Assembly: GCA_945883695.1 (NCBI GenBank)
Contig: CAMCYK010000015.1
Coordinates: 1 to 48,781 of the forward strand
Direction: 5' to 3'
Length of the DNA: 48,781 nt
DNA from: Akkermansia muciniphila
GTDB lineage: Bacteria > Verrucomicrobiota > Verrucomicrobiia > Verrucomicrobiales > Akkermansiaceae
How positions within the stretch are numbered: the stretch's first letter is position 1; the number at the start of each line of letters is the position of its first letter. The translations under genes and the position numbers were made by a program. Positions 1 through 48,781 of the stretch are shown here, one piece after another. Under the pieces are notes generated by a model. That model did not search any database. It was given only the letters and a program-made list of their open reading frames with translations, and was not told the DNA's origin.

Positions 1-123
1 GCCGATCATCAGGACGGACGATCCCTTCAAGCGCCGTTGGCCGTCCTCGCCGATGCCCGGCACCGACAGGTGGCGGGCGTAGCGCAGGCGTTCTTCGGAG
101 GTGAGCGGCGGCAGGTCGGGCAT
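1..123 (-). CDS. MoeB/ThiF-family adenylyltransferase, N-terminal fragment
   Basis: Only the first 41 codons are in the window; the gene runs off the left edge. The translation begins MPDLPPLTSEERLRYARHLS and continues with PGIGEDGQRRLKGSSVLMIG, the classic start of E1-like ATP-dependent adenylyltransferases that activate the C-terminal glycine of MoaD or ThiS for sulfur transfer in molybdopterin or thiamine synthesis. The RYARHL..PGIG.(D/E)GQ.RLK segment is the N-terminal arm, and VLMIG is the first strand of the nucleotide-binding fold, just before the GxGxxG loop. MoeB, ThiF and MoeZ cannot be told apart from this stretch. The start is the ATG at 123; no clear ribosome binding site precedes it. 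Confidence 0.8.
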   Translation of the reverse strand, partial: MPDLPPLTSEERLRYARHLSVPGIGEDGQRRLKGSSVLMIG

Positions 124-262
124 CGGGGGAGGATAGCGCCTCGGCCGGGCGTGGCAACCGCTCTGCCGTGGAGCGCGGCGTCGAAGACCGCGGATGACGG
201 GGAACGGAGTCATGCGACGGGAGGGTTGGGTCCTTCGTCGGGGTGAAGCGGGCCGGGAGGCT

Positions 263-303
263 GGCTTCGATGACAAAGTGCGGCGGTCATGGACGGCCGC
301 TAC
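263..303 (-). repeat. REP-like element, family A, single copy
   Basis: On the minus strand it starts with the foot GTAG (plus-strand ctac at 300-303), followed by a GCGGC arm, TGACCGCCGC and CACTTTGTC, and ends in GAAGCC. The same arrangement occurs at 4053-4093 and, diverged, at 30489-30531. The gap 124-360 that holds it has no convincing gene. Confidence 0.7.
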
Positions 304-360
304 CTAGGGAGCGGCGGCATTGCGCCTTGACCCGTCGGCGGGTTCTGAAAAAGGAGTGGG

Positions 361-942
361 ATGGCCGAAACCCATTCCACCTTTTCCCTCCGTCCCGGCG
401 ACGCGGCTCCCGGTTTCCAGTTGCCGGCGCCCGACGGCACGCTGCACGAGCTCCACGCGATCCGTGGCAACGGCGGCCTGCTGGTGGTGTTCGCCTGCAA
501 CCATTGTCCCTACGTCATTCACCTGGCGGGCGCGCTGGGCAGCCTCGCCGGTGAAATCGAAGCCGAAGGAGTCGCCACCGTCGCGATCTCCTCGAACGAC
601 ATCGAAAAATACCCGGCCGATGCCCCGGCACAGATGGCGGTTTTCGCGGCGCGGCACGGCTGGAATTTCCCTTACCTGTTCGATGAAAGCCAGGAGGTCG
701 CCAAGGCCTACGGGGCCGCCTGCACGCCGGACTTCTTCCTCTTCGATCACGAGCTGCGGCTCTATTACGCCGGGCAATTCGATGCGACCCGCCCGAAAAG
801 CGGCCAGCCGGCGACCGGCGATGATCTGCGCGCGGCGGTGAAAGGCATGCTGGCCGGCGAGGAGCCGCCGGTCCGGCCCTTTCCCAGCACCGGCTGCAAC
901 ATCAAGTGGAAGGCTGGCAGCGAACCGCCCTATTTTGCCTGA
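361..942 (+). CDS. thioredoxin-like (AhpC/TSA-type) redox protein
   Basis: A 193-residue thioredoxin-fold protein. Residues about 8-40 form the lead-in strand region (PGDAAPGFQLPAPDG) typical of peroxiredoxin/TlpA-like domains. The redox site is FACNHCPYV, with C46 and C49 as a CxxC pair; the CNHCPY signature marks a widespread cytosolic 'thioredoxin family protein' group of unknown client. A cis-proline segment follows (AACTPDFFLFD near residue 120). There is no signal peptide, so it is probably cytoplasmic. AAGGAG lies about 8 bases before the ATG, supporting this start. It likely catalyses disulfide reduction or peroxide detoxification, but the substrate cannot be read from the sequence. 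It lies 57 bp upstream of a symporter gene in the same direction. Confidence 0.88.
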   Translation: MAETHSTFSLRPGDAAPGFQLPAPDGTLHELHAIRGNGGLLVVFACNHCPYVIHLAGALGSLAGEIEAEGVATVAISSNDIEKYPADAPAQMAVFAARHGWNFPYLFDESQEVAKAYGAACTPDFFLFDHELRLYYAGQFDATRPKSGQPATGDDLRAAVKGMLAGEEPPVRPFPSTGCNIKWKAGSEPPYFA

Positions 943-999
943 AACGTTTCGCATTTCACCATTGCCCGCGGCCCCATCGACCGACTAACACCTTCAGCC

Positions 1000-2814
1000 A
1001 TGCCATCCCTGCCTCTGAACCTCGCGGTGCAACTCCAGACGATCGACTGGGTCATTTTGGTCGCCTCGGTGGCCATTTGTTTCGTGCCCGCGCTTTACTA
1101 CGCCAAGAGGTCAGGAGAGAGCGTTTCGGAATTCTTCACCTCGGGCCAGTCGGTGCCGTGGTGGCTGATCGGGATCTCGATGGTCGCGACGACCTTCTCC
1201 ACCGACACGCCGAACTTCGTCACCAACCTGATCCGCACGGAGGGCGTTTCGTCGAACTGGCAGTGGTGGGCCTTCGCGCTCACCGGGATGAGCACGGTGT
1301 TCTTCTTCGCCCGGCTGTGGCGCCGGTCCGGAGTCCTCACCGACCTCGAATTCTACGAGCTCCGCTACAGCGGCAAGGCGGCGCGCCGGGTCCGTGGCTT
1401 CCGGGCCGTGTATCTCGGCCTGTTTTTCAACTGCATCATCATGGCGTCGGTCAACCTTGCCGCCACCAAGATCTCGGGCATCCTGTTCGGCTTCGAGAAG
1501 TGGGAAACGCTGGCCTTCTGCGCGGTGATCAACATCGCGTTCGCCGCGACCTCGGGGCTGTGGGGCGTGCTGGTGATCGACATGATCCAGTTCGGCATCG
1601 CGATGACCGGTGCCTTCGCCCTGGCCTACTTCTGCCTGATCCAACCGGAGATCGGCGGCTTGGACGGCTTGATCACCAAGATCTCGGCCACCTCGCCGGA
1701 GACGCTCAGGATGATCCCGTCCGCCGACAGCGGCCTGCTGTGGAGCATCATGTTGATCCCGCTGCTCGTCGGATGGTGGTCCACCTGGTATCCCGGCGCG
1801 GAGCCTGGCGGCGGCAGCTACATCGCCCAGCGCATGCTGGCGGCCAAGTCCGAACGTGACGCGTTGGGCGGCACCTTGTTCTTCAACTTCGCCCACTACG
1901 TTCTCCGGCCCTGGCCGTGGATCCTCGTCGGCTTGTGCTCGATGGTCATCTTCCCCGAGCTGAGCGATATCAAGAAGGCCTTCCCCGATCTGCCGGACGG
2001 CCTGCTCGGTCACGACATCGCCTATCCCGCGATGATGCAATTCCTGCCAACCGGCTGGCTCGGCCTGATGGTTGCCGGATTGCTCGCGGCCTACGTTTCG
2101 ACGATCATCACCCACCTCAACTGGGGCACTTCCTACTTGGTGCACGACTTTTACCAGCGCTTCATCAATCCCGGGAAGACCGACAAGCACTACGTGGGGG
2201 TCGGCCGCATGATGACCGTCGTACTGATGCTGGTCGCCGGCGCGATCACCTTGTTCATGGAGACGGCGCAGGATAATTTCAAGCTGCTGCTGCAGATCGG
2301 GGCGGGCACCGGATCGCTCTATCTTTTCCGTTGGTTCTGGTGGCGGATCAATGCGGTCAGCGAAGTGACCGCGATGGTGGCGTCGCTGGTGGTGGCGTTC
2401 GTGTTCCAGGTGATTGCCAAAGGCCAGGTGGACGGGGAAGCCGTGCCTTGGTTCATCAAGCACCAGCTCCCGCTCGGGGTGGGCATCACCACGCTGTCGT
2501 GGGTGATCGCCACCTTCGTCAGCAAGCCGACCGATGCCGCGACGCTGCGCAAGTTCTACGACAAGGTCCGTCCCGCCGGTCCCGGCTGGGCGAAAATCCG
2601 TGCGGAAAGCGGCCTGCCGGCCTCGCCGGACAGCTTGCCGATGGCGCTGCTCGGCACCGTCCTCGGCGTGACCATGATCTGGACCGGTCTCTTCGCGACC
2701 GGCAGCTTCCTGTATGGCAATCACCGCGATGGCATGATCCTCGGCGCGGTCTTTCTGGGCGCGTCGGTCGCGCTGATCTCCCTGGTAAGGAAGCTGTGGG
2801 CGAAGGAGGCGTGA
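1000..2814 (+). CDS. sodium:solute symporter family (SSS) transporter
   Basis: A 604-residue polytopic inner-membrane protein with about 14 hydrophobic segments. The N-terminal region (VILVASVAICFVPALYYAKR, then SEFFTSGQSVPWWLIGISM and TTFSTDTPNFVTNLIRTEG) matches the sodium:solute symporter family, in which TM1 and the following Ser/Thr-rich stretch line the Na+ and substrate sites. The family couples inward sodium flow to uptake of sugars, amino acids, nucleosides or sialic acid; this member's substrate is not recognisable, and no catabolic genes sit beside it to suggest one. The length is normal for long SSS members. It starts 57 bp after the thioredoxin-like gene and is followed by a palindromic repeat, so it may be the last gene of that transcript. 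Confidence 0.92.
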   Translation: MPSLPLNLAVQLQTIDWVILVASVAICFVPALYYAKRSGESVSEFFTSGQSVPWWLIGISMVATTFSTDTPNFVTNLIRTEGVSSNWQWWAFALTGMSTVFFFARLWRRSGVLTDLEFYELRYSGKAARRVRGFRAVYLGLFFNCIIMASVNLAATKISGILFGFEKWETLAFCAVINIAFAATSGLWGVLVIDMIQFGIAMTGAFALAYFCLIQPEIGGLDGLITKISATSPETLRMIPSADSGLLWSIMLIPLLVGWWSTWYPGAEPGGGSYIAQRMLAAKSERDALGGTLFFNFAHYVLRPWPWILVGLCSMVIFPELSDIKKAFPDLPDGLLGHDIAYPAMMQFLPTGWLGLMVAGLLAAYVSTIITHLNWGTSYLVHDFYQRFINPGKTDKHYVGVGRMMTVVLMLVAGAITLFMETAQDNFKLLLQIGAGTGSLYLFRWFWWRINAVSEVTAMVASLVVAFVFQVIAKGQVDGEAVPWFIKHQLPLGVGITTLSWVIATFVSKPTDAATLRKFYDKVRPAGPGWAKIRAESGLPASPDSLPMALLGTVLGVTMIWTGLFATGSFLYGNHRDGMILGAVFLGASVALISLVRKLWAKEA

Positions 2815-2847
2815 GGAGAATCCGGGTGGCGCGCCGCCGCGCGGTTA

Positions 2848-2898
2848 GGGAGTGTGGACCTGTGGTCCACACGGGTGTCGACGGCACGTCGACACTCC
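2848..2898. repeat. nested palindromic element (family B), two adjacent hairpins
   Basis: Two perfect 9-bp stems lie side by side: GTGTGGACC/GGTCCACAC (2852-2872, loop TGT) and GTGTCGACG/CGTCGACAC (2875-2895, loop GCA). The outer GGAGTGT and ACACTCC also pair, so the element can fold as two hairpins or as a larger cruciform. Its edges carry GGAG and CTCC feet. A second copy is at 25534-25584. Lying between the symporter and trpD, it could also act as a weak terminator, though no U-tract follows. Confidence 0.85.
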
Positions 2899-2999
2899 TC
2901 AAGGGGGGCGGCTGCTTCGGTTTGCACTACCGACGGCAGGGCTCACCCACGAGAATGACTTGGCAAGACCGGTCCCGCCCGTGCTAGGCTACCCACCGC

Positions 3000-4046
3000 A
3001 TGGACGCGCTGATTCACCATCTGGAACGGAAGGAAGATCTCTCGCCGCGGGAGATCAGGGTGGCGGCCGAGCTGCTGCTCGATCCCGCCGCGCCGGATGC
3101 CAAGAAGGCCGCGCTGTTGGAAAACCTTTCGAAGAAGGGCGAGACGCCGGCGGAGATCGCCGGCTTCGTCGAAGTCTTTCTGGAGCACGCGGTCGATCCG
3201 CATGCCGGCCTGCTCGATCTCGAAGGTCCTACGATCGACGTCTGCGGCACCGGCGGCGACAAGCTGAACCTCTTCAACGTCTCGACCACCTCGATGTTCG
3301 TCGTGGCGGCGACCGGGGCGGTGGTGATGAAGCACGGCAACCGCGGCATCACGTCGAAGAGCGGCGGCGCGGACGTGCTGGAAGCGCTGGGCATCCGGAT
3401 CGACCTGCCGGCGGAGGGCTTCCGCGATTGCTTGGAAAAGGCGGGCGTCGGCTTCCTGTTCGCCCAGGCCTATCATCCCGCCTTCAAGGCGGTGGTGAAC
3501 GTCCGCAAGCAGCTCGCTGAAAAGGGCGTGCGCACGATTTTCAACCTGATCGGCCCGCTGTTGAACCCGGCCAGGCCGCAGTGCCAGTTGGTCGGCGTCT
3601 TCGACCGCGAGATGTGCCCGGCCTTCGCCGAGATCCTCCAGCGGCTCGGCCGCGAGAGCGCCTGGGTGGTCCACGGGACCACCGGCGACGGCCGCTGCGT
3701 CGACGAGGTCAGCCTGTTAGGCTCCACCCGCATCTGCAAGGCCGGGCTCTATCAGGACCTGGTCGATGAAGAGGTGCGGCCGCGCGACTTCGGGATGAAG
3801 CACGCCGAGGTCGAAGAGTTGCAAGGCGGCGACGCGACGGTGAACGCCGCGATTCTGGAAGCGATCCTTACCGGCAAGGACACCGGTCCGAAGCGCGACA
3901 TGGTGCTGTTGAATGCCGGAGCGGCGATCGCCTGCTGCGGGCTCTCGGACGACATCGGCGACGGGATCGAAATCGCGCGGAGCCTGATCGACGACGGCAG
4001 CGCGCTGGGGCGGCTGCGCTTGTTGCAGGAGGTGGCGAAGCGGTGA
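3000..4046 (+). CDS. trpD: anthranilate phosphoribosyltransferase TrpD
   Basis: This cytosolic enzyme transfers phosphoribose from PRPP to anthranilate, the second committed step of tryptophan synthesis. The 348-residue length is typical. Family signatures are all present: an N-terminal helical domain (LSPREIRVAAELLL), the PRPP-binding loop VCGTGGDK near residues 80-87, NVSTTS, and KHGNRGITSKSGGADVLEALG (residues about 112-132), followed by FLFAQAYHPA and the NLIGPLLNP loop. No other trp genes are in the window, so it stands outside a trp operon, as is common in Verrucomicrobia. The ATG at 3000 fits the family N-terminus; no strong ribosome binding site is visible. Its 3' end faces the small gene at 4185-4661 across a REP pair. 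Confidence 0.96.
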   Translation: MDALIHHLERKEDLSPREIRVAAELLLDPAAPDAKKAALLENLSKKGETPAEIAGFVEVFLEHAVDPHAGLLDLEGPTIDVCGTGGDKLNLFNVSTTSMFVVAATGAVVMKHGNRGITSKSGGADVLEALGIRIDLPAEGFRDCLEKAGVGFLFAQAYHPAFKAVVNVRKQLAEKGVRTIFNLIGPLLNPARPQCQLVGVFDREMCPAFAEILQRLGRESAWVVHGTTGDGRCVDEVSLLGSTRICKAGLYQDLVDEEVRPRDFGMKHAEVEELQGGDATVNAAILEAILTGKDTGPKRDMVLLNAGAAIACCGLSDDIGDGIEIARSLIDDGSALGRLRLLQEVAKR

Positions 4047-4052
4047 TTGCTG

Positions 4053-4180
4053 TAGCGGCGCGTCGATGACCGCCGCACTTTGTAAAGAAGCCACGGCAAG
4101 CTCCCGCTCACGCACCAATGATCTAACAGATGCTCCCGTGCTTCGTTTCCATCCAGCGGCGGTCATGGACGCGCCGCTCC
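4053..4180. repeat. REPIN: inverted pair of family A elements
   Basis: The left arm (4053-4093) starts with GTAG and reads GCGGCGCGTCGATGACCGCC, then CACTTTGTAAAGAAGCC. The right arm (4155-4180) is its inverted partner, matching about 24 bases with one mismatch and ending in the foot GGAG on the minus strand (ctcc 4177-4180). About 60 bp separate the arms. The unit exactly fills the gap between the convergent trpD and 158-residue gene, as expected for a REP doublet, and could fold into a long hairpin that ends both transcripts. Confidence 0.8.
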
Positions 4181-4184
4181 ACCA

Positions 4185-4661
4185 TCATTTTTCCCGACGG
4201 GAAAGCCAAAGCGTCATCGCGCCTTCCATCCAATCCGGAGTGTAAACGGGCATCCCAGAGGCTTCATCCCGATCCGGCTTTCTTCCCCGCTCGAAATCGC
4301 GCGCTGCGGTGCGGGCCGATCCGCCGATCTCGCCGGTCCCCAAGACCACCAGATTGTCGAACGCGGCGATCATTCCGCCCTCCGCGCATTGGCAGAGCAG
4401 CCGCGTCATTTCCGCCTGGTCGCGCTCGATCCGGGATGCCCGGGTTTCCTCATCCGGGTAGAGCAAGCCGAGGAGATGGATCGATGCGATCGCGTAGCGG
4501 GCGAGATCGTTGCCGCCGTCGGCCAAGGGGGTGAGACGCTCGACGTGGCGGCGGAATTTGATGGCAGTCTCGGCTGAAACGGTCACTGCCGAGGGATTCT
4601 GGCTTTTCCCCCATGAGTCCATGTCCTGCCAGCAGTCGAGGAGTTCCCGGGGATGGTTCAT
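4185..4661 (-). CDS. hypothetical protein, 158 residues, Sel1-like helical
   Basis: A soluble protein with no signal peptide or membrane segment. I do not recognise the family with certainty. The middle (LARYAIASIHLLGLLYPDEE, then CAEGGMIAAFDNLVVLGTGE at about residues 92-111) has the small-residue and Gly spacing of Sel1/TPR-like helical repeats, which usually mediate protein contacts. The gene starts about 40 bp after the polX stop codon and reads the same way, with a palindromic element (4669-4703) between them, so it may be the last gene of the polX transcript. The ATG at 4661 is the first good start after that element. Base composition resembles its neighbours. Confidence 0.65.
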   Translation of the reverse strand: MNHPRELLDCWQDMDSWGKSQNPSAVTVSAETAIKFRRHVERLTPLADGGNDLARYAIASIHLLGLLYPDEETRASRIERDQAEMTRLLCQCAEGGMIAAFDNLVVLGTGEIGGSARTAARDFERGRKPDRDEASGMPVYTPDWMEGAMTLWLSRREK

Positions 4662-4668
4662 GGTCGGG

Positions 4669-4703
4669 GGAAGGCTTGCGGCGAGACGCCGCAGCCACGG
4701 TTA
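4669..4703 (-). repeat. palindromic element family C, supplies polX stop codon
   Basis: Reading on the minus strand, the element opens with TAACCGTGGC, then a GCGGC/GCCGC hairpin around GTCTC, then AAGCCTTCC. The first three bases (4701-4703) are the TAA stop codon of polX. The same layout recurs at 31201-31235 and 47273-47307, each time with TAA serving as a gene's stop. Confidence 0.85.
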
Positions 4704-6434
4704 CCTCTTCTCCTTCGGCAACTTCAGCCATGCCTCGATCTCGGCGAGGGGCTTGGTGTTGATCACGTCCTGCCTTCTCAGCCAGCCCTTCCTCGCGACG
4801 CTGGCGCCGAACTTGAGGAACTGGAGCTGGTTGACCGAGTGGGCGTCGGGGTTGATCGAGCACAGCACGCCCTTGTCGCGGGCGCGGTGCCACCAGCGCC
4901 AGTCCATGTCGAAGCGCTTCGGGTTGCAGTTCAGCTCGATCACGGTGCGGGTCGCCGCGGCGCAGTCGATGATCTTCTCGTGGTTCACCGCGTAGCCGTC
5001 GCGGCGCAGCAGCATGCGGCCGGTGAGGTGGCCGAGCATGGTGACGTGCGGGCTTTCCATCGCGCGGATGATGCGCTTCGTCATCGTGTCCTCGTCGAGG
5101 TTGAGGACGTTGTGGACCGAGGCGACGGCGAAATCGAGGCGGGCGAGCATGGCCTCGCCGAAGTCGAGCGAGCCGTCCTTGAGGATGTCGACCTCCGAGC
5201 CGGCGAAGAGGCGGAACCGCGGGCCGCCGTGCTCGCGGTTCCACGCGGCAATCTTGTCGAGCTGGGCGGCGAGCCGCTCCTCGTCCAGCCCGCGGGCCTG
5301 TGGCGAGGATTTCGAATGATCGGAGATGCCCAAGTACTGCAAGCCTAGTTCCCGGGCGCCTTCGGCCATCTGGTCGAGCGTCGAGCGGCCGTCGGACTCG
5401 GTGGTGTGGTTGTGGAAGGTGCCGCGCAGGTTTTCCCACTCGATCAGCCGCGGCAGCGTGCCCTCGTCGGCGGCTTCGATCTCGCCGCGGTTCTCGCGGA
5501 GCTCGGGCGGGACGAAATCGAGGCCGAGGGCGCGGTAAATGTCGGCCTCGTCGCGGACCACCGGCAGGTTCTCGCCGGTGAAGCCGTATTCGTTGAGCGA
5601 CCAGCCCTGCTTGAGGGCGCGCGAGCGGATCGCGACGTTGTGCTCCTTGCTGCCGGTGAAATACATCAGGGCGAACGGGAACTGGTCGTTGGCGACCGCG
5701 CGCAGGTCGCACTGCATGCCGTTCTCGAGCAGGATCGAGCACTTGGTGTCGCCATGGGCGATGACCTCCTTGGCGAACGGCTGCTTCGCGAAGAATTCCG
5801 TCAGCTCGGCGGGCTTCGGGGTGGCGACGATGAAGTCGAGATCATGCACCAGTTCCTTCGAGCGCCGGGTCGAGCCGGCGACCGCCGCGCGCAGGACTTC
5901 CGGATGGCCGCGCAGGGCCTCGAGGATCTCGTCGGCGGCGGTGGTCGCCTCGTCGAGGCGGTGGACGCTCGCGCTTTGTTCGCGGCGGGCGATTGCTTCC
6001 AGGATCTTGACCTGGGTCTTGTCGCCGAAGCCGGCAAGCCCCGCGACCTTGCCGCTGTCGCAGGCGGCTTTCAGCGACGCGATCGAGTCGATGCCCAGCG
6101 TCTTGTGCAACGCGGCGATTTTCTTCGGGCCGAGTCCGACAATGTCGAACAGCTCGAAGAAGCTGTCGGGATAGTTGGCGCGGAGCTTCTTGTGAAATTC
6201 CAGTTCGCCGGTGGTCGCCAGCTCGTGAAGCTTGTCGCGCAGGGCCTCGCCGATGCCCTTGATGCCTTCCAGCTTTTGCTCGCGGGCCATCGCCACGATG
6301 TCGCCGTCGAAGCCGGAGACGATCCCGGCACCCTGGCGGTAGGCGCGGACCTTGAAAGGGTTCTCGCCTTGGATTTCGAGCAGCAGGGCGATTTCCTCGA
6401 GGACTTCGACCAATCGTTCGCGGGTCACGGACAT
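4701..6434 (-). CDS. polX: DNA polymerase/3'-5' exonuclease PolX
   Basis: A 577-residue family X polymerase fused to a PHP nuclease, acting in base excision repair and short gap filling. Helix-hairpin-helix regions are at about residues 50-70 (GIKGIGEALRDK) and 95-115 (IVGLGPKKIAAL). The palm motif GSTRRSKELVHDLDF (187-201) holds the metal-binding aspartates D198 and D200; GDTKCSIL and MQCDLRAV follow. The C-terminal PHP domain starts at about 338 with FHNHTTESDG (H341, H343), then ISDHSKS, AGSEVDI, VASVHN, LGHLTGR and NPDAHS, the usual metal ligands of the 3'-5' exonuclease and AP-site activities. Length and domain order are normal for bacterial PolX. The stop codon lies within a repeat. Confidence 0.96.
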   Translation of the reverse strand: MSVTRERLVEVLEEIALLLEIQGENPFKVRAYRQGAGIVSGFDGDIVAMAREQKLEGIKGIGEALRDKLHELATTGELEFHKKLRANYPDSFFELFDIVGLGPKKIAALHKTLGIDSIASLKAACDSGKVAGLAGFGDKTQVKILEAIARREQSASVHRLDEATTAADEILEALRGHPEVLRAAVAGSTRRSKELVHDLDFIVATPKPAELTEFFAKQPFAKEVIAHGDTKCSILLENGMQCDLRAVANDQFPFALMYFTGSKEHNVAIRSRALKQGWSLNEYGFTGENLPVVRDEADIYRALGLDFVPPELRENRGEIEAADEGTLPRLIEWENLRGTFHNHTTESDGRSTLDQMAEGARELGLQYLGISDHSKSSPQARGLDEERLAAQLDKIAAWNREHGGPRFRLFAGSEVDILKDGSLDFGEAMLARLDFAVASVHNVLNLDEDTMTKRIIRAMESPHVTMLGHLTGRMLLRRDGYAVNHEKIIDCAAATRTVIELNCNPKRFDMDWRWWHRARDKGVLCSINPDAHSVNQLQFLKFGASVARKGWLRRQDVINTKPLAEIEAWLKLPKEKR

Positions 6435-6558
6435 GCGCGGAGGCTAGGGAGCCGGTGCGCCCGGGACAGTCGAAAAAATTTCGCGACCGGGGGAATCGTG
6501 GCGCGGGGTGACACGGTGGCCGGCGGATTGGCATTCGGAGCGGATGGAAACCGGAGCC

Positions 6559-6604
6559 CTCGCCAGCAGGCTGGCGGAGGGAGAGCGGCAGCAGGCTGCC
6601 GCAG
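6559..6604. repeat. double hairpin repeat (family D)
   Basis: Two related hairpins lie in tandem: CGCCAGC/GCTGGCG (6561-6576) and GCGGCAGC/GCTGCCGC (6585-6602), both with an AG loop. The stems differ by matched changes. They sit between the polX start and the stop codon of the EEP-fold gene (TGA 6617-6619), and read as a REP or bidirectional terminator. The remaining 6435-6558 shows no gene. Confidence 0.7.
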
Positions 6605-6616
6605 TCCAAGGATGCT

Positions 6617-7636
6617 TCACGAGCCGGGCAGCAGGTCCGCCACGACCATCCGGTGATCGCTGCGGCGGGTGGTCACCGCGGCGCAGCGCAAGGGGAGGAA
6701 ATAGCGGGTGCAGTGGATCTGGTCGATCCGGTGAATCGGGATCCGGCGCTGGTAGGTATTGCCCCAGCCGGTGCCGGCGGCGCTGAAGGCATCGACGAAG
6801 TCCGGCTTCAGCAGGCTGTGGATCGGGTCGGCGGGCGGGGCGTTGAAATCGCCGCCGAGAATCACCGGCCGGCCCGGCGCGGTGTCGTCGAGGATGGTCA
6901 GGGCGATCGCGAGCTCCCTGAGCCGGACCTGGCGGTTGATCCGGTGGGCCCGCCAGCAATCGCGCCGCCACAAGCGGAGATCGGTGGCGGCGCTGGTCAG
7001 GTGGAGGTTGACGACCTCGAACTCCATGCCGTCGGGCCGGCGCACGGTGACCTGCTGGACGCGGAAATTTCCCTGCTGCGGATTGACCTCGCGTTGGATT
7101 CTCCAGTGGGAACGGGTGACGATGCCGTTGGTCATGTAGATCCGGTAGTCGCCTTCGCCGTCGTAGAGCAGGTCGGCGATCTCGCGCACATGGTGCGGAT
7201 GGACTTCCTGGAGCAGAACCACGTCGGGGTCCCAGCGGCGGATGTCGGCGGCGGGGCTCTTGAGGGGGTCGTATTTGAAATAATTGCAGTTCAGGGTGAG
7301 CACCCGCAGGACCGGCCGCCCGTCGGCGAATCCCGCGGGGCCGGGAACCGGGGCGGATTTCCCGAGGTTCGCGATGACCCGTGCCTCGTCGGCGCCGAGC
7401 AGGACGGTCATCGCCCAGACCCCGGTGATCACCAGCGACAAGGGCGCGCGGAGGAACCAGAAGGCGGTGATCGAGCAAAACAGCCCGACGCCGCCCCAGG
7501 CCCAGATCGGAACCACGGTGAAGGCCGCCAGCTTGTCGGGCTGGCGGGCGAAGGCGTAGATCGTGAGGAGATGCAGCAGCAGCGACAAGCCGATGAGGAG
7601 CCATCCGGCGCGGCGGCGGAAGCGGGAGGACTTCAT
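6617..7636 (-). CDS. membrane-anchored endonuclease/exonuclease/phosphatase (EEP) family protein
   Basis: A 339-residue protein with three N-terminal membrane helices (about 11-30, 38-58 and 62-80) followed by an EEP-fold domain from residue 108. The metal and phosphate ligands of the fold are visible in order: TLNCNYF (N116), LLQEV (E144), NLHLTS (N210, H212), LGGDFNAPP (D263, N265), RIDQIH (D305) and RRSDHRMVV (D327, H328). The family cleaves phosphodiesters in nucleic acids, lipids or inositol phosphates; with this topology the catalytic domain may face the periplasm and act on nucleotides or lipids. The substrate cannot be inferred. It reads downstream of ybaB with a gap of about 28 bp, so it may share the dnaX-ybaB transcript. 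Confidence 0.9.
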   Translation of the reverse strand: MKSSRFRRRAGWLLIGLSLLLHLLTIYAFARQPDKLAAFTVVPIWAWGGVGLFCSITAFWFLRAPLSLVITGVWAMTVLLGADEARVIANLGKSAPVPGPAGFADGRPVLRVLTLNCNYFKYDPLKSPAADIRRWDPDVVLLQEVHPHHVREIADLLYDGEGDYRIYMTNGIVTRSHWRIQREVNPQQGNFRVQQVTVRRPDGMEFEVVNLHLTSAATDLRLWRRDCWRAHRINRQVRLRELAIALTILDDTAPGRPVILGGDFNAPPADPIHSLLKPDFVDAFSAAGTGWGNTYQRRIPIHRIDQIHCTRYFLPLRCAAVTTRRSDHRMVVADLLPGS

Positions 7637-7664
7637 CAGGCCGGACAGCGGGCGGGTTGGACCC

Positions 7665-7967
7665 TCAGAACGGCAGGCCCAAGCCGCCGGTCAGCTTTTT
7701 CATCTCGGCGGCGGAGATTTCGCGGCCTTTTTGAATGGCTTCCTGGACCCCCTTGAGCACGAGCTCCTGGAGGAATTCGACGTCATCCGGGTCGACCACC
7801 GACTTGTCGATGACCAGCGACACGACATCGCCGGCGCAGGTGGCGACCACGGTCACCTTGCTGCCGCCGACGCTGGCTTCGACGGTTTTGCGGGCGAGTT
7901 CTTCTTGCGCAGCGGCCATCCCGGCCTGCATTTTCTGCGCCTGCTTCATCATTTTCTGGATATCCAT
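7665..7967 (-). CDS. ybaB: YbaB/EbfC family nucleoid-associated protein
   Basis: A 100-residue DNA-binding protein of the YbaB/EbfC family, which dimerises and binds DNA in the nucleoid. It starts MDIQKMMKQAQKMQAGMAAA, the standard N-terminal helix, followed by VEASVGGSKVTVVATCAGDV (the beta-sheet core) and the helix VDPDDVEFLQELVLKGVQEA. Length is typical. It lies 40 bp after dnaX in the same direction, the near-universal dnaX-ybaB arrangement; recR, the usual third gene, is absent here and an EEP-fold gene takes its place. Confidence 0.95.
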   Translation of the reverse strand: MDIQKMMKQAQKMQAGMAAAQEELARKTVEASVGGSKVTVVATCAGDVVSLVIDKSVVDPDDVEFLQELVLKGVQEAIQKGREISAAEMKKLTGGLGLPF

Positions 7968-8007
7968 GGGAAAATCGGGAGTTGGGAGTTGAGGGACGGG
8001 TTGCGAT

Positions 8008-9528
8008 CTAGGTTTTCAGGTTGGCTCCGAACATGTCGAGAGCGGTCCGGATGAGAGGATCTTTCTTGAACTCTTCCATCGGGTCGGCCTTCGCGGCGGG
8101 TGGTTCGGCCGCGGCGGCTTCCGGCTGCCACGGCGGGCGGTCGGAGGGAGCGGGCGCGGGCGCGGGTTCGGGCTCCGCTTCTTCGGGCGCGGTGGCGATC
8201 AACTCGTCGAGCGAAAGCACCACTTCGGGTTTGGCGGGAGCCGCCGGGGGGGCGGGAGTTTGCGCCACCGGTGCCGGGACGGCTGCGACGGGTTCGGAAG
8301 GTTCGGCGGGTTGGAGAGCGGGCGCGGCCCCGGGGACCGCGGCGGCGGCCGTCGGCAGCGGGGCCGCGGCGTAGGAAACCGGCGAGTTGAGATGTTCCGA
8401 GGCACCGGCGAGAACCTTGATGACGTCGGAGAGGCGGATTTCGCCGAGCGTCTGCACCGCCTTGATCAGGCCGATCTCGAGGTGGAGCCGCTTGTTGGAG
8501 GCCCACTTCATGCGGCCCTCGGTCTCGGCGAAGACATCGATCACCGAAAGCAGCCGCTCCGGCACGTAGTTGTCGGCGGCCGTGCGCAGCGCCGCCCAGG
8601 TCTCGGCCGGGATGCCGTCGCCGCCACTGGTGGAATCGAGCTTGGCGACCAGCAGCGCGCGCACCGAGCCGATCAACTCGCCGAGCAACTGCGACAGCTC
8701 CCGGCCGGCCTCGGCCTCGCGCTGCACGGTGGCGAGGGCGGTCGGGGTGTCGCGCTTGAGCAGGGCGCCGATGATGGCGGCGACCGTCTCGCGCGAGGTG
8801 AAGCCGAAGATATCGAGCACGTTCGCCTCGGTGATCGTCCCGCCGCAGAAAGCCACGAGCTGGTCGAGCATCGACTGGGCGTCGCGCATCCCGCCGTCGG
8901 CCCCTTTGGCGATGGCCCAGGCGGCCGCTTCGTGGAGGTGGATGCTTTCCTCTTTCGCGATGTGGAGGAGGTGGGCTGCAATGATCTCCGAGGGAATCGG
9001 GCGAAGGTCGAAGCGTTGGCAGCGGGACAGGACCGTGGGCAGGATCTTTTGCACCTCGGTGGTGGCGAAGATGAACTTCACATGGTCCGGCGGCTCCTCG
9101 AGGATCTTCAACAAAGCGTTGAAGGCGTTTGACGAGAGCATGTGGACCTCGTCGATGTAATAGATCTTGAACTGGCCGCGGGCCGGGGCGAAGCGGGCTG
9201 AATCGCGGAGTTCGCGGACCTGTTCGACGCCATTGTTCGACGCACCGTCGATTTCCAGCACGTCGAGCGAGCGGCCTTCGGCAATTTCTACGCAGATGTC
9301 CTCGTCGGGGTCGAAGTCGGCCTTGGGTCCATTCGTACAATTGAAGGCCTTGGCCAAGATGCGGGCGGTGGTGGTCTTGCCGGTGCCGCGCGGGCCGACG
9401 AACAAGTAGGCGTGCGCCAGCCGCTTCTGGGCGATGGCGTTTTTCAGGGTCCGAACGACGTGGTCCTGGCCCAGGACATCGTCGAAGGTTTTCGGGCGGT
9501 ATTTCCGGGCGAAGACCTGGTAGCTCAC
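8008..9528 (-). CDS. dnaX: DNA polymerase III subunit gamma/tau
   Basis: A 506-residue clamp-loader ATPase that loads the sliding clamp at replication forks. It begins MSYQVFARKYRPKTFDDVLG, followed by the Walker A motif GPRGTGKTT (45-53), YIDEVHML (Walker B, about 124-131), ATTEVQKILPTVLSRCQRF (sensor 1 and SRC motif with the arginine finger) and domain III. The C-terminal part (about 370-480) is an Ala/Pro-rich linker ending in a short helical tail, so the tau-specific polymerase-binding domain is short or absent. Oddly, the zinc module between Walker A and B keeps only C64 and C79; the usual C..PCGxCxxC cluster is lost. No frameshift slippery run was noticed. Confidence 0.95.
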   Translation of the reverse strand: MSYQVFARKYRPKTFDDVLGQDHVVRTLKNAIAQKRLAHAYLFVGPRGTGKTTTARILAKAFNCTNGPKADFDPDEDICVEIAEGRSLDVLEIDGASNNGVEQVRELRDSARFAPARGQFKIYYIDEVHMLSSNAFNALLKILEEPPDHVKFIFATTEVQKILPTVLSRCQRFDLRPIPSEIIAAHLLHIAKEESIHLHEAAAWAIAKGADGGMRDAQSMLDQLVAFCGGTITEANVLDIFGFTSRETVAAIIGALLKRDTPTALATVQREAEAGRELSQLLGELIGSVRALLVAKLDSTSGGDGIPAETWAALRTAADNYVPERLLSVIDVFAETEGRMKWASNKRLHLEIGLIKAVQTLGEIRLSDVIKVLAGASEHLNSPVSYAAAPLPTAAAAVPGAAPALQPAEPSEPVAAVPAPVAQTPAPPAAPAKPEVVLSLDELIATAPEEAEPEPAPAPAPSDRPPWQPEAAAAEPPAAKADPMEEFKKDPLIRTALDMFGANLKT

Positions 9529-9613
9529 GCCCGGGAGGCTAGGCGGGATGGCCCGGATGGGAAGTGTGGAATGAAGTCCGCCGCGTCCAAAGGCGGGGAA
9601 GCCGTGGCAAGGC

Positions 9614-10981
9614 TCACTTTTTCGTCCCCCAGATCGGGCGGGCCTGGCGGGTGATTTCGCCGTCCAGCTCCGTCATCCGGGCGCGCATCGCGGCGACCCG
9701 CTCCGGGTGGGCGGCGGCGAGGTTGTCGCTTTCGCCCACATCCTTGGCCAGGTTGAACAGCATCGGTGCCGGCGGCTGCTCCTTGCCGCCGCCCATGACC
9801 AGCAGCTTCCAATCGTCCTGGCGGATGCCGGCCAGCGCGCCTTGGGAGGTGTAGTGGAGGAATTCGCGGCGCGGCGACTTCTCGCCCTTGAGCAGCGTCG
9901 CGGAGGCGTCGAGGCCGTCGATCGGCTTGCCCTCTGCCAGCGGATGGCCGCTCAGGGTGGCCAGGGTGGGCAGCAGGTCGATGGTCGAAAGCAGCTCGTC
10001 GGAAGTCTTGCCGGCGGGAATGCGGCCGGGCCCCCAGACGATGCACGGCACCCGCACCCCGCCTTCGAAGGGCGTCCCCTTGCCGTCGCGCAAAGGGGCG
10101 GCGCTGCCACCGTGGTGCTTGAACTGAAGCCACGGACCGTTGTCGGTGGTGTAGATCACCAGCGTGTCCTTCTCCAATCCGAGTTCGCGGAGCTTGGCGA
10201 TCAGCCGGCCGGTCTCGGTGTCGATGTGCTCGATCACCGCCTTGTAGGCGTTCTGCGGATCCGGATCATGGGCGTCCTCCGGCAGATACAGCGGGATGTG
10301 CGGCATGCTGTGGGGGAGGTAGAGGAAAAAGGGGCGCGCCCGGTTTTCCTCGACGAAGCGGATCGCTTCGTCGGTGTAGCGGCGGGTGATGGTGCGCTGG
10401 TCGACGGGGAGCTCGATGATCTCGGTGTCGCGCATCAAGGGCGTGTTCCAGCCCCCGACGGTGCCGGCGGGGTCGTTCCAGACCTTGTCCATCGTCAGCC
10501 CGGGCTTCCTCCGGTTGTCCGGATGGCTCATGTCGTTGGAGTAAGGAATCCCGAAATAGCGGTCGAAGCCCTGGGCGGTCGGCAGGACTTCCGGCTGATG
10601 GCCGAGGTGCCACTTGCCGATGCAGGCGGTGGCGTAGCCGTGCTTTTTGAGGTGATCGGCAAGGGTGATTTCGTCCGGATGCAGGCCGTATCGGTCGGCC
10701 GGGAACACCACGTGGCGGTGCATCCCGACCCGCTTCGGATAGCAACCGGTCAGCAAGCCGGCGCGGGAGGGCGAGCAGACCGGCGAGGGGACGTGGAAAT
10801 CCGTCAGCTTGAGGCCTTCCGCCGCCAGCCGGTCGATCTGCGGGGTCCGGATCCGCGGGGATCCGAAGCAGCCGAGGTCGTTGTAGCCCTGGTCGTCGGT
10901 GAAGATGATCACGACATTCGGATCGCGGGCGGCAGCGGTCGCGGCGAGACCGGCGAGCAGGAGGAGGGCGAGGGATTTCAT
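9614..10981 (-). CDS. secreted sulfatase (arylsulfatase family)
   Basis: A 455-residue exported type I sulfatase. A signal peptide occupies about residues 1-18 (MKSLALLLLAGLAATAAA). The metal-binding DD pair is at 29-30 (IFTDDQGYNDLGCFG), and the maturation motif is C69-S-P-S-R73 within PVCSPSRAGLLTG: the cysteine is converted to formylglycine by an activating enzyme not seen in this window. GKWHLGH, HSMPHIPLY and YTTDNGPW complete the active site. The family removes sulfate esters from polysaccharides such as carrageenans, fucoidan or glycosaminoglycans; the substrate is not clear. Its start is separated from the next gene by a 525-bp spacer, so it probably has its own promoter there. Confidence 0.94.
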   Translation of the reverse strand: MKSLALLLLAGLAATAAARDPNVVIIFTDDQGYNDLGCFGSPRIRTPQIDRLAAEGLKLTDFHVPSPVCSPSRAGLLTGCYPKRVGMHRHVVFPADRYGLHPDEITLADHLKKHGYATACIGKWHLGHQPEVLPTAQGFDRYFGIPYSNDMSHPDNRRKPGLTMDKVWNDPAGTVGGWNTPLMRDTEIIELPVDQRTITRRYTDEAIRFVEENRARPFFLYLPHSMPHIPLYLPEDAHDPDPQNAYKAVIEHIDTETGRLIAKLRELGLEKDTLVIYTTDNGPWLQFKHHGGSAAPLRDGKGTPFEGGVRVPCIVWGPGRIPAGKTSDELLSTIDLLPTLATLSGHPLAEGKPIDGLDASATLLKGEKSPRREFLHYTSQGALAGIRQDDWKLLVMGGGKEQPPAPMLFNLAKDVGESDNLAAAHPERVAAMRARMTELDGEITRQARPIWGTKK

Positions 10982-11276
10982 GGTGGCTTGGGAATCCTGT
11001 CTACGGTGCCGGGGGGTGCCGGCTTGTCACGGCGATTCTGAAGTCCGGTGTCCCGTGGCACGGCTGCTGTGGGCCGAAGGTGGCAGCCGCTTGTCCCAAC
11101 GGGATTCGCCACCGGTGCTTCCTCCGGCGGCCCTCCGGGGCGCGAGAATCGGCTGGGACCGTTCCGGTGGCTCACGCCACCGGCTCATTTCGAACGCCCC
11201 GCCGGGGCTGAAGAATCACCAGTTTCCAGAATGAGGAAGCCCTGCTTCAAAGGCATTTCAGCGGATCGCTCCGGAG
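10982..11276. other. intergenic spacer with hairpins
   Basis: No convincing gene. A perfect CCGGTGGC/GCCACCGG hairpin with loop TCAC lies at 11164-11183, and several weaker GC-rich palindromes precede it at 11050-11140. The start of the spacer should hold the sulfatase promoter, but no clear -35/-10 pair could be picked out. The ATG at 11231 opens a 17-codon frame that is more likely part of a decayed gene. Confidence 0.5.
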
Positions 11277-11432
11277 GTGGTTGACGAAGTGAACAAGGCA
11301 GTTGAAGGAAGTGATCGAGGCTTGGGATTCATCCACGAGTGGGAGCGGGAGAAGCAACGTATCTTGAAAGAGTGTCACGGCATCAAGTGGCGGACTCTGA
11401 GGGAGACGAATCCCTGGATTAGCATCGACTAG
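11277..11432 (+). CDS. small hypothetical protein or gene remnant (51 residues)
   Basis: A short frame opening with GTG at 11277 and ending with TAG at 11430-11432. The peptide is rich in charged residues and reads naturally (VVDEVNKAVEGSDRGLGFIH, then EWEREKQRILKE and a tail ending NPWISID). Its composition is less GC-rich than the surroundings and it is the only protein-like stretch in the spacer. An in-frame upstream extension is blocked by TGA at 11232-11234, while the +1 frame has ATG at 11231 followed by GC-poor codons, so this may be the 3' remnant of a frameshifted gene. I do not recognise the family. Confidence 0.35.
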   Translation: MVDEVNKAVEGSDRGLGFIHEWEREKQRILKECHGIKWRTLRETNPWISID

Positions 11433-11506
11433 CGAGGTGGACCGCAGTCCCAGTTCCTATTCAACGTGGATTGCACCTCTTGCGGGAACCGGCTTAGCTA
11501 TTCACC

Positions 11507-11971
11507 ATGATCCCCGACGCCGCCGAGAAACGAGCCCGCTACGCCGCTGCCCGCGAACGCTTGCACGCGCTGTGGGTGGGCGAGCCAGACGCGATCGCGC
11601 GGATGGCCGCGGCGGCTTGTGTGTTGCATGAGGCGATGCCGCACGCGTTCTGGACCGGGTTTTACCGGGTGGTCGGCGGGGAACTGGTGATCGGGCCGTA
11701 TCAAGGGACCCCGGGCTGCTCGCGGATCGGCTGGGGCAAGGGCGTGTGCGGGACGGCGTGGGCGAGCGGCGAGACCCAGGTGGTGCCGGACGTGCACGCG
11801 TTTCCCGGCCACATCGCCTGCGACAGCCGGGCGGAAAGCGAGATCGTGGTGCCGGTGAAGGATGCCCGCGGGACGGTGGTCGCGGTGTTCGATGTCGATT
11901 CGATGGAAAAGGCGGCGTTCGACGAGGTGGACCGGGAGGAACTGGAGCGGATTTTCGCGGGATGGGTTTGA
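11507..11971 (+). CDS. msrC: free methionine-(R)-sulfoxide reductase (GAF domain)
   Basis: A 154-residue single GAF-domain enzyme that reduces free methionine-R-sulfoxide using thioredoxin, protecting the cytosol from oxidation. The fRMsr signatures are clear: [24 protein letters not shown] (C71), GKGVCGTAW (C81) and FPGHIACDS (C105), then SEIVVPV and VFDVDS. The three cysteines correspond to the catalytic and resolving residues of the YebR/MsrC family. Length is normal. The start ATG at 11507 matches the family. Transcription is away from the sulfatase; the next gene follows in the same direction after 83 bp. Confidence 0.94.
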
Positions 11972-12054
11972 TGGGATGGGGATTTTTCGAGCGGACTAAA
12001 GATCCGCGGTCCAGTACTTGGAATTTCCGGGGAATCACCGCTAGTATCGCCCGC

Positions 12055-13590
12055 ATGAGTCAAGTCGGCCCCCGTTCGAATCAAAAGCATGGCTTGCCAT
12101 GGCTGCGCGCGTCGGTGTTCCTGCTGGTTTTGGCCGGGGTGATCCTGCCCTTCACGCCGCCCGGCGAAAAGATCCTGCGCGGGGTGAAGAACCTGATCCG
12201 CCCGCCGGTGCCGGCCGCGCCGGCGGTCGACGAGGAAGACCTCGAACGGCAGTTGGAAGCGCGGCTGCGCGAGGAATTCGAGGCGGATTTGCAGCGCGAA
12301 TTGGCGGCCTTCAAGAAGCAGGCGGCGGAGGAAGCGGCAAAGCGCGAGTCGGACAGACCGGCCGAGCCCGCTCCCTTGCCGCCGATCTCCAGCCACACGG
12401 CGGCCAGCGGCGGCGATGTCCGGACCTTGCGCTCCGGGATTCCCTTCAAGACCGAGGTGAAAGTCGAGAAAGGCGGGATCGCCTCGAAGGAGCGCAAAAC
12501 CGCGGATTCCTACGCCGCGGAATACACGCTCAAGGTGCGGGTGCCGGAGCCGTCGAAGACCCTCGAGGAACTCCAAACGGTCAACCCGCGGTTGTCGAAA
12601 CTGCTGCCCGGCCTGCCGGCGATGCTGGAGAAGCCGGAAGTTTCGCGCTGGTTCTACACCCTCTACGACAACAAGACGACGCGCCTGAAGCAGGACGCCA
12701 CCCGGCTCAACGAGCTGCTGACCAAGCACAATTTCTACGACTGCGAGACGATCCTGAACCTCAAGCACCCCGAGAGCGGCCGCAAGGTGTTCCTGCTGCA
12801 AGCGGAGATGGACGTGGTGTCCGATGGCTCGGACGGCGACCGCCTGGCGACCATGCCGGACGAAATCGTCAACTCCACCCATTACCAGCCCTTCACCAGC
12901 TACGGGTGGCCGAAGAAGACCAAGACCCCGAACCCGATGGTCGCCGGCTGGGAGAAACGGCTGGCCGGGGCCAAGGTGGAGCTGGCCGATCCGAAGACCA
13001 CCGCCGACCGCAAGGCCTGGCTGCGCGAGCGGATGAAGTACTTGCAGCGGGGGATCGACGACATGAAGCACCGCTCCTTTCTGATCGCCGATTACGATCC
13101 CTTCATCGTGATCCCGGTGAGTCTCTTGACTGCGAATGATGCCTTCACGCCGAAGGCCGGGGACTACGCGGTGGTGGCGCACGGCGACAAGCTCTACCCG
13201 GCGATCGTCGGCGACGGCGGCCCGACCTTCAAGGTCGGCGAGGCCTCGCTGCGGATGGCCAAGCAGATCAATCCGCGGGCCTCGCCCTACAGCCGGCCGG
13301 AGTCGGATCTGGTGGTGACCTACCTGGTCTTCCCGGGCACCCGCGACGAGACGAAGGGCCCGCCGGACTACGAGAAATGGCGGGTCCGCTGTGAAGAGCT
13401 CCTCAAGGAATGCGGCGGGCTGGGCGAAGAGGTGGAGCTCCACCGTTGGGAGAATTTGTTGCCGGATCCCGCGCCGCCGGTGCCGGCGGTCACCCCGGAG
13501 GCTCCGCCGGCCGGCGGAGCACCGGCGGTGCCACCGACAGTGCCACCCGCCCCGGTTCCGGCACCGGCCGAAGTCGCCCCGTCGCGCTGA
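12055..13590 (+). CDS. GH75 (chitosanase)-like protein with membrane anchor and coiled coil
   Basis: A 511-residue protein. One membrane helix (about 17-33, [17 protein letters not shown]) is followed by a charged coiled-coil stretch (59-98), a Pro-rich linker, a middle region (150-220), then a domain resembling glycoside hydrolase family 75: [17 protein letters not shown] (248-263, the acidic catalytic neighbourhood), [52 protein letters not shown] and [14 protein letters not shown]75 enzymes hydrolyse chitosan. The tail (470-511) is a Pro/Ala low-complexity segment. The anchored, coiled-coil layout is not that of secreted fungal GH75 enzymes, so it may act on the cell's own envelope or have lost activity. 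The start ATG at 12055 places the anchor at the N-terminus. Confidence 0.8.
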
Positions 13591-13622
13591 AGGAGAATCG
13601 TTTGACAAAGATCCGGCCTCGG

Positions 13623-13662
13623 CGAGCCTGCCGGCTCGATCGGGCGGGACTTCGTGCCCGCC
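13623..13662. repeat. two GC-rich hairpins
   Basis: CGAGCC/GGCTCG (13623-13638) is followed by GGCGGG/CCCGCC (13643-13662) around ACTTCGTG. They lie between the GH75-like gene and the next small gene and may be a terminator or a REP relative; no U-tract follows. Confidence 0.5.
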
Positions 13663-13681
13663 GCGACTCCGGCAAGATGCG

Positions 13682-14023
13682 ATGAGCGCTTCCCCAGAAC
13701 GACCCCTTCCCACCGCGATGATCCCCTGGGTCTTCGCGCTGCTGGTGCTGCTCGGCTGGAGCGCCGTCGGGGGTGACCGTGTGCTGGTTCGCAAGAACCC
13801 GTGCCAGGACGGGGCCGGCCTATCGCAGCTCGCGGACGACCTTCAGGCGCCGCGCGGCGTGGTCAATTCCACTCCTTTCGTCGGCTCGACCCCGGACCCC
13901 TTCAAGGCCGTGGATTTGTCGTCGCTGCTGCTCGGCATCGAGGTCCTGCGGGAGGTGCCGGTGGTCGGGAACCGCGGGGGAGCGGTCCAAGGTCGCGCGC
14001 CACCGGTGCTACGGATTTCCTGA
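13682..14023 (+). CDS. small hypothetical membrane-anchored protein (113 residues)
   Basis: The frame from ATG 13682 encodes an N-terminal hydrophobic helix (PWVFALLVLLGWSAVGG, about residues 15-31) followed by about 80 polar residues with no recognised domain (VLVRKNPCQDGAGLSQLADD, then DPFKAVDLSSLLLGIEVLRE). It could be a type II membrane protein or an exported lipid-free protein. It reads 91 bp after the GH75-like gene and may be co-transcribed. The last residues (AVQGRAPPVLRIS) run into repeat-like sequence, so the original stop codon may have been lost to a repeat. Codon use fits the neighbourhood. Confidence 0.5.
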   Translation: MSASPERPLPTAMIPWVFALLVLLGWSAVGGDRVLVRKNPCQDGAGLSQLADDLQAPRGVVNSTPFVGSTPDPFKAVDLSSLLLGIEVLREVPVVGNRGGAVQGRAPPVLRIS

Positions 14024-14173
14024 GGCTCCAGCCCGGGGCCGGTGGATTCCCTTCCGCCGGCAGTCGCCCGCTGAATCCAGCGCGGCATCCGCTCTCGCAA
14101 AGCACTCCGCTTCGCGGGGTTTTCCCCCGTTTCCACGACGGGACACCGCAGCGCTCACCGCTGATCTCACCTG

Positions 14174-14316
14174 ACCCGTCCATCGACGGGTGAGGCCGGT
14201 CGATCTTCAACCGATTCCGATATCATGATCATTCCTTCGATTAATTTGTTAGATAGTTCCTCCGCCCCGGCCCGCGAGGTCCGGCATTCCTTCAATCCCC
14301 AACCCGCCTTCACCCG
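14174..14316 (+). promoter_or_regulatory. hairpin and AT-rich upstream region of secA
   Basis: An ACCCGTC/GACGGGT hairpin with loop CATC (14174-14191) is followed by an AT-rich island at about 14204-14264, striking in this GC-rich DNA. The island probably holds the secA promoter, but no pair of hexamers is convincing enough to name. 14024-14173 shows no gene. Confidence 0.35.
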
Positions 14317-17130
<2,814 letters not shown>

Positions 17131-17149
17131 GCGGCATCCGCGGCGCGTG

Positions 17150-17246
17150 CCCTTGCTCCGCCTGCCTCGCGGGCGGAGCAAGGGTCGCGGGAAACGTGAT
17201 GCGGCCGCGCGGCGAGCGGTGCTCCACCCGACCGCGGGCGGAGCAC
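17150..17246. repeat. tandem related hairpins after secA; probable terminator
   Basis: A perfect 13-bp stem CCCTTGCTCCGCC/GGCGGAGCAAGGG (17150-17184, 9-base loop) is followed by GTGCTCC/GGAGCAC (17219-17246). The right arms share GGCGGAGCA(A/C)GGG, so these are two copies of one element with matched base changes. The first is strong enough to end secA transcription even without a U-tract. Confidence 0.75.
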
Positions 17247-17329
17247 GGGTGCCGCGGGCCTGAAGCAATCCACCGGGTGTCCGAATCCCGGCCTTGCCCC
17301 CGCTTTCCGGGTAGGCGAGGTTTTCCCGG

Positions 17330-17608
17330 ATGAAGCCGCAGCCCCCGTCGGATTGGCAGGCCAGCAAAGGCCTGGCCAAGGGCATCCTGCACGACCGCCC
17401 GGCGCGCCGGCGGGCGATGGGGCGCAGCGTGGCCCTGCTGCTGGCGGTGTTCGCGATCGGCCTGTGGGGAATCCCCGGCTGGCTGCAAGAGGATCCCTGG
17501 CGCTTCATCCTCTGGTGGGGCGGCTGCGGCTTGCTCACCCTGTTCGTGCTGCTCTTCGCGCTCTACGACGTGATGCGGGTGATCCGCGAGGAGCGGGAGC
17601 GGCTGTGA
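17330..17608 (+). CDS. small two-helix membrane protein (92 residues)
   Basis: It has a basic cytoplasmic N-terminus (MKPQPPSDWQASKGLAKGIL, then HDRPARRRAMGR) and two hydrophobic segments (about residues 33-52 and 61-82), ending in a charged tail RVIREERERL. Topology would place both ends inside. I do not recognise a family; similar small proteins are common in Verrucomicrobia beside housekeeping genes. The ATG at 17330 follows the secA terminator-like hairpins, so it probably has its own promoter. It converges with the next gene, leaving only 20 bp between stop codons. Confidence 0.7.
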   Translation: MKPQPPSDWQASKGLAKGILHDRPARRRAMGRSVALLLAVFAIGLWGIPGWLQEDPWRFILWWGGCGLLTLFVLLFALYDVMRVIREERERL

Positions 17609-17628
17609 TCATGGTGTCCCGGGGGGAC

Positions 17629-18399
17629 TTAGGGGTGCGTCAGGCTTTTTAGGTAGGCGCGGAAATTGGCGGCGGCGGGGGCTTTGCGCTGGCGCTCGAG
17701 CAGGCCGGTCCAGACGAGTTGAACGTCGGGGTGCCCGTTGCCATCGAAGCCGAGGGCTTTCATGCGCCCGGGGAGCTTGGCGATCCGGTCAGGATCCGGA
17801 CTCGCGGCGACAAGAATGAGGGCCTCGCCTTCGCCGTGGACGGTGATCTCGCCGTCGCCGGGGGTGACTTCGGATTCCATCGGGTAGATCCAGGCGCGGG
17901 CCTGCGGCAGGACGAGGATGCGGCGGTCTTCGATGGCGGGCTGGACGTCGCCGCGGGTCAGGCGGACGCGGAAACTGAGGAACCCCGGCTTGTCGGTGCG
18001 GAGGTGGAGGACCAGCAGATCGTCGGGGCGGGAGACGAAGGTGGTGGCGGTGAAGCCGGCCCCGCCGCGGTTGAAGGTGGTGGTGGCGATGCCGGTGGCG
18101 AGGTCGAGCTGGCGGCGGTAGGCGGTGACCGGGGCGGCGGCGTCGAGCCACTCGAAGCGGAAGTCACCGAGCGGCTTGCCGGTGAAGCCCGCGCCGGGTT
18201 TGAGGGGATCGGCGGCGGGGGAGCCGGGGGATCCGAGGAGCGGCAGGGTCTCGGTGGCGGTGCTGCCAGCGACAAGGGTGCCGAGCTTGCCGTTGGCCAG
18301 GGGGAAGGCGAGATCGGAGGTGGCGGCGGGGGTGGGAAAGGTGAGTTCTGCCGCACAGCCAAGGCCAAGGGTGACGAACAGAGCGGCGGCGCGGTGCAT
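17629..18399 (-). CDS. exported GH95 N-terminal-domain-like protein, lacking the catalytic domain
   Basis: A 256-residue protein with a signal peptide (MHRAAALFVTLGLGCA). The body matches the N-terminal beta domain of family 95 alpha-L-fucosidases/galactosidases: LAFPLANGKLGTLVAG, then YRRQLDLATGIATTTFNRGG, FTATTFVSRPDDLLVLHLRT and KPGFLSFRVRLTRGD. Full GH95 enzymes are about 700-800 residues, with an (alpha/alpha)6 catalytic barrel after this domain; here the protein ends at about 256 with KSLTHP and a stop codon, so the acidic catalytic residues are absent. It could be a stand-alone carbohydrate-binding or regulatory protein, or a decayed enzyme. It converges with the two-helix membrane protein gene. 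Confidence 0.75.
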   Translation of the reverse strand: MHRAAALFVTLGLGCAAELTFPTPAATSDLAFPLANGKLGTLVAGSTATETLPLLGSPGSPAADPLKPGAGFTGKPLGDFRFEWLDAAAPVTAYRRQLDLATGIATTTFNRGGAGFTATTFVSRPDDLLVLHLRTDKPGFLSFRVRLTRGDVQPAIEDRRILVLPQARAWIYPMESEVTPGDGEITVHGEGEALILVAASPDPDRIAKLPGRMKALGFDGNGHPDVQLVWTGLLERQRKAPAAANFRAYLKSLTHP

Positions 18400-18437
18400 G
18401 AGTGGAATACCAAGGCGAGCGCGCGAATCATTCGTAG

Positions 18438-18588
18438 CGGAACGGCTGCGCCGTTCCGGCTGGGGGCGGACGAAAAAGGGATCAGCGGCTGACTCCCGGT
18501 CGCGAGCCCCCCCCCGCGGAAGGGCGCAGCCCTTCCGCTACGTGGCCGCCGCGAACCCGTCACGGCCCGGAAGGGCGCAGCCCTTCCG
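18438..18588. repeat. three related hairpins (family E)
   Basis: Three perfect palindromes: CGGAACGGC/GCCGTTCCG (18438-18458, loop TGC), GCGGAAGGGC/GCCCTTCCGC (18516-18538, loop GCA) and CGGAAGGGC/GCCCTTCCG (18568-18588, loop GCA). The first is preceded by GTAG on the plus strand; the other two are followed by ctac (GTAG on the minus strand), so they lie in inverted orientation. The element fills the gap between actP and the GH95-like gene. Confidence 0.85.
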
Positions 18589-18617
18589 CTACTTCTAAAC
18601 GGCTGCAGCCGCGGGTC

Positions 18618-20189
18618 TCAATGATCGCTCGCTTTTTCCGCGCCGAGGCCGGTGTGGGCGCGGACGCTGAATTCGGCGAACTTGGCTTCGGCTTCGGGCT
18701 CGCGGCCGAACAGGCTGCCGACATAGGCCCCGAGGAAACCCAGCGGGATGCTGACGATCCCGGGGTTGTCGAGCGGGAACCAGGCGTCCATGCCCATCAG
18801 GTTTTTCATGACGCTGGGGCTCATGACGATGAGCAGGATGCTGCTGCCGAGGCCGGTCAGGATGCCGGCGACCGCGCCGGTGGTGTTGAAACGCTTCCAG
18901 AAGATCGAGAAAATGATCACCGGAAGATTGGCGGAAGCGGCGATGGCGAAGGCGAGGCCGACCAGGAAGGCGACGTTGATTTTCTGCAACTGGATCGCCA
19001 GCACGATGGACACCGCGCCGACGACGAAGGCGGCGATGCGGGCGATGCGGACCTCCTTGTGCGGGGCGATTTCTTTGCCGTGGTTGAGGACGTTGGTGTA
19101 GAAATCGTGCGCGAAGGAAGTGCTGGCGCTGATCGTGAGCCCGGCGACGACGGCCAGGATGGTGGCGAAGGCGACCGCGGAGATGAAGGCGAAGAAGATG
19201 TCGCCCCCGAGGAACTGCGAGAGTTCCGGCGCGGCCATGTTCTGGTTCGAGATGGCGTCGGGCCCGAGCAGGGTGGCGGCGCCGAAGCCGAGGAAGGTGG
19301 TCAGGATGTAGAAGACCCCGATGATGATCATCGCCCAGATCACCGAGACGCGCGCGGTTTTCGCATCCGGAACGGTGTAGAAGCGGACCAGGATGTGGGG
19401 CAGGCCGGCGGTGCCGAGGACCAGCGCGAGGCCGAGCGAGATCAGGTCGAGCGGGCCCCACTGGCTGACTTGCATGCCGAACTTCATGCCGGGGTCGAGG
19501 AAGTTGCGGGTCACTTCGCCGCCGGTCTTGGGATCGGTGTAGGTGATGGCGCTGATGGCGTCGAAGAAGCGGACGAAGCTGAAATCGAACTTCTGCATGA
19601 CCATGAAGCTCAGGATGAAGGTCGCGGTCATCAGCAGGATCGCTTTGACGATCTGCACCCAGGTGGTGCCGTGCATGCCGCCGAAGACGACGTAAACGAT
19701 CATCAGGCAGCCGACGCCGGCGATCGCGATGTTCGGGGTGATCCACGCGTAGTCCTTGAGCAGGGTGCTGACCAGCAGGCCGGCGCCGACCATCTGGGCG
19801 ACCATGTAGAAGGTCGAGACGGTGAGCGTGCTGAGCGAGGCGGCGGCGCGGACCGGGCGGGCCTTGAGGCGGTAGGCCAGCAGGTCGGCCATGGTGTATT
19901 TGCCGGCGTTGCGCAGCGGTTCGGCGACGACGAAGAGCACGGTGAGGTAGGCGACCAGGAAGCCGACCGAGTACATGAAGCCGTCGTAGCCGAAGAAGGC
20001 GATCATCCCGGAGATCCCGAGGAACGAGGCGGCGGACATGTAGTCGCCGGCGACGGCGAGGCCGTTTTGCCAGCCCTTGATCGAGCGGCCGGCGGCGAAA
20101 TAGGCGCTCGAACCGGTGTTCTTTTTGGCGCTCCAGATGGTGATGCCCAGCGTGGCGACCACGAAGGCGAGAAACATGATGAGGGTCAT
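18618..20189 (-). CDS. actP: cation/acetate symporter ActP
   Basis: A 523-residue inner-membrane symporter of the SSS family with about 13 membrane helices, taking up acetate and other short-chain monocarboxylates with Na+ or H+. The opening TLIMFLAFVVATLGITIWSA and the ActP hallmark AGRSIKGWQNGLAVAGDYMS, SFLGISGMIAFFGYDG are clear, followed by AEPLRNAGKYTMADLLAYRL and STLTVSTFYMVAQMVGAG. It starts 13 bp after the DUF485 gene, the classical yjcH-actP pair. It is a much closer acetate-transporter match than the generic symporter at 1000-2814. The stop codon (18618-18620) lies beside family E hairpins. Confidence 0.94.
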   Translation of the reverse strand: MTLIMFLAFVVATLGITIWSAKKNTGSSAYFAAGRSIKGWQNGLAVAGDYMSAASFLGISGMIAFFGYDGFMYSVGFLVAYLTVLFVVAEPLRNAGKYTMADLLAYRLKARPVRAAASLSTLTVSTFYMVAQMVGAGLLVSTLLKDYAWITPNIAIAGVGCLMIVYVVFGGMHGTTWVQIVKAILLMTATFILSFMVMQKFDFSFVRFFDAISAITYTDPKTGGEVTRNFLDPGMKFGMQVSQWGPLDLISLGLALVLGTAGLPHILVRFYTVPDAKTARVSVIWAMIIIGVFYILTTFLGFGAATLLGPDAISNQNMAAPELSQFLGGDIFFAFISAVAFATILAVVAGLTISASTSFAHDFYTNVLNHGKEIAPHKEVRIARIAAFVVGAVSIVLAIQLQKINVAFLVGLAFAIAASANLPVIIFSIFWKRFNTTGAVAGILTGLGSSILLIVMSPSVMKNLMGMDAWFPLDNPGIVSIPLGFLGAYVGSLFGREPEAEAKFAEFSVRAHTGLGAEKASDH

Positions 20190-20202
20190 CGTGGCGGAGG
20201 GA

Positions 20203-20514
20203 TCAGTGGGTTTCGTGCTGGATGACTTCGGCCGCCATGCGGTCGAGGGCGGCGACGCGGCGCATGTAGAGCCAGGCCATGCCCCAGGCCATGAAGAACT
20301 GGGAGAGCGCGAACAGGTAGGCGCCGTTGATCTTGCCGAGCAGCGGTTTCTTCATCAGCTCCGGGTGCCAGCCGACCAGGTAGAGCAGGGCGAAGTAGTA
20401 GAGCAGGAAGAAGATGCAGCAGGGGACGACGAAGCGCTTTTTCGCGTCGAGCAGGGCCTTGAAGCCGGGCTTTTGGGCGAGCATTTCCCAGTCGGGCGGG
20501 GTTGGGTTTGCCAT
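20203..20514 (-). CDS. yjcH: DUF485 family membrane protein (YjcH-like)
   Basis: A 103-residue protein with two membrane helices: RFVVPCCIFFLLYYFALLYL (about 27-47) and YLFALSQFFMAWGMAWLYMR (about 66-85). It has the DUF485 start (WEMLAQKPGFKALLDAKKRF). Members are encoded immediately before actP and are thought to aid the symporter. The ATG at 20514 gives the normal family length; it faces the deacetylase-family gene across a 114-bp divergent gap, which must hold promoters for both directions. Confidence 0.9.
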   Translation of the reverse strand: MANPTPPDWEMLAQKPGFKALLDAKKRFVVPCCIFFLLYYFALLYLVGWHPELMKKPLLGKINGAYLFALSQFFMAWGMAWLYMRRVAALDRMAAEVIQHETH

Positions 20515-20628
20515 GAGTCCCGCAGGCCTAGCAGCCGCGGCAGGAGGTGTCAAAGGAGCAAGCCGGGAAATGCCGGGGGGAAAATCCATTGGGCAAGGAG
20601 CCGGGGCTGTGGTTGCGTGGCACCGCGC

Positions 20629-21543
20629 ATGCGTTGTTTCTATTCTCAGGATCTGGAACTGAAACTTCCCTCGGGACATCCGTTCCCGATGGACAAGTTC
20701 CGTATTTCCAAGGACATGCTGCTGGATGGCGGGATCCTGCGGCCGGACGAGATCATCGAGGTCAAGGTGGCGGAGCCCTACCTGCTGAAATCGGTGCACG
20801 AGGCCGCTTACATCGGGAAAATCTACTCCGGACTGCTCGACCGGAAGGAACAGCTCCAGCTCGGCCTGCCCTTGACGCCGCAGCTTTACCGGCGCAGCGC
20901 GACCGAGGTCGAGGCGACGCGGCAGGCCTGCCATGCGGCGCTGGCGGAGGGGGTGGCGGTCTGCCTCGGGGGCGGGACGCACCACGCGTTCCGCGAGCAC
21001 GGCGAGGGCTACTGCGTCTTCAACGACGTCGCGATCGCGATCCGCGACCTTCAGATGCGGCAGCAAGGGATCAAGGTGATGGTGGTCGACACCGACGCCC
21101 ATCAGGGCAACGGCACGGCGGCGATCCTCGGCGACGACCCGCGGGTCTTCACCTACTCGATCCACGTCGGGCGGAACTATCCGACGAAGAAAGTCTCGGG
21201 TTCGCTGGATGTCGAGACGGTGCGTTACGTCGAGGGCGAGATGTACTTGAACCAGTTGTTCACCTCGCTGGCCGGGGCGCTCGACACCTTCGCGCCGGAT
21301 CTGGTGATCTGGATCGCCGGGGCGGACAATCACCGGAATGACCGATTCGGTCAGATGCACCTGTCCGTGAAAGACATGCAACAACGCGACGAAGTCCTGC
21401 TGCGCGCCTTCGTCCGCAACCGGGTGCCGGTGGCGGTGCTCTACGGCGGTGGCTACAACCGGCAGCCGGAGTTCACCGCCAAGATCCACCGCAACACGGT
21501 GGCGACGGCGAAGAGGCTGGCGGCGGAATACCGGGGGCTTTGA
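20629..21543 (+). CDS. histone deacetylase superfamily protein
   Basis: A 304-residue zinc hydrolase of the arginase/deacetylase fold (AcuC/HDAC group), removing acetyl groups from lysine side chains or small amines. Catalytic elements: GGGTHHAF with the His pair H118/H119, GYCVFNDVA, zinc ligands D156 and H158 in DTDAHQGNGT, D233 in IAGADNHRNDRFG, and Y276 in LYGGGYN. The start ATG at 20629 (MRCFYSQDLELKLPSGHPFP) matches the family, in which HPFPMDKF contacts the active site. It is divergent from the DUF485-actP pair, consistent with a role in acetate or acetyl-CoA metabolism (as AcuC in Bacillus) but not proof of one. Its 3' end abuts a broken gene. Confidence 0.9.
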   Translation: MRCFYSQDLELKLPSGHPFPMDKFRISKDMLLDGGILRPDEIIEVKVAEPYLLKSVHEAAYIGKIYSGLLDRKEQLQLGLPLTPQLYRRSATEVEATRQACHAALAEGVAVCLGGGTHHAFREHGEGYCVFNDVAIAIRDLQMRQQGIKVMVVDTDAHQGNGTAAILGDDPRVFTYSIHVGRNYPTKKVSGSLDVETVRYVEGEMYLNQLFTSLAGALDTFAPDLVIWIAGADNHRNDRFGQMHLSVKDMQQRDEVLLRAFVRNRVPVAVLYGGGYNRQPEFTAKIHRNTVATAKRLAAEYRGL

Positions 21544-21661
21544 TCCGTCCGTCCACATACTGCAGAAGGGCCAGCCCCCCGACCAGGACATGGGGAATCC
21601 CGCCGGAGTCCAAGGCCTCGAGGAGACGTTTGGTTTGCCTGAGCAGGAGTTCCTCGTTCAT
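21544..21661 (-). pseudogene. truncated nucleotidyltransferase-like gene remnant
   Basis: The ATG at 21661 begins MNEELLLRQTKRLLEALDSG and continues with IPHVLVGGLALLQYVDGR, the N-terminus of small MNT/AbiEii-like nucleotidyltransferases (GG(L/V)A...GR.T.DIDL). It breaks off exactly before the catalytic T.DxDL segment, where the sequence becomes the antisense of the deacetylase-family 3' end. So about 40 residues survive and the active site is missing. This marks a recombination or insertion joint. Upstream codons (FRCAKAPRTDLAAILRDALI) may be the tail of another lost gene. The gap 21662-21849 shows no intact gene. Confidence 0.6.
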
Positions 21662-21849
21662 GGACGGATCATTCTCGAAAATCAGGGCATCCCGCAGGAT
21701 CGCCGCCAAATCTGTTCGAGGAGCTTTTGCACACCGAAATTTATCCGAGGATCCTTCATCTTTACGACCCGTTGCTTGATCGATCCGGTTCCTATCAACG
21801 GGGTGTGAAGGATAGAAGCGCAAACAATGCCGCATCTACGGGTGGGCGG

Positions 21850-21882
21850 GCCGGCTGAAGCCGGCGCTCCCCCTGCGGGAGC
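21850..21882. repeat. double hairpin between converging genes
   Basis: GCCGGC/GCCGGC with loop TGAA (21850-21865) is followed by GCTCCC/GGGAGC (21866-21882). They lie just after the stop of the fucosyltransferase and may end its operon transcript. Confidence 0.65.
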
Positions 21883-21891
21883 CGGAATCAG

Positions 21892-22758
21892 TCAGTGCTC
21901 GAGCCGGTTCGGGACCTTGGTCCACTCCGCGGCGGGCTTGATCGGCCAGCCGGGGTTGTTGGGGGTCCAGACGCGCTTGTCGGCGTTGAGGCGGAGCCAG
22001 GCGGCCCACCAGCTGAAGGAGCTGTTGGCGACGATGGCGTGGCGGCAGGCGGCCATCAGGCGGAAGTCGCGCAGCTCGTCGCCGCGGTCGTCGGAGACGT
22101 AGCGGACCGGCGCGCCGTGGAAGTCGAGGTACTGCCGCGCCCATTCCAGGTCGTCGCCGAAGACGAAGAACTGGCAGCCTCCGAGCATCGAGAGGGCGGA
22201 GATGATACTGGAATCGTAGTAGCCGGAGCCGAGGCGCGGCGAGTAGCGGTCGCGGCGGATGTGGATGAAGACCGAGGGCGTGGAGGACAGCTCGGTTTCG
22301 AGGTCGGCGTCGGCGCTGCCTTCGGCGAAAGCCGGCGGCTGGAGCTCGGTGCGGATGGTCGAGGCACGCTCGGCGAAGTATTTCTCGCTCTGCCAGTAGC
22401 CGTTCAGCCGGACGATCTGGCGGTTGCTGATGAAGCCGGTGAGCTGGTCTTCCGGCTTGTCGCTCTCCTCGGCGAGGTAGGAGTGGAGGGGATTCGGCAG
22501 CAGCTTGTTGAACGAGCGGAGGGCCTTGTGTTTGAGGCCTTTCGGGTCGCCGAGGCGCCAGCGCGGCGGGGCGAGCTGGGCGGCGACGGGAAACTGGCCG
22601 AGCTTGAACGAACGGTCGTAGCCGTCGCGGGTGAAGCCGGACACGTCGTCGAGCCACAGCTCGCGGCGGGTGCGGATGGCGTAGGCGCGGGCGGCCGCGT
22701 AGGCGAAGAGCTGGTTGCCCAGCCCTCCTTTGATCATGGCGACGACGGCGCGGGTCAC
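21892..22758 (-). CDS. alpha-1,2-fucosyltransferase family protein (GT11)
   Basis: A 288-residue glycosyltransferase that would transfer fucose from GDP-fucose to a galactose in alpha-1,2 linkage. Signatures: MIKGGLGNQLFAYAAARAYA at the N-terminus, the GDP-fucose-binding motif HIRRDRY (the family HxRRxDY, here without its glycine), FVFGDDLEWARQYL, and IVANSSFSWWAAWL. It has no signal peptide and acts in the cytoplasm. I set the start at the GTG 22758-22756, whose GTGA overlaps the stop codon of the upstream gene (TGA 22757-22755) for translational coupling; the ATG at 22737 is a later alternative. It is the last gene of the FkbM-SGNH-MBOAT operon, placing fucose on the glycan decorated by the other products. 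Confidence 0.88.
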   Translation of the reverse strand: MTRAVVAMIKGGLGNQLFAYAAARAYAIRTRRELWLDDVSGFTRDGYDRSFKLGQFPVAAQLAPPRWRLGDPKGLKHKALRSFNKLLPNPLHSYLAEESDKPEDQLTGFISNRQIVRLNGYWQSEKYFAERASTIRTELQPPAFAEGSADADLETELSSTPSVFIHIRRDRYSPRLGSGYYDSSIISALSMLGGCQFFVFGDDLEWARQYLDFHGAPVRYVSDDRGDELRDFRLMAACRHAIVANSSFSWWAAWLRLNADKRVWTPNNPGWPIKPAAEWTKVPNRLEH

Positions 22759-23951
22759 TTCAGCGGGGCGGATTGGAATTTGGCGAGGGACTTCCTCAGG
22801 AAGGCGAGGTCGTCCGGGTGGCGGGTGGCGTAGGCGTCGAGTTGCGCGCGGACTTGCTCCACGCGGGCGTCGATGTTTTCCGGGGTGAGCCGTTCGCCGT
22901 AGCTGCCCGGGCCGTTCAGGCGGTCGAGCATCAAGCGGCCGATGTCGGGGGGTGCATGGAAGAGATCGATCCATCCGTCAAGGTGCGATCCGGGTTGGTC
23001 GGCCGGCGGAAGGGGCGGGGAGTTGAGCGGATGGCCGTCGAGGAAGTCCCAGACTTCGACCGGCGGGGCCGCGGGGGCGGCGGCGTTGGCCTTGGCGGCC
23101 AGCCCGGCGAGGGCGCGGCGGTCCTTGGCGAAGTAGGGGTCGGGATCGCCGAGTTCGCGGTAGGCGAGCTGGAACAGGGCGTGGTTGGGGGTGAAGAAAA
23201 TCACGGGGCGCGCGTTTTTTTCGCGGCAGGCGGCGATGATGTCCTCCACGAGGGCGATTTTTTCTTCCGAAAGGCGTCCATGCGCGCGGCGGGCCATCAC
23301 CATGCGGTAGGTGGTCGAGAGGTAGAGCGAGGAAATCTGCACGCGCTGGTTCTCCGGGAAGGGGGTATTGAGCCGGAAACCCTGCGGCGAATGCTCGGCC
23401 GGCTGGCCCTTGATCGAACGGCCGACGGTGGCGAACGAGGCGGCCATGGTGGAGATGCCGACGCGGTAGCGGAGTTCGCGTTCGAGCGGGTTGCCGGCGG
23501 GATCGAGCGGCGAGAGCGGGAAGTCGGTATTGTTGACCTTGGGCGGCGGGGTGCTGAGGTCGCCGGCGTCGATCGCGAGGATCACCAGGCGCGGGTCCTC
23601 GCGTTCGATGAAATAGCGGAACATCGCGTGGTTCTCGACCAGCAGCCCGGCGTTGAGGCCGAGGTTGGCGCAGCGCATGCCGTCGAAAACCGGATGGGCG
23701 GGATCGAGCGCGATGTCGACGCGCGACGAGCCGAACATCGCGGCATCCCAGGTGCCGGAGCGCACCAGGCCGGCCTTCGAGGTGCGGTTCCAGGTGATCT
23801 GGATCGCGCGGTAGGGCTCGAGCTTTTGAGAGGTCCATGGGGTCGGCGTGACCCGCCACGGATTGACCCGGGTGTTGAGCGCGAAGCCGCCTGCCGCCAT
23901 GCCGGCGAGCAGCAGGAGGAAAAAGCGCTGGTAGCGTTTCAGGGCGCGCAC
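22755..23951 (-). CDS. AlgJ/AlgX-like SGNH acetyltransferase partner A
   Basis: A 398-residue membrane-anchored protein, helix at about 8-27, with the rest periplasmic. It carries an SGNH-hydrolase-like layout: block I FGSSRVDIALDP (S75 or S76 in AMFGSSR), block II-like AIDAGDLS, a middle FFTPNHALF and a DxxH near the end (DLFHAP). Such proteins pair with MBOAT channels (as AlgJ/AlgX with AlgI) and transfer acetyl groups to exopolysaccharide. The region NTRVNPWRVTPTPW is shared with partner C and, in part, partner B. The GTG at 23951 gives a 5-bp gap after the MBOAT stop and is a better start than codons overlapping it. Its stop codon overlaps the fucosyltransferase start. Confidence 0.8.
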   Translation of the reverse strand: MRALKRYQRFFLLLLAGMAAGGFALNTRVNPWRVTPTPWTSQKLEPYRAIQITWNRTSKAGLVRSGTWDAAMFGSSRVDIALDPAHPVFDGMRCANLGLNAGLLVENHAMFRYFIEREDPRLVILAIDAGDLSTPPPKVNNTDFPLSPLDPAGNPLERELRYRVGISTMAASFATVGRSIKGQPAEHSPQGFRLNTPFPENQRVQISSLYLSTTYRMVMARRAHGRLSEEKIALVEDIIAACREKNARPVIFFTPNHALFQLAYRELGDPDPYFAKDRRALAGLAAKANAAAPAAPPVEVWDFLDGHPLNSPPLPPADQPGSHLDGWIDLFHAPPDIGRLMLDRLNGPGSYGERLTPENIDARVEQVRAQLDAYATRHPDDLAFLRKSLAKFQSAPLK

Positions 23952-23956
23952 GGGTG

Positions 23957-25516
23957 TCAGAACTGGAAGTAGATGAATTCGCTGACCTTGTCGAACTGTA
24001 GGCCGGTGGCGACGGCGAGCCCCACGGTGGCGGCGGCGAAGGCGGGGGTCGGCTGCCATTGCCACCAGCGGCGGGTGCCGGCGGCGGGGAAGGGCGCGCC
24101 TTTCACCCGGAGGGCGGGGCGGTAGCGGGCGAAGATCTCCTGGGTGTTGGGGAACAACCAGACGCCGATCAGGGCGGGCAGCAGTTTGAGCGGTTCGGCG
24201 CTGGCGACCACCCGGGCGGCCTTGTCGGGCCAGCCGTCGAAGCCGTTCAGCCCGGCCATCGAGGCCAGCATGCGGTTGGCGCTGGCGAAGTCATGGGCGC
24301 GGAAGTAGACCCAGCCGACGAGGACGGCGAGGAAGGTCACGGCGACCGCCAGCGGCTTCGGCAAGGCGGGCCACGCGAGTTTCTTCCGCAGGCCGAGCCA
24401 GGCGTGGTTGAGGCAGAGATAGGCCCCGTGCAGGGCGCCCCACATCACGAAGGTCCAGCCCGCGCCGTGCCAGATGCCGCCGAGCAGCATGGTGAGGAAG
24501 AGGTTCACGTAGCGGCGCTTGGGGCCCTTGCGGTTGCCGCCGAGCGGGATGTAGAGGTAGTCGCGCAGGAAGCGCGACAGCGTCATGTGCCAGCGCCGCC
24601 AGAACTCGACGATCGAGTCCGCCTTGTAGGGCGAGTGGAAATTGAGCGGGAAGCGGATCCCGAACAGGCGGGCGGCGCCGAGGGCCATGTCGGAGTAGCC
24701 GGAGAAATCGAAGTAGAGCTGGAGCGCGTAGGCGACCGCGCCGACCCAGGCTTCGGCCATCGTCGGATCGCGCCCGTCGGCCGCGGCGAGGCCGAAGACC
24801 GGGGTGGCGATGCGCGCGAGGTTGTCGGCGATGACGACCTTCTTGAAGAGGCCGCAGAGGAAGATCCCGAGGCCGACCGGGAAGTCGCGGTGCCAGCCGT
24901 GGTGGCGCTTGCGGAACTGCGGCATCATCTCGCGGTGATGGATCAGCGGGCCGGCGATCAGGTGGGGGAAGAAGGTGACGAAGAGCAGGTAGTCGGTGAA
25001 GTGGTACTCCTCGGTCTCGCCGCGGTAGGCGTCCACGAGGTAGGCGATCTGCAGGAAGGTGAAGAAGGAGATCGCGAGCGGGAGGACGATCGGCTGGAGC
25101 TCGCCCGGCCAGCCGGTGAGGGAGGTGGTGATCCCCGCGAGGAAGCCGGCGTATTTGAAGTAGCCGAGGAGCGCGAGGTTGGCGGTGACGGCGGCTGTCA
25201 GGAGAAGCTTGGCGTGAGGAGTGGCGAGACTCTTGTCGCCACGACGGTCGGGGGGACAAGAGTCTCCCCCCTCCTTGTGGAGGCGCGACAATTGCCGGCC
25301 TAACAGGTAGTTGAAGACGCAGGAGCCGAGGATCAGCAGGACATACTTCGGGCTCCACGGGCCGTTCGGGTCGGGATTCCAGACACCGTAGAAGACGAAA
25401 GACACCAGCACCAGCCAGCCGAGGACCACGCGGAAGGGCGCGCGGCGCAGGGCGTGCCAGCCGAGCAGGGCGATCGGCAGGAAGACCAGCAGGAAGGTGT
25501 AGGAATTGAAGAGCAA
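23957..25516 (-). CDS. MBOAT family O-acyltransferase A (AlgI-like)
   Basis: A 519-residue inner-membrane protein with 10-12 helices that would pass acyl groups (probably acetyl) across the membrane to the periplasmic partner A for polysaccharide O-acetylation. The MBOAT core is clear: PFFPHLIAGPLIHHREMMPQ-type segment, FDFSGYSDMALGAARLFGI, NFHSPYKADSIVEFWRRWH, LRDYLYIPLGG and the catalytic-His motif GGIWHGAGWTFVMWG. The N-terminus by homology with the two paralogs is LLFNSYTFLL, so the start is the TTG at 25516; a longer ATG reading would run through the upstream palindromic element and is rejected. It ends EFIYFQF, as both paralogs do. Residues about 95-130 carry an extra Cys/Gly-rich segment not in the paralogs. 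Confidence 0.93.
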   Translation of the reverse strand: MLFNSYTFLLVFLPIALLGWHALRRAPFRVVLGWLVLVSFVFYGVWNPDPNGPWSPKYVLLILGSCVFNYLLGRQLSRLHKEGGDSCPPDRRGDKSLATPHAKLLLTAAVTANLALLGYFKYAGFLAGITTSLTGWPGELQPIVLPLAISFFTFLQIAYLVDAYRGETEEYHFTDYLLFVTFFPHLIAGPLIHHREMMPQFRKRHHGWHRDFPVGLGIFLCGLFKKVVIADNLARIATPVFGLAAADGRDPTMAEAWVGAVAYALQLYFDFSGYSDMALGAARLFGIRFPLNFHSPYKADSIVEFWRRWHMTLSRFLRDYLYIPLGGNRKGPKRRYVNLFLTMLLGGIWHGAGWTFVMWGALHGAYLCLNHAWLGLRKKLAWPALPKPLAVAVTFLAVLVGWVYFRAHDFASANRMLASMAGLNGFDGWPDKAARVVASAEPLKLLPALIGVWLFPNTQEIFARYRPALRVKGAPFPAAGTRRWWQWQPTPAFAAATVGLAVATGLQFDKVSEFIYFQF

Positions 25517-25533
25517 GGCGGGAGATAAGGTAA

Positions 25534-25584
25534 GGAGTGTCGACCTTCGGTCGACGCGGTGTCGACGGAACGTCGACACTCCTC
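25534..25584. repeat. nested palindromic element family B, second copy
   Basis: Stems GTCGACC/GGTCGAC (25539-25555, loop TTC) and GTGTCGACG/CGTCGACAC (25559-25579, loop GAA), enclosed by GGAGTGT and ACACTCC. Compared with the copy at 2848-2898, the first stem has a G-to-C change matched by a C-to-G change on the other side. On the minus strand the element is preceded by CCTTGA; the TGA is the stop codon of the SGNH gene. Confidence 0.88.
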
Positions 25585-26449
25585 AAGGGAGCACGCCGGC
25601 TTTATGCAGCTCGGCAAGGGCCAGCGGCATCAGGCGTTGGGAGAGGTGGGTGCTGTCGTGGAAGAGCTTGAGGTCGGGCTTTTCCGCGGGCGGATGGTAG
25701 AGGCCGGCGAGGGCGACCATGGGGATGCCGGCATTCCCGCAAAGCTCGCGCAGCCTCGCGGTGTAGGCGTAGGTGATGTCGCGGCGGAGTTCCCAGGAAC
25801 CGATGAAGGGGAAGGTCGGGCTGGTCAGGCTCTCGTCCTTCGGGATGATCTGCGGCGGGCCCCAGACGACCGGCCGGAAGCCGCGGGCGGCGATCGCTTG
25901 CGGGAGCTGGACGAACTTCGCGGCGGTTGTTTCGACCACCTCATCGATCCGGCCGCCGGCGATCACCGCCTTGGCCATGTGGATGCGGCAGTCTATTTCG
26001 CCGAAGGACAGCAGCACGCGGCTGCCGGGCTTCACGTCCTTCTTGAGCAGGATCTCGATCTTCTCGCGCGAGCGGGTCGACGAGCCGGGGTCGCCGGCTT
26101 TCCAGGCGGGGGCGGGGCCGACGTGGAAGACGCGGAAGCAGGGCAGCAGGTCGAGGCCGCGGTTGATCCAGTGCGGCTTCCAGAAGGCGCTGCGGCGGTA
26201 GCGGACGAAGCGCAGGCGCTCGGCCCCGGCGAAGAACATCGTGTTGCTGTCGCCGTTGCAGGTCAGGGGCTCGAAGGAACCGGCCGGTCTGAAGACCGGC
26301 GGTCCCGGGAGGTGCTTCTCCAACAGCGCGTGGCGGCGCTCGTCGAAGGGGGTGGCCTTGGTCCGCGGCTTGCGGGTCAGCAGCGCGTCGAGGTCGTCGG
26401 CCAGCGAAACGACTTCCGCCAGGGTGTCAGCCGGGAGTTCGGGGATCAC
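25583..26449 (-). CDS. SGNH/GDSL-fold family protein
   Basis: A 288-residue protein with no signal peptide or membrane helix. SGNH-like elements are CNGDSNTMFFAG (GDS at 66-68, S68), LLSFGEIDCRIH (a block III-like segment in which G-E-I-D replaces GxND) and FHDSTHLS (D265 and H268, the DxxH catalytic motif). These enzymes are esterases, or acyltransferases when paired with MBOAT proteins. Its position directly before MBOAT A suggests it adds or removes acyl groups on a sugar precursor in the cytoplasm. The GTG at 26449 forms a GTGA overlap with the FkbM gene's stop. The stop codon at 25585-25583 (TGA) lies in the edge of a repeat. Confidence 0.75.
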   Translation of the reverse strand: MIPELPADTLAEVVSLADDLDALLTRKPRTKATPFDERRHALLEKHLPGPPVFRPAGSFEPLTCNGDSNTMFFAGAERLRFVRYRRSAFWKPHWINRGLDLLPCFRVFHVGPAPAWKAGDPGSSTRSREKIEILLKKDVKPGSRVLLSFGEIDCRIHMAKAVIAGGRIDEVVETTAAKFVQLPQAIAARGFRPVVWGPPQIIPKDESLTSPTFPFIGSWELRRDITYAYTARLRELCGNAGIPMVALAGLYHPPAEKPDLKLFHDSTHLSQRLMPLALAELHKAGVLP

Positions 26450-27387
26450 GCGACGCCTGCTTTGGATTCAACGATCGACCACTCCGGGGCGAGCCAGGTG
26501 TCGGGCGACTGCTTGCCGACGAGGACGAGGTCGGTGTGGACCCGGTTCGGGTCGCCGTGGAGCTTCGGCAGGCTGGCGAAGCCCTCCACTTTCTTGAGCG
26601 TCTTGGCCTTGATGCTGGCGACGCGGTAGGTGTGGAAGCGCTGTTGCAGCCAGCCGAGGTATTCCGGCGGGGATTGGCCGGCCCAACTGATGTACTGGGC
26701 GTCGAACTCGATGAAGCCGACCGAGCGGGTCACCGAGGCGATGGTCTCGACGAAGCCGCGCAGGGCTTTGCTTTCGTAGCCCTCGATGTCCATTTTGAAG
26801 AGCAAGGTCTTGCCGCGGGCGGCTTCGAGCGGGACCACCGAGTCGATCGTCTTGGCGGGCAGCTTGAATTCGAGGGTCTGCGGCCGGGTGTTCATTTCGC
26901 GCACCGCGGACGAACTGCCGCTCCAGTCGGGGTTGACGAAGAAGGGGATATCCTCGGCCGGGGCGTCGGAAACCAGGCAATTGGTGATCGTCATCCGCGC
27001 GCCGGCCGGGTGTTCGGCCTTGCTCTTCTCGAGGTGGGGGATGAGGCGCGGGTTGGCTTCGAATCCGTAGAGGATCGCGTTGGACGCGTAGTCGGTGCCG
27101 AACAGGCACTCGCCGTAGTTCAGGCCGACGTCGACGATCAGGTCGGGATTCAGGTGACGGTTGAAATCGCGCCAGAAGATCAGGTTGTCGGAGACTTTGC
27201 CGCGGAGAGGTTCCTCGACGACCTTTTTGAGGGCGCAGGGGTCGCCGGCATCGATGTAAATCCAGTGCGGGCTGCCATGCAGTTTGGCGCGCTCCGGGCG
27301 CAGGGTGCCGTAGCGGATCAGGGTGAGCGGCTTGAGGTAGGCTCGTTTGAAGGCTTTTTCGAAACGCTTGTAGGGGCTGACATTCAT
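26446..27387 (-). CDS. FkbM family SAM-dependent methyltransferase
   Basis: A 313-residue methyltransferase, cytosolic. The class I SAM-binding motif is DLIVDVGLNYGECLFGTD, followed by LYGFEANPRLIPHLEKS and TNCLVSDAPAEDIPFFVN; the FkbM signature KMDIEGYESKALRGF comes near residue 210, then VGFIEFDAQYIS. FkbM-type enzymes methylate hydroxyls of sugars and polyketides and are common in polysaccharide clusters, so sugar O-methylation is the likely role. The ATG at 27387 (MNVSPYKRFEKAFKR) fits; it is the first gene of the five-gene operon, with a divergent promoter region of about 97 bp upstream. Confidence 0.9.
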   Translation of the reverse strand: MNVSPYKRFEKAFKRAYLKPLTLIRYGTLRPERAKLHGSPHWIYIDAGDPCALKKVVEEPLRGKVSDNLIFWRDFNRHLNPDLIVDVGLNYGECLFGTDYASNAILYGFEANPRLIPHLEKSKAEHPAGARMTITNCLVSDAPAEDIPFFVNPDWSGSSSAVREMNTRPQTLEFKLPAKTIDSVVPLEAARGKTLLFKMDIEGYESKALRGFVETIASVTRSVGFIEFDAQYISWAGQSPPEYLGWLQQRFHTYRVASIKAKTLKKVEGFASLPKLHGDPNRVHTDLVLVGKQSPDTWLAPEWSIVESKAGVA

Positions 27388-27484
27388 GGGGCGGCGCGGC
27401 CGGAGTGTGAGCAGGGGCGGGAAAGGGGGCAAGCACGGGGAGATCCTGCTTTCCGCGGCGGCCGGCGACGGCTTTCCTCGCGCC
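27388..27484. promoter_or_regulatory. divergent promoter region (FkbM operon / DUF2891 gene)
   Basis: A 97-bp gap between oppositely directed start codons must contain both promoters. I could not identify convincing hexamers or an operator palindrome in it. Confidence 0.35.
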
Positions 27485-28570
27485 ATGCCCCGCATGATCC
27501 GCTCGTTCGTCCTTGCCGCGCTTGCGGTGGCCACCGGCTTCGGTCAGGAAAAGCCCATGACCGGGGAGCAAGCGGCGGGATTCGTGAAACTGGCGCTGGC
27601 GGGGATCGACCGCGAGTTCCCGAACAAGACCGGGCACGTCACGACCGGGCCGGACGATCTGAAGTCGCCGCGTGCGATGCACCCGGTGTTTTACGGCCAT
27701 TTCGACTGGCACTCGTCGGTCCACGGCCACTGGATGCTGCTGCGCCTGCTGAAGCAGTTCCCCGCGGCCCCGTTCGCCGGCGAGGTGCGGGCTCTGTTGG
27801 GGCGGCGGCTGACGGCCGAGGGACTGGCGGCGGAGGCTGCCTATTTCAGGGTCAAGGAGAATCGCAGTTTCGAGCGGATGTATGGCTGGGCGTGGGCGCT
27901 GCGGCTGGCGCTGGAATTGCGGACCTGGGACGACCCCGACGGCCGCGAGTGGGCTGAGCGCTTCCAGCCTTTGGAAACGGAGATCCGCGGGTTGGCGCTG
28001 GCCTACCTGCCGAAGCTCGACTGGCCGGTCCGCTGCGGTTTCCACCCGGAGACGGCCTTTCCGCTGGGCCAGATGCTCGACTACGCGCGGGGCCGCGGCG
28101 ACCGGGAGTTCGAGACCCTGCTGTTGGAGAAGGCGCGGGCTTTTTATGGCAAGGACCGGAACTATCCGACGGCCTACGAGCCCTCGGGCAACGACTTTTT
28201 CTCGCCCGGGCTGAACGCCGCCGACCTGATGCGGCGGGTGCTGCCGGCGGACGATTTCGGACGCTGGCTGGGCGAATACTTCCCGGAACTGGCGGCGGGC
28301 CAGGCGGGCAATTTGCTCACGCCGGTCACCGTCAGCGATCCGACGGACGGGCATCTGATCCACCTCGCCGGGCTGAACCTGACGCGGGCCTGGACGATGC
28401 GGGGCATCGCGTCGGTGCTGGCGGACGGCGACGCGCGGAAGAAGGTGCTGCTGGAGGCCGCGGAGCGGCACGCCGAGGCGGGGCTCGGGCTGGTGGCGAC
28501 GGGGCACTACGAGGGGGACCATTGGCTGGGGTCGTTCGCGGTGTATTTGCTGGGCGGGAGCGGGAAGTAG
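27485..28570 (+). CDS. DUF2891 family protein, exported
   Basis: A 361-residue protein with a hydrophobic N-terminal segment ([16 protein letters not shown]) that looks like a signal peptide, so it is probably periplasmic. The DUF2891 signature is [18 protein letters not shown] (around residue 60-85), then [51 protein letters not shown] and [11 protein letters not shown]. The fold is an all-helical barrel of unknown activity, with conserved His, Asp and Trp residues that suggest a sugar-binding or hydrolytic site. The ATG at 27485 and a second ATG at 27494 are both possible; the latter gives a cleaner signal. Beside a glycan operon, a glycan-related role is plausible but unproven. Confidence 0.85.
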
Positions 28571-28618
28571 CGGGAGTTTTGCTTTTCGTCGGACCCCGTC
28601 CCGCGCCACCGTCGGGGC

Positions 28619-30406
28619 GTGCCCGCCGTCACGAACATTTCCAGCTACCGCTTCGCCCGGATGGGCGGGCTGAAGGCCCTGCGCGACGAACTGATCGCTT
28701 TCTGCAAGCAGCGCGCCTTGAAAGGGACCATCCTGCTCGCGCCGGAGGGCGTGAACCTGTTCGTGGCCGGCGGCTCGGAGGCGATCGAGGAGCTGTTGGG
28801 CGTGCTGCGCGCCTTGCCGGGCCTGGAAGACCTCGCGCCGAAGTACAGCTTGAGCGACGAGCAGCCCTTCTCGCGGATGCTGGTGCGGCTGAAGAAGGAG
28901 ATCATCGCGTTCGGGGTGGAAGGGATCGATCCCGCGGCCCACACCTCGCCGCGGATCGAGGCGCGGACGCTCAAGCGGTGGCTCGACGAGGGCAAGCCGG
29001 TGGTCCTCTACGACACGCGCAACGACTACGAGGTGAAGCTCGGCAGCTTCCGCAACGCGATCCCCGCTGGGATCGATCACTTCCGCGACTTCCCCGAGGC
29101 GGTCGCGCGCCTGCCCGAGGAGCTGAAGGACGCGCCGGTGGTGACGTTTTGCACCGGCGGGATCCGCTGCGAGAAGGCCGCGCCCTTCATGGAGCGGGCC
29201 GGCTTCCGCGAGGTCTATCAGCTCGAGGGCGGGATCCTGAAATACTTCGAGGAAGTCGGCGGCGACCACTATGACGGCGAGTGCTTCGTGTTCGACCAGC
29301 GGGTCGGGGTCGATCCCGGGCTGCGCGAAACCGGCTCGGCGGTGTGTTTCGCCTGCCAGGCGCCGCTCACCGCCGGGGAGCAGGAGGATCCGCGCCACGT
29401 GCCGGACGTGTCGTGCCCGCATTGCTACCGCTCGGATGCCGAGAAGATGTCGGAGCGGATCGCGCGGCGGCACGCGGCTCTGCAGCGCGTGAGCGAGCCC
29501 TTGCCCGGCAGCCGGCCGTACGAGAACCGGCGGCCGGTGCGGGTGCCCGAATGGCTCGACGGCAAGACGATCCTCGAGGTGCTGGAGGGCCTGTTCCCCC
29601 AGTTGCCACGGGAGCGCTGGCTGGAGCATTTCGCGGCGGGCCAGGTGCTGGATCCGCGCGGGGCGGTGGCCGCGCCGGAGCAGGCGACGCGGGCGGGGGA
29701 GCAGTGGACGCGGGTGTTTCCCGGGACCATCGAGCCCGCCGTGAACCCGGCGATCAAAGTGCTCCACGAGGACGAGGCGATCCTGGTTCTGAACAAGCCC
29801 GCGCCCTTGCCGATGCATGCCTGCGGGCGCTTCAACCGGAACACGCTGGTGCATTTCCTGCACGCGGCCTGGCATCCGGAGAAGCCAAAGCCGGCGCACC
29901 GGCTGGACGCGAACACCAGCGGCGTGGTGGTCTGCGCGCGGACGCGGCATTTCGCGAAGCTCTTGCAACCGCAGTTCACGCGCGGCGAGGTGGCCAAGGT
30001 CTATCTGGCGCGGGTCCACGGCCATCCGGCGGCGGACGAGTTCACGATCGACGCGCCGATCTCCAATGAGCCGACCCGGCTGGGCGCGCGGGAGATCGAG
30101 GAGGGCGGGCAGCCGGCGGTGACGAAATTCCGCGTGCTGCGGCGGGATCCCGACGGCAGCTCCCTGTTAGAGGTCGTCCCTCTAACAGGCCGGACCAACC
30201 AGATCCGGATCCACCTGTGGCATGCGGGCTTTCCGATCACCGGCGATCCGGTGTATCTGCCGGACGGACAGCGCGGCGACACCCAGACTTTGGGCGCGGG
30301 GGATCCGCCGATGGGATTGCACGCATGGAAGATCTCGTTCCGGCATCCGCTGGGCGGGGAGACGGTGGCTTTCGAGGCGGAGCCGCCGGGGTGGGCGGGT
30401 GTGTAG
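28619..30406 (+). CDS. TrhO-type rhodanese fused to RluA-type pseudouridine synthase
   Basis: A 595-residue fusion. The N-terminal half (1-300) is a TrhO (YceA) tRNA uridine-hydroxylase: an acylphosphatase-like domain ([18 protein letters not shown]), then a rhodanese domain with [19 protein letters not shown] and the active-site loop FCTGGIRC (C178, C184), and CFAC..CPHC cysteines (243-269). The C-terminal half (about 305-595) is an RluA pseudouridine synthase: an S4-like region ([20 protein letters not shown]), [13 protein letters not shown], the catalytic [12 protein letters not shown] (D430) and [14 protein letters not shown]. Both act on uridines in tRNA or rRNA: one hydroxylates U34, the other isomerises uridine to pseudouridine. 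The start is GTG 28619. The stop TAG (30404-30406) is part of a REP foot GTAG. Confidence 0.9.
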
Positions 30407-30531
30407 CGGCGGGGATGACCGACGGTCGTTGGAGGAAAGCAACGGGTCGATCAAGTGGCGCGGAAGGGTGAGGGCCGGCCTGGCGGGTGGCTTCGTTGAC
30501 AAAGTGAGGCGGTCAGAGACACGGCCGCTAT
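30403..30531. repeat. REPIN family A spanning a convergent gap and forming both stop codons
   Basis: The left arm (30403-30428) begins GTAGCGGCGGGGATGACCG; the right arm (30489-30531) in inverted orientation carries GCGGCC, TGACCGCC, CACTTTGTC and GAAGCC, with foot ATAG. The TAG of the left foot is the stop of the plus-strand fusion gene and the TAG of the right foot (30528-30530) is the stop of the minus-strand HAD gene, so one element defines both ends. Confidence 0.8.
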
Positions 30532-31187
30532 AAGTTGACGAGCTGGGACAGGTCGCTGATCAGGTGGTCGGCACCGCTTTGTGCGAGGCTCCGGTCGCGG
30601 AGGCGGAGGGACGTCGGGTCGCCGGCGAAGAGGGCGGTGCGGAAGCCGGTGGCGCGGGCGGGATCGATGTCGTTGCGGACGTCATTGCCGACGTGGATCA
30701 CCCCGGCGGCCGGAATGCCGCGTCGGGCGAGCTTGTCGCGGAGGATTTCGAAGAGACGGGGATCCGGTTTGGCGCGGCGCTCGAGGTAGGAGAAGCAGCA
30801 AAGGTCGGGATCGATCCCGAGTTCGGTGAGAGAGGTGCCGAGGGCTTCTTCGAGAAGTGGCACGGTATAGAACTGGGCGTTCGAGATCAGGCCGAGCGGG
30901 ATGCCTTTCTCCGCGAGCTGGCGCAAGGTCTCGGCGGCTCCGGGCATCGGGCTGACCGGATTCGCGTTGCGTTCGTGGGCGATGGCGAGAGCCTCGATTT
31001 CTTCCGGCGCGAACCCCGGGTGAAGCGCGGCGTGGATTTCGCGGATGTCGATTTCCGGAAAAGGATGCGGCGAGGCGGCGTGGGCGCGGGCGATGAGATC
31101 GCGGAGCACCGGGTCGGGATGGAGTTCGCCGGCGGCGGAGCTGAGCAGCGTGCCGTAGATGTCGAAGAGGACGGCGCGGTGGGGCAT
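30528..31187 (-). CDS. HAD superfamily hydrolase (phosphatase-like)
   Basis: A 219-residue cytosolic HAD enzyme. Motif I is LFDIYGTLLS with nucleophile D9; the second acid of the usual DxDGT is tyrosine (DIYGT), as in the haloacid-dehalogenase branch, which may mean a dehalogenase-like or altered phosphatase activity. Motif II is LGLISNAQF, motif III is RAKPDPRLFEIL (lysine in AKPD), and motif IV HVGNDVRNDIDPARATGF. It reads 45 bp after partner B, with a palindromic element filling the gap, so it may be the last gene of the acyltransferase operon; dephosphorylation of a sugar phosphate would fit but is a guess. Its stop codon belongs to a repeat. Confidence 0.88.
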   Translation of the reverse strand: MPHRAVLFDIYGTLLSSAAGELHPDPVLRDLIARAHAASPHPFPEIDIREIHAALHPGFAPEEIEALAIAHERNANPVSPMPGAAETLRQLAEKGIPLGLISNAQFYTVPLLEEALGTSLTELGIDPDLCCFSYLERRAKPDPRLFEILRDKLARRGIPAAGVIHVGNDVRNDIDPARATGFRTALFAGDPTSLRLRDRSLAQSGADHLISDLSQLVNL

Positions 31188-31200
31188 GGCGGGTGGGGCG

Positions 31201-31235
31201 GGAAGGCTTGCGGCAGGCTGCCGCGGCCACGGTTA
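31201..31235 (-). repeat. palindromic element family C, supplies partner B stop codon
   Basis: On the minus strand TAACCGTGGC, then GCGGCAG/CTGCCGC, then AAGCCTTCC. The TAA (31235-31233) is the stop codon of the partner B gene. The copies at 4669-4703 and 47273-47307 have GTCTC in the hairpin loop where this has CAGCC, with the stem kept. Confidence 0.85.
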
Positions 31236-32483
31236 GAAGCCGGGGGCGGAGTCGTCCTGGGGGGCGGAGTCGCCGGTCGATTGGTAGCTGGCGACGCCGT
31301 CGGCCATCCATTGCCAAAGGGCGGGGGATTCGGTTTTGAAGCGCTGGTAGCCGTCGCGGATCGCCTGCTCGCGCTCTGTTAGATTGTCGGGGGTCAGCTT
31401 GAATCCGTAGTCGGCGCCGGGTCCCTCGAGCGGCCAGCCCATGATGCGGGCGAGCATGACGTCGCCGAGGGCCTTGCGGGCGTGGGTGCCGTCGAGCCAC
31501 CAATGCATGCGGGTCTTGTCCTGCGGGACGTCCTCGCGGTTGAGCGGGTGGAAATCGTTGAAGTCCCAGACCTCGGCGGGCGGGGCGGCGGGGTGGGCGG
31601 CGTTGGATTCGGCGACCAGCTTCGCCATGATGCCGCGGTCCTTGCGGAAGGCCGGATCGGGGTCGCCCTCGAGGTGGAAGACGCCGATGTAGCTGGCGTG
31701 GCTGGGCGGGATGATGACGACCAGCCGGCAGTTCTTTGCCTTGGTGTCGGAAAGCATCTGGCGCAGCAGGTCCATCTTCCACGGGTTGCCGTCGCCGGGC
31801 TCGATCGCCTTGCGGCGGCGGGCGACGCGGAGGGCGTGCGGAATGGAGTCGCGCTGGATGACCTTGGCGACGTCGGCGGGTTCCTGGTGGCGCAGGCGGT
31901 GGCCGAGCGGGGTGTATTCGGGGAGTTCGCCCTGGTTCCTGTTGATCAGGGTCTGGACGGCGGTTTCGAAGGTCGAGATGCCGGCGTAGGCGCGCAGCGT
32001 GAGCTCGAAGCGGTCGCTCTGCGGGTTGAAGGGCGACTCCATGAAGCCGGTCGAACGGTAGGGCGAGTTCGGGCCCATCAGGTCGCCGATGTCGATGCCG
32101 ACGATGGCGGTTTCGAGCGGCGCGTGGCGGAGGGTGAAGCGGAGGATCGGCGCGCTTTCCGGCAGGGTGCCGGCGCTGACGGCGAGGTTGACGGCGGGCT
32201 GCTCGCCCCACTGCGGCAGGGCGGGATCGAGCGCGATGTCGACCCGCGACGAACCGAAGAACGCGGCTTTCCACGGCTGCGCTCTGGCGATGCCGGCCTT
32301 GCCGGTGCGCTGGTGGCGGTAGATCGGACGGTAGTCGGCGAAGGAGTCGTCGGTCCACGGGGCCGGGCTGACCCAGAGCGGGTTGATCCAGCTGTTGAAC
32401 CCGACGAACAGCAGCATGATGCCGGTCGCCGCGCCGAGGATGGCGAGGGCGAAGGTTCGGAACGGTTTTATCCGGAGGCGCAT
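31233..32483 (-). CDS. AlgJ/AlgX-like SGNH acetyltransferase partner B
   Basis: A 416-residue protein with an N-terminal membrane helix (about 10-29) and a periplasmic SGNH-like domain: FFGSSRVDIALDP (GSSR around residues 77-80), GIDIGDLMG, VIIPPSHASY in the middle, WDFNDFHPLN and the DxxH motif DGTHAR. It is a paralog of partner A (shared FGSSRVDIALDP, DFxxxHPLNxE and C-terminal LTPxNLTERE-type region). It transfers acyl groups delivered by MBOAT B, by analogy with alginate acetylation. The ATG (32483-32481) shares one base with the MBOAT B stop codon (TGATG), a strongly coupled arrangement. The C-terminus runs QDDSAPGF into a TAA within a repeat. Confidence 0.82.
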   Translation of the reverse strand: MRLRIKPFRTFALAILGAATGIMLLFVGFNSWINPLWVSPAPWTDDSFADYRPIYRHQRTGKAGIARAQPWKAAFFGSSRVDIALDPALPQWGEQPAVNLAVSAGTLPESAPILRFTLRHAPLETAIVGIDIGDLMGPNSPYRSTGFMESPFNPQSDRFELTLRAYAGISTFETAVQTLINRNQGELPEYTPLGHRLRHQEPADVAKVIQRDSIPHALRVARRRKAIEPGDGNPWKMDLLRQMLSDTKAKNCRLVVIIPPSHASYIGVFHLEGDPDPAFRKDRGIMAKLVAESNAAHPAAPPAEVWDFNDFHPLNREDVPQDKTRMHWWLDGTHARKALGDVMLARIMGWPLEGPGADYGFKLTPDNLTEREQAIRDGYQRFKTESPALWQWMADGVASYQSTGDSAPQDDSAPGF

Positions 32484-34033
32484 CAGAACTGGAAGTAGAT
32501 GAATTCGCTGACCTTGTCGAACTGGTGGAGCACGGCAAGCAGGAGGACGATCACGAAAGCGGCCCAGGCGGGGCGGGGGCGCCATTGCCACCAGCGGCGC
32601 GGGCCGAGGCGGCCGTCGGGCAGGTGGTTGAGGCCGAGCGCGGGCTGGTAGCGGCGCATGAACTGCTGGGTGCTCGGCAGCAGCCAGACCAGCAGCACGC
32701 ACATCACGGCGCGGAAGGCGTGGCTGGCTTTGACCACGACCGCGCTGCGGTCGGGCCAGCCGTCCCAGCCATTGAGGCCGGCCATCGAGGAGAGGATCGA
32801 TTTCGTGGCTTCGAGCGCGGCGGTGGTCGAGCCGTTCGGGCCCTGCTCGAAGCTGCCGGCGCGGAAGGGGACCCAGGCGATGAGGACGGCGATGAAGGTC
32901 AGGCCGACCGCGAGCGGCTTGGGAATCGCGGGCCAGGCGAGCTTTTTCCGCAGGGCGAACCAGCCGTGGTGGATGCAGAGGTAGAGGCCGTGGAGGAGGC
33001 CCCACAGGAGGAAGGTCCAGCCGGCGCCGTGCCACAGGCCGCCGAGGCCCATCGTGATGAGGAGGTTGGTGTAGCGGCGGCTCTTGCCCTTCCGGTTCCC
33101 GCCGAGCGGGATGTAGAGGTAGTCGCGGAGGAAGCGCGACAGGGTGATGTGCCAGCAGCGCCAGAAGTCGGTGATCGAGGTGGTCTTGTAGGGCGAGTGG
33201 AAGTTGACCGGCAACCGGATCCCGAACAGGCGGGCCGCGCCGATGGCCATGTCGGAGTAGCCGGAGAAGTCGAAATAGATCTGCAAGCCGTAAGTGATCG
33301 CCGCGGTCCAGGCCTCGGCCATGGTGAGATCGCGCTCGCCGCTGGCGGCGAGGGTGAACAGGCGGGTGGCGATCGGCGCGAGGTTGTCGGCGATGACGAC
33401 CTTCTTGAACAACCCGATGGCGAGGATGGTCAGGCCGGCGGAGTAGTTCAGCCATTTCCGCTCGCCGATGGTGCGGGACTGGAACTGGGGCAGCATCTCC
33501 TTGTGGTGGACGATGGGCCCGGCGATCAGCTGGGGGAAGAAGGTGACGAAGAGCAGGTAGTCGGTGAAGTGATACTCCTCGGTTTCGCCGCGGAAGGCAT
33601 CGACGAGGTAGGCGACCTGCTGGAAGGTGAAGAAGGAAATGCCGAGCGGCAGGATGACGTCGGGGATCGACATGTCCTCCCCGGTGAAGAGGGCGAAGGT
33701 GCGGGCGAAGAGGCCGGAATACTTGTAGTAGCCGAGCAGGGCGAGGTTGGCGACGACGCCGAGGGTGAGCATGCCCTTGCCGGTGCGGCTGCCCTTGTGG
33801 CGGGCGAGGTAGCGGCCGAAGAGGTAGTTGCCGACGCAGGAGGCGAGGATCAGGATCAGGTAGTCCGGCTGCCAGCCTGCCTCGCGGTCGGGGGTCCACC
33901 AGCCGTAGTAAACCAGGCTGGCGATGACCAGCCAGGCGAAGCCGCCGCGCAGGCTGTGTTTGCTGACCAGGTGGAAGCCCAGCAGGGTCAGCGGGAGCAG
34001 GAGCAGCAGGAAAGTGTAGGAATTGAAGACCAT
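32483..34033 (-). CDS. MBOAT family O-acyltransferase B (AlgI-like)
   Basis: A 516-residue polytopic protein (10-12 helices). It starts MVFNSYTFLLLLLPLTLLGF and has the MBOAT core: ISFFTFQQVAYLVDAFRGET, FPQLIAGPIVHHKEMLPQFQ, DFSGYSDMAIGAARLFGIR, RDYLYIPLGGNRKGKSRRYT and the catalytic GGLWHGAGWTFLLWGLLHG (the histidine of WHG). It should channel acyl groups to a periplasmic acceptor complex with partner B, with which it overlaps by one base. It starts 9 bp after the MBOAT C stop codon. It is closer to MBOAT C than to A in the middle loops (PIVHHKEMLPQFQ), suggesting a tandem duplication. Confidence 0.93.
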   Translation of the reverse strand: MVFNSYTFLLLLLPLTLLGFHLVSKHSLRGGFAWLVIASLVYYGWWTPDREAGWQPDYLILILASCVGNYLFGRYLARHKGSRTGKGMLTLGVVANLALLGYYKYSGLFARTFALFTGEDMSIPDVILPLGISFFTFQQVAYLVDAFRGETEEYHFTDYLLFVTFFPQLIAGPIVHHKEMLPQFQSRTIGERKWLNYSAGLTILAIGLFKKVVIADNLAPIATRLFTLAASGERDLTMAEAWTAAITYGLQIYFDFSGYSDMAIGAARLFGIRLPVNFHSPYKTTSITDFWRCWHITLSRFLRDYLYIPLGGNRKGKSRRYTNLLITMGLGGLWHGAGWTFLLWGLLHGLYLCIHHGWFALRKKLAWPAIPKPLAVGLTFIAVLIAWVPFRAGSFEQGPNGSTTAALEATKSILSSMAGLNGWDGWPDRSAVVVKASHAFRAVMCVLLVWLLPSTQQFMRRYQPALGLNHLPDGRLGPRRWWQWRPRPAWAAFVIVLLLAVLHQFDKVSEFIYFQF

Positions 34034-34042
34034 GCGATCCGG

Positions 34043-35602
34043 TCAGAACTGGAAGTAGATGAACTCGCTGAGCTGGTCGAATTCGCGGCCGACGGCGTAG
34101 AGCAGGGCGAGGGTGAAGAGGAGGAAATACCAGACCGGCCGCCATTGCCAGCGGCGGCGCGGGCCGATCAGGGCGCTGGTGAAGGAGCGGATGTCGAGGG
34201 CGGGGCGGTAACGGCGGAAGAATTCCTGGGTGTTGGGGAGCAGCCAGATGATGGCGAGGCCGATCACGATCGGACGCAGGGCGCGGGTCTCCTTGACCAC
34301 CACGACGGCGTCGGGTGGCCAGCCGCTGAAGCCGTTGAGGCCGAACATCGAGGCGAGGATGTTGCGGGTGGCGGCGAGGGCGGAACTGGTCGAGCCGTCG
34401 GCCACCAGCTCGAAGCTTCCGGCGCGGAAGGGGACCCAGGCGATGATCACCGCGAGGAAGGTCAGCGCGCCGGCGAGCGGGCCGGGCAGCTTCGGCCACG
34501 CGAGCTTCTTGCGCAGCCAGTGCCAGCCGTGGTTGGCGCAGAGGTAGAGGCCGTGGAGGAGGCCCCACAGCGCGAAGGTCCAGCCGGCACCGTGCCACAG
34601 GCCGCCGAGCAGCATGGTGATCAGCAGGTTGGCGTAGCGGCGCGAGGGCCCCTTGCGGTTGCCGCCAAGCGGGAAGTAGAGGTAGTCGCGGAGGAAGCGC
34701 GAAAGGGTGATGTGCCAGCGCCGCCAGAACTCGATGATCGAGGTGGCCTTGTAGGGGGAATGGAAATTCAGCGGCAGCAGGATCCCGAACATCCGGGCCG
34801 TGCCGAGGGCCATGTCGGAGTAGCCGGAGAAGTCGAAGTAGATCTGCAAGGTGTAGGCCAGGGTGCCGGCCCAGGCTTCCAGCATCGAAAGGTCGCGGGT
34901 GCCGGCCGCGGCGAGGCCGAAGATCGGGGTGGCGGTGCGGGCGAGGTAGTCGGCCATCACCACCTTCTTGAACAGGCCGATGGCGAGGAAGCCGGAGCCG
35001 ACCGCCAGGTCGATCGCCCGCAGCCCGCGGCCGCGCCCGCCCTGCCGCTGGAACTGCGGCAGCATCTCCTTGTGGTGGACGATGGGTCCGGCGATCAGCT
35101 GGGGGAAGAAGGTGACGAAGAGCAGGTAGTCGGTGAAGTGGTACTCCTCGGTTTCGCCGCGCCAGGCATCGACGAGGTAGGCGATCTGCTGGAAGGTGAA
35201 GAAGGAGAGCCCGAGCGGCAGCACGATGTCCGGCAGGGCCATGTCGGCGCCGCTGAGCGAGACGTAGGTCTTGGCGAAGAGACCGGCGTACTTGTAGTAG
35301 CCTAACAGCAGGAGGTTGGCCGCGACCGCGGTGAAGAGCATCGCCTTCCCGGTCCGGCGGCCGCGGTGTCGCGAGACGAAGCCGCCGAAGAAGAAGTTGG
35401 CGGTGCAGGAGCCGGCGAAAAGCAGGACGTAGAAGGGCGTCCACGGCTCCGATGGGTCGGGATTCCACCAGCCGTAGTAGATCAGGCTGCTGACGACCAG
35501 CCAGCCGATGGCGACGCGGAAGGGGGCGGCTCGCAGCAGGTGGAAGCCGATCAGCGCGATCGGCAGGAAGACCAGGAGGAAGACGTAGGAATTGAACAGC
35601 AT
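34043..35602 (-). CDS. MBOAT family O-acyltransferase C (AlgI-like)
   Basis: A 519-residue polytopic membrane protein opening MLFNSYVFLLVFLPIALIGF. Core elements: LSFFTFQQIAYLVDAWRGET, FPQLIAGPIVHHKEMLPQFQ, FSGYSDMALGTARMFGIL, NFHSPYKATSIIEFWRRWH, LRDYLYFPLGGNRKGPSRRY and GGLWHGAGWTFALWGLLHG with the catalytic His. It ends EFIYFQF like its paralogs. It lies 6 bp after partner C and 9 bp before MBOAT B, so all four genes form one operon. Having two MBOATs back to back, with a partner on each outer side, is an inverted order relative to the A pair (MBOAT then partner). Confidence 0.93.
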   Translation of the reverse strand: MLFNSYVFLLVFLPIALIGFHLLRAAPFRVAIGWLVVSSLIYYGWWNPDPSEPWTPFYVLLFAGSCTANFFFGGFVSRHRGRRTGKAMLFTAVAANLLLLGYYKYAGLFAKTYVSLSGADMALPDIVLPLGLSFFTFQQIAYLVDAWRGETEEYHFTDYLLFVTFFPQLIAGPIVHHKEMLPQFQRQGGRGRGLRAIDLAVGSGFLAIGLFKKVVMADYLARTATPIFGLAAAGTRDLSMLEAWAGTLAYTLQIYFDFSGYSDMALGTARMFGILLPLNFHSPYKATSIIEFWRRWHITLSRFLRDYLYFPLGGNRKGPSRRYANLLITMLLGGLWHGAGWTFALWGLLHGLYLCANHGWHWLRKKLAWPKLPGPLAGALTFLAVIIAWVPFRAGSFELVADGSTSSALAATRNILASMFGLNGFSGWPPDAVVVVKETRALRPIVIGLAIIWLLPNTQEFFRRYRPALDIRSFTSALIGPRRRWQWRPVWYFLLFTLALLYAVGREFDQLSEFIYFQF

Positions 35603-35608
35603 GCGCGA

Positions 35609-36844
35609 TCAGGGTTCCGCGGCGGCCTGCCGGATCAGGTCTTCCTTCCATTCGACATCCCCGCGCTGCGGGCCGGCGAGGTAGCGGGCGTAGCCTTGTT
35701 TGACGCTTTCCAGGTGCTGCTCGAAATTTTCCGGGGTGATCCGGGTGCCGTAGGTGTCGCCGCCTGCAAGCGGTGAGGGCCAGCCCATCACGCGGGACTG
35801 GATCAGGTTGCCCATCTCGATGCTGTAGTGGCCGAGGTCGTTCCAATGGGTCATCCGGGCCTCCTCGCTGCGGGGGATCGGCTCGCTGTTGAGCTCGTGG
35901 TAGTCGCAGAAATCCCAGACTTCGATCGGCGGGCCTTGCAGCGGGAGGGCGTTGACCCGGCTGGCGATGTCGAGCACCGCGCGGCGCTCGCTTTCAAAGA
36001 GGGCCGGCGGGGTGGCGGCATCGGCCGCGCGGGCGTGCATCAGCGCGTGGGTCGGGTGGATGAAGGCGATGAAGCGGATGCCCTGCTCGCGGCTGGCGCG
36101 CATGACGCCTTCCAGCAATTGGACTTTTTCCGCGTTGAGGTCGTTGCCAGTGCGGCCCTTGTCGGGCAGGTCGTAGGCGGCCTCGCCGACGATGCGGTCG
36201 CGGATGAAGAACAACTGGCTCTTCTGGCCCTTCTTCTTCGGCCGGGCGCGCAGCCCTTTCGGGGTGTATTGGGTGGTCTCCCCGGCGGCGGCGCGTTTCA
36301 GGGTGGAGAACGAGGCCTCCAGGGTCGAAATGCCGAAGAGGTAGCGCAGCTCGCGGTTGAGCGCGTCCTGGTTGGTCGCCAGCGGGGAGGAATGGAAATC
36401 GCCCATCGGCCGGGTGTCGACGTCGGAGCTGAGGTCGCCGGGGTCGATCCCGAACAGGACCACCTCGACCGTCCGCTCGCCGATCAGGTAGCGGAGGATC
36501 GCCTCGCTTTCGTAGAAAAAGCCGCCGCTGCAGCCGAGGTTGACCACGTCATCGCGGTTCCAGCCGGCGAATTCCGGATCGAGGGCGTTGGCGACGCGGG
36601 AGGAGCCGATGAAGGCGGCGCCGATGGTCTCGTTCGAGCGGACGATCCCGGCCTTGCCGGTGCGGATCTGCGACGAGATGTCGCGGTAGGGGTCCAGCGA
36701 CTCGGCGGACCACGGGGTCGGGGTCACGCGCCACGGGTTGACCGTGGTGTTGAGGATCACGGCGGCAAGCAGGGTCAGACCGATGCAGCCGAACAGGGCG
36801 GTGACGTAGCCGCGCGGCGCCGACATGGGAGGGGTATGCGCCAT
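35609..36844 (-). CDS. AlgJ/AlgX-like SGNH acetyltransferase partner C
   Basis: A 411-residue protein with an N-terminal helix (VTALFGCIGLTLLAAVILNT, about 14-33) and a periplasmic SGNH-like domain: AFIGSSRVANALDPEF, LFGIDPGDLSS, AFIHPTHALMH, EVWDFCDYHELNSEPIPRS and DLGHYSIEMG, the DxxH motif (D..H). It shares TVNPWRVTPTPW with partner A and TPENFEQ with both paralogs. Of two possible starts, ATG 36844 and ATG 36826, the first is given; neither has a strong ribosome binding site. It is the first gene of the partner C-MBOAT C-MBOAT B-partner B operon and diverges from the sulfotransferase genes. Confidence 0.8.
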   Translation of the reverse strand: MAHTPPMSAPRGYVTALFGCIGLTLLAAVILNTTVNPWRVTPTPWSAESLDPYRDISSQIRTGKAGIVRSNETIGAAFIGSSRVANALDPEFAGWNRDDVVNLGCSGGFFYESEAILRYLIGERTVEVVLFGIDPGDLSSDVDTRPMGDFHSSPLATNQDALNRELRYLFGISTLEASFSTLKRAAAGETTQYTPKGLRARPKKKGQKSQLFFIRDRIVGEAAYDLPDKGRTGNDLNAEKVQLLEGVMRASREQGIRFIAFIHPTHALMHARAADAATPPALFESERRAVLDIASRVNALPLQGPPIEVWDFCDYHELNSEPIPRSEEARMTHWNDLGHYSIEMGNLIQSRVMGWPSPLAGGDTYGTRITPENFEQHLESVKQGYARYLAGPQRGDVEWKEDLIRQAAAEP

Positions 36845-36934
36845 GCCTCGCGAGGGTGTCAAACGTCTTCCATCATCAGGAACCGTCCTTGACCGGGGGC
36901 GCCGGGATCGGGGAGGCTGGCGACGCCTTATTCC
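36845..36934. promoter_or_regulatory. divergent promoter region (acyltransferase operon / sulfotransferases)
   Basis: A 90-bp gap between divergent starts. It must hold promoters for both the acylation operon and the sulfotransferase pair, so the two could be co-regulated. No clear hexamers or operator were found. Confidence 0.4.
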
Positions 36935-37543
36935 ATGATCTCCCTTCAAAAACGCTTCCTCTTCGTCCACATCCCGAAGACCGCGGGCAACTCGATCCAG
37001 AACATCCTGCGGGACTACTCCGAGGACCGGATCGTCGCCAGCGGCGGGCAGGACGGGGTGGAGCGCTTCGAGGTGCGGTCGGACGGGCGGGAGCTGGTGA
37101 AGCATTCGACACTGGCCGAATACTACCGCGAGCTGGGTAAGGAGACCGCCGACGGGCTGTTCAAGTTCGCCTGCGTCCGCAACCCGTGGGACCGGATGAT
37201 CTCGTTCTGGTTCTCGCCGCACCGCCGCGAGGCGAAGTGGGACCCGAAGAAGTTCCGCAAGTTCGTCGAGAAGGAGGTCCGGCCGCTGCGCGATTACTTC
37301 GCGCTGCCGACCGATGCCGGCAAACCGTCCTTCGGCAATGTCGATTTCATCATCCGCTACGAGCATCTGAACGACGACTTCCGCACCGTCTGCGAGAAGC
37401 TCGGGATCCCGCCGGTGGAGCTGCCGGTGCGCAACCGCTCCGAGCGGGGCAGCGCGGCGGAGTACTACGATGAAATGCTGGGCGATTTCATCGCGGAGAC
37501 CTTCGCCGACGAGATCGACTACTTCGGCTACCAACGGCCATGA
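36935..37543 (+). CDS. sulfotransferase family 2 domain protein
   Basis: A 202-residue PAPS-dependent sulfotransferase. The 5'-phosphosulfate loop is LFVHIPKTAGNSIQNIL (residues about 8-24), and the 3'-phosphate motif is FACVRNPWDRMISFWF (about 78-93), both hallmarks of the carbohydrate sulfotransferase group. There is no signal peptide, so it works in the cytoplasm on a sugar nucleotide, lipid-linked sugar or polymer. It overlaps the second sulfotransferase by 4 bases (ATGA), so the two are co-translated. Next to fucosyl and acyl transferases it probably sulfates the same glycan. No PAPS synthesis genes are visible in the window. Confidence 0.9.
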   Translation: MISLQKRFLFVHIPKTAGNSIQNILRDYSEDRIVASGGQDGVERFEVRSDGRELVKHSTLAEYYRELGKETADGLFKFACVRNPWDRMISFWFSPHRREAKWDPKKFRKFVEKEVRPLRDYFALPTDAGKPSFGNVDFIIRYEHLNDDFRTVCEKLGIPPVELPVRNRSERGSAAEYYDEMLGDFIAETFADEIDYFGYQRP

Positions 37544-38505
37544 CGCGCCCGGTTTTCCTGCTGTCCCTGCCGCGCGCCGGCTCGACGCTGCTCCAGCGGC
37601 TGCTGCTGACGAGCGGGAAATGCGCGACGCTGGGCGAACCGAGCTTGCTGCTGCGCTTCCTCGGCGAGGGGCCGGCGATGACGCGCAAGGCGACTTATTG
37701 GGAATCGCTGGTCGAGACCGCGACCGCCGACATGCGCCAGGCCTGGGGCGGCTATGACGAGGCCTACCGGAAGGGCGTGCGCGACTTGATGCAGGGGATC
37801 TACGACGGGCTGGCGGACGGCAAGGAGTGGTTCATCGACAAGACGCCGCGCTACACGCTGATCGCCGAGGAGATCCTGGCGACCTTCCCCGAGGCGAAGT
37901 TCATCGTGCTGTGGCGCCATCCGCTGGCGGTGGCGGCTTCGGTGTCGTCGACCTTCCGCAAGGGGCGCTGGTGTCCGGACGAGTTCGGGATCGACCTGCA
38001 TGAAGGCCAGGCGCGCTTGCAGGAGTTTTGCCAGCGGCACGGCGGGCGGGTGTTCCAGATCAAGTACGAGGACCTGGTGACCGATCCGGCCGGCGAGCTG
38101 GGGCGGCTGGGGGATTACCTCGGCTGGGAGAACCTGCCCGCGGTGCTGGAGCAGGAGCTGGTGACTTCCACCGGCGGGACCCTGGGTGATCCGACCGGGG
38201 TGAAGCGCTACCGCAAGATCTCGCCGGCCAGTCGCGACGCGTGGAAGGCGGAGTTGTCGAATTGGTATCGGAGGGCGTGGGCCCGGAGTTATGTTTCGGG
38301 CGAGCGGGCGATGAAAATGAAGGAGCTCGGCTACGAACTGCCGGACGGGATCGCGCGGGGAGGGCGGCTGGGCTTGTTCGCGGGGCTGGCGGATTGGTTC
38401 ACGGCCCGGCGGCGGATTCACCGGAGGTTGCGGAAACCGACGTGGTTGCCGCGCTTTGCCCGGAAGTTCCGGAAGGAGCGCGGGTATGAGGTGTCGTTCC
38501 GGTGA
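37540..38505 (+). CDS. sulfotransferase family protein
   Basis: A 321-residue sulfotransferase of the Sulfotransfer_3-like group. The PAPS 5'-loop is VFLLSLPRAGSTLLQRLLLT (residues about 5-24); WFIDKTPRYTLIAEEI, KFIVLWRHPLAVAASV (3'-phosphate binding, with R and S) and FQIKYEDLVTDPAGELGRL follow. It starts with an ATGA overlap with the preceding gene. The C-terminal 40 residues are very basic (RRRIHRRLRKPTWLPRFARK), perhaps for binding a polyanionic substrate or the membrane. It and its neighbour probably modify two different positions of one glycan. Confidence 0.9.
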   Translation: MTRPVFLLSLPRAGSTLLQRLLLTSGKCATLGEPSLLLRFLGEGPAMTRKATYWESLVETATADMRQAWGGYDEAYRKGVRDLMQGIYDGLADGKEWFIDKTPRYTLIAEEILATFPEAKFIVLWRHPLAVAASVSSTFRKGRWCPDEFGIDLHEGQARLQEFCQRHGGRVFQIKYEDLVTDPAGELGRLGDYLGWENLPAVLEQELVTSTGGTLGDPTGVKRYRKISPASRDAWKAELSNWYRRAWARSYVSGERAMKMKELGYELPDGIARGGRLGLFAGLADWFTARRRIHRRLRKPTWLPRFARKFRKERGYEVSFR

Positions 38506-38558
38506 GGGGGTGACAGGGCGAGAAGCCGCGAGTTAATCAGTGAAGCCGGGCACCGGGG

Positions 38559-38662
38559 TAAGTAGTCCCGGCTTGAGCCGGACGAGTGGTTCCCATCGGC
38601 TCGCATTACCCTTTTGGGCATCATCGCACGTGCTGCGTCCGGCTGAAGCCGGGACTACTTAC
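38559..38662. repeat. REPIN family G, inverted pair
   Basis: Left arm TAAGTAGTCCCGGCTTGAGC at 38559-38584 and right arm 38636-38662, which on the minus strand reads GTAAGTAGTCCCGGCTTCAG and differs by one base. Each starts with GTAG; a spacer of about 51 bp separates the arms. It lies between the converging sulfotransferase and hydrolase genes. A half copy at 45171-45191 ends another gene. Confidence 0.88.
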
Positions 38663-38742
38663 AACTTGGATTCCAGCCTTTTTGTAGAACTCGGGACGCA
38701 CGAAGACTTCGACCCAGTCGGTGGGGGTTACCCTTGCCCGAG

Positions 38743-39405
38743 TCAAGGCACCGGCGTCGCGAGGCGGCCGAGGATGTCCTTCCTCACCCGCGGCGAGAAG
38801 GTCATCATGGGATGCAGCGGGCAGGGGATGCAGAGGTTTTCCGCGCGGTCCCACTGCGAGCTGGTGGACGGCAGGATGATCAGGTCGGCGGGGGTGCGGT
38901 AGGAGACGATGGGGATGTCGCCGAGGCGGTTTTCGGTCTTGGCGAGCTGTTGGAGGAACTCGCTGCCGGGGCGCATCTGGCGCGCGCCTTCGCCGTAGCA
39001 GAGGTGGGCGGTTTCGGTGCCGTGATGCGGCGAGGAGATGGTGAAGAAGGCATCGCAGCGCTTCGCCCCGCCGAGTTCCTGCAAGTAGTGGCGGCTGATC
39101 AGGCCGCCCATGCTGAAGCCGATCACCACCAGCCGTTCGTCCGGGCCGAAGCGGGCGTCGATCTCGCGCTTGAGCTGTGCGGCCATGACCGGCAGGCCGT
39201 CGCGGCCGTCGGCGGGCTTGAGCGAGGGGGTGAGGCATTCGATCCCGCGCTGTTCGAGGTCCTTGCGGAGGAAGCCGAAGCAGCGCCACTGGGTCTGGAA
39301 GATGCCGTGGACCAGCACCACGCGCTTCGCCGGGATCTTGCGGGTCTCGCCGCCATGGGACAGCGAGGCCATGGCGAGGGTGGAGAGGAGGACGCGCTTG
39401 AGCAT
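38743..39405 (-). CDS. secreted alpha/beta hydrolase (lipase-like)
   Basis: A 220-residue exported hydrolase. A signal peptide covers about residues 1-17 (MLKRVLLSTLAMASLSHGG). Oxyanion and fold markers are VVLVHGIFQT, and the nucleophile elbow is VIGFSMGGLISRHY with S98. A downstream histidine is in ISSPHHGTETAH. Short length and the HGIF/GFSMGG pattern fit triacylglycerol-lipase or esterase relatives in the outer compartments; the substrate is unknown. ATG 39405 gives the signal peptide; a longer reading would include repeat-like sequence. It converges with the sulfotransferase genes and sits 51 bp after the next gene upstream. Confidence 0.82.
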   Translation of the reverse strand: MLKRVLLSTLAMASLSHGGETRKIPAKRVVLVHGIFQTQWRCFGFLRKDLEQRGIECLTPSLKPADGRDGLPVMAAQLKREIDARFGPDERLVVIGFSMGGLISRHYLQELGGAKRCDAFFTISSPHHGTETAHLCYGEGARQMRPGSEFLQQLAKTENRLGDIPIVSYRTPADLIILPSTSSQWDRAENLCIPCPLHPMMTFSPRVRKDILGRLATPVP

Positions 39406-39456
39406 GCGACGATGCAACCACGGCCCGGGCGGCCGTGGAAGATACAATTTTTTGAG

Positions 39457-40128
39457 TCAACCATCGAGCAAAGCGTCGATCCGCTGCATCTCGGTGACCT
39501 GCCATTTCATCGCGCCGACCTGTTCGGTGGCGACATTGATTTCGAGCACTGAGGCACCGAGGGTGATGTGGGCGAGCTGGTTGCGGGTGGCTTCGGCATT
39601 GCGCGCGAGGTCTTCCAGCTGGGTGGTGACGCCGGCGATCCGTTCGCGGAGGACCTCCGGCTTGACCTTGGAACGGGCGAGCAGGGTGAGCTTGTGGCAC
39701 AGCGGCCAGAGGGAGGAAAGCGACTCGTCGGTGCGGCGGGCGAGTTCGGCGCGGAGTTCGGAGGGAATGTGCGGATTGGCGGGATCGGCGGCGGCTTGCT
39801 GGAGGGCGAGCAGCTCGCGGACGGCATCGAGCATGCGGGGTTTGAGGTCCTCGCCGGGGAAAGGGACCTTGAAGCGGAGCGTGCTGATCAACTGGTCGTG
39901 GTCGCCGCTTTCCTGGAGGAGCTGGAGGGCGGCGGCGTAGTTGTTTTCGTCCATCGCGGTCTGGGCCTGGCCGGATTTGGAGAGCAGGCGGTAGCCGGCC
40001 CAGGCGGCGAGGCCGGCCAGGGCGAGCACCCCGACGAAGGCCAGCGAGATGCGCCAGAAGTAGACGGCGGCGATCAGCAGGGCGAGGCCGAGGAGCCAGG
40101 AGAGGGGGCTGGAGGATTTATCCGCCAT
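39457..40128 (-). CDS. hypothetical membrane protein, 223 residues, helical
   Basis: An N-terminal pair of hydrophobic segments (SSPLSWLLGLALLIAAVYFW and LAFVGVLALAGLAAWAGYRL, about 5-48) is followed by about 170 residues of amphipathic helices (NNYAAALQLLQESGDHDQLI, SELRAELARRTDESLSSLWP, LEDLARNAEATRNQLAHITL) that may form coiled coils facing the cytoplasm. No recognised domain. The ATG at 40128 has no obvious ribosome binding site. It lies upstream of the hydrolase gene with a 51-bp gap and may be co-transcribed with it. The stop codon falls just before AT-rich spacer sequence. Confidence 0.6.
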   Translation of the reverse strand: MADKSSSPLSWLLGLALLIAAVYFWRISLAFVGVLALAGLAAWAGYRLLSKSGQAQTAMDENNYAAALQLLQESGDHDQLISTLRFKVPFPGEDLKPRMLDAVRELLALQQAAADPANPHIPSELRAELARRTDESLSSLWPLCHKLTLLARSKVKPEVLRERIAGVTTQLEDLARNAEATRNQLAHITLGASVLEINVATEQVGAMKWQVTEMQRIDALLDG

Positions 40129-40197
40129 GGTGGTGGGGAGGATCGGTGACACGGGGGGAGACGCCAAGGGGAATTCTCGGATGGAACGAACCGCGGA

Positions 40198-40215
40198 GTC
40201 GCAAAGGTCGCAAAG
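40198..40215. repeat. short tandem repeat, two 9-bp units
   Basis: GTCGCAAAG is present twice in tandem, followed by a partial third unit. It lies in the 207-bp gap between the membrane protein and the transposase remnant, which shows no gene. Confidence 0.5.
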
Positions 40216-40320
40216 GTCGCGGAGAGAGCGGGGAGGTCGTGATCGGTGATTGGGGATCGGGGAGGGGGGAATTGGGAGATTAGGGATTTGGGATTTGAGG
40301 GACGCCCCGCGGCGTCCGGC

Positions 40321-40378
40321 TATCCCGGAGGGATCTCAGCCAATAGCCGGTGGTCGAGCGCCGCGAACACCACCGGAT
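40321..40378 (-). repeat. family I structured repeat, left inverted copy
   Basis: A 58-bp core reading on the minus strand ATCCGGTGGTGTTCGC..., with GGTGGT/ACCACC and ATCCC/GGGAT hairpins. It is 55/58 identical, in inverted orientation, to 40815-40872. It overlaps the 3' end of the transposase and has replaced its last part. Confidence 0.85.
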
Positions 40379-40710
40379 GCGCTTTCCCGCGCTGAGGCGC
40401 TCACAGTAAAGGCGGCGTATCCTTCCTGCCATTTGAAATCCCGGTTTCGCGATCGTTCTGCGATCCATTTGGAAGAGGATCGTTTCAGCTCGCGCATGAA
40501 GTCCGAGAGGCAGTGGGTGGCGTTCAGCGAGACCAGCAGGTGGACATGGTCGGCAACACCGCCGACGCCTTGGGGGATGCCTCCAAGTCCGCGGACGGTG
40601 CCGCCGAGGTATTCGTGGAGTTCGTCGCGCAGGTCATCGTGGATCAAGGGGGCGCGATGTTTTGTGGCGAAGATCAGGTGATAGTACAGGCATGTGTGGG
40701 TGGAAGGCAC
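40336..40710 (-). pseudogene. REP-associated tyrosine transposase (Y1_Tnp), 3'-truncated
   Basis: The translation from GTG 40710 (PSTHTCLYYHLIFATKHRAP) is a RAYT/IS200-like transposase: HLIFATKHR, LRDELHEYLGGTVRGLGG, the metal-binding HUH motif VADHVHLLVSL (H55, H57), ELKRSSSKWI and DFKWQEGYAAFTVSAS. After about residue 106 the protein runs into repeat sequence and lacks the last 35-45 residues of the family, including the YIxxQ helix with the catalytic tyrosine. It is therefore inactive as it stands. The repeat element at 40321-40378 interrupts it, so a family I element was inserted or recombined into its own probable mobiliser. Full copies must exist elsewhere if the repeats still move. Confidence 0.85.
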
Positions 40711-40773
40711 GGAATCGCACCTAACATGAGGGGGGATTGAGGGGAATCACGAAGTCGCCCGTTCTTCCCGCCC

Positions 40774-40872
40774 GGCTGGAACCCCGTCCGGGGTTCCGGA
40801 TCCGCGTGCCGTGGATCCGGTGGTGTTCGCTGCGCTCGACCACCGGCTATTGGCTGGAATCCCTCCGGGATA
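40774..40872 (+). repeat. family I structured repeat, right copy
   Basis: It includes a GGAACCCC/GGGGTTCC hairpin (40778-40797), the 58-bp core (40815-40872) with GGTGGT/ACCACC, and a terminal ATCCC/GGGAT hairpin. It is inverted relative to the left copy, with the transposase between. A third copy lies at 45041-45140. Confidence 0.85.
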
Positions 40873-40882
40873 GGAGGAATCA

Positions 40883-40959
40883 CCATTTGCCATCTGCCAT
40901 CTGCCATCTGCCATCTGCCATCTGCCATCTGCCATCTGCCATCTGCCATCTGCCATCTA
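40883..40959. repeat. heptanucleotide tandem array, 11 units
   Basis: Units CCATTTG x1, CCATCTG x9 and CCATCTA x1, exactly 77 bp, end 12 bp from the stop of the DUF1552 gene. It reads as a variable-number array. On the minus strand it could spell a repeated peptide, but there is no ribosome binding site and no other coding signal. Confidence 0.95.
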
Positions 40960-40970
40960 GCCGCCCGGCC

Positions 40971-42284
40971 TCACGACAGAGCGAGCGGGCCGCCGCTGCA
41001 GAAGTCCTGCTGGCCGAAGACCGGGATATGGTGGCCGAAGGCGTGGGCGATGGAGAGCCAGAGACGGTTGTGGGGGACGTTGTCGAACTGCATCGCCTGG
41101 CCGGTCTTGAAGCCGAGTCCGCCGCCGAGAAGAACGAAGGGGATGTCGTCGAGCGTGTGGCTGTTGCCTTTGCCGAGCTCGTTGGTCCAGACGATGGTGG
41201 TGTGGTCGAGCATGGTGCCCTGACCGCCGGGCTCGGGGATGCTTTCGAGTTTCTTGGCGAGATAAGCGAGCTGTTCGCAGAGCCAGATATTGATCTTCAC
41301 CAGCTTCTCCTGGGCGTCGGCGTTGTTGTCGGGCTCGTGGGAGAGGTGGTGGTGGTCCTCGTGGATGTCGAGCCAGCGCATGCGGGCCTGGCCGACGCTG
41401 TTGGTGTATTGGAGCGAGGCGACGCGGGCCATGCCGTTGGCCATCGCGTTGACGAGGAGGTCGGCCTGCATGTGGCTGATCTTCGGGATGCCGTCGTTGT
41501 CGAGGGCGACGCCGGGCTCCAGCGCCGGGGGCGGGAAGAGCAGGTTGGCGGTGCCGGGGCTTTGCAGGTCCTTCTCCATCTCGCGGACGAAGGTGGCGTG
41601 CTGGTCGAGCAGGTCCTTCTCGGTGGGATCGACATGGGCGGCGATGGTGCGGAGGTCGTCGCGCACTTCATCGAGCACGCTGCCGACGTTCTCGCGGTCC
41701 TTCATGCTGCCATAGAGCTTCTCGAACAGCGCGTAGGGATCGCTGGCCGGGGCGAGCGGCTGGTTGGGGCCGGCGTAGTTCTCGCGGGTCCACGGGTCGG
41801 CGCGGTTGGGGACGGCGACGCCGAGTTCGAGCGAGCCGAAGCGGGTGGCGGTTTCCGGGCGGGCCTGGAGGAAATTCTTGATCTCCTGGTCGATCGAGAT
41901 GTTGCGGGCCCAGCCGGCGGGCATCCCGCCGCCGCCCTGGATGTTGCCGGGGAGCAGCTGGTTGGCGGTGAGCAGACAACTCATGCCGCGCATGTGGTTG
42001 TCGCCGTCACCGCCGACCTTGTTGCAGACGCCCTTGAGGGTCATCAGGCGGTTTTTGAAGGGTTCGAGCGGGGCGAGGATGCGCTTGAGCTTGAAGTCCG
42101 GCCCGGTCTGGTCGGGCCAGAATTCGGGCGGGATGGTGCCGTTCGGGGTAAAGAGGAAGATGATCCGCCGGGTTTTCGCGCCGGGAGCGTCCTGGGCGAG
42201 CGAGGGGAGCGATGGCAGGAAGGGCAGCGCGGCGGTGGAAAGGCCGAGCTGGCGGAGGAAGGAGCGGCGTGTGGTGAGGTTCAT
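40971..42284 (-). CDS. DUF1552 family protein, Tat-exported
   Basis: A 437-residue secreted protein with a twin-arginine signal (NLTTRRSFLRQLGLSTAALP). The DUF1552 signature includes RIIFLFTPNGTIPPEFWP, FKNRLMTLKGVCNKVG, HMRGMSCLLTAN, SIDQEIKNFL, DIHEDHHHLSHEP, TTIVWTNELGKGNSHTLDDI and PFVLLGGGLGFKTGQ; the fold belongs to the alkaline-phosphatase-like superfamily. Its activity is not established. In Planctomycetes and Verrucomicrobia it is normally encoded right after a DUF1592/1588/1585 protein with CxxCH motifs, as here. The ATG at 42284 gives the Tat signal; longer readings are not supported. Both sides are flanked by heptamer arrays. Confidence 0.93.
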   Translation of the reverse strand: MNLTTRRSFLRQLGLSTAALPFLPSLPSLAQDAPGAKTRRIIFLFTPNGTIPPEFWPDQTGPDFKLKRILAPLEPFKNRLMTLKGVCNKVGGDGDNHMRGMSCLLTANQLLPGNIQGGGGMPAGWARNISIDQEIKNFLQARPETATRFGSLELGVAVPNRADPWTRENYAGPNQPLAPASDPYALFEKLYGSMKDRENVGSVLDEVRDDLRTIAAHVDPTEKDLLDQHATFVREMEKDLQSPGTANLLFPPPALEPGVALDNDGIPKISHMQADLLVNAMANGMARVASLQYTNSVGQARMRWLDIHEDHHHLSHEPDNNADAQEKLVKINIWLCEQLAYLAKKLESIPEPGGQGTMLDHTTIVWTNELGKGNSHTLDDIPFVLLGGGLGFKTGQAMQFDNVPHNRLWLSIAHAFGHHIPVFGQQDFCSGGPLALS

Positions 42285-42340
42285 GGCGAGTTTTGGAGCT
42301 GGTGCGGTCCGCCCTGAAGAAGGCATCTCGAGAGATTCGA

Positions 42341-42481
42341 TTGATGATTGCCGATTGCCGATTGTTGATTGTTGATTGTTGATTGTTGATTGTTGATTGT
42401 TGATTGTTGAACGGGTGATTTGAGGGTCAGCGGGCTTTTCTTCAGATCAACAATCAAAAATCATCAATCATCAATCGTCAA
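42341..42481. repeat. inverted heptanucleotide arrays, TTGNNGA and TCANNAA
   Basis: Left array (42341-42410): TTGATGA, TTGCCGA x2, TTGTTGA x7. Right array (42447-42481): TCAACAA, TCAAAAA, TCATCAA x2, TCGTCAA, the reverse complement of the left units. A 36-bp spacer lies between, so a long hairpin can form. It fills most of the gap between the DUF1592 and DUF1552 genes; 42285-42526 otherwise shows no gene. Confidence 0.93.
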
Positions 42482-42526
42482 TCAAAGGGGATTCTCGATT
42501 GATGAGCAGTGTGTTGGTGGACCATG

Positions 42527-44854
42527 CTAGCGGCTGGCCTGGTCGGGGGCGGGGAGGCCCTGGAGGGCGGTGAGGGTGGTGATGTCGACGAAAAGCTGGC
42601 GGACGTGGTGGCCGGAGGCGGTGAAGGATGATTCGAGTTTCACGAGCGAATCGTGGCCGTAGACGACGGGATTCTGCTTGATCGCGTATTGGAGGAGCTG
42701 GCGGATGAAGCCGCGGCGCGCGCCGGCCGACTGGACGGCGTGGCTCGCGAGGTCGCGCGGGCCGCGGAGCCGGACCAGTTCGCCTTCGAGGGAGTTGTAG
42801 TCGGCCTCCGGGTTGATCGGTTTGTCATCCTCGGTGGTGCGGAAGCGGCCGACGGTGTCGAAGTTTTCCAGCGAGAAGCCGAGCGGGTTGATGGTCTCGT
42901 GGCAGGTCATGCAGGTCGCGTCGCGGGTCATTTCGGCGACCTTCTCGCGCATCGTCATCTTCGGATCGAACTTGTGGTTTTCGAAGGCGATCGCCTGTGG
43001 CGGCGGCTTGAGGATACCGCCGAGGACGTTGCGGGTGATGAACACGCCGCGGTGGATCGGCGAGGTGCTGTCGGGGTGGGCGAGGCGGGCGAGCAGGTAG
43101 GGATGGGTGAGCACGCCGGCGCGCTGGGCGGGGTCGAACTTCACCGGCTGGAAGCCGCCGCCTTCGGGGACGGGGACGCCGTAGAATTGGGCGAGGCGGT
43201 CGTTGAAGAGCAGGTAGTCGGCTTCCAAGAGCTGCCGGTAATCGGATTTCTCGCTCCACACGACCTGCTCGACGAAGCGCTCCAGCGAGCGGCGGAGGTC
43301 GGCGACGACGGCGGCGTCGAAACCGGGGAAGCGGGCGGCGTCCTTGCGCAGCAGGTCGCTTTCGGCATCGAGCTTCAGCCAGAGTTGGAAGAATTCGTTG
43401 AGCTTCGCCTTGGCCCGCGGGTTGGCGACCAGCCGCAGGGCCTGGGCTTTCACCTGCTCCGGAGTGCGGAGCTGGCCGGCCTTCGCGGCGTCCAACAGGG
43501 GCGGGTCGGGCAGCGAATCCCAAGCGCCGAGGGCGAGCCGGGCGGCCACGGTGAAGTCGTCCTTCTCCTTGCCGAGTTCGGGGTAGAGGAAGCGCGGCGA
43601 CTTGACGATGAGGATGACGGCGCGCTTCACCGCCTGCTCCGGCGGGGTGCCGTCGGCGAAGGGGCGCTCGACGTAAAGCTGGCGCTGCTCGTCACTGAGG
43701 GGGCGGCGGAAGGCGCGCTCGGCGAAGGTGGCGATGAAGCCCTTCAGCTTGTTCACGCGGTCGGGATCGTCGTCCTTCACGCCGCTGAGGTCGGGCAGGA
43801 GTCCGACGACCTGATTGGCGACCTCGATCGCCGCGGTGGTGGTGGCCTCGTGCCAGTCCTTGGAAATCCCGGTGCCGCGCTCGTAGCCCTCGCTGGCATC
43901 GTCGGCGGGAAAGGCGGTGGCGACGACGGCGACCTGGGCGGCCCAAGCGGGGGAGAGATACGGCGCGGCGAGGATTTCCCACTCGCCGTGGGGCGGTTTC
44001 CACTCGAGCCGGACCGAGCCGAGCTTCTCCTTGAACTTGAAGTAATCGAGCCGGAAGGGGTAGGCGCGGCCGCCGAGCAGGAAGACCCGCGCCTTGGCCT
44101 CGCGGACCTCCGCGCCGGAGCTGACCCAATCGTCGATCAGCGCGACCTGGCGTTTGGCGCCGCTGTCGTCGCGCTGGTTGCCGTCGCCGCCCTGCGCCTG
44201 GCCGTTGAGGTAGAGGCGGACGCCGTTCGGGGTGACGGTCTTGAATTCGTACCAGCCGGTGGCGGGCGCGACCAGCGAGCCGTCCCAGGCGATCGAGAAC
44301 TGGTCGGTCTTCATGCCCTCGGCGGGCGGGCCCTCGCCGAAGTCGAAGGCCAGCACGCGGTCCTCGCGTTCGAGCGCCTTGCGGGACTTCTTGTTCATCC
44401 CGTCGGAGTCGAAGTATTCGGCCTTCAGGCCCTTGCCCTCGCCGGGCGGGGTGAACTTGCCGAAGCTGCCAATCAGGTCGGCCACCGACTCGCGGAACTG
44501 GCGGTTGGTCAGGCGGGCGAAGGCGGGCTTCGGCGTGGGCGTGGTTTTCGCGCGGGCTTCGGCGGAATAGAACGCGCCGTAGATGTATTCGGCGACGCGC
44601 TGGGATTCCTCGGCGTTGAGCAGGTCCGGATCGTCCTCCGGCATCTTGCGGTCGATGTAGCGGGACAGTGACGGCAGCGCGCGCTCGCCGTGGAGCGGCT
44701 CGTCGACCTCGTCCGGATCGCCTTCGCCGTTCTTGCCGTGGCAGGAGGCGCAGTGCTGCGCGTAAATCGCCTCACCGCTGGCCGGCGCGTCCTGGGCGGG
44801 CAGAATGCCCGTCAGGCCGAGGCCGAGGAAGAAGTGGATGGGAAAGCGCGGCAT
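42527..44854 (-). CDS. DUF1592/DUF1588/DUF1585 protein with CxxCH and PA14 domain
   Basis: A 775-residue exported protein. Signal peptide at about 1-20, then a heme-binding-type motif CASCHG (C35, C38, H39; planctomycete-type cytochrome c), followed by DUF1587-like sequence, an inserted PA14-like carbohydrate-binding domain (GEGKGLKAEYFDSDGMNKKS, SIAWDGSLVAPATGWYEFKT, FLLGGRAYPFRLDYFKF), then DUF1595/1592 (ADGTPPEQAVKRAVILIVKS, LNEFFQLWLKLD), DUF1588 (ITRNVLGGILKPPP, then CMTCHETINPLGFSLENFDT with a second CxxCH) and DUF1585 near the end. The family is thought to oxidise or bind polysaccharides in the periplasm. It precedes the DUF1552 gene, separated by an inverted heptamer array, which may form an RNA hairpin between the two reading frames. 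Confidence 0.93.
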   Translation of the reverse strand: MPRFPIHFFLGLGLTGILPAQDAPASGEAIYAQHCASCHGKNGEGDPDEVDEPLHGERALPSLSRYIDRKMPEDDPDLLNAEESQRVAEYIYGAFYSAEARAKTTPTPKPAFARLTNRQFRESVADLIGSFGKFTPPGEGKGLKAEYFDSDGMNKKSRKALEREDRVLAFDFGEGPPAEGMKTDQFSIAWDGSLVAPATGWYEFKTVTPNGVRLYLNGQAQGGDGNQRDDSGAKRQVALIDDWVSSGAEVREAKARVFLLGGRAYPFRLDYFKFKEKLGSVRLEWKPPHGEWEILAAPYLSPAWAAQVAVVATAFPADDASEGYERGTGISKDWHEATTTAAIEVANQVVGLLPDLSGVKDDDPDRVNKLKGFIATFAERAFRRPLSDEQRQLYVERPFADGTPPEQAVKRAVILIVKSPRFLYPELGKEKDDFTVAARLALGAWDSLPDPPLLDAAKAGQLRTPEQVKAQALRLVANPRAKAKLNEFFQLWLKLDAESDLLRKDAARFPGFDAAVVADLRRSLERFVEQVVWSEKSDYRQLLEADYLLFNDRLAQFYGVPVPEGGGFQPVKFDPAQRAGVLTHPYLLARLAHPDSTSPIHRGVFITRNVLGGILKPPPQAIAFENHKFDPKMTMREKVAEMTRDATCMTCHETINPLGFSLENFDTVGRFRTTEDDKPINPEADYNSLEGELVRLRGPRDLASHAVQSAGARRGFIRQLLQYAIKQNPVVYGHDSLVKLESSFTASGHHVRQLFVDITTLTALQGLPAPDQASR

Positions 44855-45040
44855 GGTCGATGGCGGATACGTTCCGGAACCCTTGATGTTTCGGGGAAAA
44901 TGCCCGTGGAAGGATGGCACGGCCCGGGAATTCCGCAGCCGGGATTTTTCGGCTGTCCGGCAGGTCCTTCCCGCCCGTTCATCGACCGCCACGAGGGGCT
45001 CATCTTCCGTGATCCCGGCCGGCATTGAACGAACAAGCCC
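44855..45040. other. upstream region of the DUF1592 operon
   Basis: No convincing gene. The spacer between the DUF1592 gene start and the family I repeat should contain the operon promoter; no pair of hexamers stands out. Confidence 0.4.
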
Positions 45041-45140
45041 CGCTGGAACCCCGTCCGGGGTTCATCCATGCCCAATCCTTTCCCGGGGGTGTTCGCTGCG
45101 CTCGACCCCCGGCTACTGGCTTGATCCCCTCCGGGGATTC
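45041..45140 (+). repeat. family I structured repeat, third copy
   Basis: GGAACCCC/GGGGTTC hairpin, GGGGGT/ACCCCC hairpin and ATCCCC/GGGGAT hairpin, in the same order as at 40774-40872. Against that copy the stems have matched changes (GGTGGT/ACCACC becomes GGGGGT/ACCCCC) and a one-pair longer last stem. Confidence 0.85.
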
Positions 45141-45170
45141 AGGCACCTGGGTCCGATCTTTATAGGCATT

Positions 45171-45191
45171 GGGCTGAAGCCGGGACTACTT
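45171..45191 (-). repeat. family G half-element forming the stop codon of the phosphoesterase gene
   Basis: On the minus strand AAGTAGTCCCGGCTTCAGCC; the foot GTAG (45189-45186) supplies TAG, the stop codon of the metallophosphoesterase gene. Same family as the REPIN at 38559-38662. Confidence 0.85.
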
Positions 45192-47156
45192 GCCACTGGG
45201 TTCGGTGCGGGTGGGGTCGAGCGGCTTCAAAGCCACCGCCGCGCCGACCGGGGTGCCGTGGGCGTGGGAGCGGGAGCGGTCGGGCAACTGGCCGCCGACG
45301 AGGCGGTCGCCGTGGAAGAGCAGAACGGTGTTTTCCCCGGCTTCGAAGCGGCGGGCGGGGGTGAAGTCGGCGGTGTGGAGGGCACCCTTGCTGAGCCGGA
45401 CTTCGTCGATCCAGCCGGTGAAGGCGCGGCTCGGGCGGCCGTCGCGGTCGGGATCGGCGCCGAGGTAGAGCGGGAGTTGGTTGCGGGTCCGCAGGCCGGC
45501 GGCGGGGGTGGTACCGGCGGGCTTGCCATCGAGGTAAAGCGTCACCGCCTGGCCATCGAAGACGCCGGCGAGATGGGTCCAGGTGCCGGGCTTCAGGTGC
45601 GGCCCGGATTGCACGCTGGCGTAGCGGTCGCCGAGGTGGACGAGGAAGGTGACCTGGCTGCCGTTGGCGTGGAAGCCGAACTCCGAGCCTTCGGTCTTGG
45701 CGACGATCCCGGCGGTTTCTTGCAAGGCGTCCGGCATGACCCAGGTCTCCAGCGTGAAGGGACCGTCGGGCAGGTCGAAGTCGGCGGACTCGACTTTCAC
45801 GCCGGACGCGCGGTCGGTCACGTGGAGGGCGACCGGCGGGTCGGCGGCGACGAAGGCGTCCTCGGCCAGCGGGCCGAGGTCGAGCTGCATCGGCAATTTG
45901 CGCTCGGGCAAGGTGGTGCGCGCGCTTTCCTCGAGGTAGTCGGTATCCATCGAGAAGACCGGCACGCGGAAGTCGGCGTCGTAGATGCCGCCGTTGCGGG
46001 CGACGGCGAAGGTCATGGTCTGCTCGGTGCCGGGTTGGACGACGGCGTGCTGGTGGTCGGGCGTGATCGTCCAACCCTTGGCGCGGGCGACCGACAGGGT
46101 GATTTCGAGCGGCCGGGTGGAGGGGTTGGCAAGCTTCAGTTCGTAGGTGCCGGAGCCCTTGCCGGCGGGATCGAGCGCGAACGGTGCGGCCGGCCGCGGG
46201 GTCATGCTCTGGGCGAGGCCGAGGTCCTTGTGGCGGTCGGGCGTGAAGAGCTTGGGATCGATCGCGCTGCCGACCGGCAGGACGCCGACCTTGATGCCGT
46301 CGGGGCGGACGGTGACCACGTTGAAATGATGCAGGTAGCCGAGGCGCGGGTAGTCGCCGGGGAGGTGGCCGCCGGTGGCGGCGAGGGCGAAGTATTCGAT
46401 GCCGTCCTTCACGCCGTCGTAGCGCAGGCGGTGGATGTGGCCGGCGAAGCAGGCGCTGACGTTGCGGTTGGCGACGAGCAGCTGGTGGACCTTGTCCCAG
46501 TTGTTGCCGGGGTAGATGTCGGAGGCCCAGCGCGGGTGGTGCATGAAGACGAAGACGTGCTGGAGCGACTTCATTTCATCGAGCGACTTCTTCAGCCAGG
46601 CGAGCTGGGACTCGCTGAACTTCTGCTGGGCGGGATCGCTGAAGTTGCGCGGCTTGGCGGGGTTTTCCGGATCGCCCTCGTCGGAGAACAGCACGAGGAA
46701 GCCGCACTTCTTGTGCTCGAACCAGTACCACAGCGGCCCGAAGTGCTTTTCGTAGGCCTGCTCGTGTTCGAGCGGCGGGCGGCCCTCGCCGCGCCAGTAG
46801 ATGTCGTGATTGCCGGCGACCGGGAACCACGGCATGCGCAGGTTCTTCATGGTGCCGCGGTATTCGTTCATCTGGACCTGCCAGGGGTCGGGGGCGTTGT
46901 AGCCCTGGATCAGGTCGCCGACGGTCATCACGAGATCGGGGTCGAGCAGGTTGGTGTCGGTGACCGCCTGGGCCAGCACCTTGACGCCCTCCGGCGGGCC
47001 GCCGGTGCGGTCGCCGAAGATGATGAAGTGGAAGGCGTCCTCGCTCTTCGGCAGGGGGAGCAGGACGGGATTCGGGCGGTCGGTGCGGATTTCCGGCGGG
47101 TGGGCGGCGGCGATGCCCGGGGCGAGGACGGCGAGGAGGAAAAGAAGGCGGGTCAT
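45186..47156 (-). CDS. metallophosphoesterase fused to a LamG-type domain, exported
   Basis: A 656-residue periplasmic or secreted protein with a signal peptide (MTRLLFLLAVLAPGIAAAHP). A calcineurin-like phosphoesterase domain covers about 40-280: FHFIIFGDRTGG (D49, with Arg in place of the usual His in GDxH), VGDLIQG (D81), VAGNHDIYW (N116, H117, D118), FVFMHHPRWASD and FAGHIHRLRY. An intermediate beta region follows, then a LamG/concanavalin-A-like domain at about 480-640 (GPFTLETWVMPD, TWTHLAGVFDGQAVTLYLDG, FTGWIDEVRLSKGAL). The LamG part would bind sugars. Activity is on a phosphoester of unknown identity; the metal-site change should be checked. The TAG stop codon comes from a repeat foot. 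Confidence 0.9.
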   Translation of the reverse strand: MTRLLFLLAVLAPGIAAAHPPEIRTDRPNPVLLPLPKSEDAFHFIIFGDRTGGPPEGVKVLAQAVTDTNLLDPDLVMTVGDLIQGYNAPDPWQVQMNEYRGTMKNLRMPWFPVAGNHDIYWRGEGRPPLEHEQAYEKHFGPLWYWFEHKKCGFLVLFSDEGDPENPAKPRNFSDPAQQKFSESQLAWLKKSLDEMKSLQHVFVFMHHPRWASDIYPGNNWDKVHQLLVANRNVSACFAGHIHRLRYDGVKDGIEYFALAATGGHLPGDYPRLGYLHHFNVVTVRPDGIKVGVLPVGSAIDPKLFTPDRHKDLGLAQSMTPRPAAPFALDPAGKGSGTYELKLANPSTRPLEITLSVARAKGWTITPDHQHAVVQPGTEQTMTFAVARNGGIYDADFRVPVFSMDTDYLEESARTTLPERKLPMQLDLGPLAEDAFVAADPPVALHVTDRASGVKVESADFDLPDGPFTLETWVMPDALQETAGIVAKTEGSEFGFHANGSQVTFLVHLGDRYASVQSGPHLKPGTWTHLAGVFDGQAVTLYLDGKPAGTTPAAGLRTRNQLPLYLGADPDRDGRPSRAFTGWIDEVRLSKGALHTADFTPARRFEAGENTVLLFHGDRLVGGQLPDRSRSHAHGTPVGAAVALKPLDPTRTEPSGK

Positions 47157-47272
47157 GGTGGCGGAGAGGAGGCTACGGGACGGGCCGGGAGTTTTCATCG
47201 GCGATGGCGTGTCGCTTTTGGAACAGTGGGCTGGGCGCGGGGTGCCTGCCGCCTGCCTGTTTGGCGGGCCCG

Positions 47273-47307
47273 GAACGGCTTGCGGCGAGACGCCGCGGCC
47301 ACGGTTA
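47273..47307 (-). repeat. palindromic element family C, supplies pqiB stop codon
   Basis: On the minus strand TAACCGTGGC, GCGGCGTCTCGCCGC and AAGCCGTTCC. The TAA (47307-47305) is the stop codon of the MCE gene. It is nearly identical to 4669-4703. Confidence 0.85.
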
Positions 47308-48781
47308 GCGCCGGGCGCGGGGTTTGGGATCGCCGGAGCCTTCGCGGCCGAAGAGCAGGGAGTTGGGCTTTTCCTCGATCGTGTCGGAAAGCACCTTGAA
47401 CGAGCGGAGGGCGGAGCGCAGCTCGTCGAGGGTGCGGCTGAGGTCGCCCTGGACGGCCCCGTCGGGGCCGAGGCTGGCGACGCTGCTGCGGACGTCCTTC
47501 AGGGTGGCGTCGAGCTGGGCGGTGATGTTCTGGGTGTTCTCGCTGGCGAGCAGTTTTTTGGCTTCGGCGAGCATCGCCTCGGCCTCTTCGAGGGTGCCGC
47601 GGACGTCCTTGACGGTCACGGTGATCTCGTCGGCGGCGTTGCCGAACTTGGTCAGGGTGCTTTCGAGCGGCAGCGCCTCGAGCTTGGCGAGGATGGCGTT
47701 CACCTTGTCCTGGAGCAGGGCGAGGCCGGAGGATTCGGTCGGGATGACATCGAAGTCGCCGAGGCGGCCGAGTTCGGCCGGGGCGGCGGTCGGGACGAAG
47801 TCGAGGTCGATGAAGAGCGCGCCGGTGAGCAGCGAGCCGGTGCTGAGTTTGGCCCGCAGGCCGCGGCGGACGGACTCGGCGAGGATCTGGCCCTCGTCCT
47901 TGATGTCTTCCACCGCGCTGCTGAGGGTTGCGGTGTCGATCTCGAGCAGGACCGGGACGCGGGAGTCGCCGACCGGGGAATGGTCGAAGCTGATCTCGAC
48001 GACCCGGCCGAGCGGGATCCCGCGGAATTCGACCGGGGCGCCGGGGGAAAGGCCGCGGACCGACTGGTCGAAGAAAACCAGGCAGCGGTGGTCGGGCGTG
48101 AAGACGGACCGTTCCGCGGCGTCCTGGTCGGGAAACAGCGTGAAAACCGCGCCGTCGACCGCCGGAATGCCCGCGCTGCCGCCTTTCGGGACCCAGAACG
48201 AGGCCCCTCCGGTGACCATCGCTTGGAACGACGGCGTGCTGAGCTTGAAGCCGTCCGCCCCGGCGGTGACATCGATGCCGCTGGTGTTCCAGAAGCAGGT
48301 GCCGGTGCGGACCAGCTCGGCGTGTTCCTCCTCGATGAAGACGTCGAAGCGGATCTTGCGCTGGCCGGGGTCGAGGGTGCGGCGTTCGACCCGGCCGACT
48401 TCGAAGCCGCGATAGTAGATCGGCGAACCGGCGGACAGCGAGCCGGCGTCCTCGGCCACCAGGGTGAGGCGCAGGCCGGGGACGTTGGAGCTGGTGACGG
48501 GCGGCTCCTCGAGGCCTTCGAAGTGGCTGGAGAGGCCGGATGATTCCTCGCCCGGTTCGAGTTCGATGTAGGAACCGGTGATCAGGGTGCCGAGGCCGGA
48601 GATGGCGGAAGTGGAGACGCGCGGCCGGACGACCCAGAAGCGGCTGTCGCGGCGCAGCAGGTGTTCGGATTTGGGATCGATGCGGACCGACGCCATCACC
48701 GAGCGGAGGTCGTCGGAGAGTTCGATGCTTTCGACGAAGCCGACGCGCACCGAGCGGCAGCGGCTGTCGGTGCGGCCGGCC
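47305..48781 (-). CDS. pqiB: PqiB-type MCE (MlaD) lipid-transport protein, 3' part
   Basis: The gene enters from the right edge without its start; 491 complete codons plus a stop are visible. Multiple MCE domains can be read: the tail of the first (RVGFVESIELSDDLRSVMAS, FWVVRPRVSTSAISGLGTLI, GSYIELEPGEESSGL), a second (GLRLTLVAEDAGSLSAGSPI, YYRGFEVGRVERRTLDPG) and a third (CLVFFDQSVRGLSPGAPVEF, RGIPLGRVVEISFD). A C-terminal helical/coiled-coil stretch follows (LDATLKDVRSSVASLGPDGA, LSRTLDELRSALRSFKVLSD). These proteins form a tunnel across the periplasm that moves phospholipids between membranes, with PqiA and PqiC; partner genes are outside the window. The stop codon lies within a repeat. 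Confidence 0.92.
   Translation of the reverse strand, partial: AGRTDSRCRSVRVGFVESIELSDDLRSVMASVRIDPKSEHLLRRDSRFWVVRPRVSTSAISGLGTLITGSYIELEPGEESSGLSSHFEGLEEPPVTSSNVPGLRLTLVAEDAGSLSAGSPIYYRGFEVGRVERRTLDPGQRKIRFDVFIEEEHAELVRTGTCFWNTSGIDVTAGADGFKLSTPSFQAMVTGGASFWVPKGGSAGIPAVDGAVFTLFPDQDAAERSVFTPDHRCLVFFDQSVRGLSPGAPVEFRGIPLGRVVEISFDHSPVGDSRVPVLLEIDTATLSSAVEDIKDEGQILAESVRRGLRAKLSTGSLLTGALFIDLDFVPTAAPAELGRLGDFDVIPTESSGLALLQDKVNAILAKLEALPLESTLTKFGNAADEITVTVKDVRGTLEEAEAMLAEAKKLLASENTQNITAQLDATLKDVRSSVASLGPDGAVQGDLSRTLDELRSALRSFKVLSDTIEEKPNSLLFGREGSGDPKPRARR

Follow-up and report, generated by a model that had tools for sequence, protein, structure and literature searches.

The stretch of DNA analysed here (the window) is the entire contig C15, 48,781 bp long, of a 6.32-Mb draft genome (391 contigs, 92.6% complete, 3.5% contamination). 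It carries two gene cassettes, which we call units A and B, and two sulfotransferase genes:

21892..22758, minus strand: GT11 glycosyltransferase, predicted fucosyltransferase, unit A (PF01531 5e-16, 59.2 bits, cut-off 23.9; HIRRDRY)
22755..23951, minus strand: SGNHtm1, predicted membrane-anchored SGNH partner, unit A (GSSR and WIDLFH)
23957..25516, minus strand: MBOAT1, unit A (PF03062 6e-42; tail FIYFQF)
25583..26449, minus strand: SGNH/GDSL protein, unit A (weak PF13472 match, 7e-4, 20.6 bits against a cut-off of 32.9)
26446..27387, minus strand: FkbM-family SAM methyltransferase, unit A (PF05050 7.5e-8; TIGR01444 52.3 bits, cut-off 37.7)
27485..30406 (in the stretch 27386-30406), plus strand: spacer outside the system, two unrelated genes, one for a DUF2891 protein and one for a rhodanese/RluA fusion (Pfam)
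30528-31187: HAD hydrolase, between the units
31233..32483, minus strand: SGNHtm2, predicted membrane-anchored SGNH partner, unit B (GSSR and WLDGTH)
32483..34033, minus strand: MBOAT2, unit B (PF03062 7e-43; tail FIYFQF)
34043..35602, minus strand: MBOAT3, unit B (PF03062 7e-37; tail FIYFQF)
35609..36826, minus strand: SGNHtm3, unit B (modelled with a helix at residues 2-29 at the N terminus, then an SGNH fold)
36935..37543, plus strand: sulfotransferase ST2 (Sulfotransfer_2, PF03567 6e-13; PKTAGNS loop)
37540..38505, plus strand: sulfotransferase ST3 (Sulfotransfer_3, PF13469 6e-30; PRAGST loop)

All 11 reading frames of the system scored as coding (58–150 by GC-position coding score, threshold 15), and the likely starts of the FkbM, MBOAT1, SGNHtm1 and GT11 genes are at 27387, 25516, 23951 and 22758 by coding score and alignment with relatives. 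Unit A reads FkbM–SGNH–MBOAT–SGNHtm–GT11 and unit B SGNHtm–MBOAT–MBOAT–SGNHtm, and the two sulfotransferase genes run divergently from unit B. An initial sequence-only reading had proposed this gene content, and Pfam matches confirmed it for the three MBOATs, GT11, FkbM, the GDSL-type SGNH protein (weakly), Sulfotransfer_2 and Sulfotransfer_3. The three MBOAT/SGNH pairs that it described are adjacent, but in unit B the arrangement is one of two back-to-back MBOAT genes with one SGNHtm gene on either side.

For comparison we used 17 same-genus relatives (Haloferula/Luteolibacter) and 39 other genomes. The MBOAT domain (PF03062) was found in all three window genes (E 7e-37 to 7e-43), and across 52 MBOATs, from 36 loci plus the window, every protein had both the catalytic histidine in a WHGAG motif (47 WHGAGW, five WHGAGF/L) and a C-terminal F-x-Y-x-x-F. 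This tail is a shuttle motif: in PatA its tyrosine is auto-acetylated and the acetylated tail peptide feeds PatB, according to the available sections of PMC12148441. The window MBOATs also matched DltB chains and TIGR04091, at 170–175 bits against a DltB cut-off of 375. D-alanine is unlikely as the acyl group, because a search of the window's own genome (92.6% complete) for DltA, which would activate it, gave six matches, none over the cut-off.

The SGNHtm partners had neither a Pfam family match at E<=10 nor an NCBIfam match. The FGSSR and DxxH motifs claimed for them from the sequence were recovered as GSSR, present in 58/58 SGNHtm proteins, and W-x-D-x-x-H, present in 55/58, and the AlphaFold model of SGNHtm3 showed an N-terminal helix followed by a confident SGNH fold (pLDDT 94.7). 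Hydropathy called a transmembrane segment in SGNHtm2 and SGNHtm3, with SGNHtm1 under the threshold; SGNHtm1 is 38% identical to each of the other two. The order of the catalytic residues is canonical, with the serine motif at 74-77 followed by D330 and H333 (SGNHtm3 numbering), and the best full-length fold match is DltD, with similarity to the PatB fold also found. The MBOAT/SGNH-type acylation genes of the sequence-only reading are supported, but its 'AlgI/J/X-type' label is not supported for the partners, since AlgJ and AlgX are described in the accessible part of PMC9487903 as circularly permuted (H-S-G-N) and SGNHtm proteins are not; none of the three window proteins matched PF16822 over its cut-off, the protein of one relative reaching 25.8 of 26.5 bits. 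SGNHtm genes were found in 16/17 same-genus relatives, with one weak match among the 39 other genomes. The SGNHtm proteins are a branch of the MBOAT–SGNH acyl-transfer machinery that neither Pfam nor NCBIfam matched here. That they are instead esterases that strip acyl groups is very improbable, given their pairing with MBOATs bearing a shuttle tail and a fold resembling those of DltD and PatB, both transferases.

In the tree the SGNHtm proteins of unit A formed one clade (support 100/100), whereas the unit-A MBOATs did not form a single clade (p-AU 0.019, in a test made after the tree was seen and with two long-branch rows excluded), a pattern that exchangeable MBOATs and specific SGNH partners would produce. 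The SGNHtm1, SGNHtm2 and SGNHtm3 types occupy separate parts of the tree. Clade MBOATs number three in the window's genome, as they do in 13 of 16 SGNHtm-bearing same-genus relatives, and SGNHtm proteins, of which there are two to five per genome, outnumber MBOATs in some genomes.

The remaining enzymes of unit A are predicted to act in the cytoplasm. The SGNH protein has an invariant Asp67-Ser68 and Asp265..His268 in an alignment of 53 rows, no transmembrane segment by hydropathy and no evident signal peptide by eye; its AlphaFold model (pLDDT 94.6) matched small SGNH esterases in Foldseek. It occurs in 15/17 same-genus relatives and 0/39 other genomes, and its likeliest role is that of an esterase or acyltransferase for the cytoplasmic intermediate. 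The FkbM methyltransferase passed the cut-off tests for PF05050 and TIGR01444 and has no transmembrane segment by hydropathy. GT11 members may use donors other than GDP-fucose, and the motif in the window is HxRRxxY rather than the textbook form.

ST2 and ST3 scored above the Sulfotransfer_2 and Sulfotransfer_3 cut-offs, each with a P-loop-like PAPS motif; ST3 also matched the NoeE model in part (71.5 bits against a cut-off of 500). ST3 is present in 12/17 same-genus relatives and missing from 5/17 (E<=1e-20). Among 13 copies, 10 have their start no more than 10 kb from an SGNHtm gene, against 0.16 expected, although this linkage is partly inherited and the copies are non-independent. A sulfotransferase-like gene also lies one gene past cysN in L. 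luteus and immediately past cysN in G007. Both observations speak against sulfotransferases that act on a lipid or small molecule and adjoin the acylation genes through history only; we consider this improbable, even though the domain families are broad, G006 has ST3 at a great distance from SGNHtm, and G008 and G011 have it on a separate contig.

The sequence-only reading had made the co-occurrence of these genes in relatives a test, and they were found together across the genus, including the named species L. luteus and H. helveola. The five-gene order of unit A is kept in 13/17 same-genus relatives, with gaps of 0–406 bp there and in the window. Its view of a single island, however, was not supported as it stood. 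In the window the two blocks lie 3.8 kb apart, split by the unrelated DUF2891, rhodanese/RluA fusion and HAD hydrolase genes, and at least 25 kb separates them in 12 of 13 relatives whose unit A is intact, L. marinus (G012) being undecided owing to contig ends; in two one-contig relatives the distance is 0.50 and 1.65 Mb. The proximity in the window may therefore reflect chance rejoining or a draft-assembly chimera, leaving the cassettes real and the island not, a possibility to which we give somewhat less than even weight. It draws on the large separation in the close relatives G007 and G010, whose unit-A proteins are 87–94% identical to those of the window, on the 391 contigs and the contamination of the draft, and on DUF2891, which adjoins neither unit in any of six relatives checked (other contig in three, 31 kb off in one, more than 200 kb off in two). 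Against it, GC is continuous over the junction (weak evidence), A and B of L. marinus lie near contig ends as possible neighbours, and G001, G016 and G017 each have a mixed cluster of A-type and B-type genes. The G001 cluster unites every unit-A family with an SGNHtm2–MBOAT2 pair, an SGNHtm3-type gene not being found; the unit-B-type genes of G016 and G017 are accompanied by a GT11 gene, and in G017 they sit amid NDP-sugar, C-methyltransferase and glycosyltransferase genes. Unit-B genes of G013 lie near an aminotransferase and an additional sulfotransferase gene.

Backbone synthesis genes indeed lie outside the window, but their absence weighs little because the window is one whole contig of a draft. 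PAPS and GDP-fucose genes were located on another contig of the genome, C5, where an RfaH-like regulator (79 of 144 bits), GDP-fucose synthesis and CysC, CysD and CysN (above cut-off) form one run followed by glycosyltransferase genes. The gmd product scored 587 bits (cut-off 415) and GDP-fucose synthase 464, slightly below 500; CysC, CysD and CysN adjoin these two and WecG, so that the polysaccharide cluster contains PAPS genes. A flippase is matched weakly (WZX-like, 100 bits, cut-off 300), a 544-aa multi-TM protein has no family, and no polymerase family matched in the 20 of 30 called genes scanned. Three relatives keep the relative order of the run, apart from an insertion of one or two genes and, in one of them, the absence of DegT. 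Of 15 same-genus relatives with strong matches to both Gmd and APS kinase, 14 have the two within 10 kb of each other. In the L. luteus (G009) counterpart, a sulfotransferase-like gene, a Wzy_C protein, Bac_transf, a GT11-like gene and an MBOAT ending FIYFQF fall in the same 50 kb; Bac_transf (218 bits) and one Wzy_C (58 bits) exceed their cut-offs, and a second Wzy_C and the flippase fall below. The gmd gene is absent from G004 (97% complete), though unit A is present. With one CysD and a PAPS-type CysH in the window's own genome, PAPS is shared with sulfate assimilation and not dedicated to the glycan.

Taken together, we propose that the cassettes and the sulfotransferase pair probably decorate a fucose-containing, sulfated surface polysaccharide, likely assembled by the Wzx/Wzy-type cluster on the other contig. 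In the cytoplasm, GT11 would add fucose from GDP-fucose, FkbM would O-methylate a sugar, and ST2 and ST3 would transfer sulfate from PAPS to the growing lipid-linked units. After export, on the periplasmic side, the tyrosine in the F-x-Y-x-x-F tail of each MBOAT would receive an acyl group, probably the acetyl of acetyl-CoA, and a membrane-anchored SGNHtm would then take the group on the GSSR serine and pass it to the glycan, so that the MBOAT may serve as a general acyl supplier and SGNHtm as the acceptor-specific writer.

A polymer with all these groups (fucose, methyl, acyl and sulfate) is plausible; we infer that the four sit on a single polymer. In both one-contig relatives unit A, unit B and the polysaccharide locus lie far from one another and so may serve different glycans, with unit A finishing one (for example an O-antigen-type glycan with a methylated, acylated fucose cap), B with ST2 and ST3 another, and no polymer having all four groups. 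The A–B distances, the tree separation of the three SGNHtm types and the position of the window sulfotransferases beside unit B favour this division; the mixed cluster of G001, the GT11 genes among unit-B-type genes in G016 and G017, and the joint location of the fucose and PAPS supply genes argue against it, and we regard it as rather unlikely. Extending our proposal, we speculate, with still less confidence, that Haloferula/Luteolibacter make a fucoidan-like exopolysaccharide (fucose-bearing, sulfated, O-methylated and O-acylated) edited by a combinatorial code of one exchangeable MBOAT supplier for a diversifying family of DltD-like SGNH writers, each specific for one acceptor, and sulfotransferases travelling beside individual writers.

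Among known systems, the general MBOAT–SGNH shuttle PatA/PatB shares the MBOAT catalytic histidine, the F-x-Y-x-x-F tail and a separate SGNH partner, and differs, as far as the available text of PMC12148441 goes, from the predicted surface-polysaccharide substrate, SGNHtm partners without Pfam or NCBIfam match and excess of SGNHtm over MBOATs in some genomes seen here. The alginate system has an AlgI-like MBOAT in common and, in the portion of PMC9487903 consulted, offers an earlier case of a single MBOAT served by two SGNH partners; no alginate gene was among the Pfam matches of the window. Combining acylation with sulfation is uncommon in bacteria, as the sequence-only reading had it, but has a precedent in the capsule of Vibrio sp. 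KMM 8419, where, in the available part of PMC11641403, one rhamnose is chemically shown to be 3-O-sulfated and 4-O-acetylated and, as here, cysNDC lies in the polysaccharide cluster, together with sulfotransferases. That account concerns an ABC-transporter capsule with rhamnose and one proposed acyltransferase (PMC11641403), in contrast to the fucose supply, MBOAT/SGNH pairs and separate decoration loci found here. The sulfated GAG-like exopolymer of Pontiella comes from the same phylum and involves PF13469 sulfotransferases, one clustered with glycosyltransferases, but Pontiella belongs to another class, its sulfation is mostly N-linked, and the term MBOAT is absent from the text of PMC7356697 as available. 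In DltB/DltD/DltX, DltD gives the best full-length fold matches of SGNHtm and DltB is matched by the MBOATs; unlike that system, the shuttle tail here is fused to the MBOAT, and there is no DltD Pfam match and no DltA over cut-off. Fucosylation and acetylation of the NGR234 Nod factor use other enzyme families. This factor is fucose-bearing with methyl, acetyl and sulfate groups and recalls the partial NoeE match of ST3, yet it is a small signal molecule (PMC4881576, in part), unlike the predicted polysaccharide.

Akkermansiaceae have been characterised as mucin and fucoidan degraders (PMC13174399, accessible sections). With GDP-fucose and PAPS genes side by side, a genus of apparent Akkermansiaceae looks equipped to make its own fucose- and sulfate-bearing glycan, and because SGNHtm numbers are uneven against those of MBOATs, whether the SGNH partner sets acceptor specificity becomes a testable question.

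The window is the entire contig C15 of a 6.32-Mb draft genome (391 contigs, 92.6% complete), and its proteins match database entries bearing the names Haloferula and Luteolibacter (Verrucomicrobiota), which are placed in Akkermansiaceae in the accessible part of one report (PMC13174399). Coding score, Pfam matches and motifs confirmed that the genes listed in the sequence-only reading are real. They are arranged as two units, A and B, and a divergent sulfotransferase pair:

27387-26446, minus strand: FkbM, first gene of unit A
between FkbM and MBOAT1, minus strand: SGNH protein of unit A, without evident membrane anchor
between SGNH and GT11, minus strand: MBOAT1 (acyltransferase), then SGNHtm1 (predicted membrane-anchored SGNH partner)
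ending at 21892, minus strand: GT11, last gene of unit A
36826-31233, minus strand: unit B, with SGNHtm3, MBOAT3, MBOAT2 and SGNHtm2 in that order
from 36935, opposite in direction to unit B: ST2 and ST3 (Sulfotransfer_2 and Sulfotransfer_3 genes)
between units A and B: genes for DUF2891, for a fused rhodanese/RluA protein and for a HAD hydrolase, none evidently linked to the units

The genome encodes four MBOATs, three of them within the window. The window, together with 36 loci fetched from this genome and from relatives, yielded 52 MBOATs, and motif analysis revealed an F-x-Y-x-x-F C-terminus in all 52, the exact tail SEFIYFQF in 49 and the WHGAG histidine in every protein (47 plus the remaining 5, from two motif counts). 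According to the accessible part of a study of PatA, whose tail tyrosine corresponds to that of the F-x-Y-x-x-F end, this residue is auto-acetylated and the acetylated tail peptide is the donor for PatB (PMC12148441). Judged by the sequence features examined, the window MBOATs belong to the MBOAT–SGNH acyl-shuttle kind, with predicted activity. The AlgI/J/X-type comparison made in the sequence-only reading is not supported for the SGNHtm partners, whose AlgJ or AlgX identity was rejected on motif order and Pfam; AlgX and AlgJ structures were absent among the 50 SGNHtm fold matches listed, to which we give no weight as evidence, and a sequence search of PDB chains with SGNHtm and the unit-A SGNH found nothing relevant. 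D-alanylation was rejected as unlikely, the genome showing no DltA above the cut-off.

Within the window, the three MBOATs share 62–66% identity and the three SGNHtm proteins 34–38%. In trees, the unit-A SGNHtm proteins formed one clade (15 rows, support 100/100) with the unit-B partners outside it, and a single clade of unit-A MBOATs was rejected (p-AU 0.019; 14 rows versus 35; the MBOAT tree omitted one truncated row, L068, and the clade test also two long-branch MBOATs). Copy numbers were uneven: two same-genus relatives, G015 and G016, each carry five SGNHtm genes alongside MBOATs of the clade analysed, three in G015 and two in G016, and G004 shows the opposite imbalance (two SGNHtm, three MBOATs). 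Because of the SGNHtm clade, the split unit-A MBOATs, the identities and these copy numbers, we infer that the MBOAT is an exchangeable acyl supplier and the SGNHtm proteins are acceptor-specific writers. The most uneven writer-to-supplier ratio seen was in L063 (G016:C14:46000-65999), where five SGNHtm, two MBOATs, GT11, ST2 and ST3 are clustered.

We surveyed 57 genomes (own, 17 of the same genus, 17 of the same family and 22 of the same order), in which the families proved to recur across the genus, the co-occurrence on which the sequence-only reading had depended. SGNHtm was found in 16/17 same-genus relatives and, weakly, in 1/39 other genomes; the unit-A SGNH in 15/17 and 0/39; and ST3 in 12/17 (13 genes, E<=1e-20), with one distant copy outside the genus. 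ST3 starts less than 10 kb from an SGNHtm gene for 10 of the 13 copies (9/12 genomes), with 0.16 expected by chance placement, the copies not being independent because of shared descent. The five-gene order of unit A was kept in the window and 13 of the 17 relatives; the exceptions were G001, rearranged with all five families, G016 and G017, without the unit-A SGNH, and G005, 61% complete. A scan of genome contigs gave 14 loci, L. marinus and H. rosea being the two named species.

The proposal of a single island was not supported in the form given. Units A and B lie 3.8 kb apart here, and mixed clusters occur in three relatives: G001 carries all unit-A families and the SGNHtm2–MBOAT2 pair in a single cluster, and G016 and G017 have a GT11 gene among unit-B-type genes. 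Against it, the units are at least 25 kb apart in 12 of the 13 relatives with an intact unit A: 0.50 and 1.65 Mb in the two one-contig genomes and, by contig-end arithmetic, at least 25 kb in ten others; the value for L. marinus is at least 5.0 kb. Different contigs alone are no proof of distance, so distances to contig ends were added to these estimates. Unit B is itself split in G006, G008 and G011 into an SGNHtm2–MBOAT2 and an SGNHtm3–MBOAT pair, and DUF2891 was not beside A or B in any of six relatives examined. Unit-B genes adjoin NDP-sugar, C-methyltransferase and glycosyltransferase genes in G017; their confirmed neighbours in G013 include an aminotransferase and another sulfotransferase. 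The rearranged cluster of G001 (L053, G001:C17:1-20000) also holds two FkbM genes and one diverged MBOAT. A further sulfotransferase-like family of 264–265 aa lies beside SGNHtm genes in three relatives (L051 11867-12661, L050 7122-7919 and L052 9229-10026); the L051 copy matches PF13469, and the window showed no member of this family.

Supply genes were located on contig C5, where an apparent polysaccharide locus at ~16–53 kb comprises 30 called genes (20 scanned), among them:

RfaH/NusG-like, epimerase-like (by eye), nucleotide-sugar dehydrogenase, DegT aminotransferase
GDP-fucose synthase, Gmd, WecG, CysC, CysD, CysN
after CysN: glycosyltransferases, methyltransferases (one FkbM above cut-off), a weak flippase match, a multi-TM protein without family

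The search for polymerase, flippase and PAPS genes beyond the window was successful for PAPS (CysC, CysD and CysN), with the weak flippase match and the multi-TM protein alongside and no polymerase family matched among the 20 scanned genes. The gmd and APS kinase genes are ~1.2 kb apart with wecG in between; they lie within 10 kb in 14/15 same-genus relatives with both, 5/7 relatives from other genera of the family and 0/14 in the rest of the order (one strong match per genome; weak APS-kinase matches and second gmd or APS-kinase copies dropped). The relative order of the RfaH-like-to-CysN run is kept in L. luteus, H. helveola and G007 at 73–96% identity with one or two genes inserted, DegT not being found in the run of H. 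helveola. In L. luteus, the 50-kb stretch that holds this run also includes genes for Bac_transf and a Wzy_C protein, a GT11-like gene and an MBOAT gene whose product ends in FIYFQF, and a sulfotransferase-like gene lies one gene past cysN there and directly past it in G007. The L. luteus genes for Bac_transf and Wzy_C (L103, G009:C1:3535000-3554999) have a DUF3485 protein next to them; DUF3485 is the EpsI family associated with exosortases, so this neighbour hints at a connection with an exosortase. PAPS supply dedicated to the polysaccharide was ruled out: the single CysD is in the C5 locus and CysH (contig C62), of PAPS type, has no CC pair, a motif of the APS-reductase kind, so sulfate assimilation also needs PAPS.

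The most economical reading is a fucose-containing sulfated surface polysaccharide of Wzx/Wzy type, with late decorations encoded in separate cassettes, two of them in the window. Observed are the set of parts and their motifs, how the genes are linked, and the genes for supply; a single polymer would carry the acyl, fucosyl, methyl and sulfate groups, as first suggested, and the substrate, acyl group and step order are likewise putative. Combined acylation and sulfation, previously called unusual for bacteria, has a precedent: as far as the accessible part of the report goes, the Vibrio sp. KMM 8419 capsule contains 3-O-sulfated and 4-O-acetylated rhamnose and its cluster includes cysNDC (PMC11641403), as the C5 locus does here. 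Partially accessible sources also report sulfated exopolymers in Pontiella, from another class of Verrucomicrobiota (PMC7356697), and, in one mat study, Verrucomicrobia genomes without a PF13469 sulfotransferase (PMC9723792). Given the Vibrio and Pontiella polymers, this kind of system is already known; what is new here is that the partners form a DltD-like family, that the cassettes are modular and that genes for fucose and PAPS supply are coupled in one run. The matches listed in a search mostly outside subscription literature included no published account of these cassettes or of a Haloferula/Luteolibacter sulfated polysaccharide.

Three further genes of the window were noted. The fusion at 28619-30406 (plus strand) joins a TrhO-like UPF0176/rhodanese part to an RluA-type pseudouridine synthase domain in a single 595-aa protein. 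The 256-aa protein at 17629-18399 (minus strand), whose sole match is the N-terminal domain model of GH65-type hydrolases, is possibly a truncated or split gene. At 12055-13590 (plus strand), a bacterial protein carries a chitosanase-like domain of GH75, the model of which represents a fungal family.
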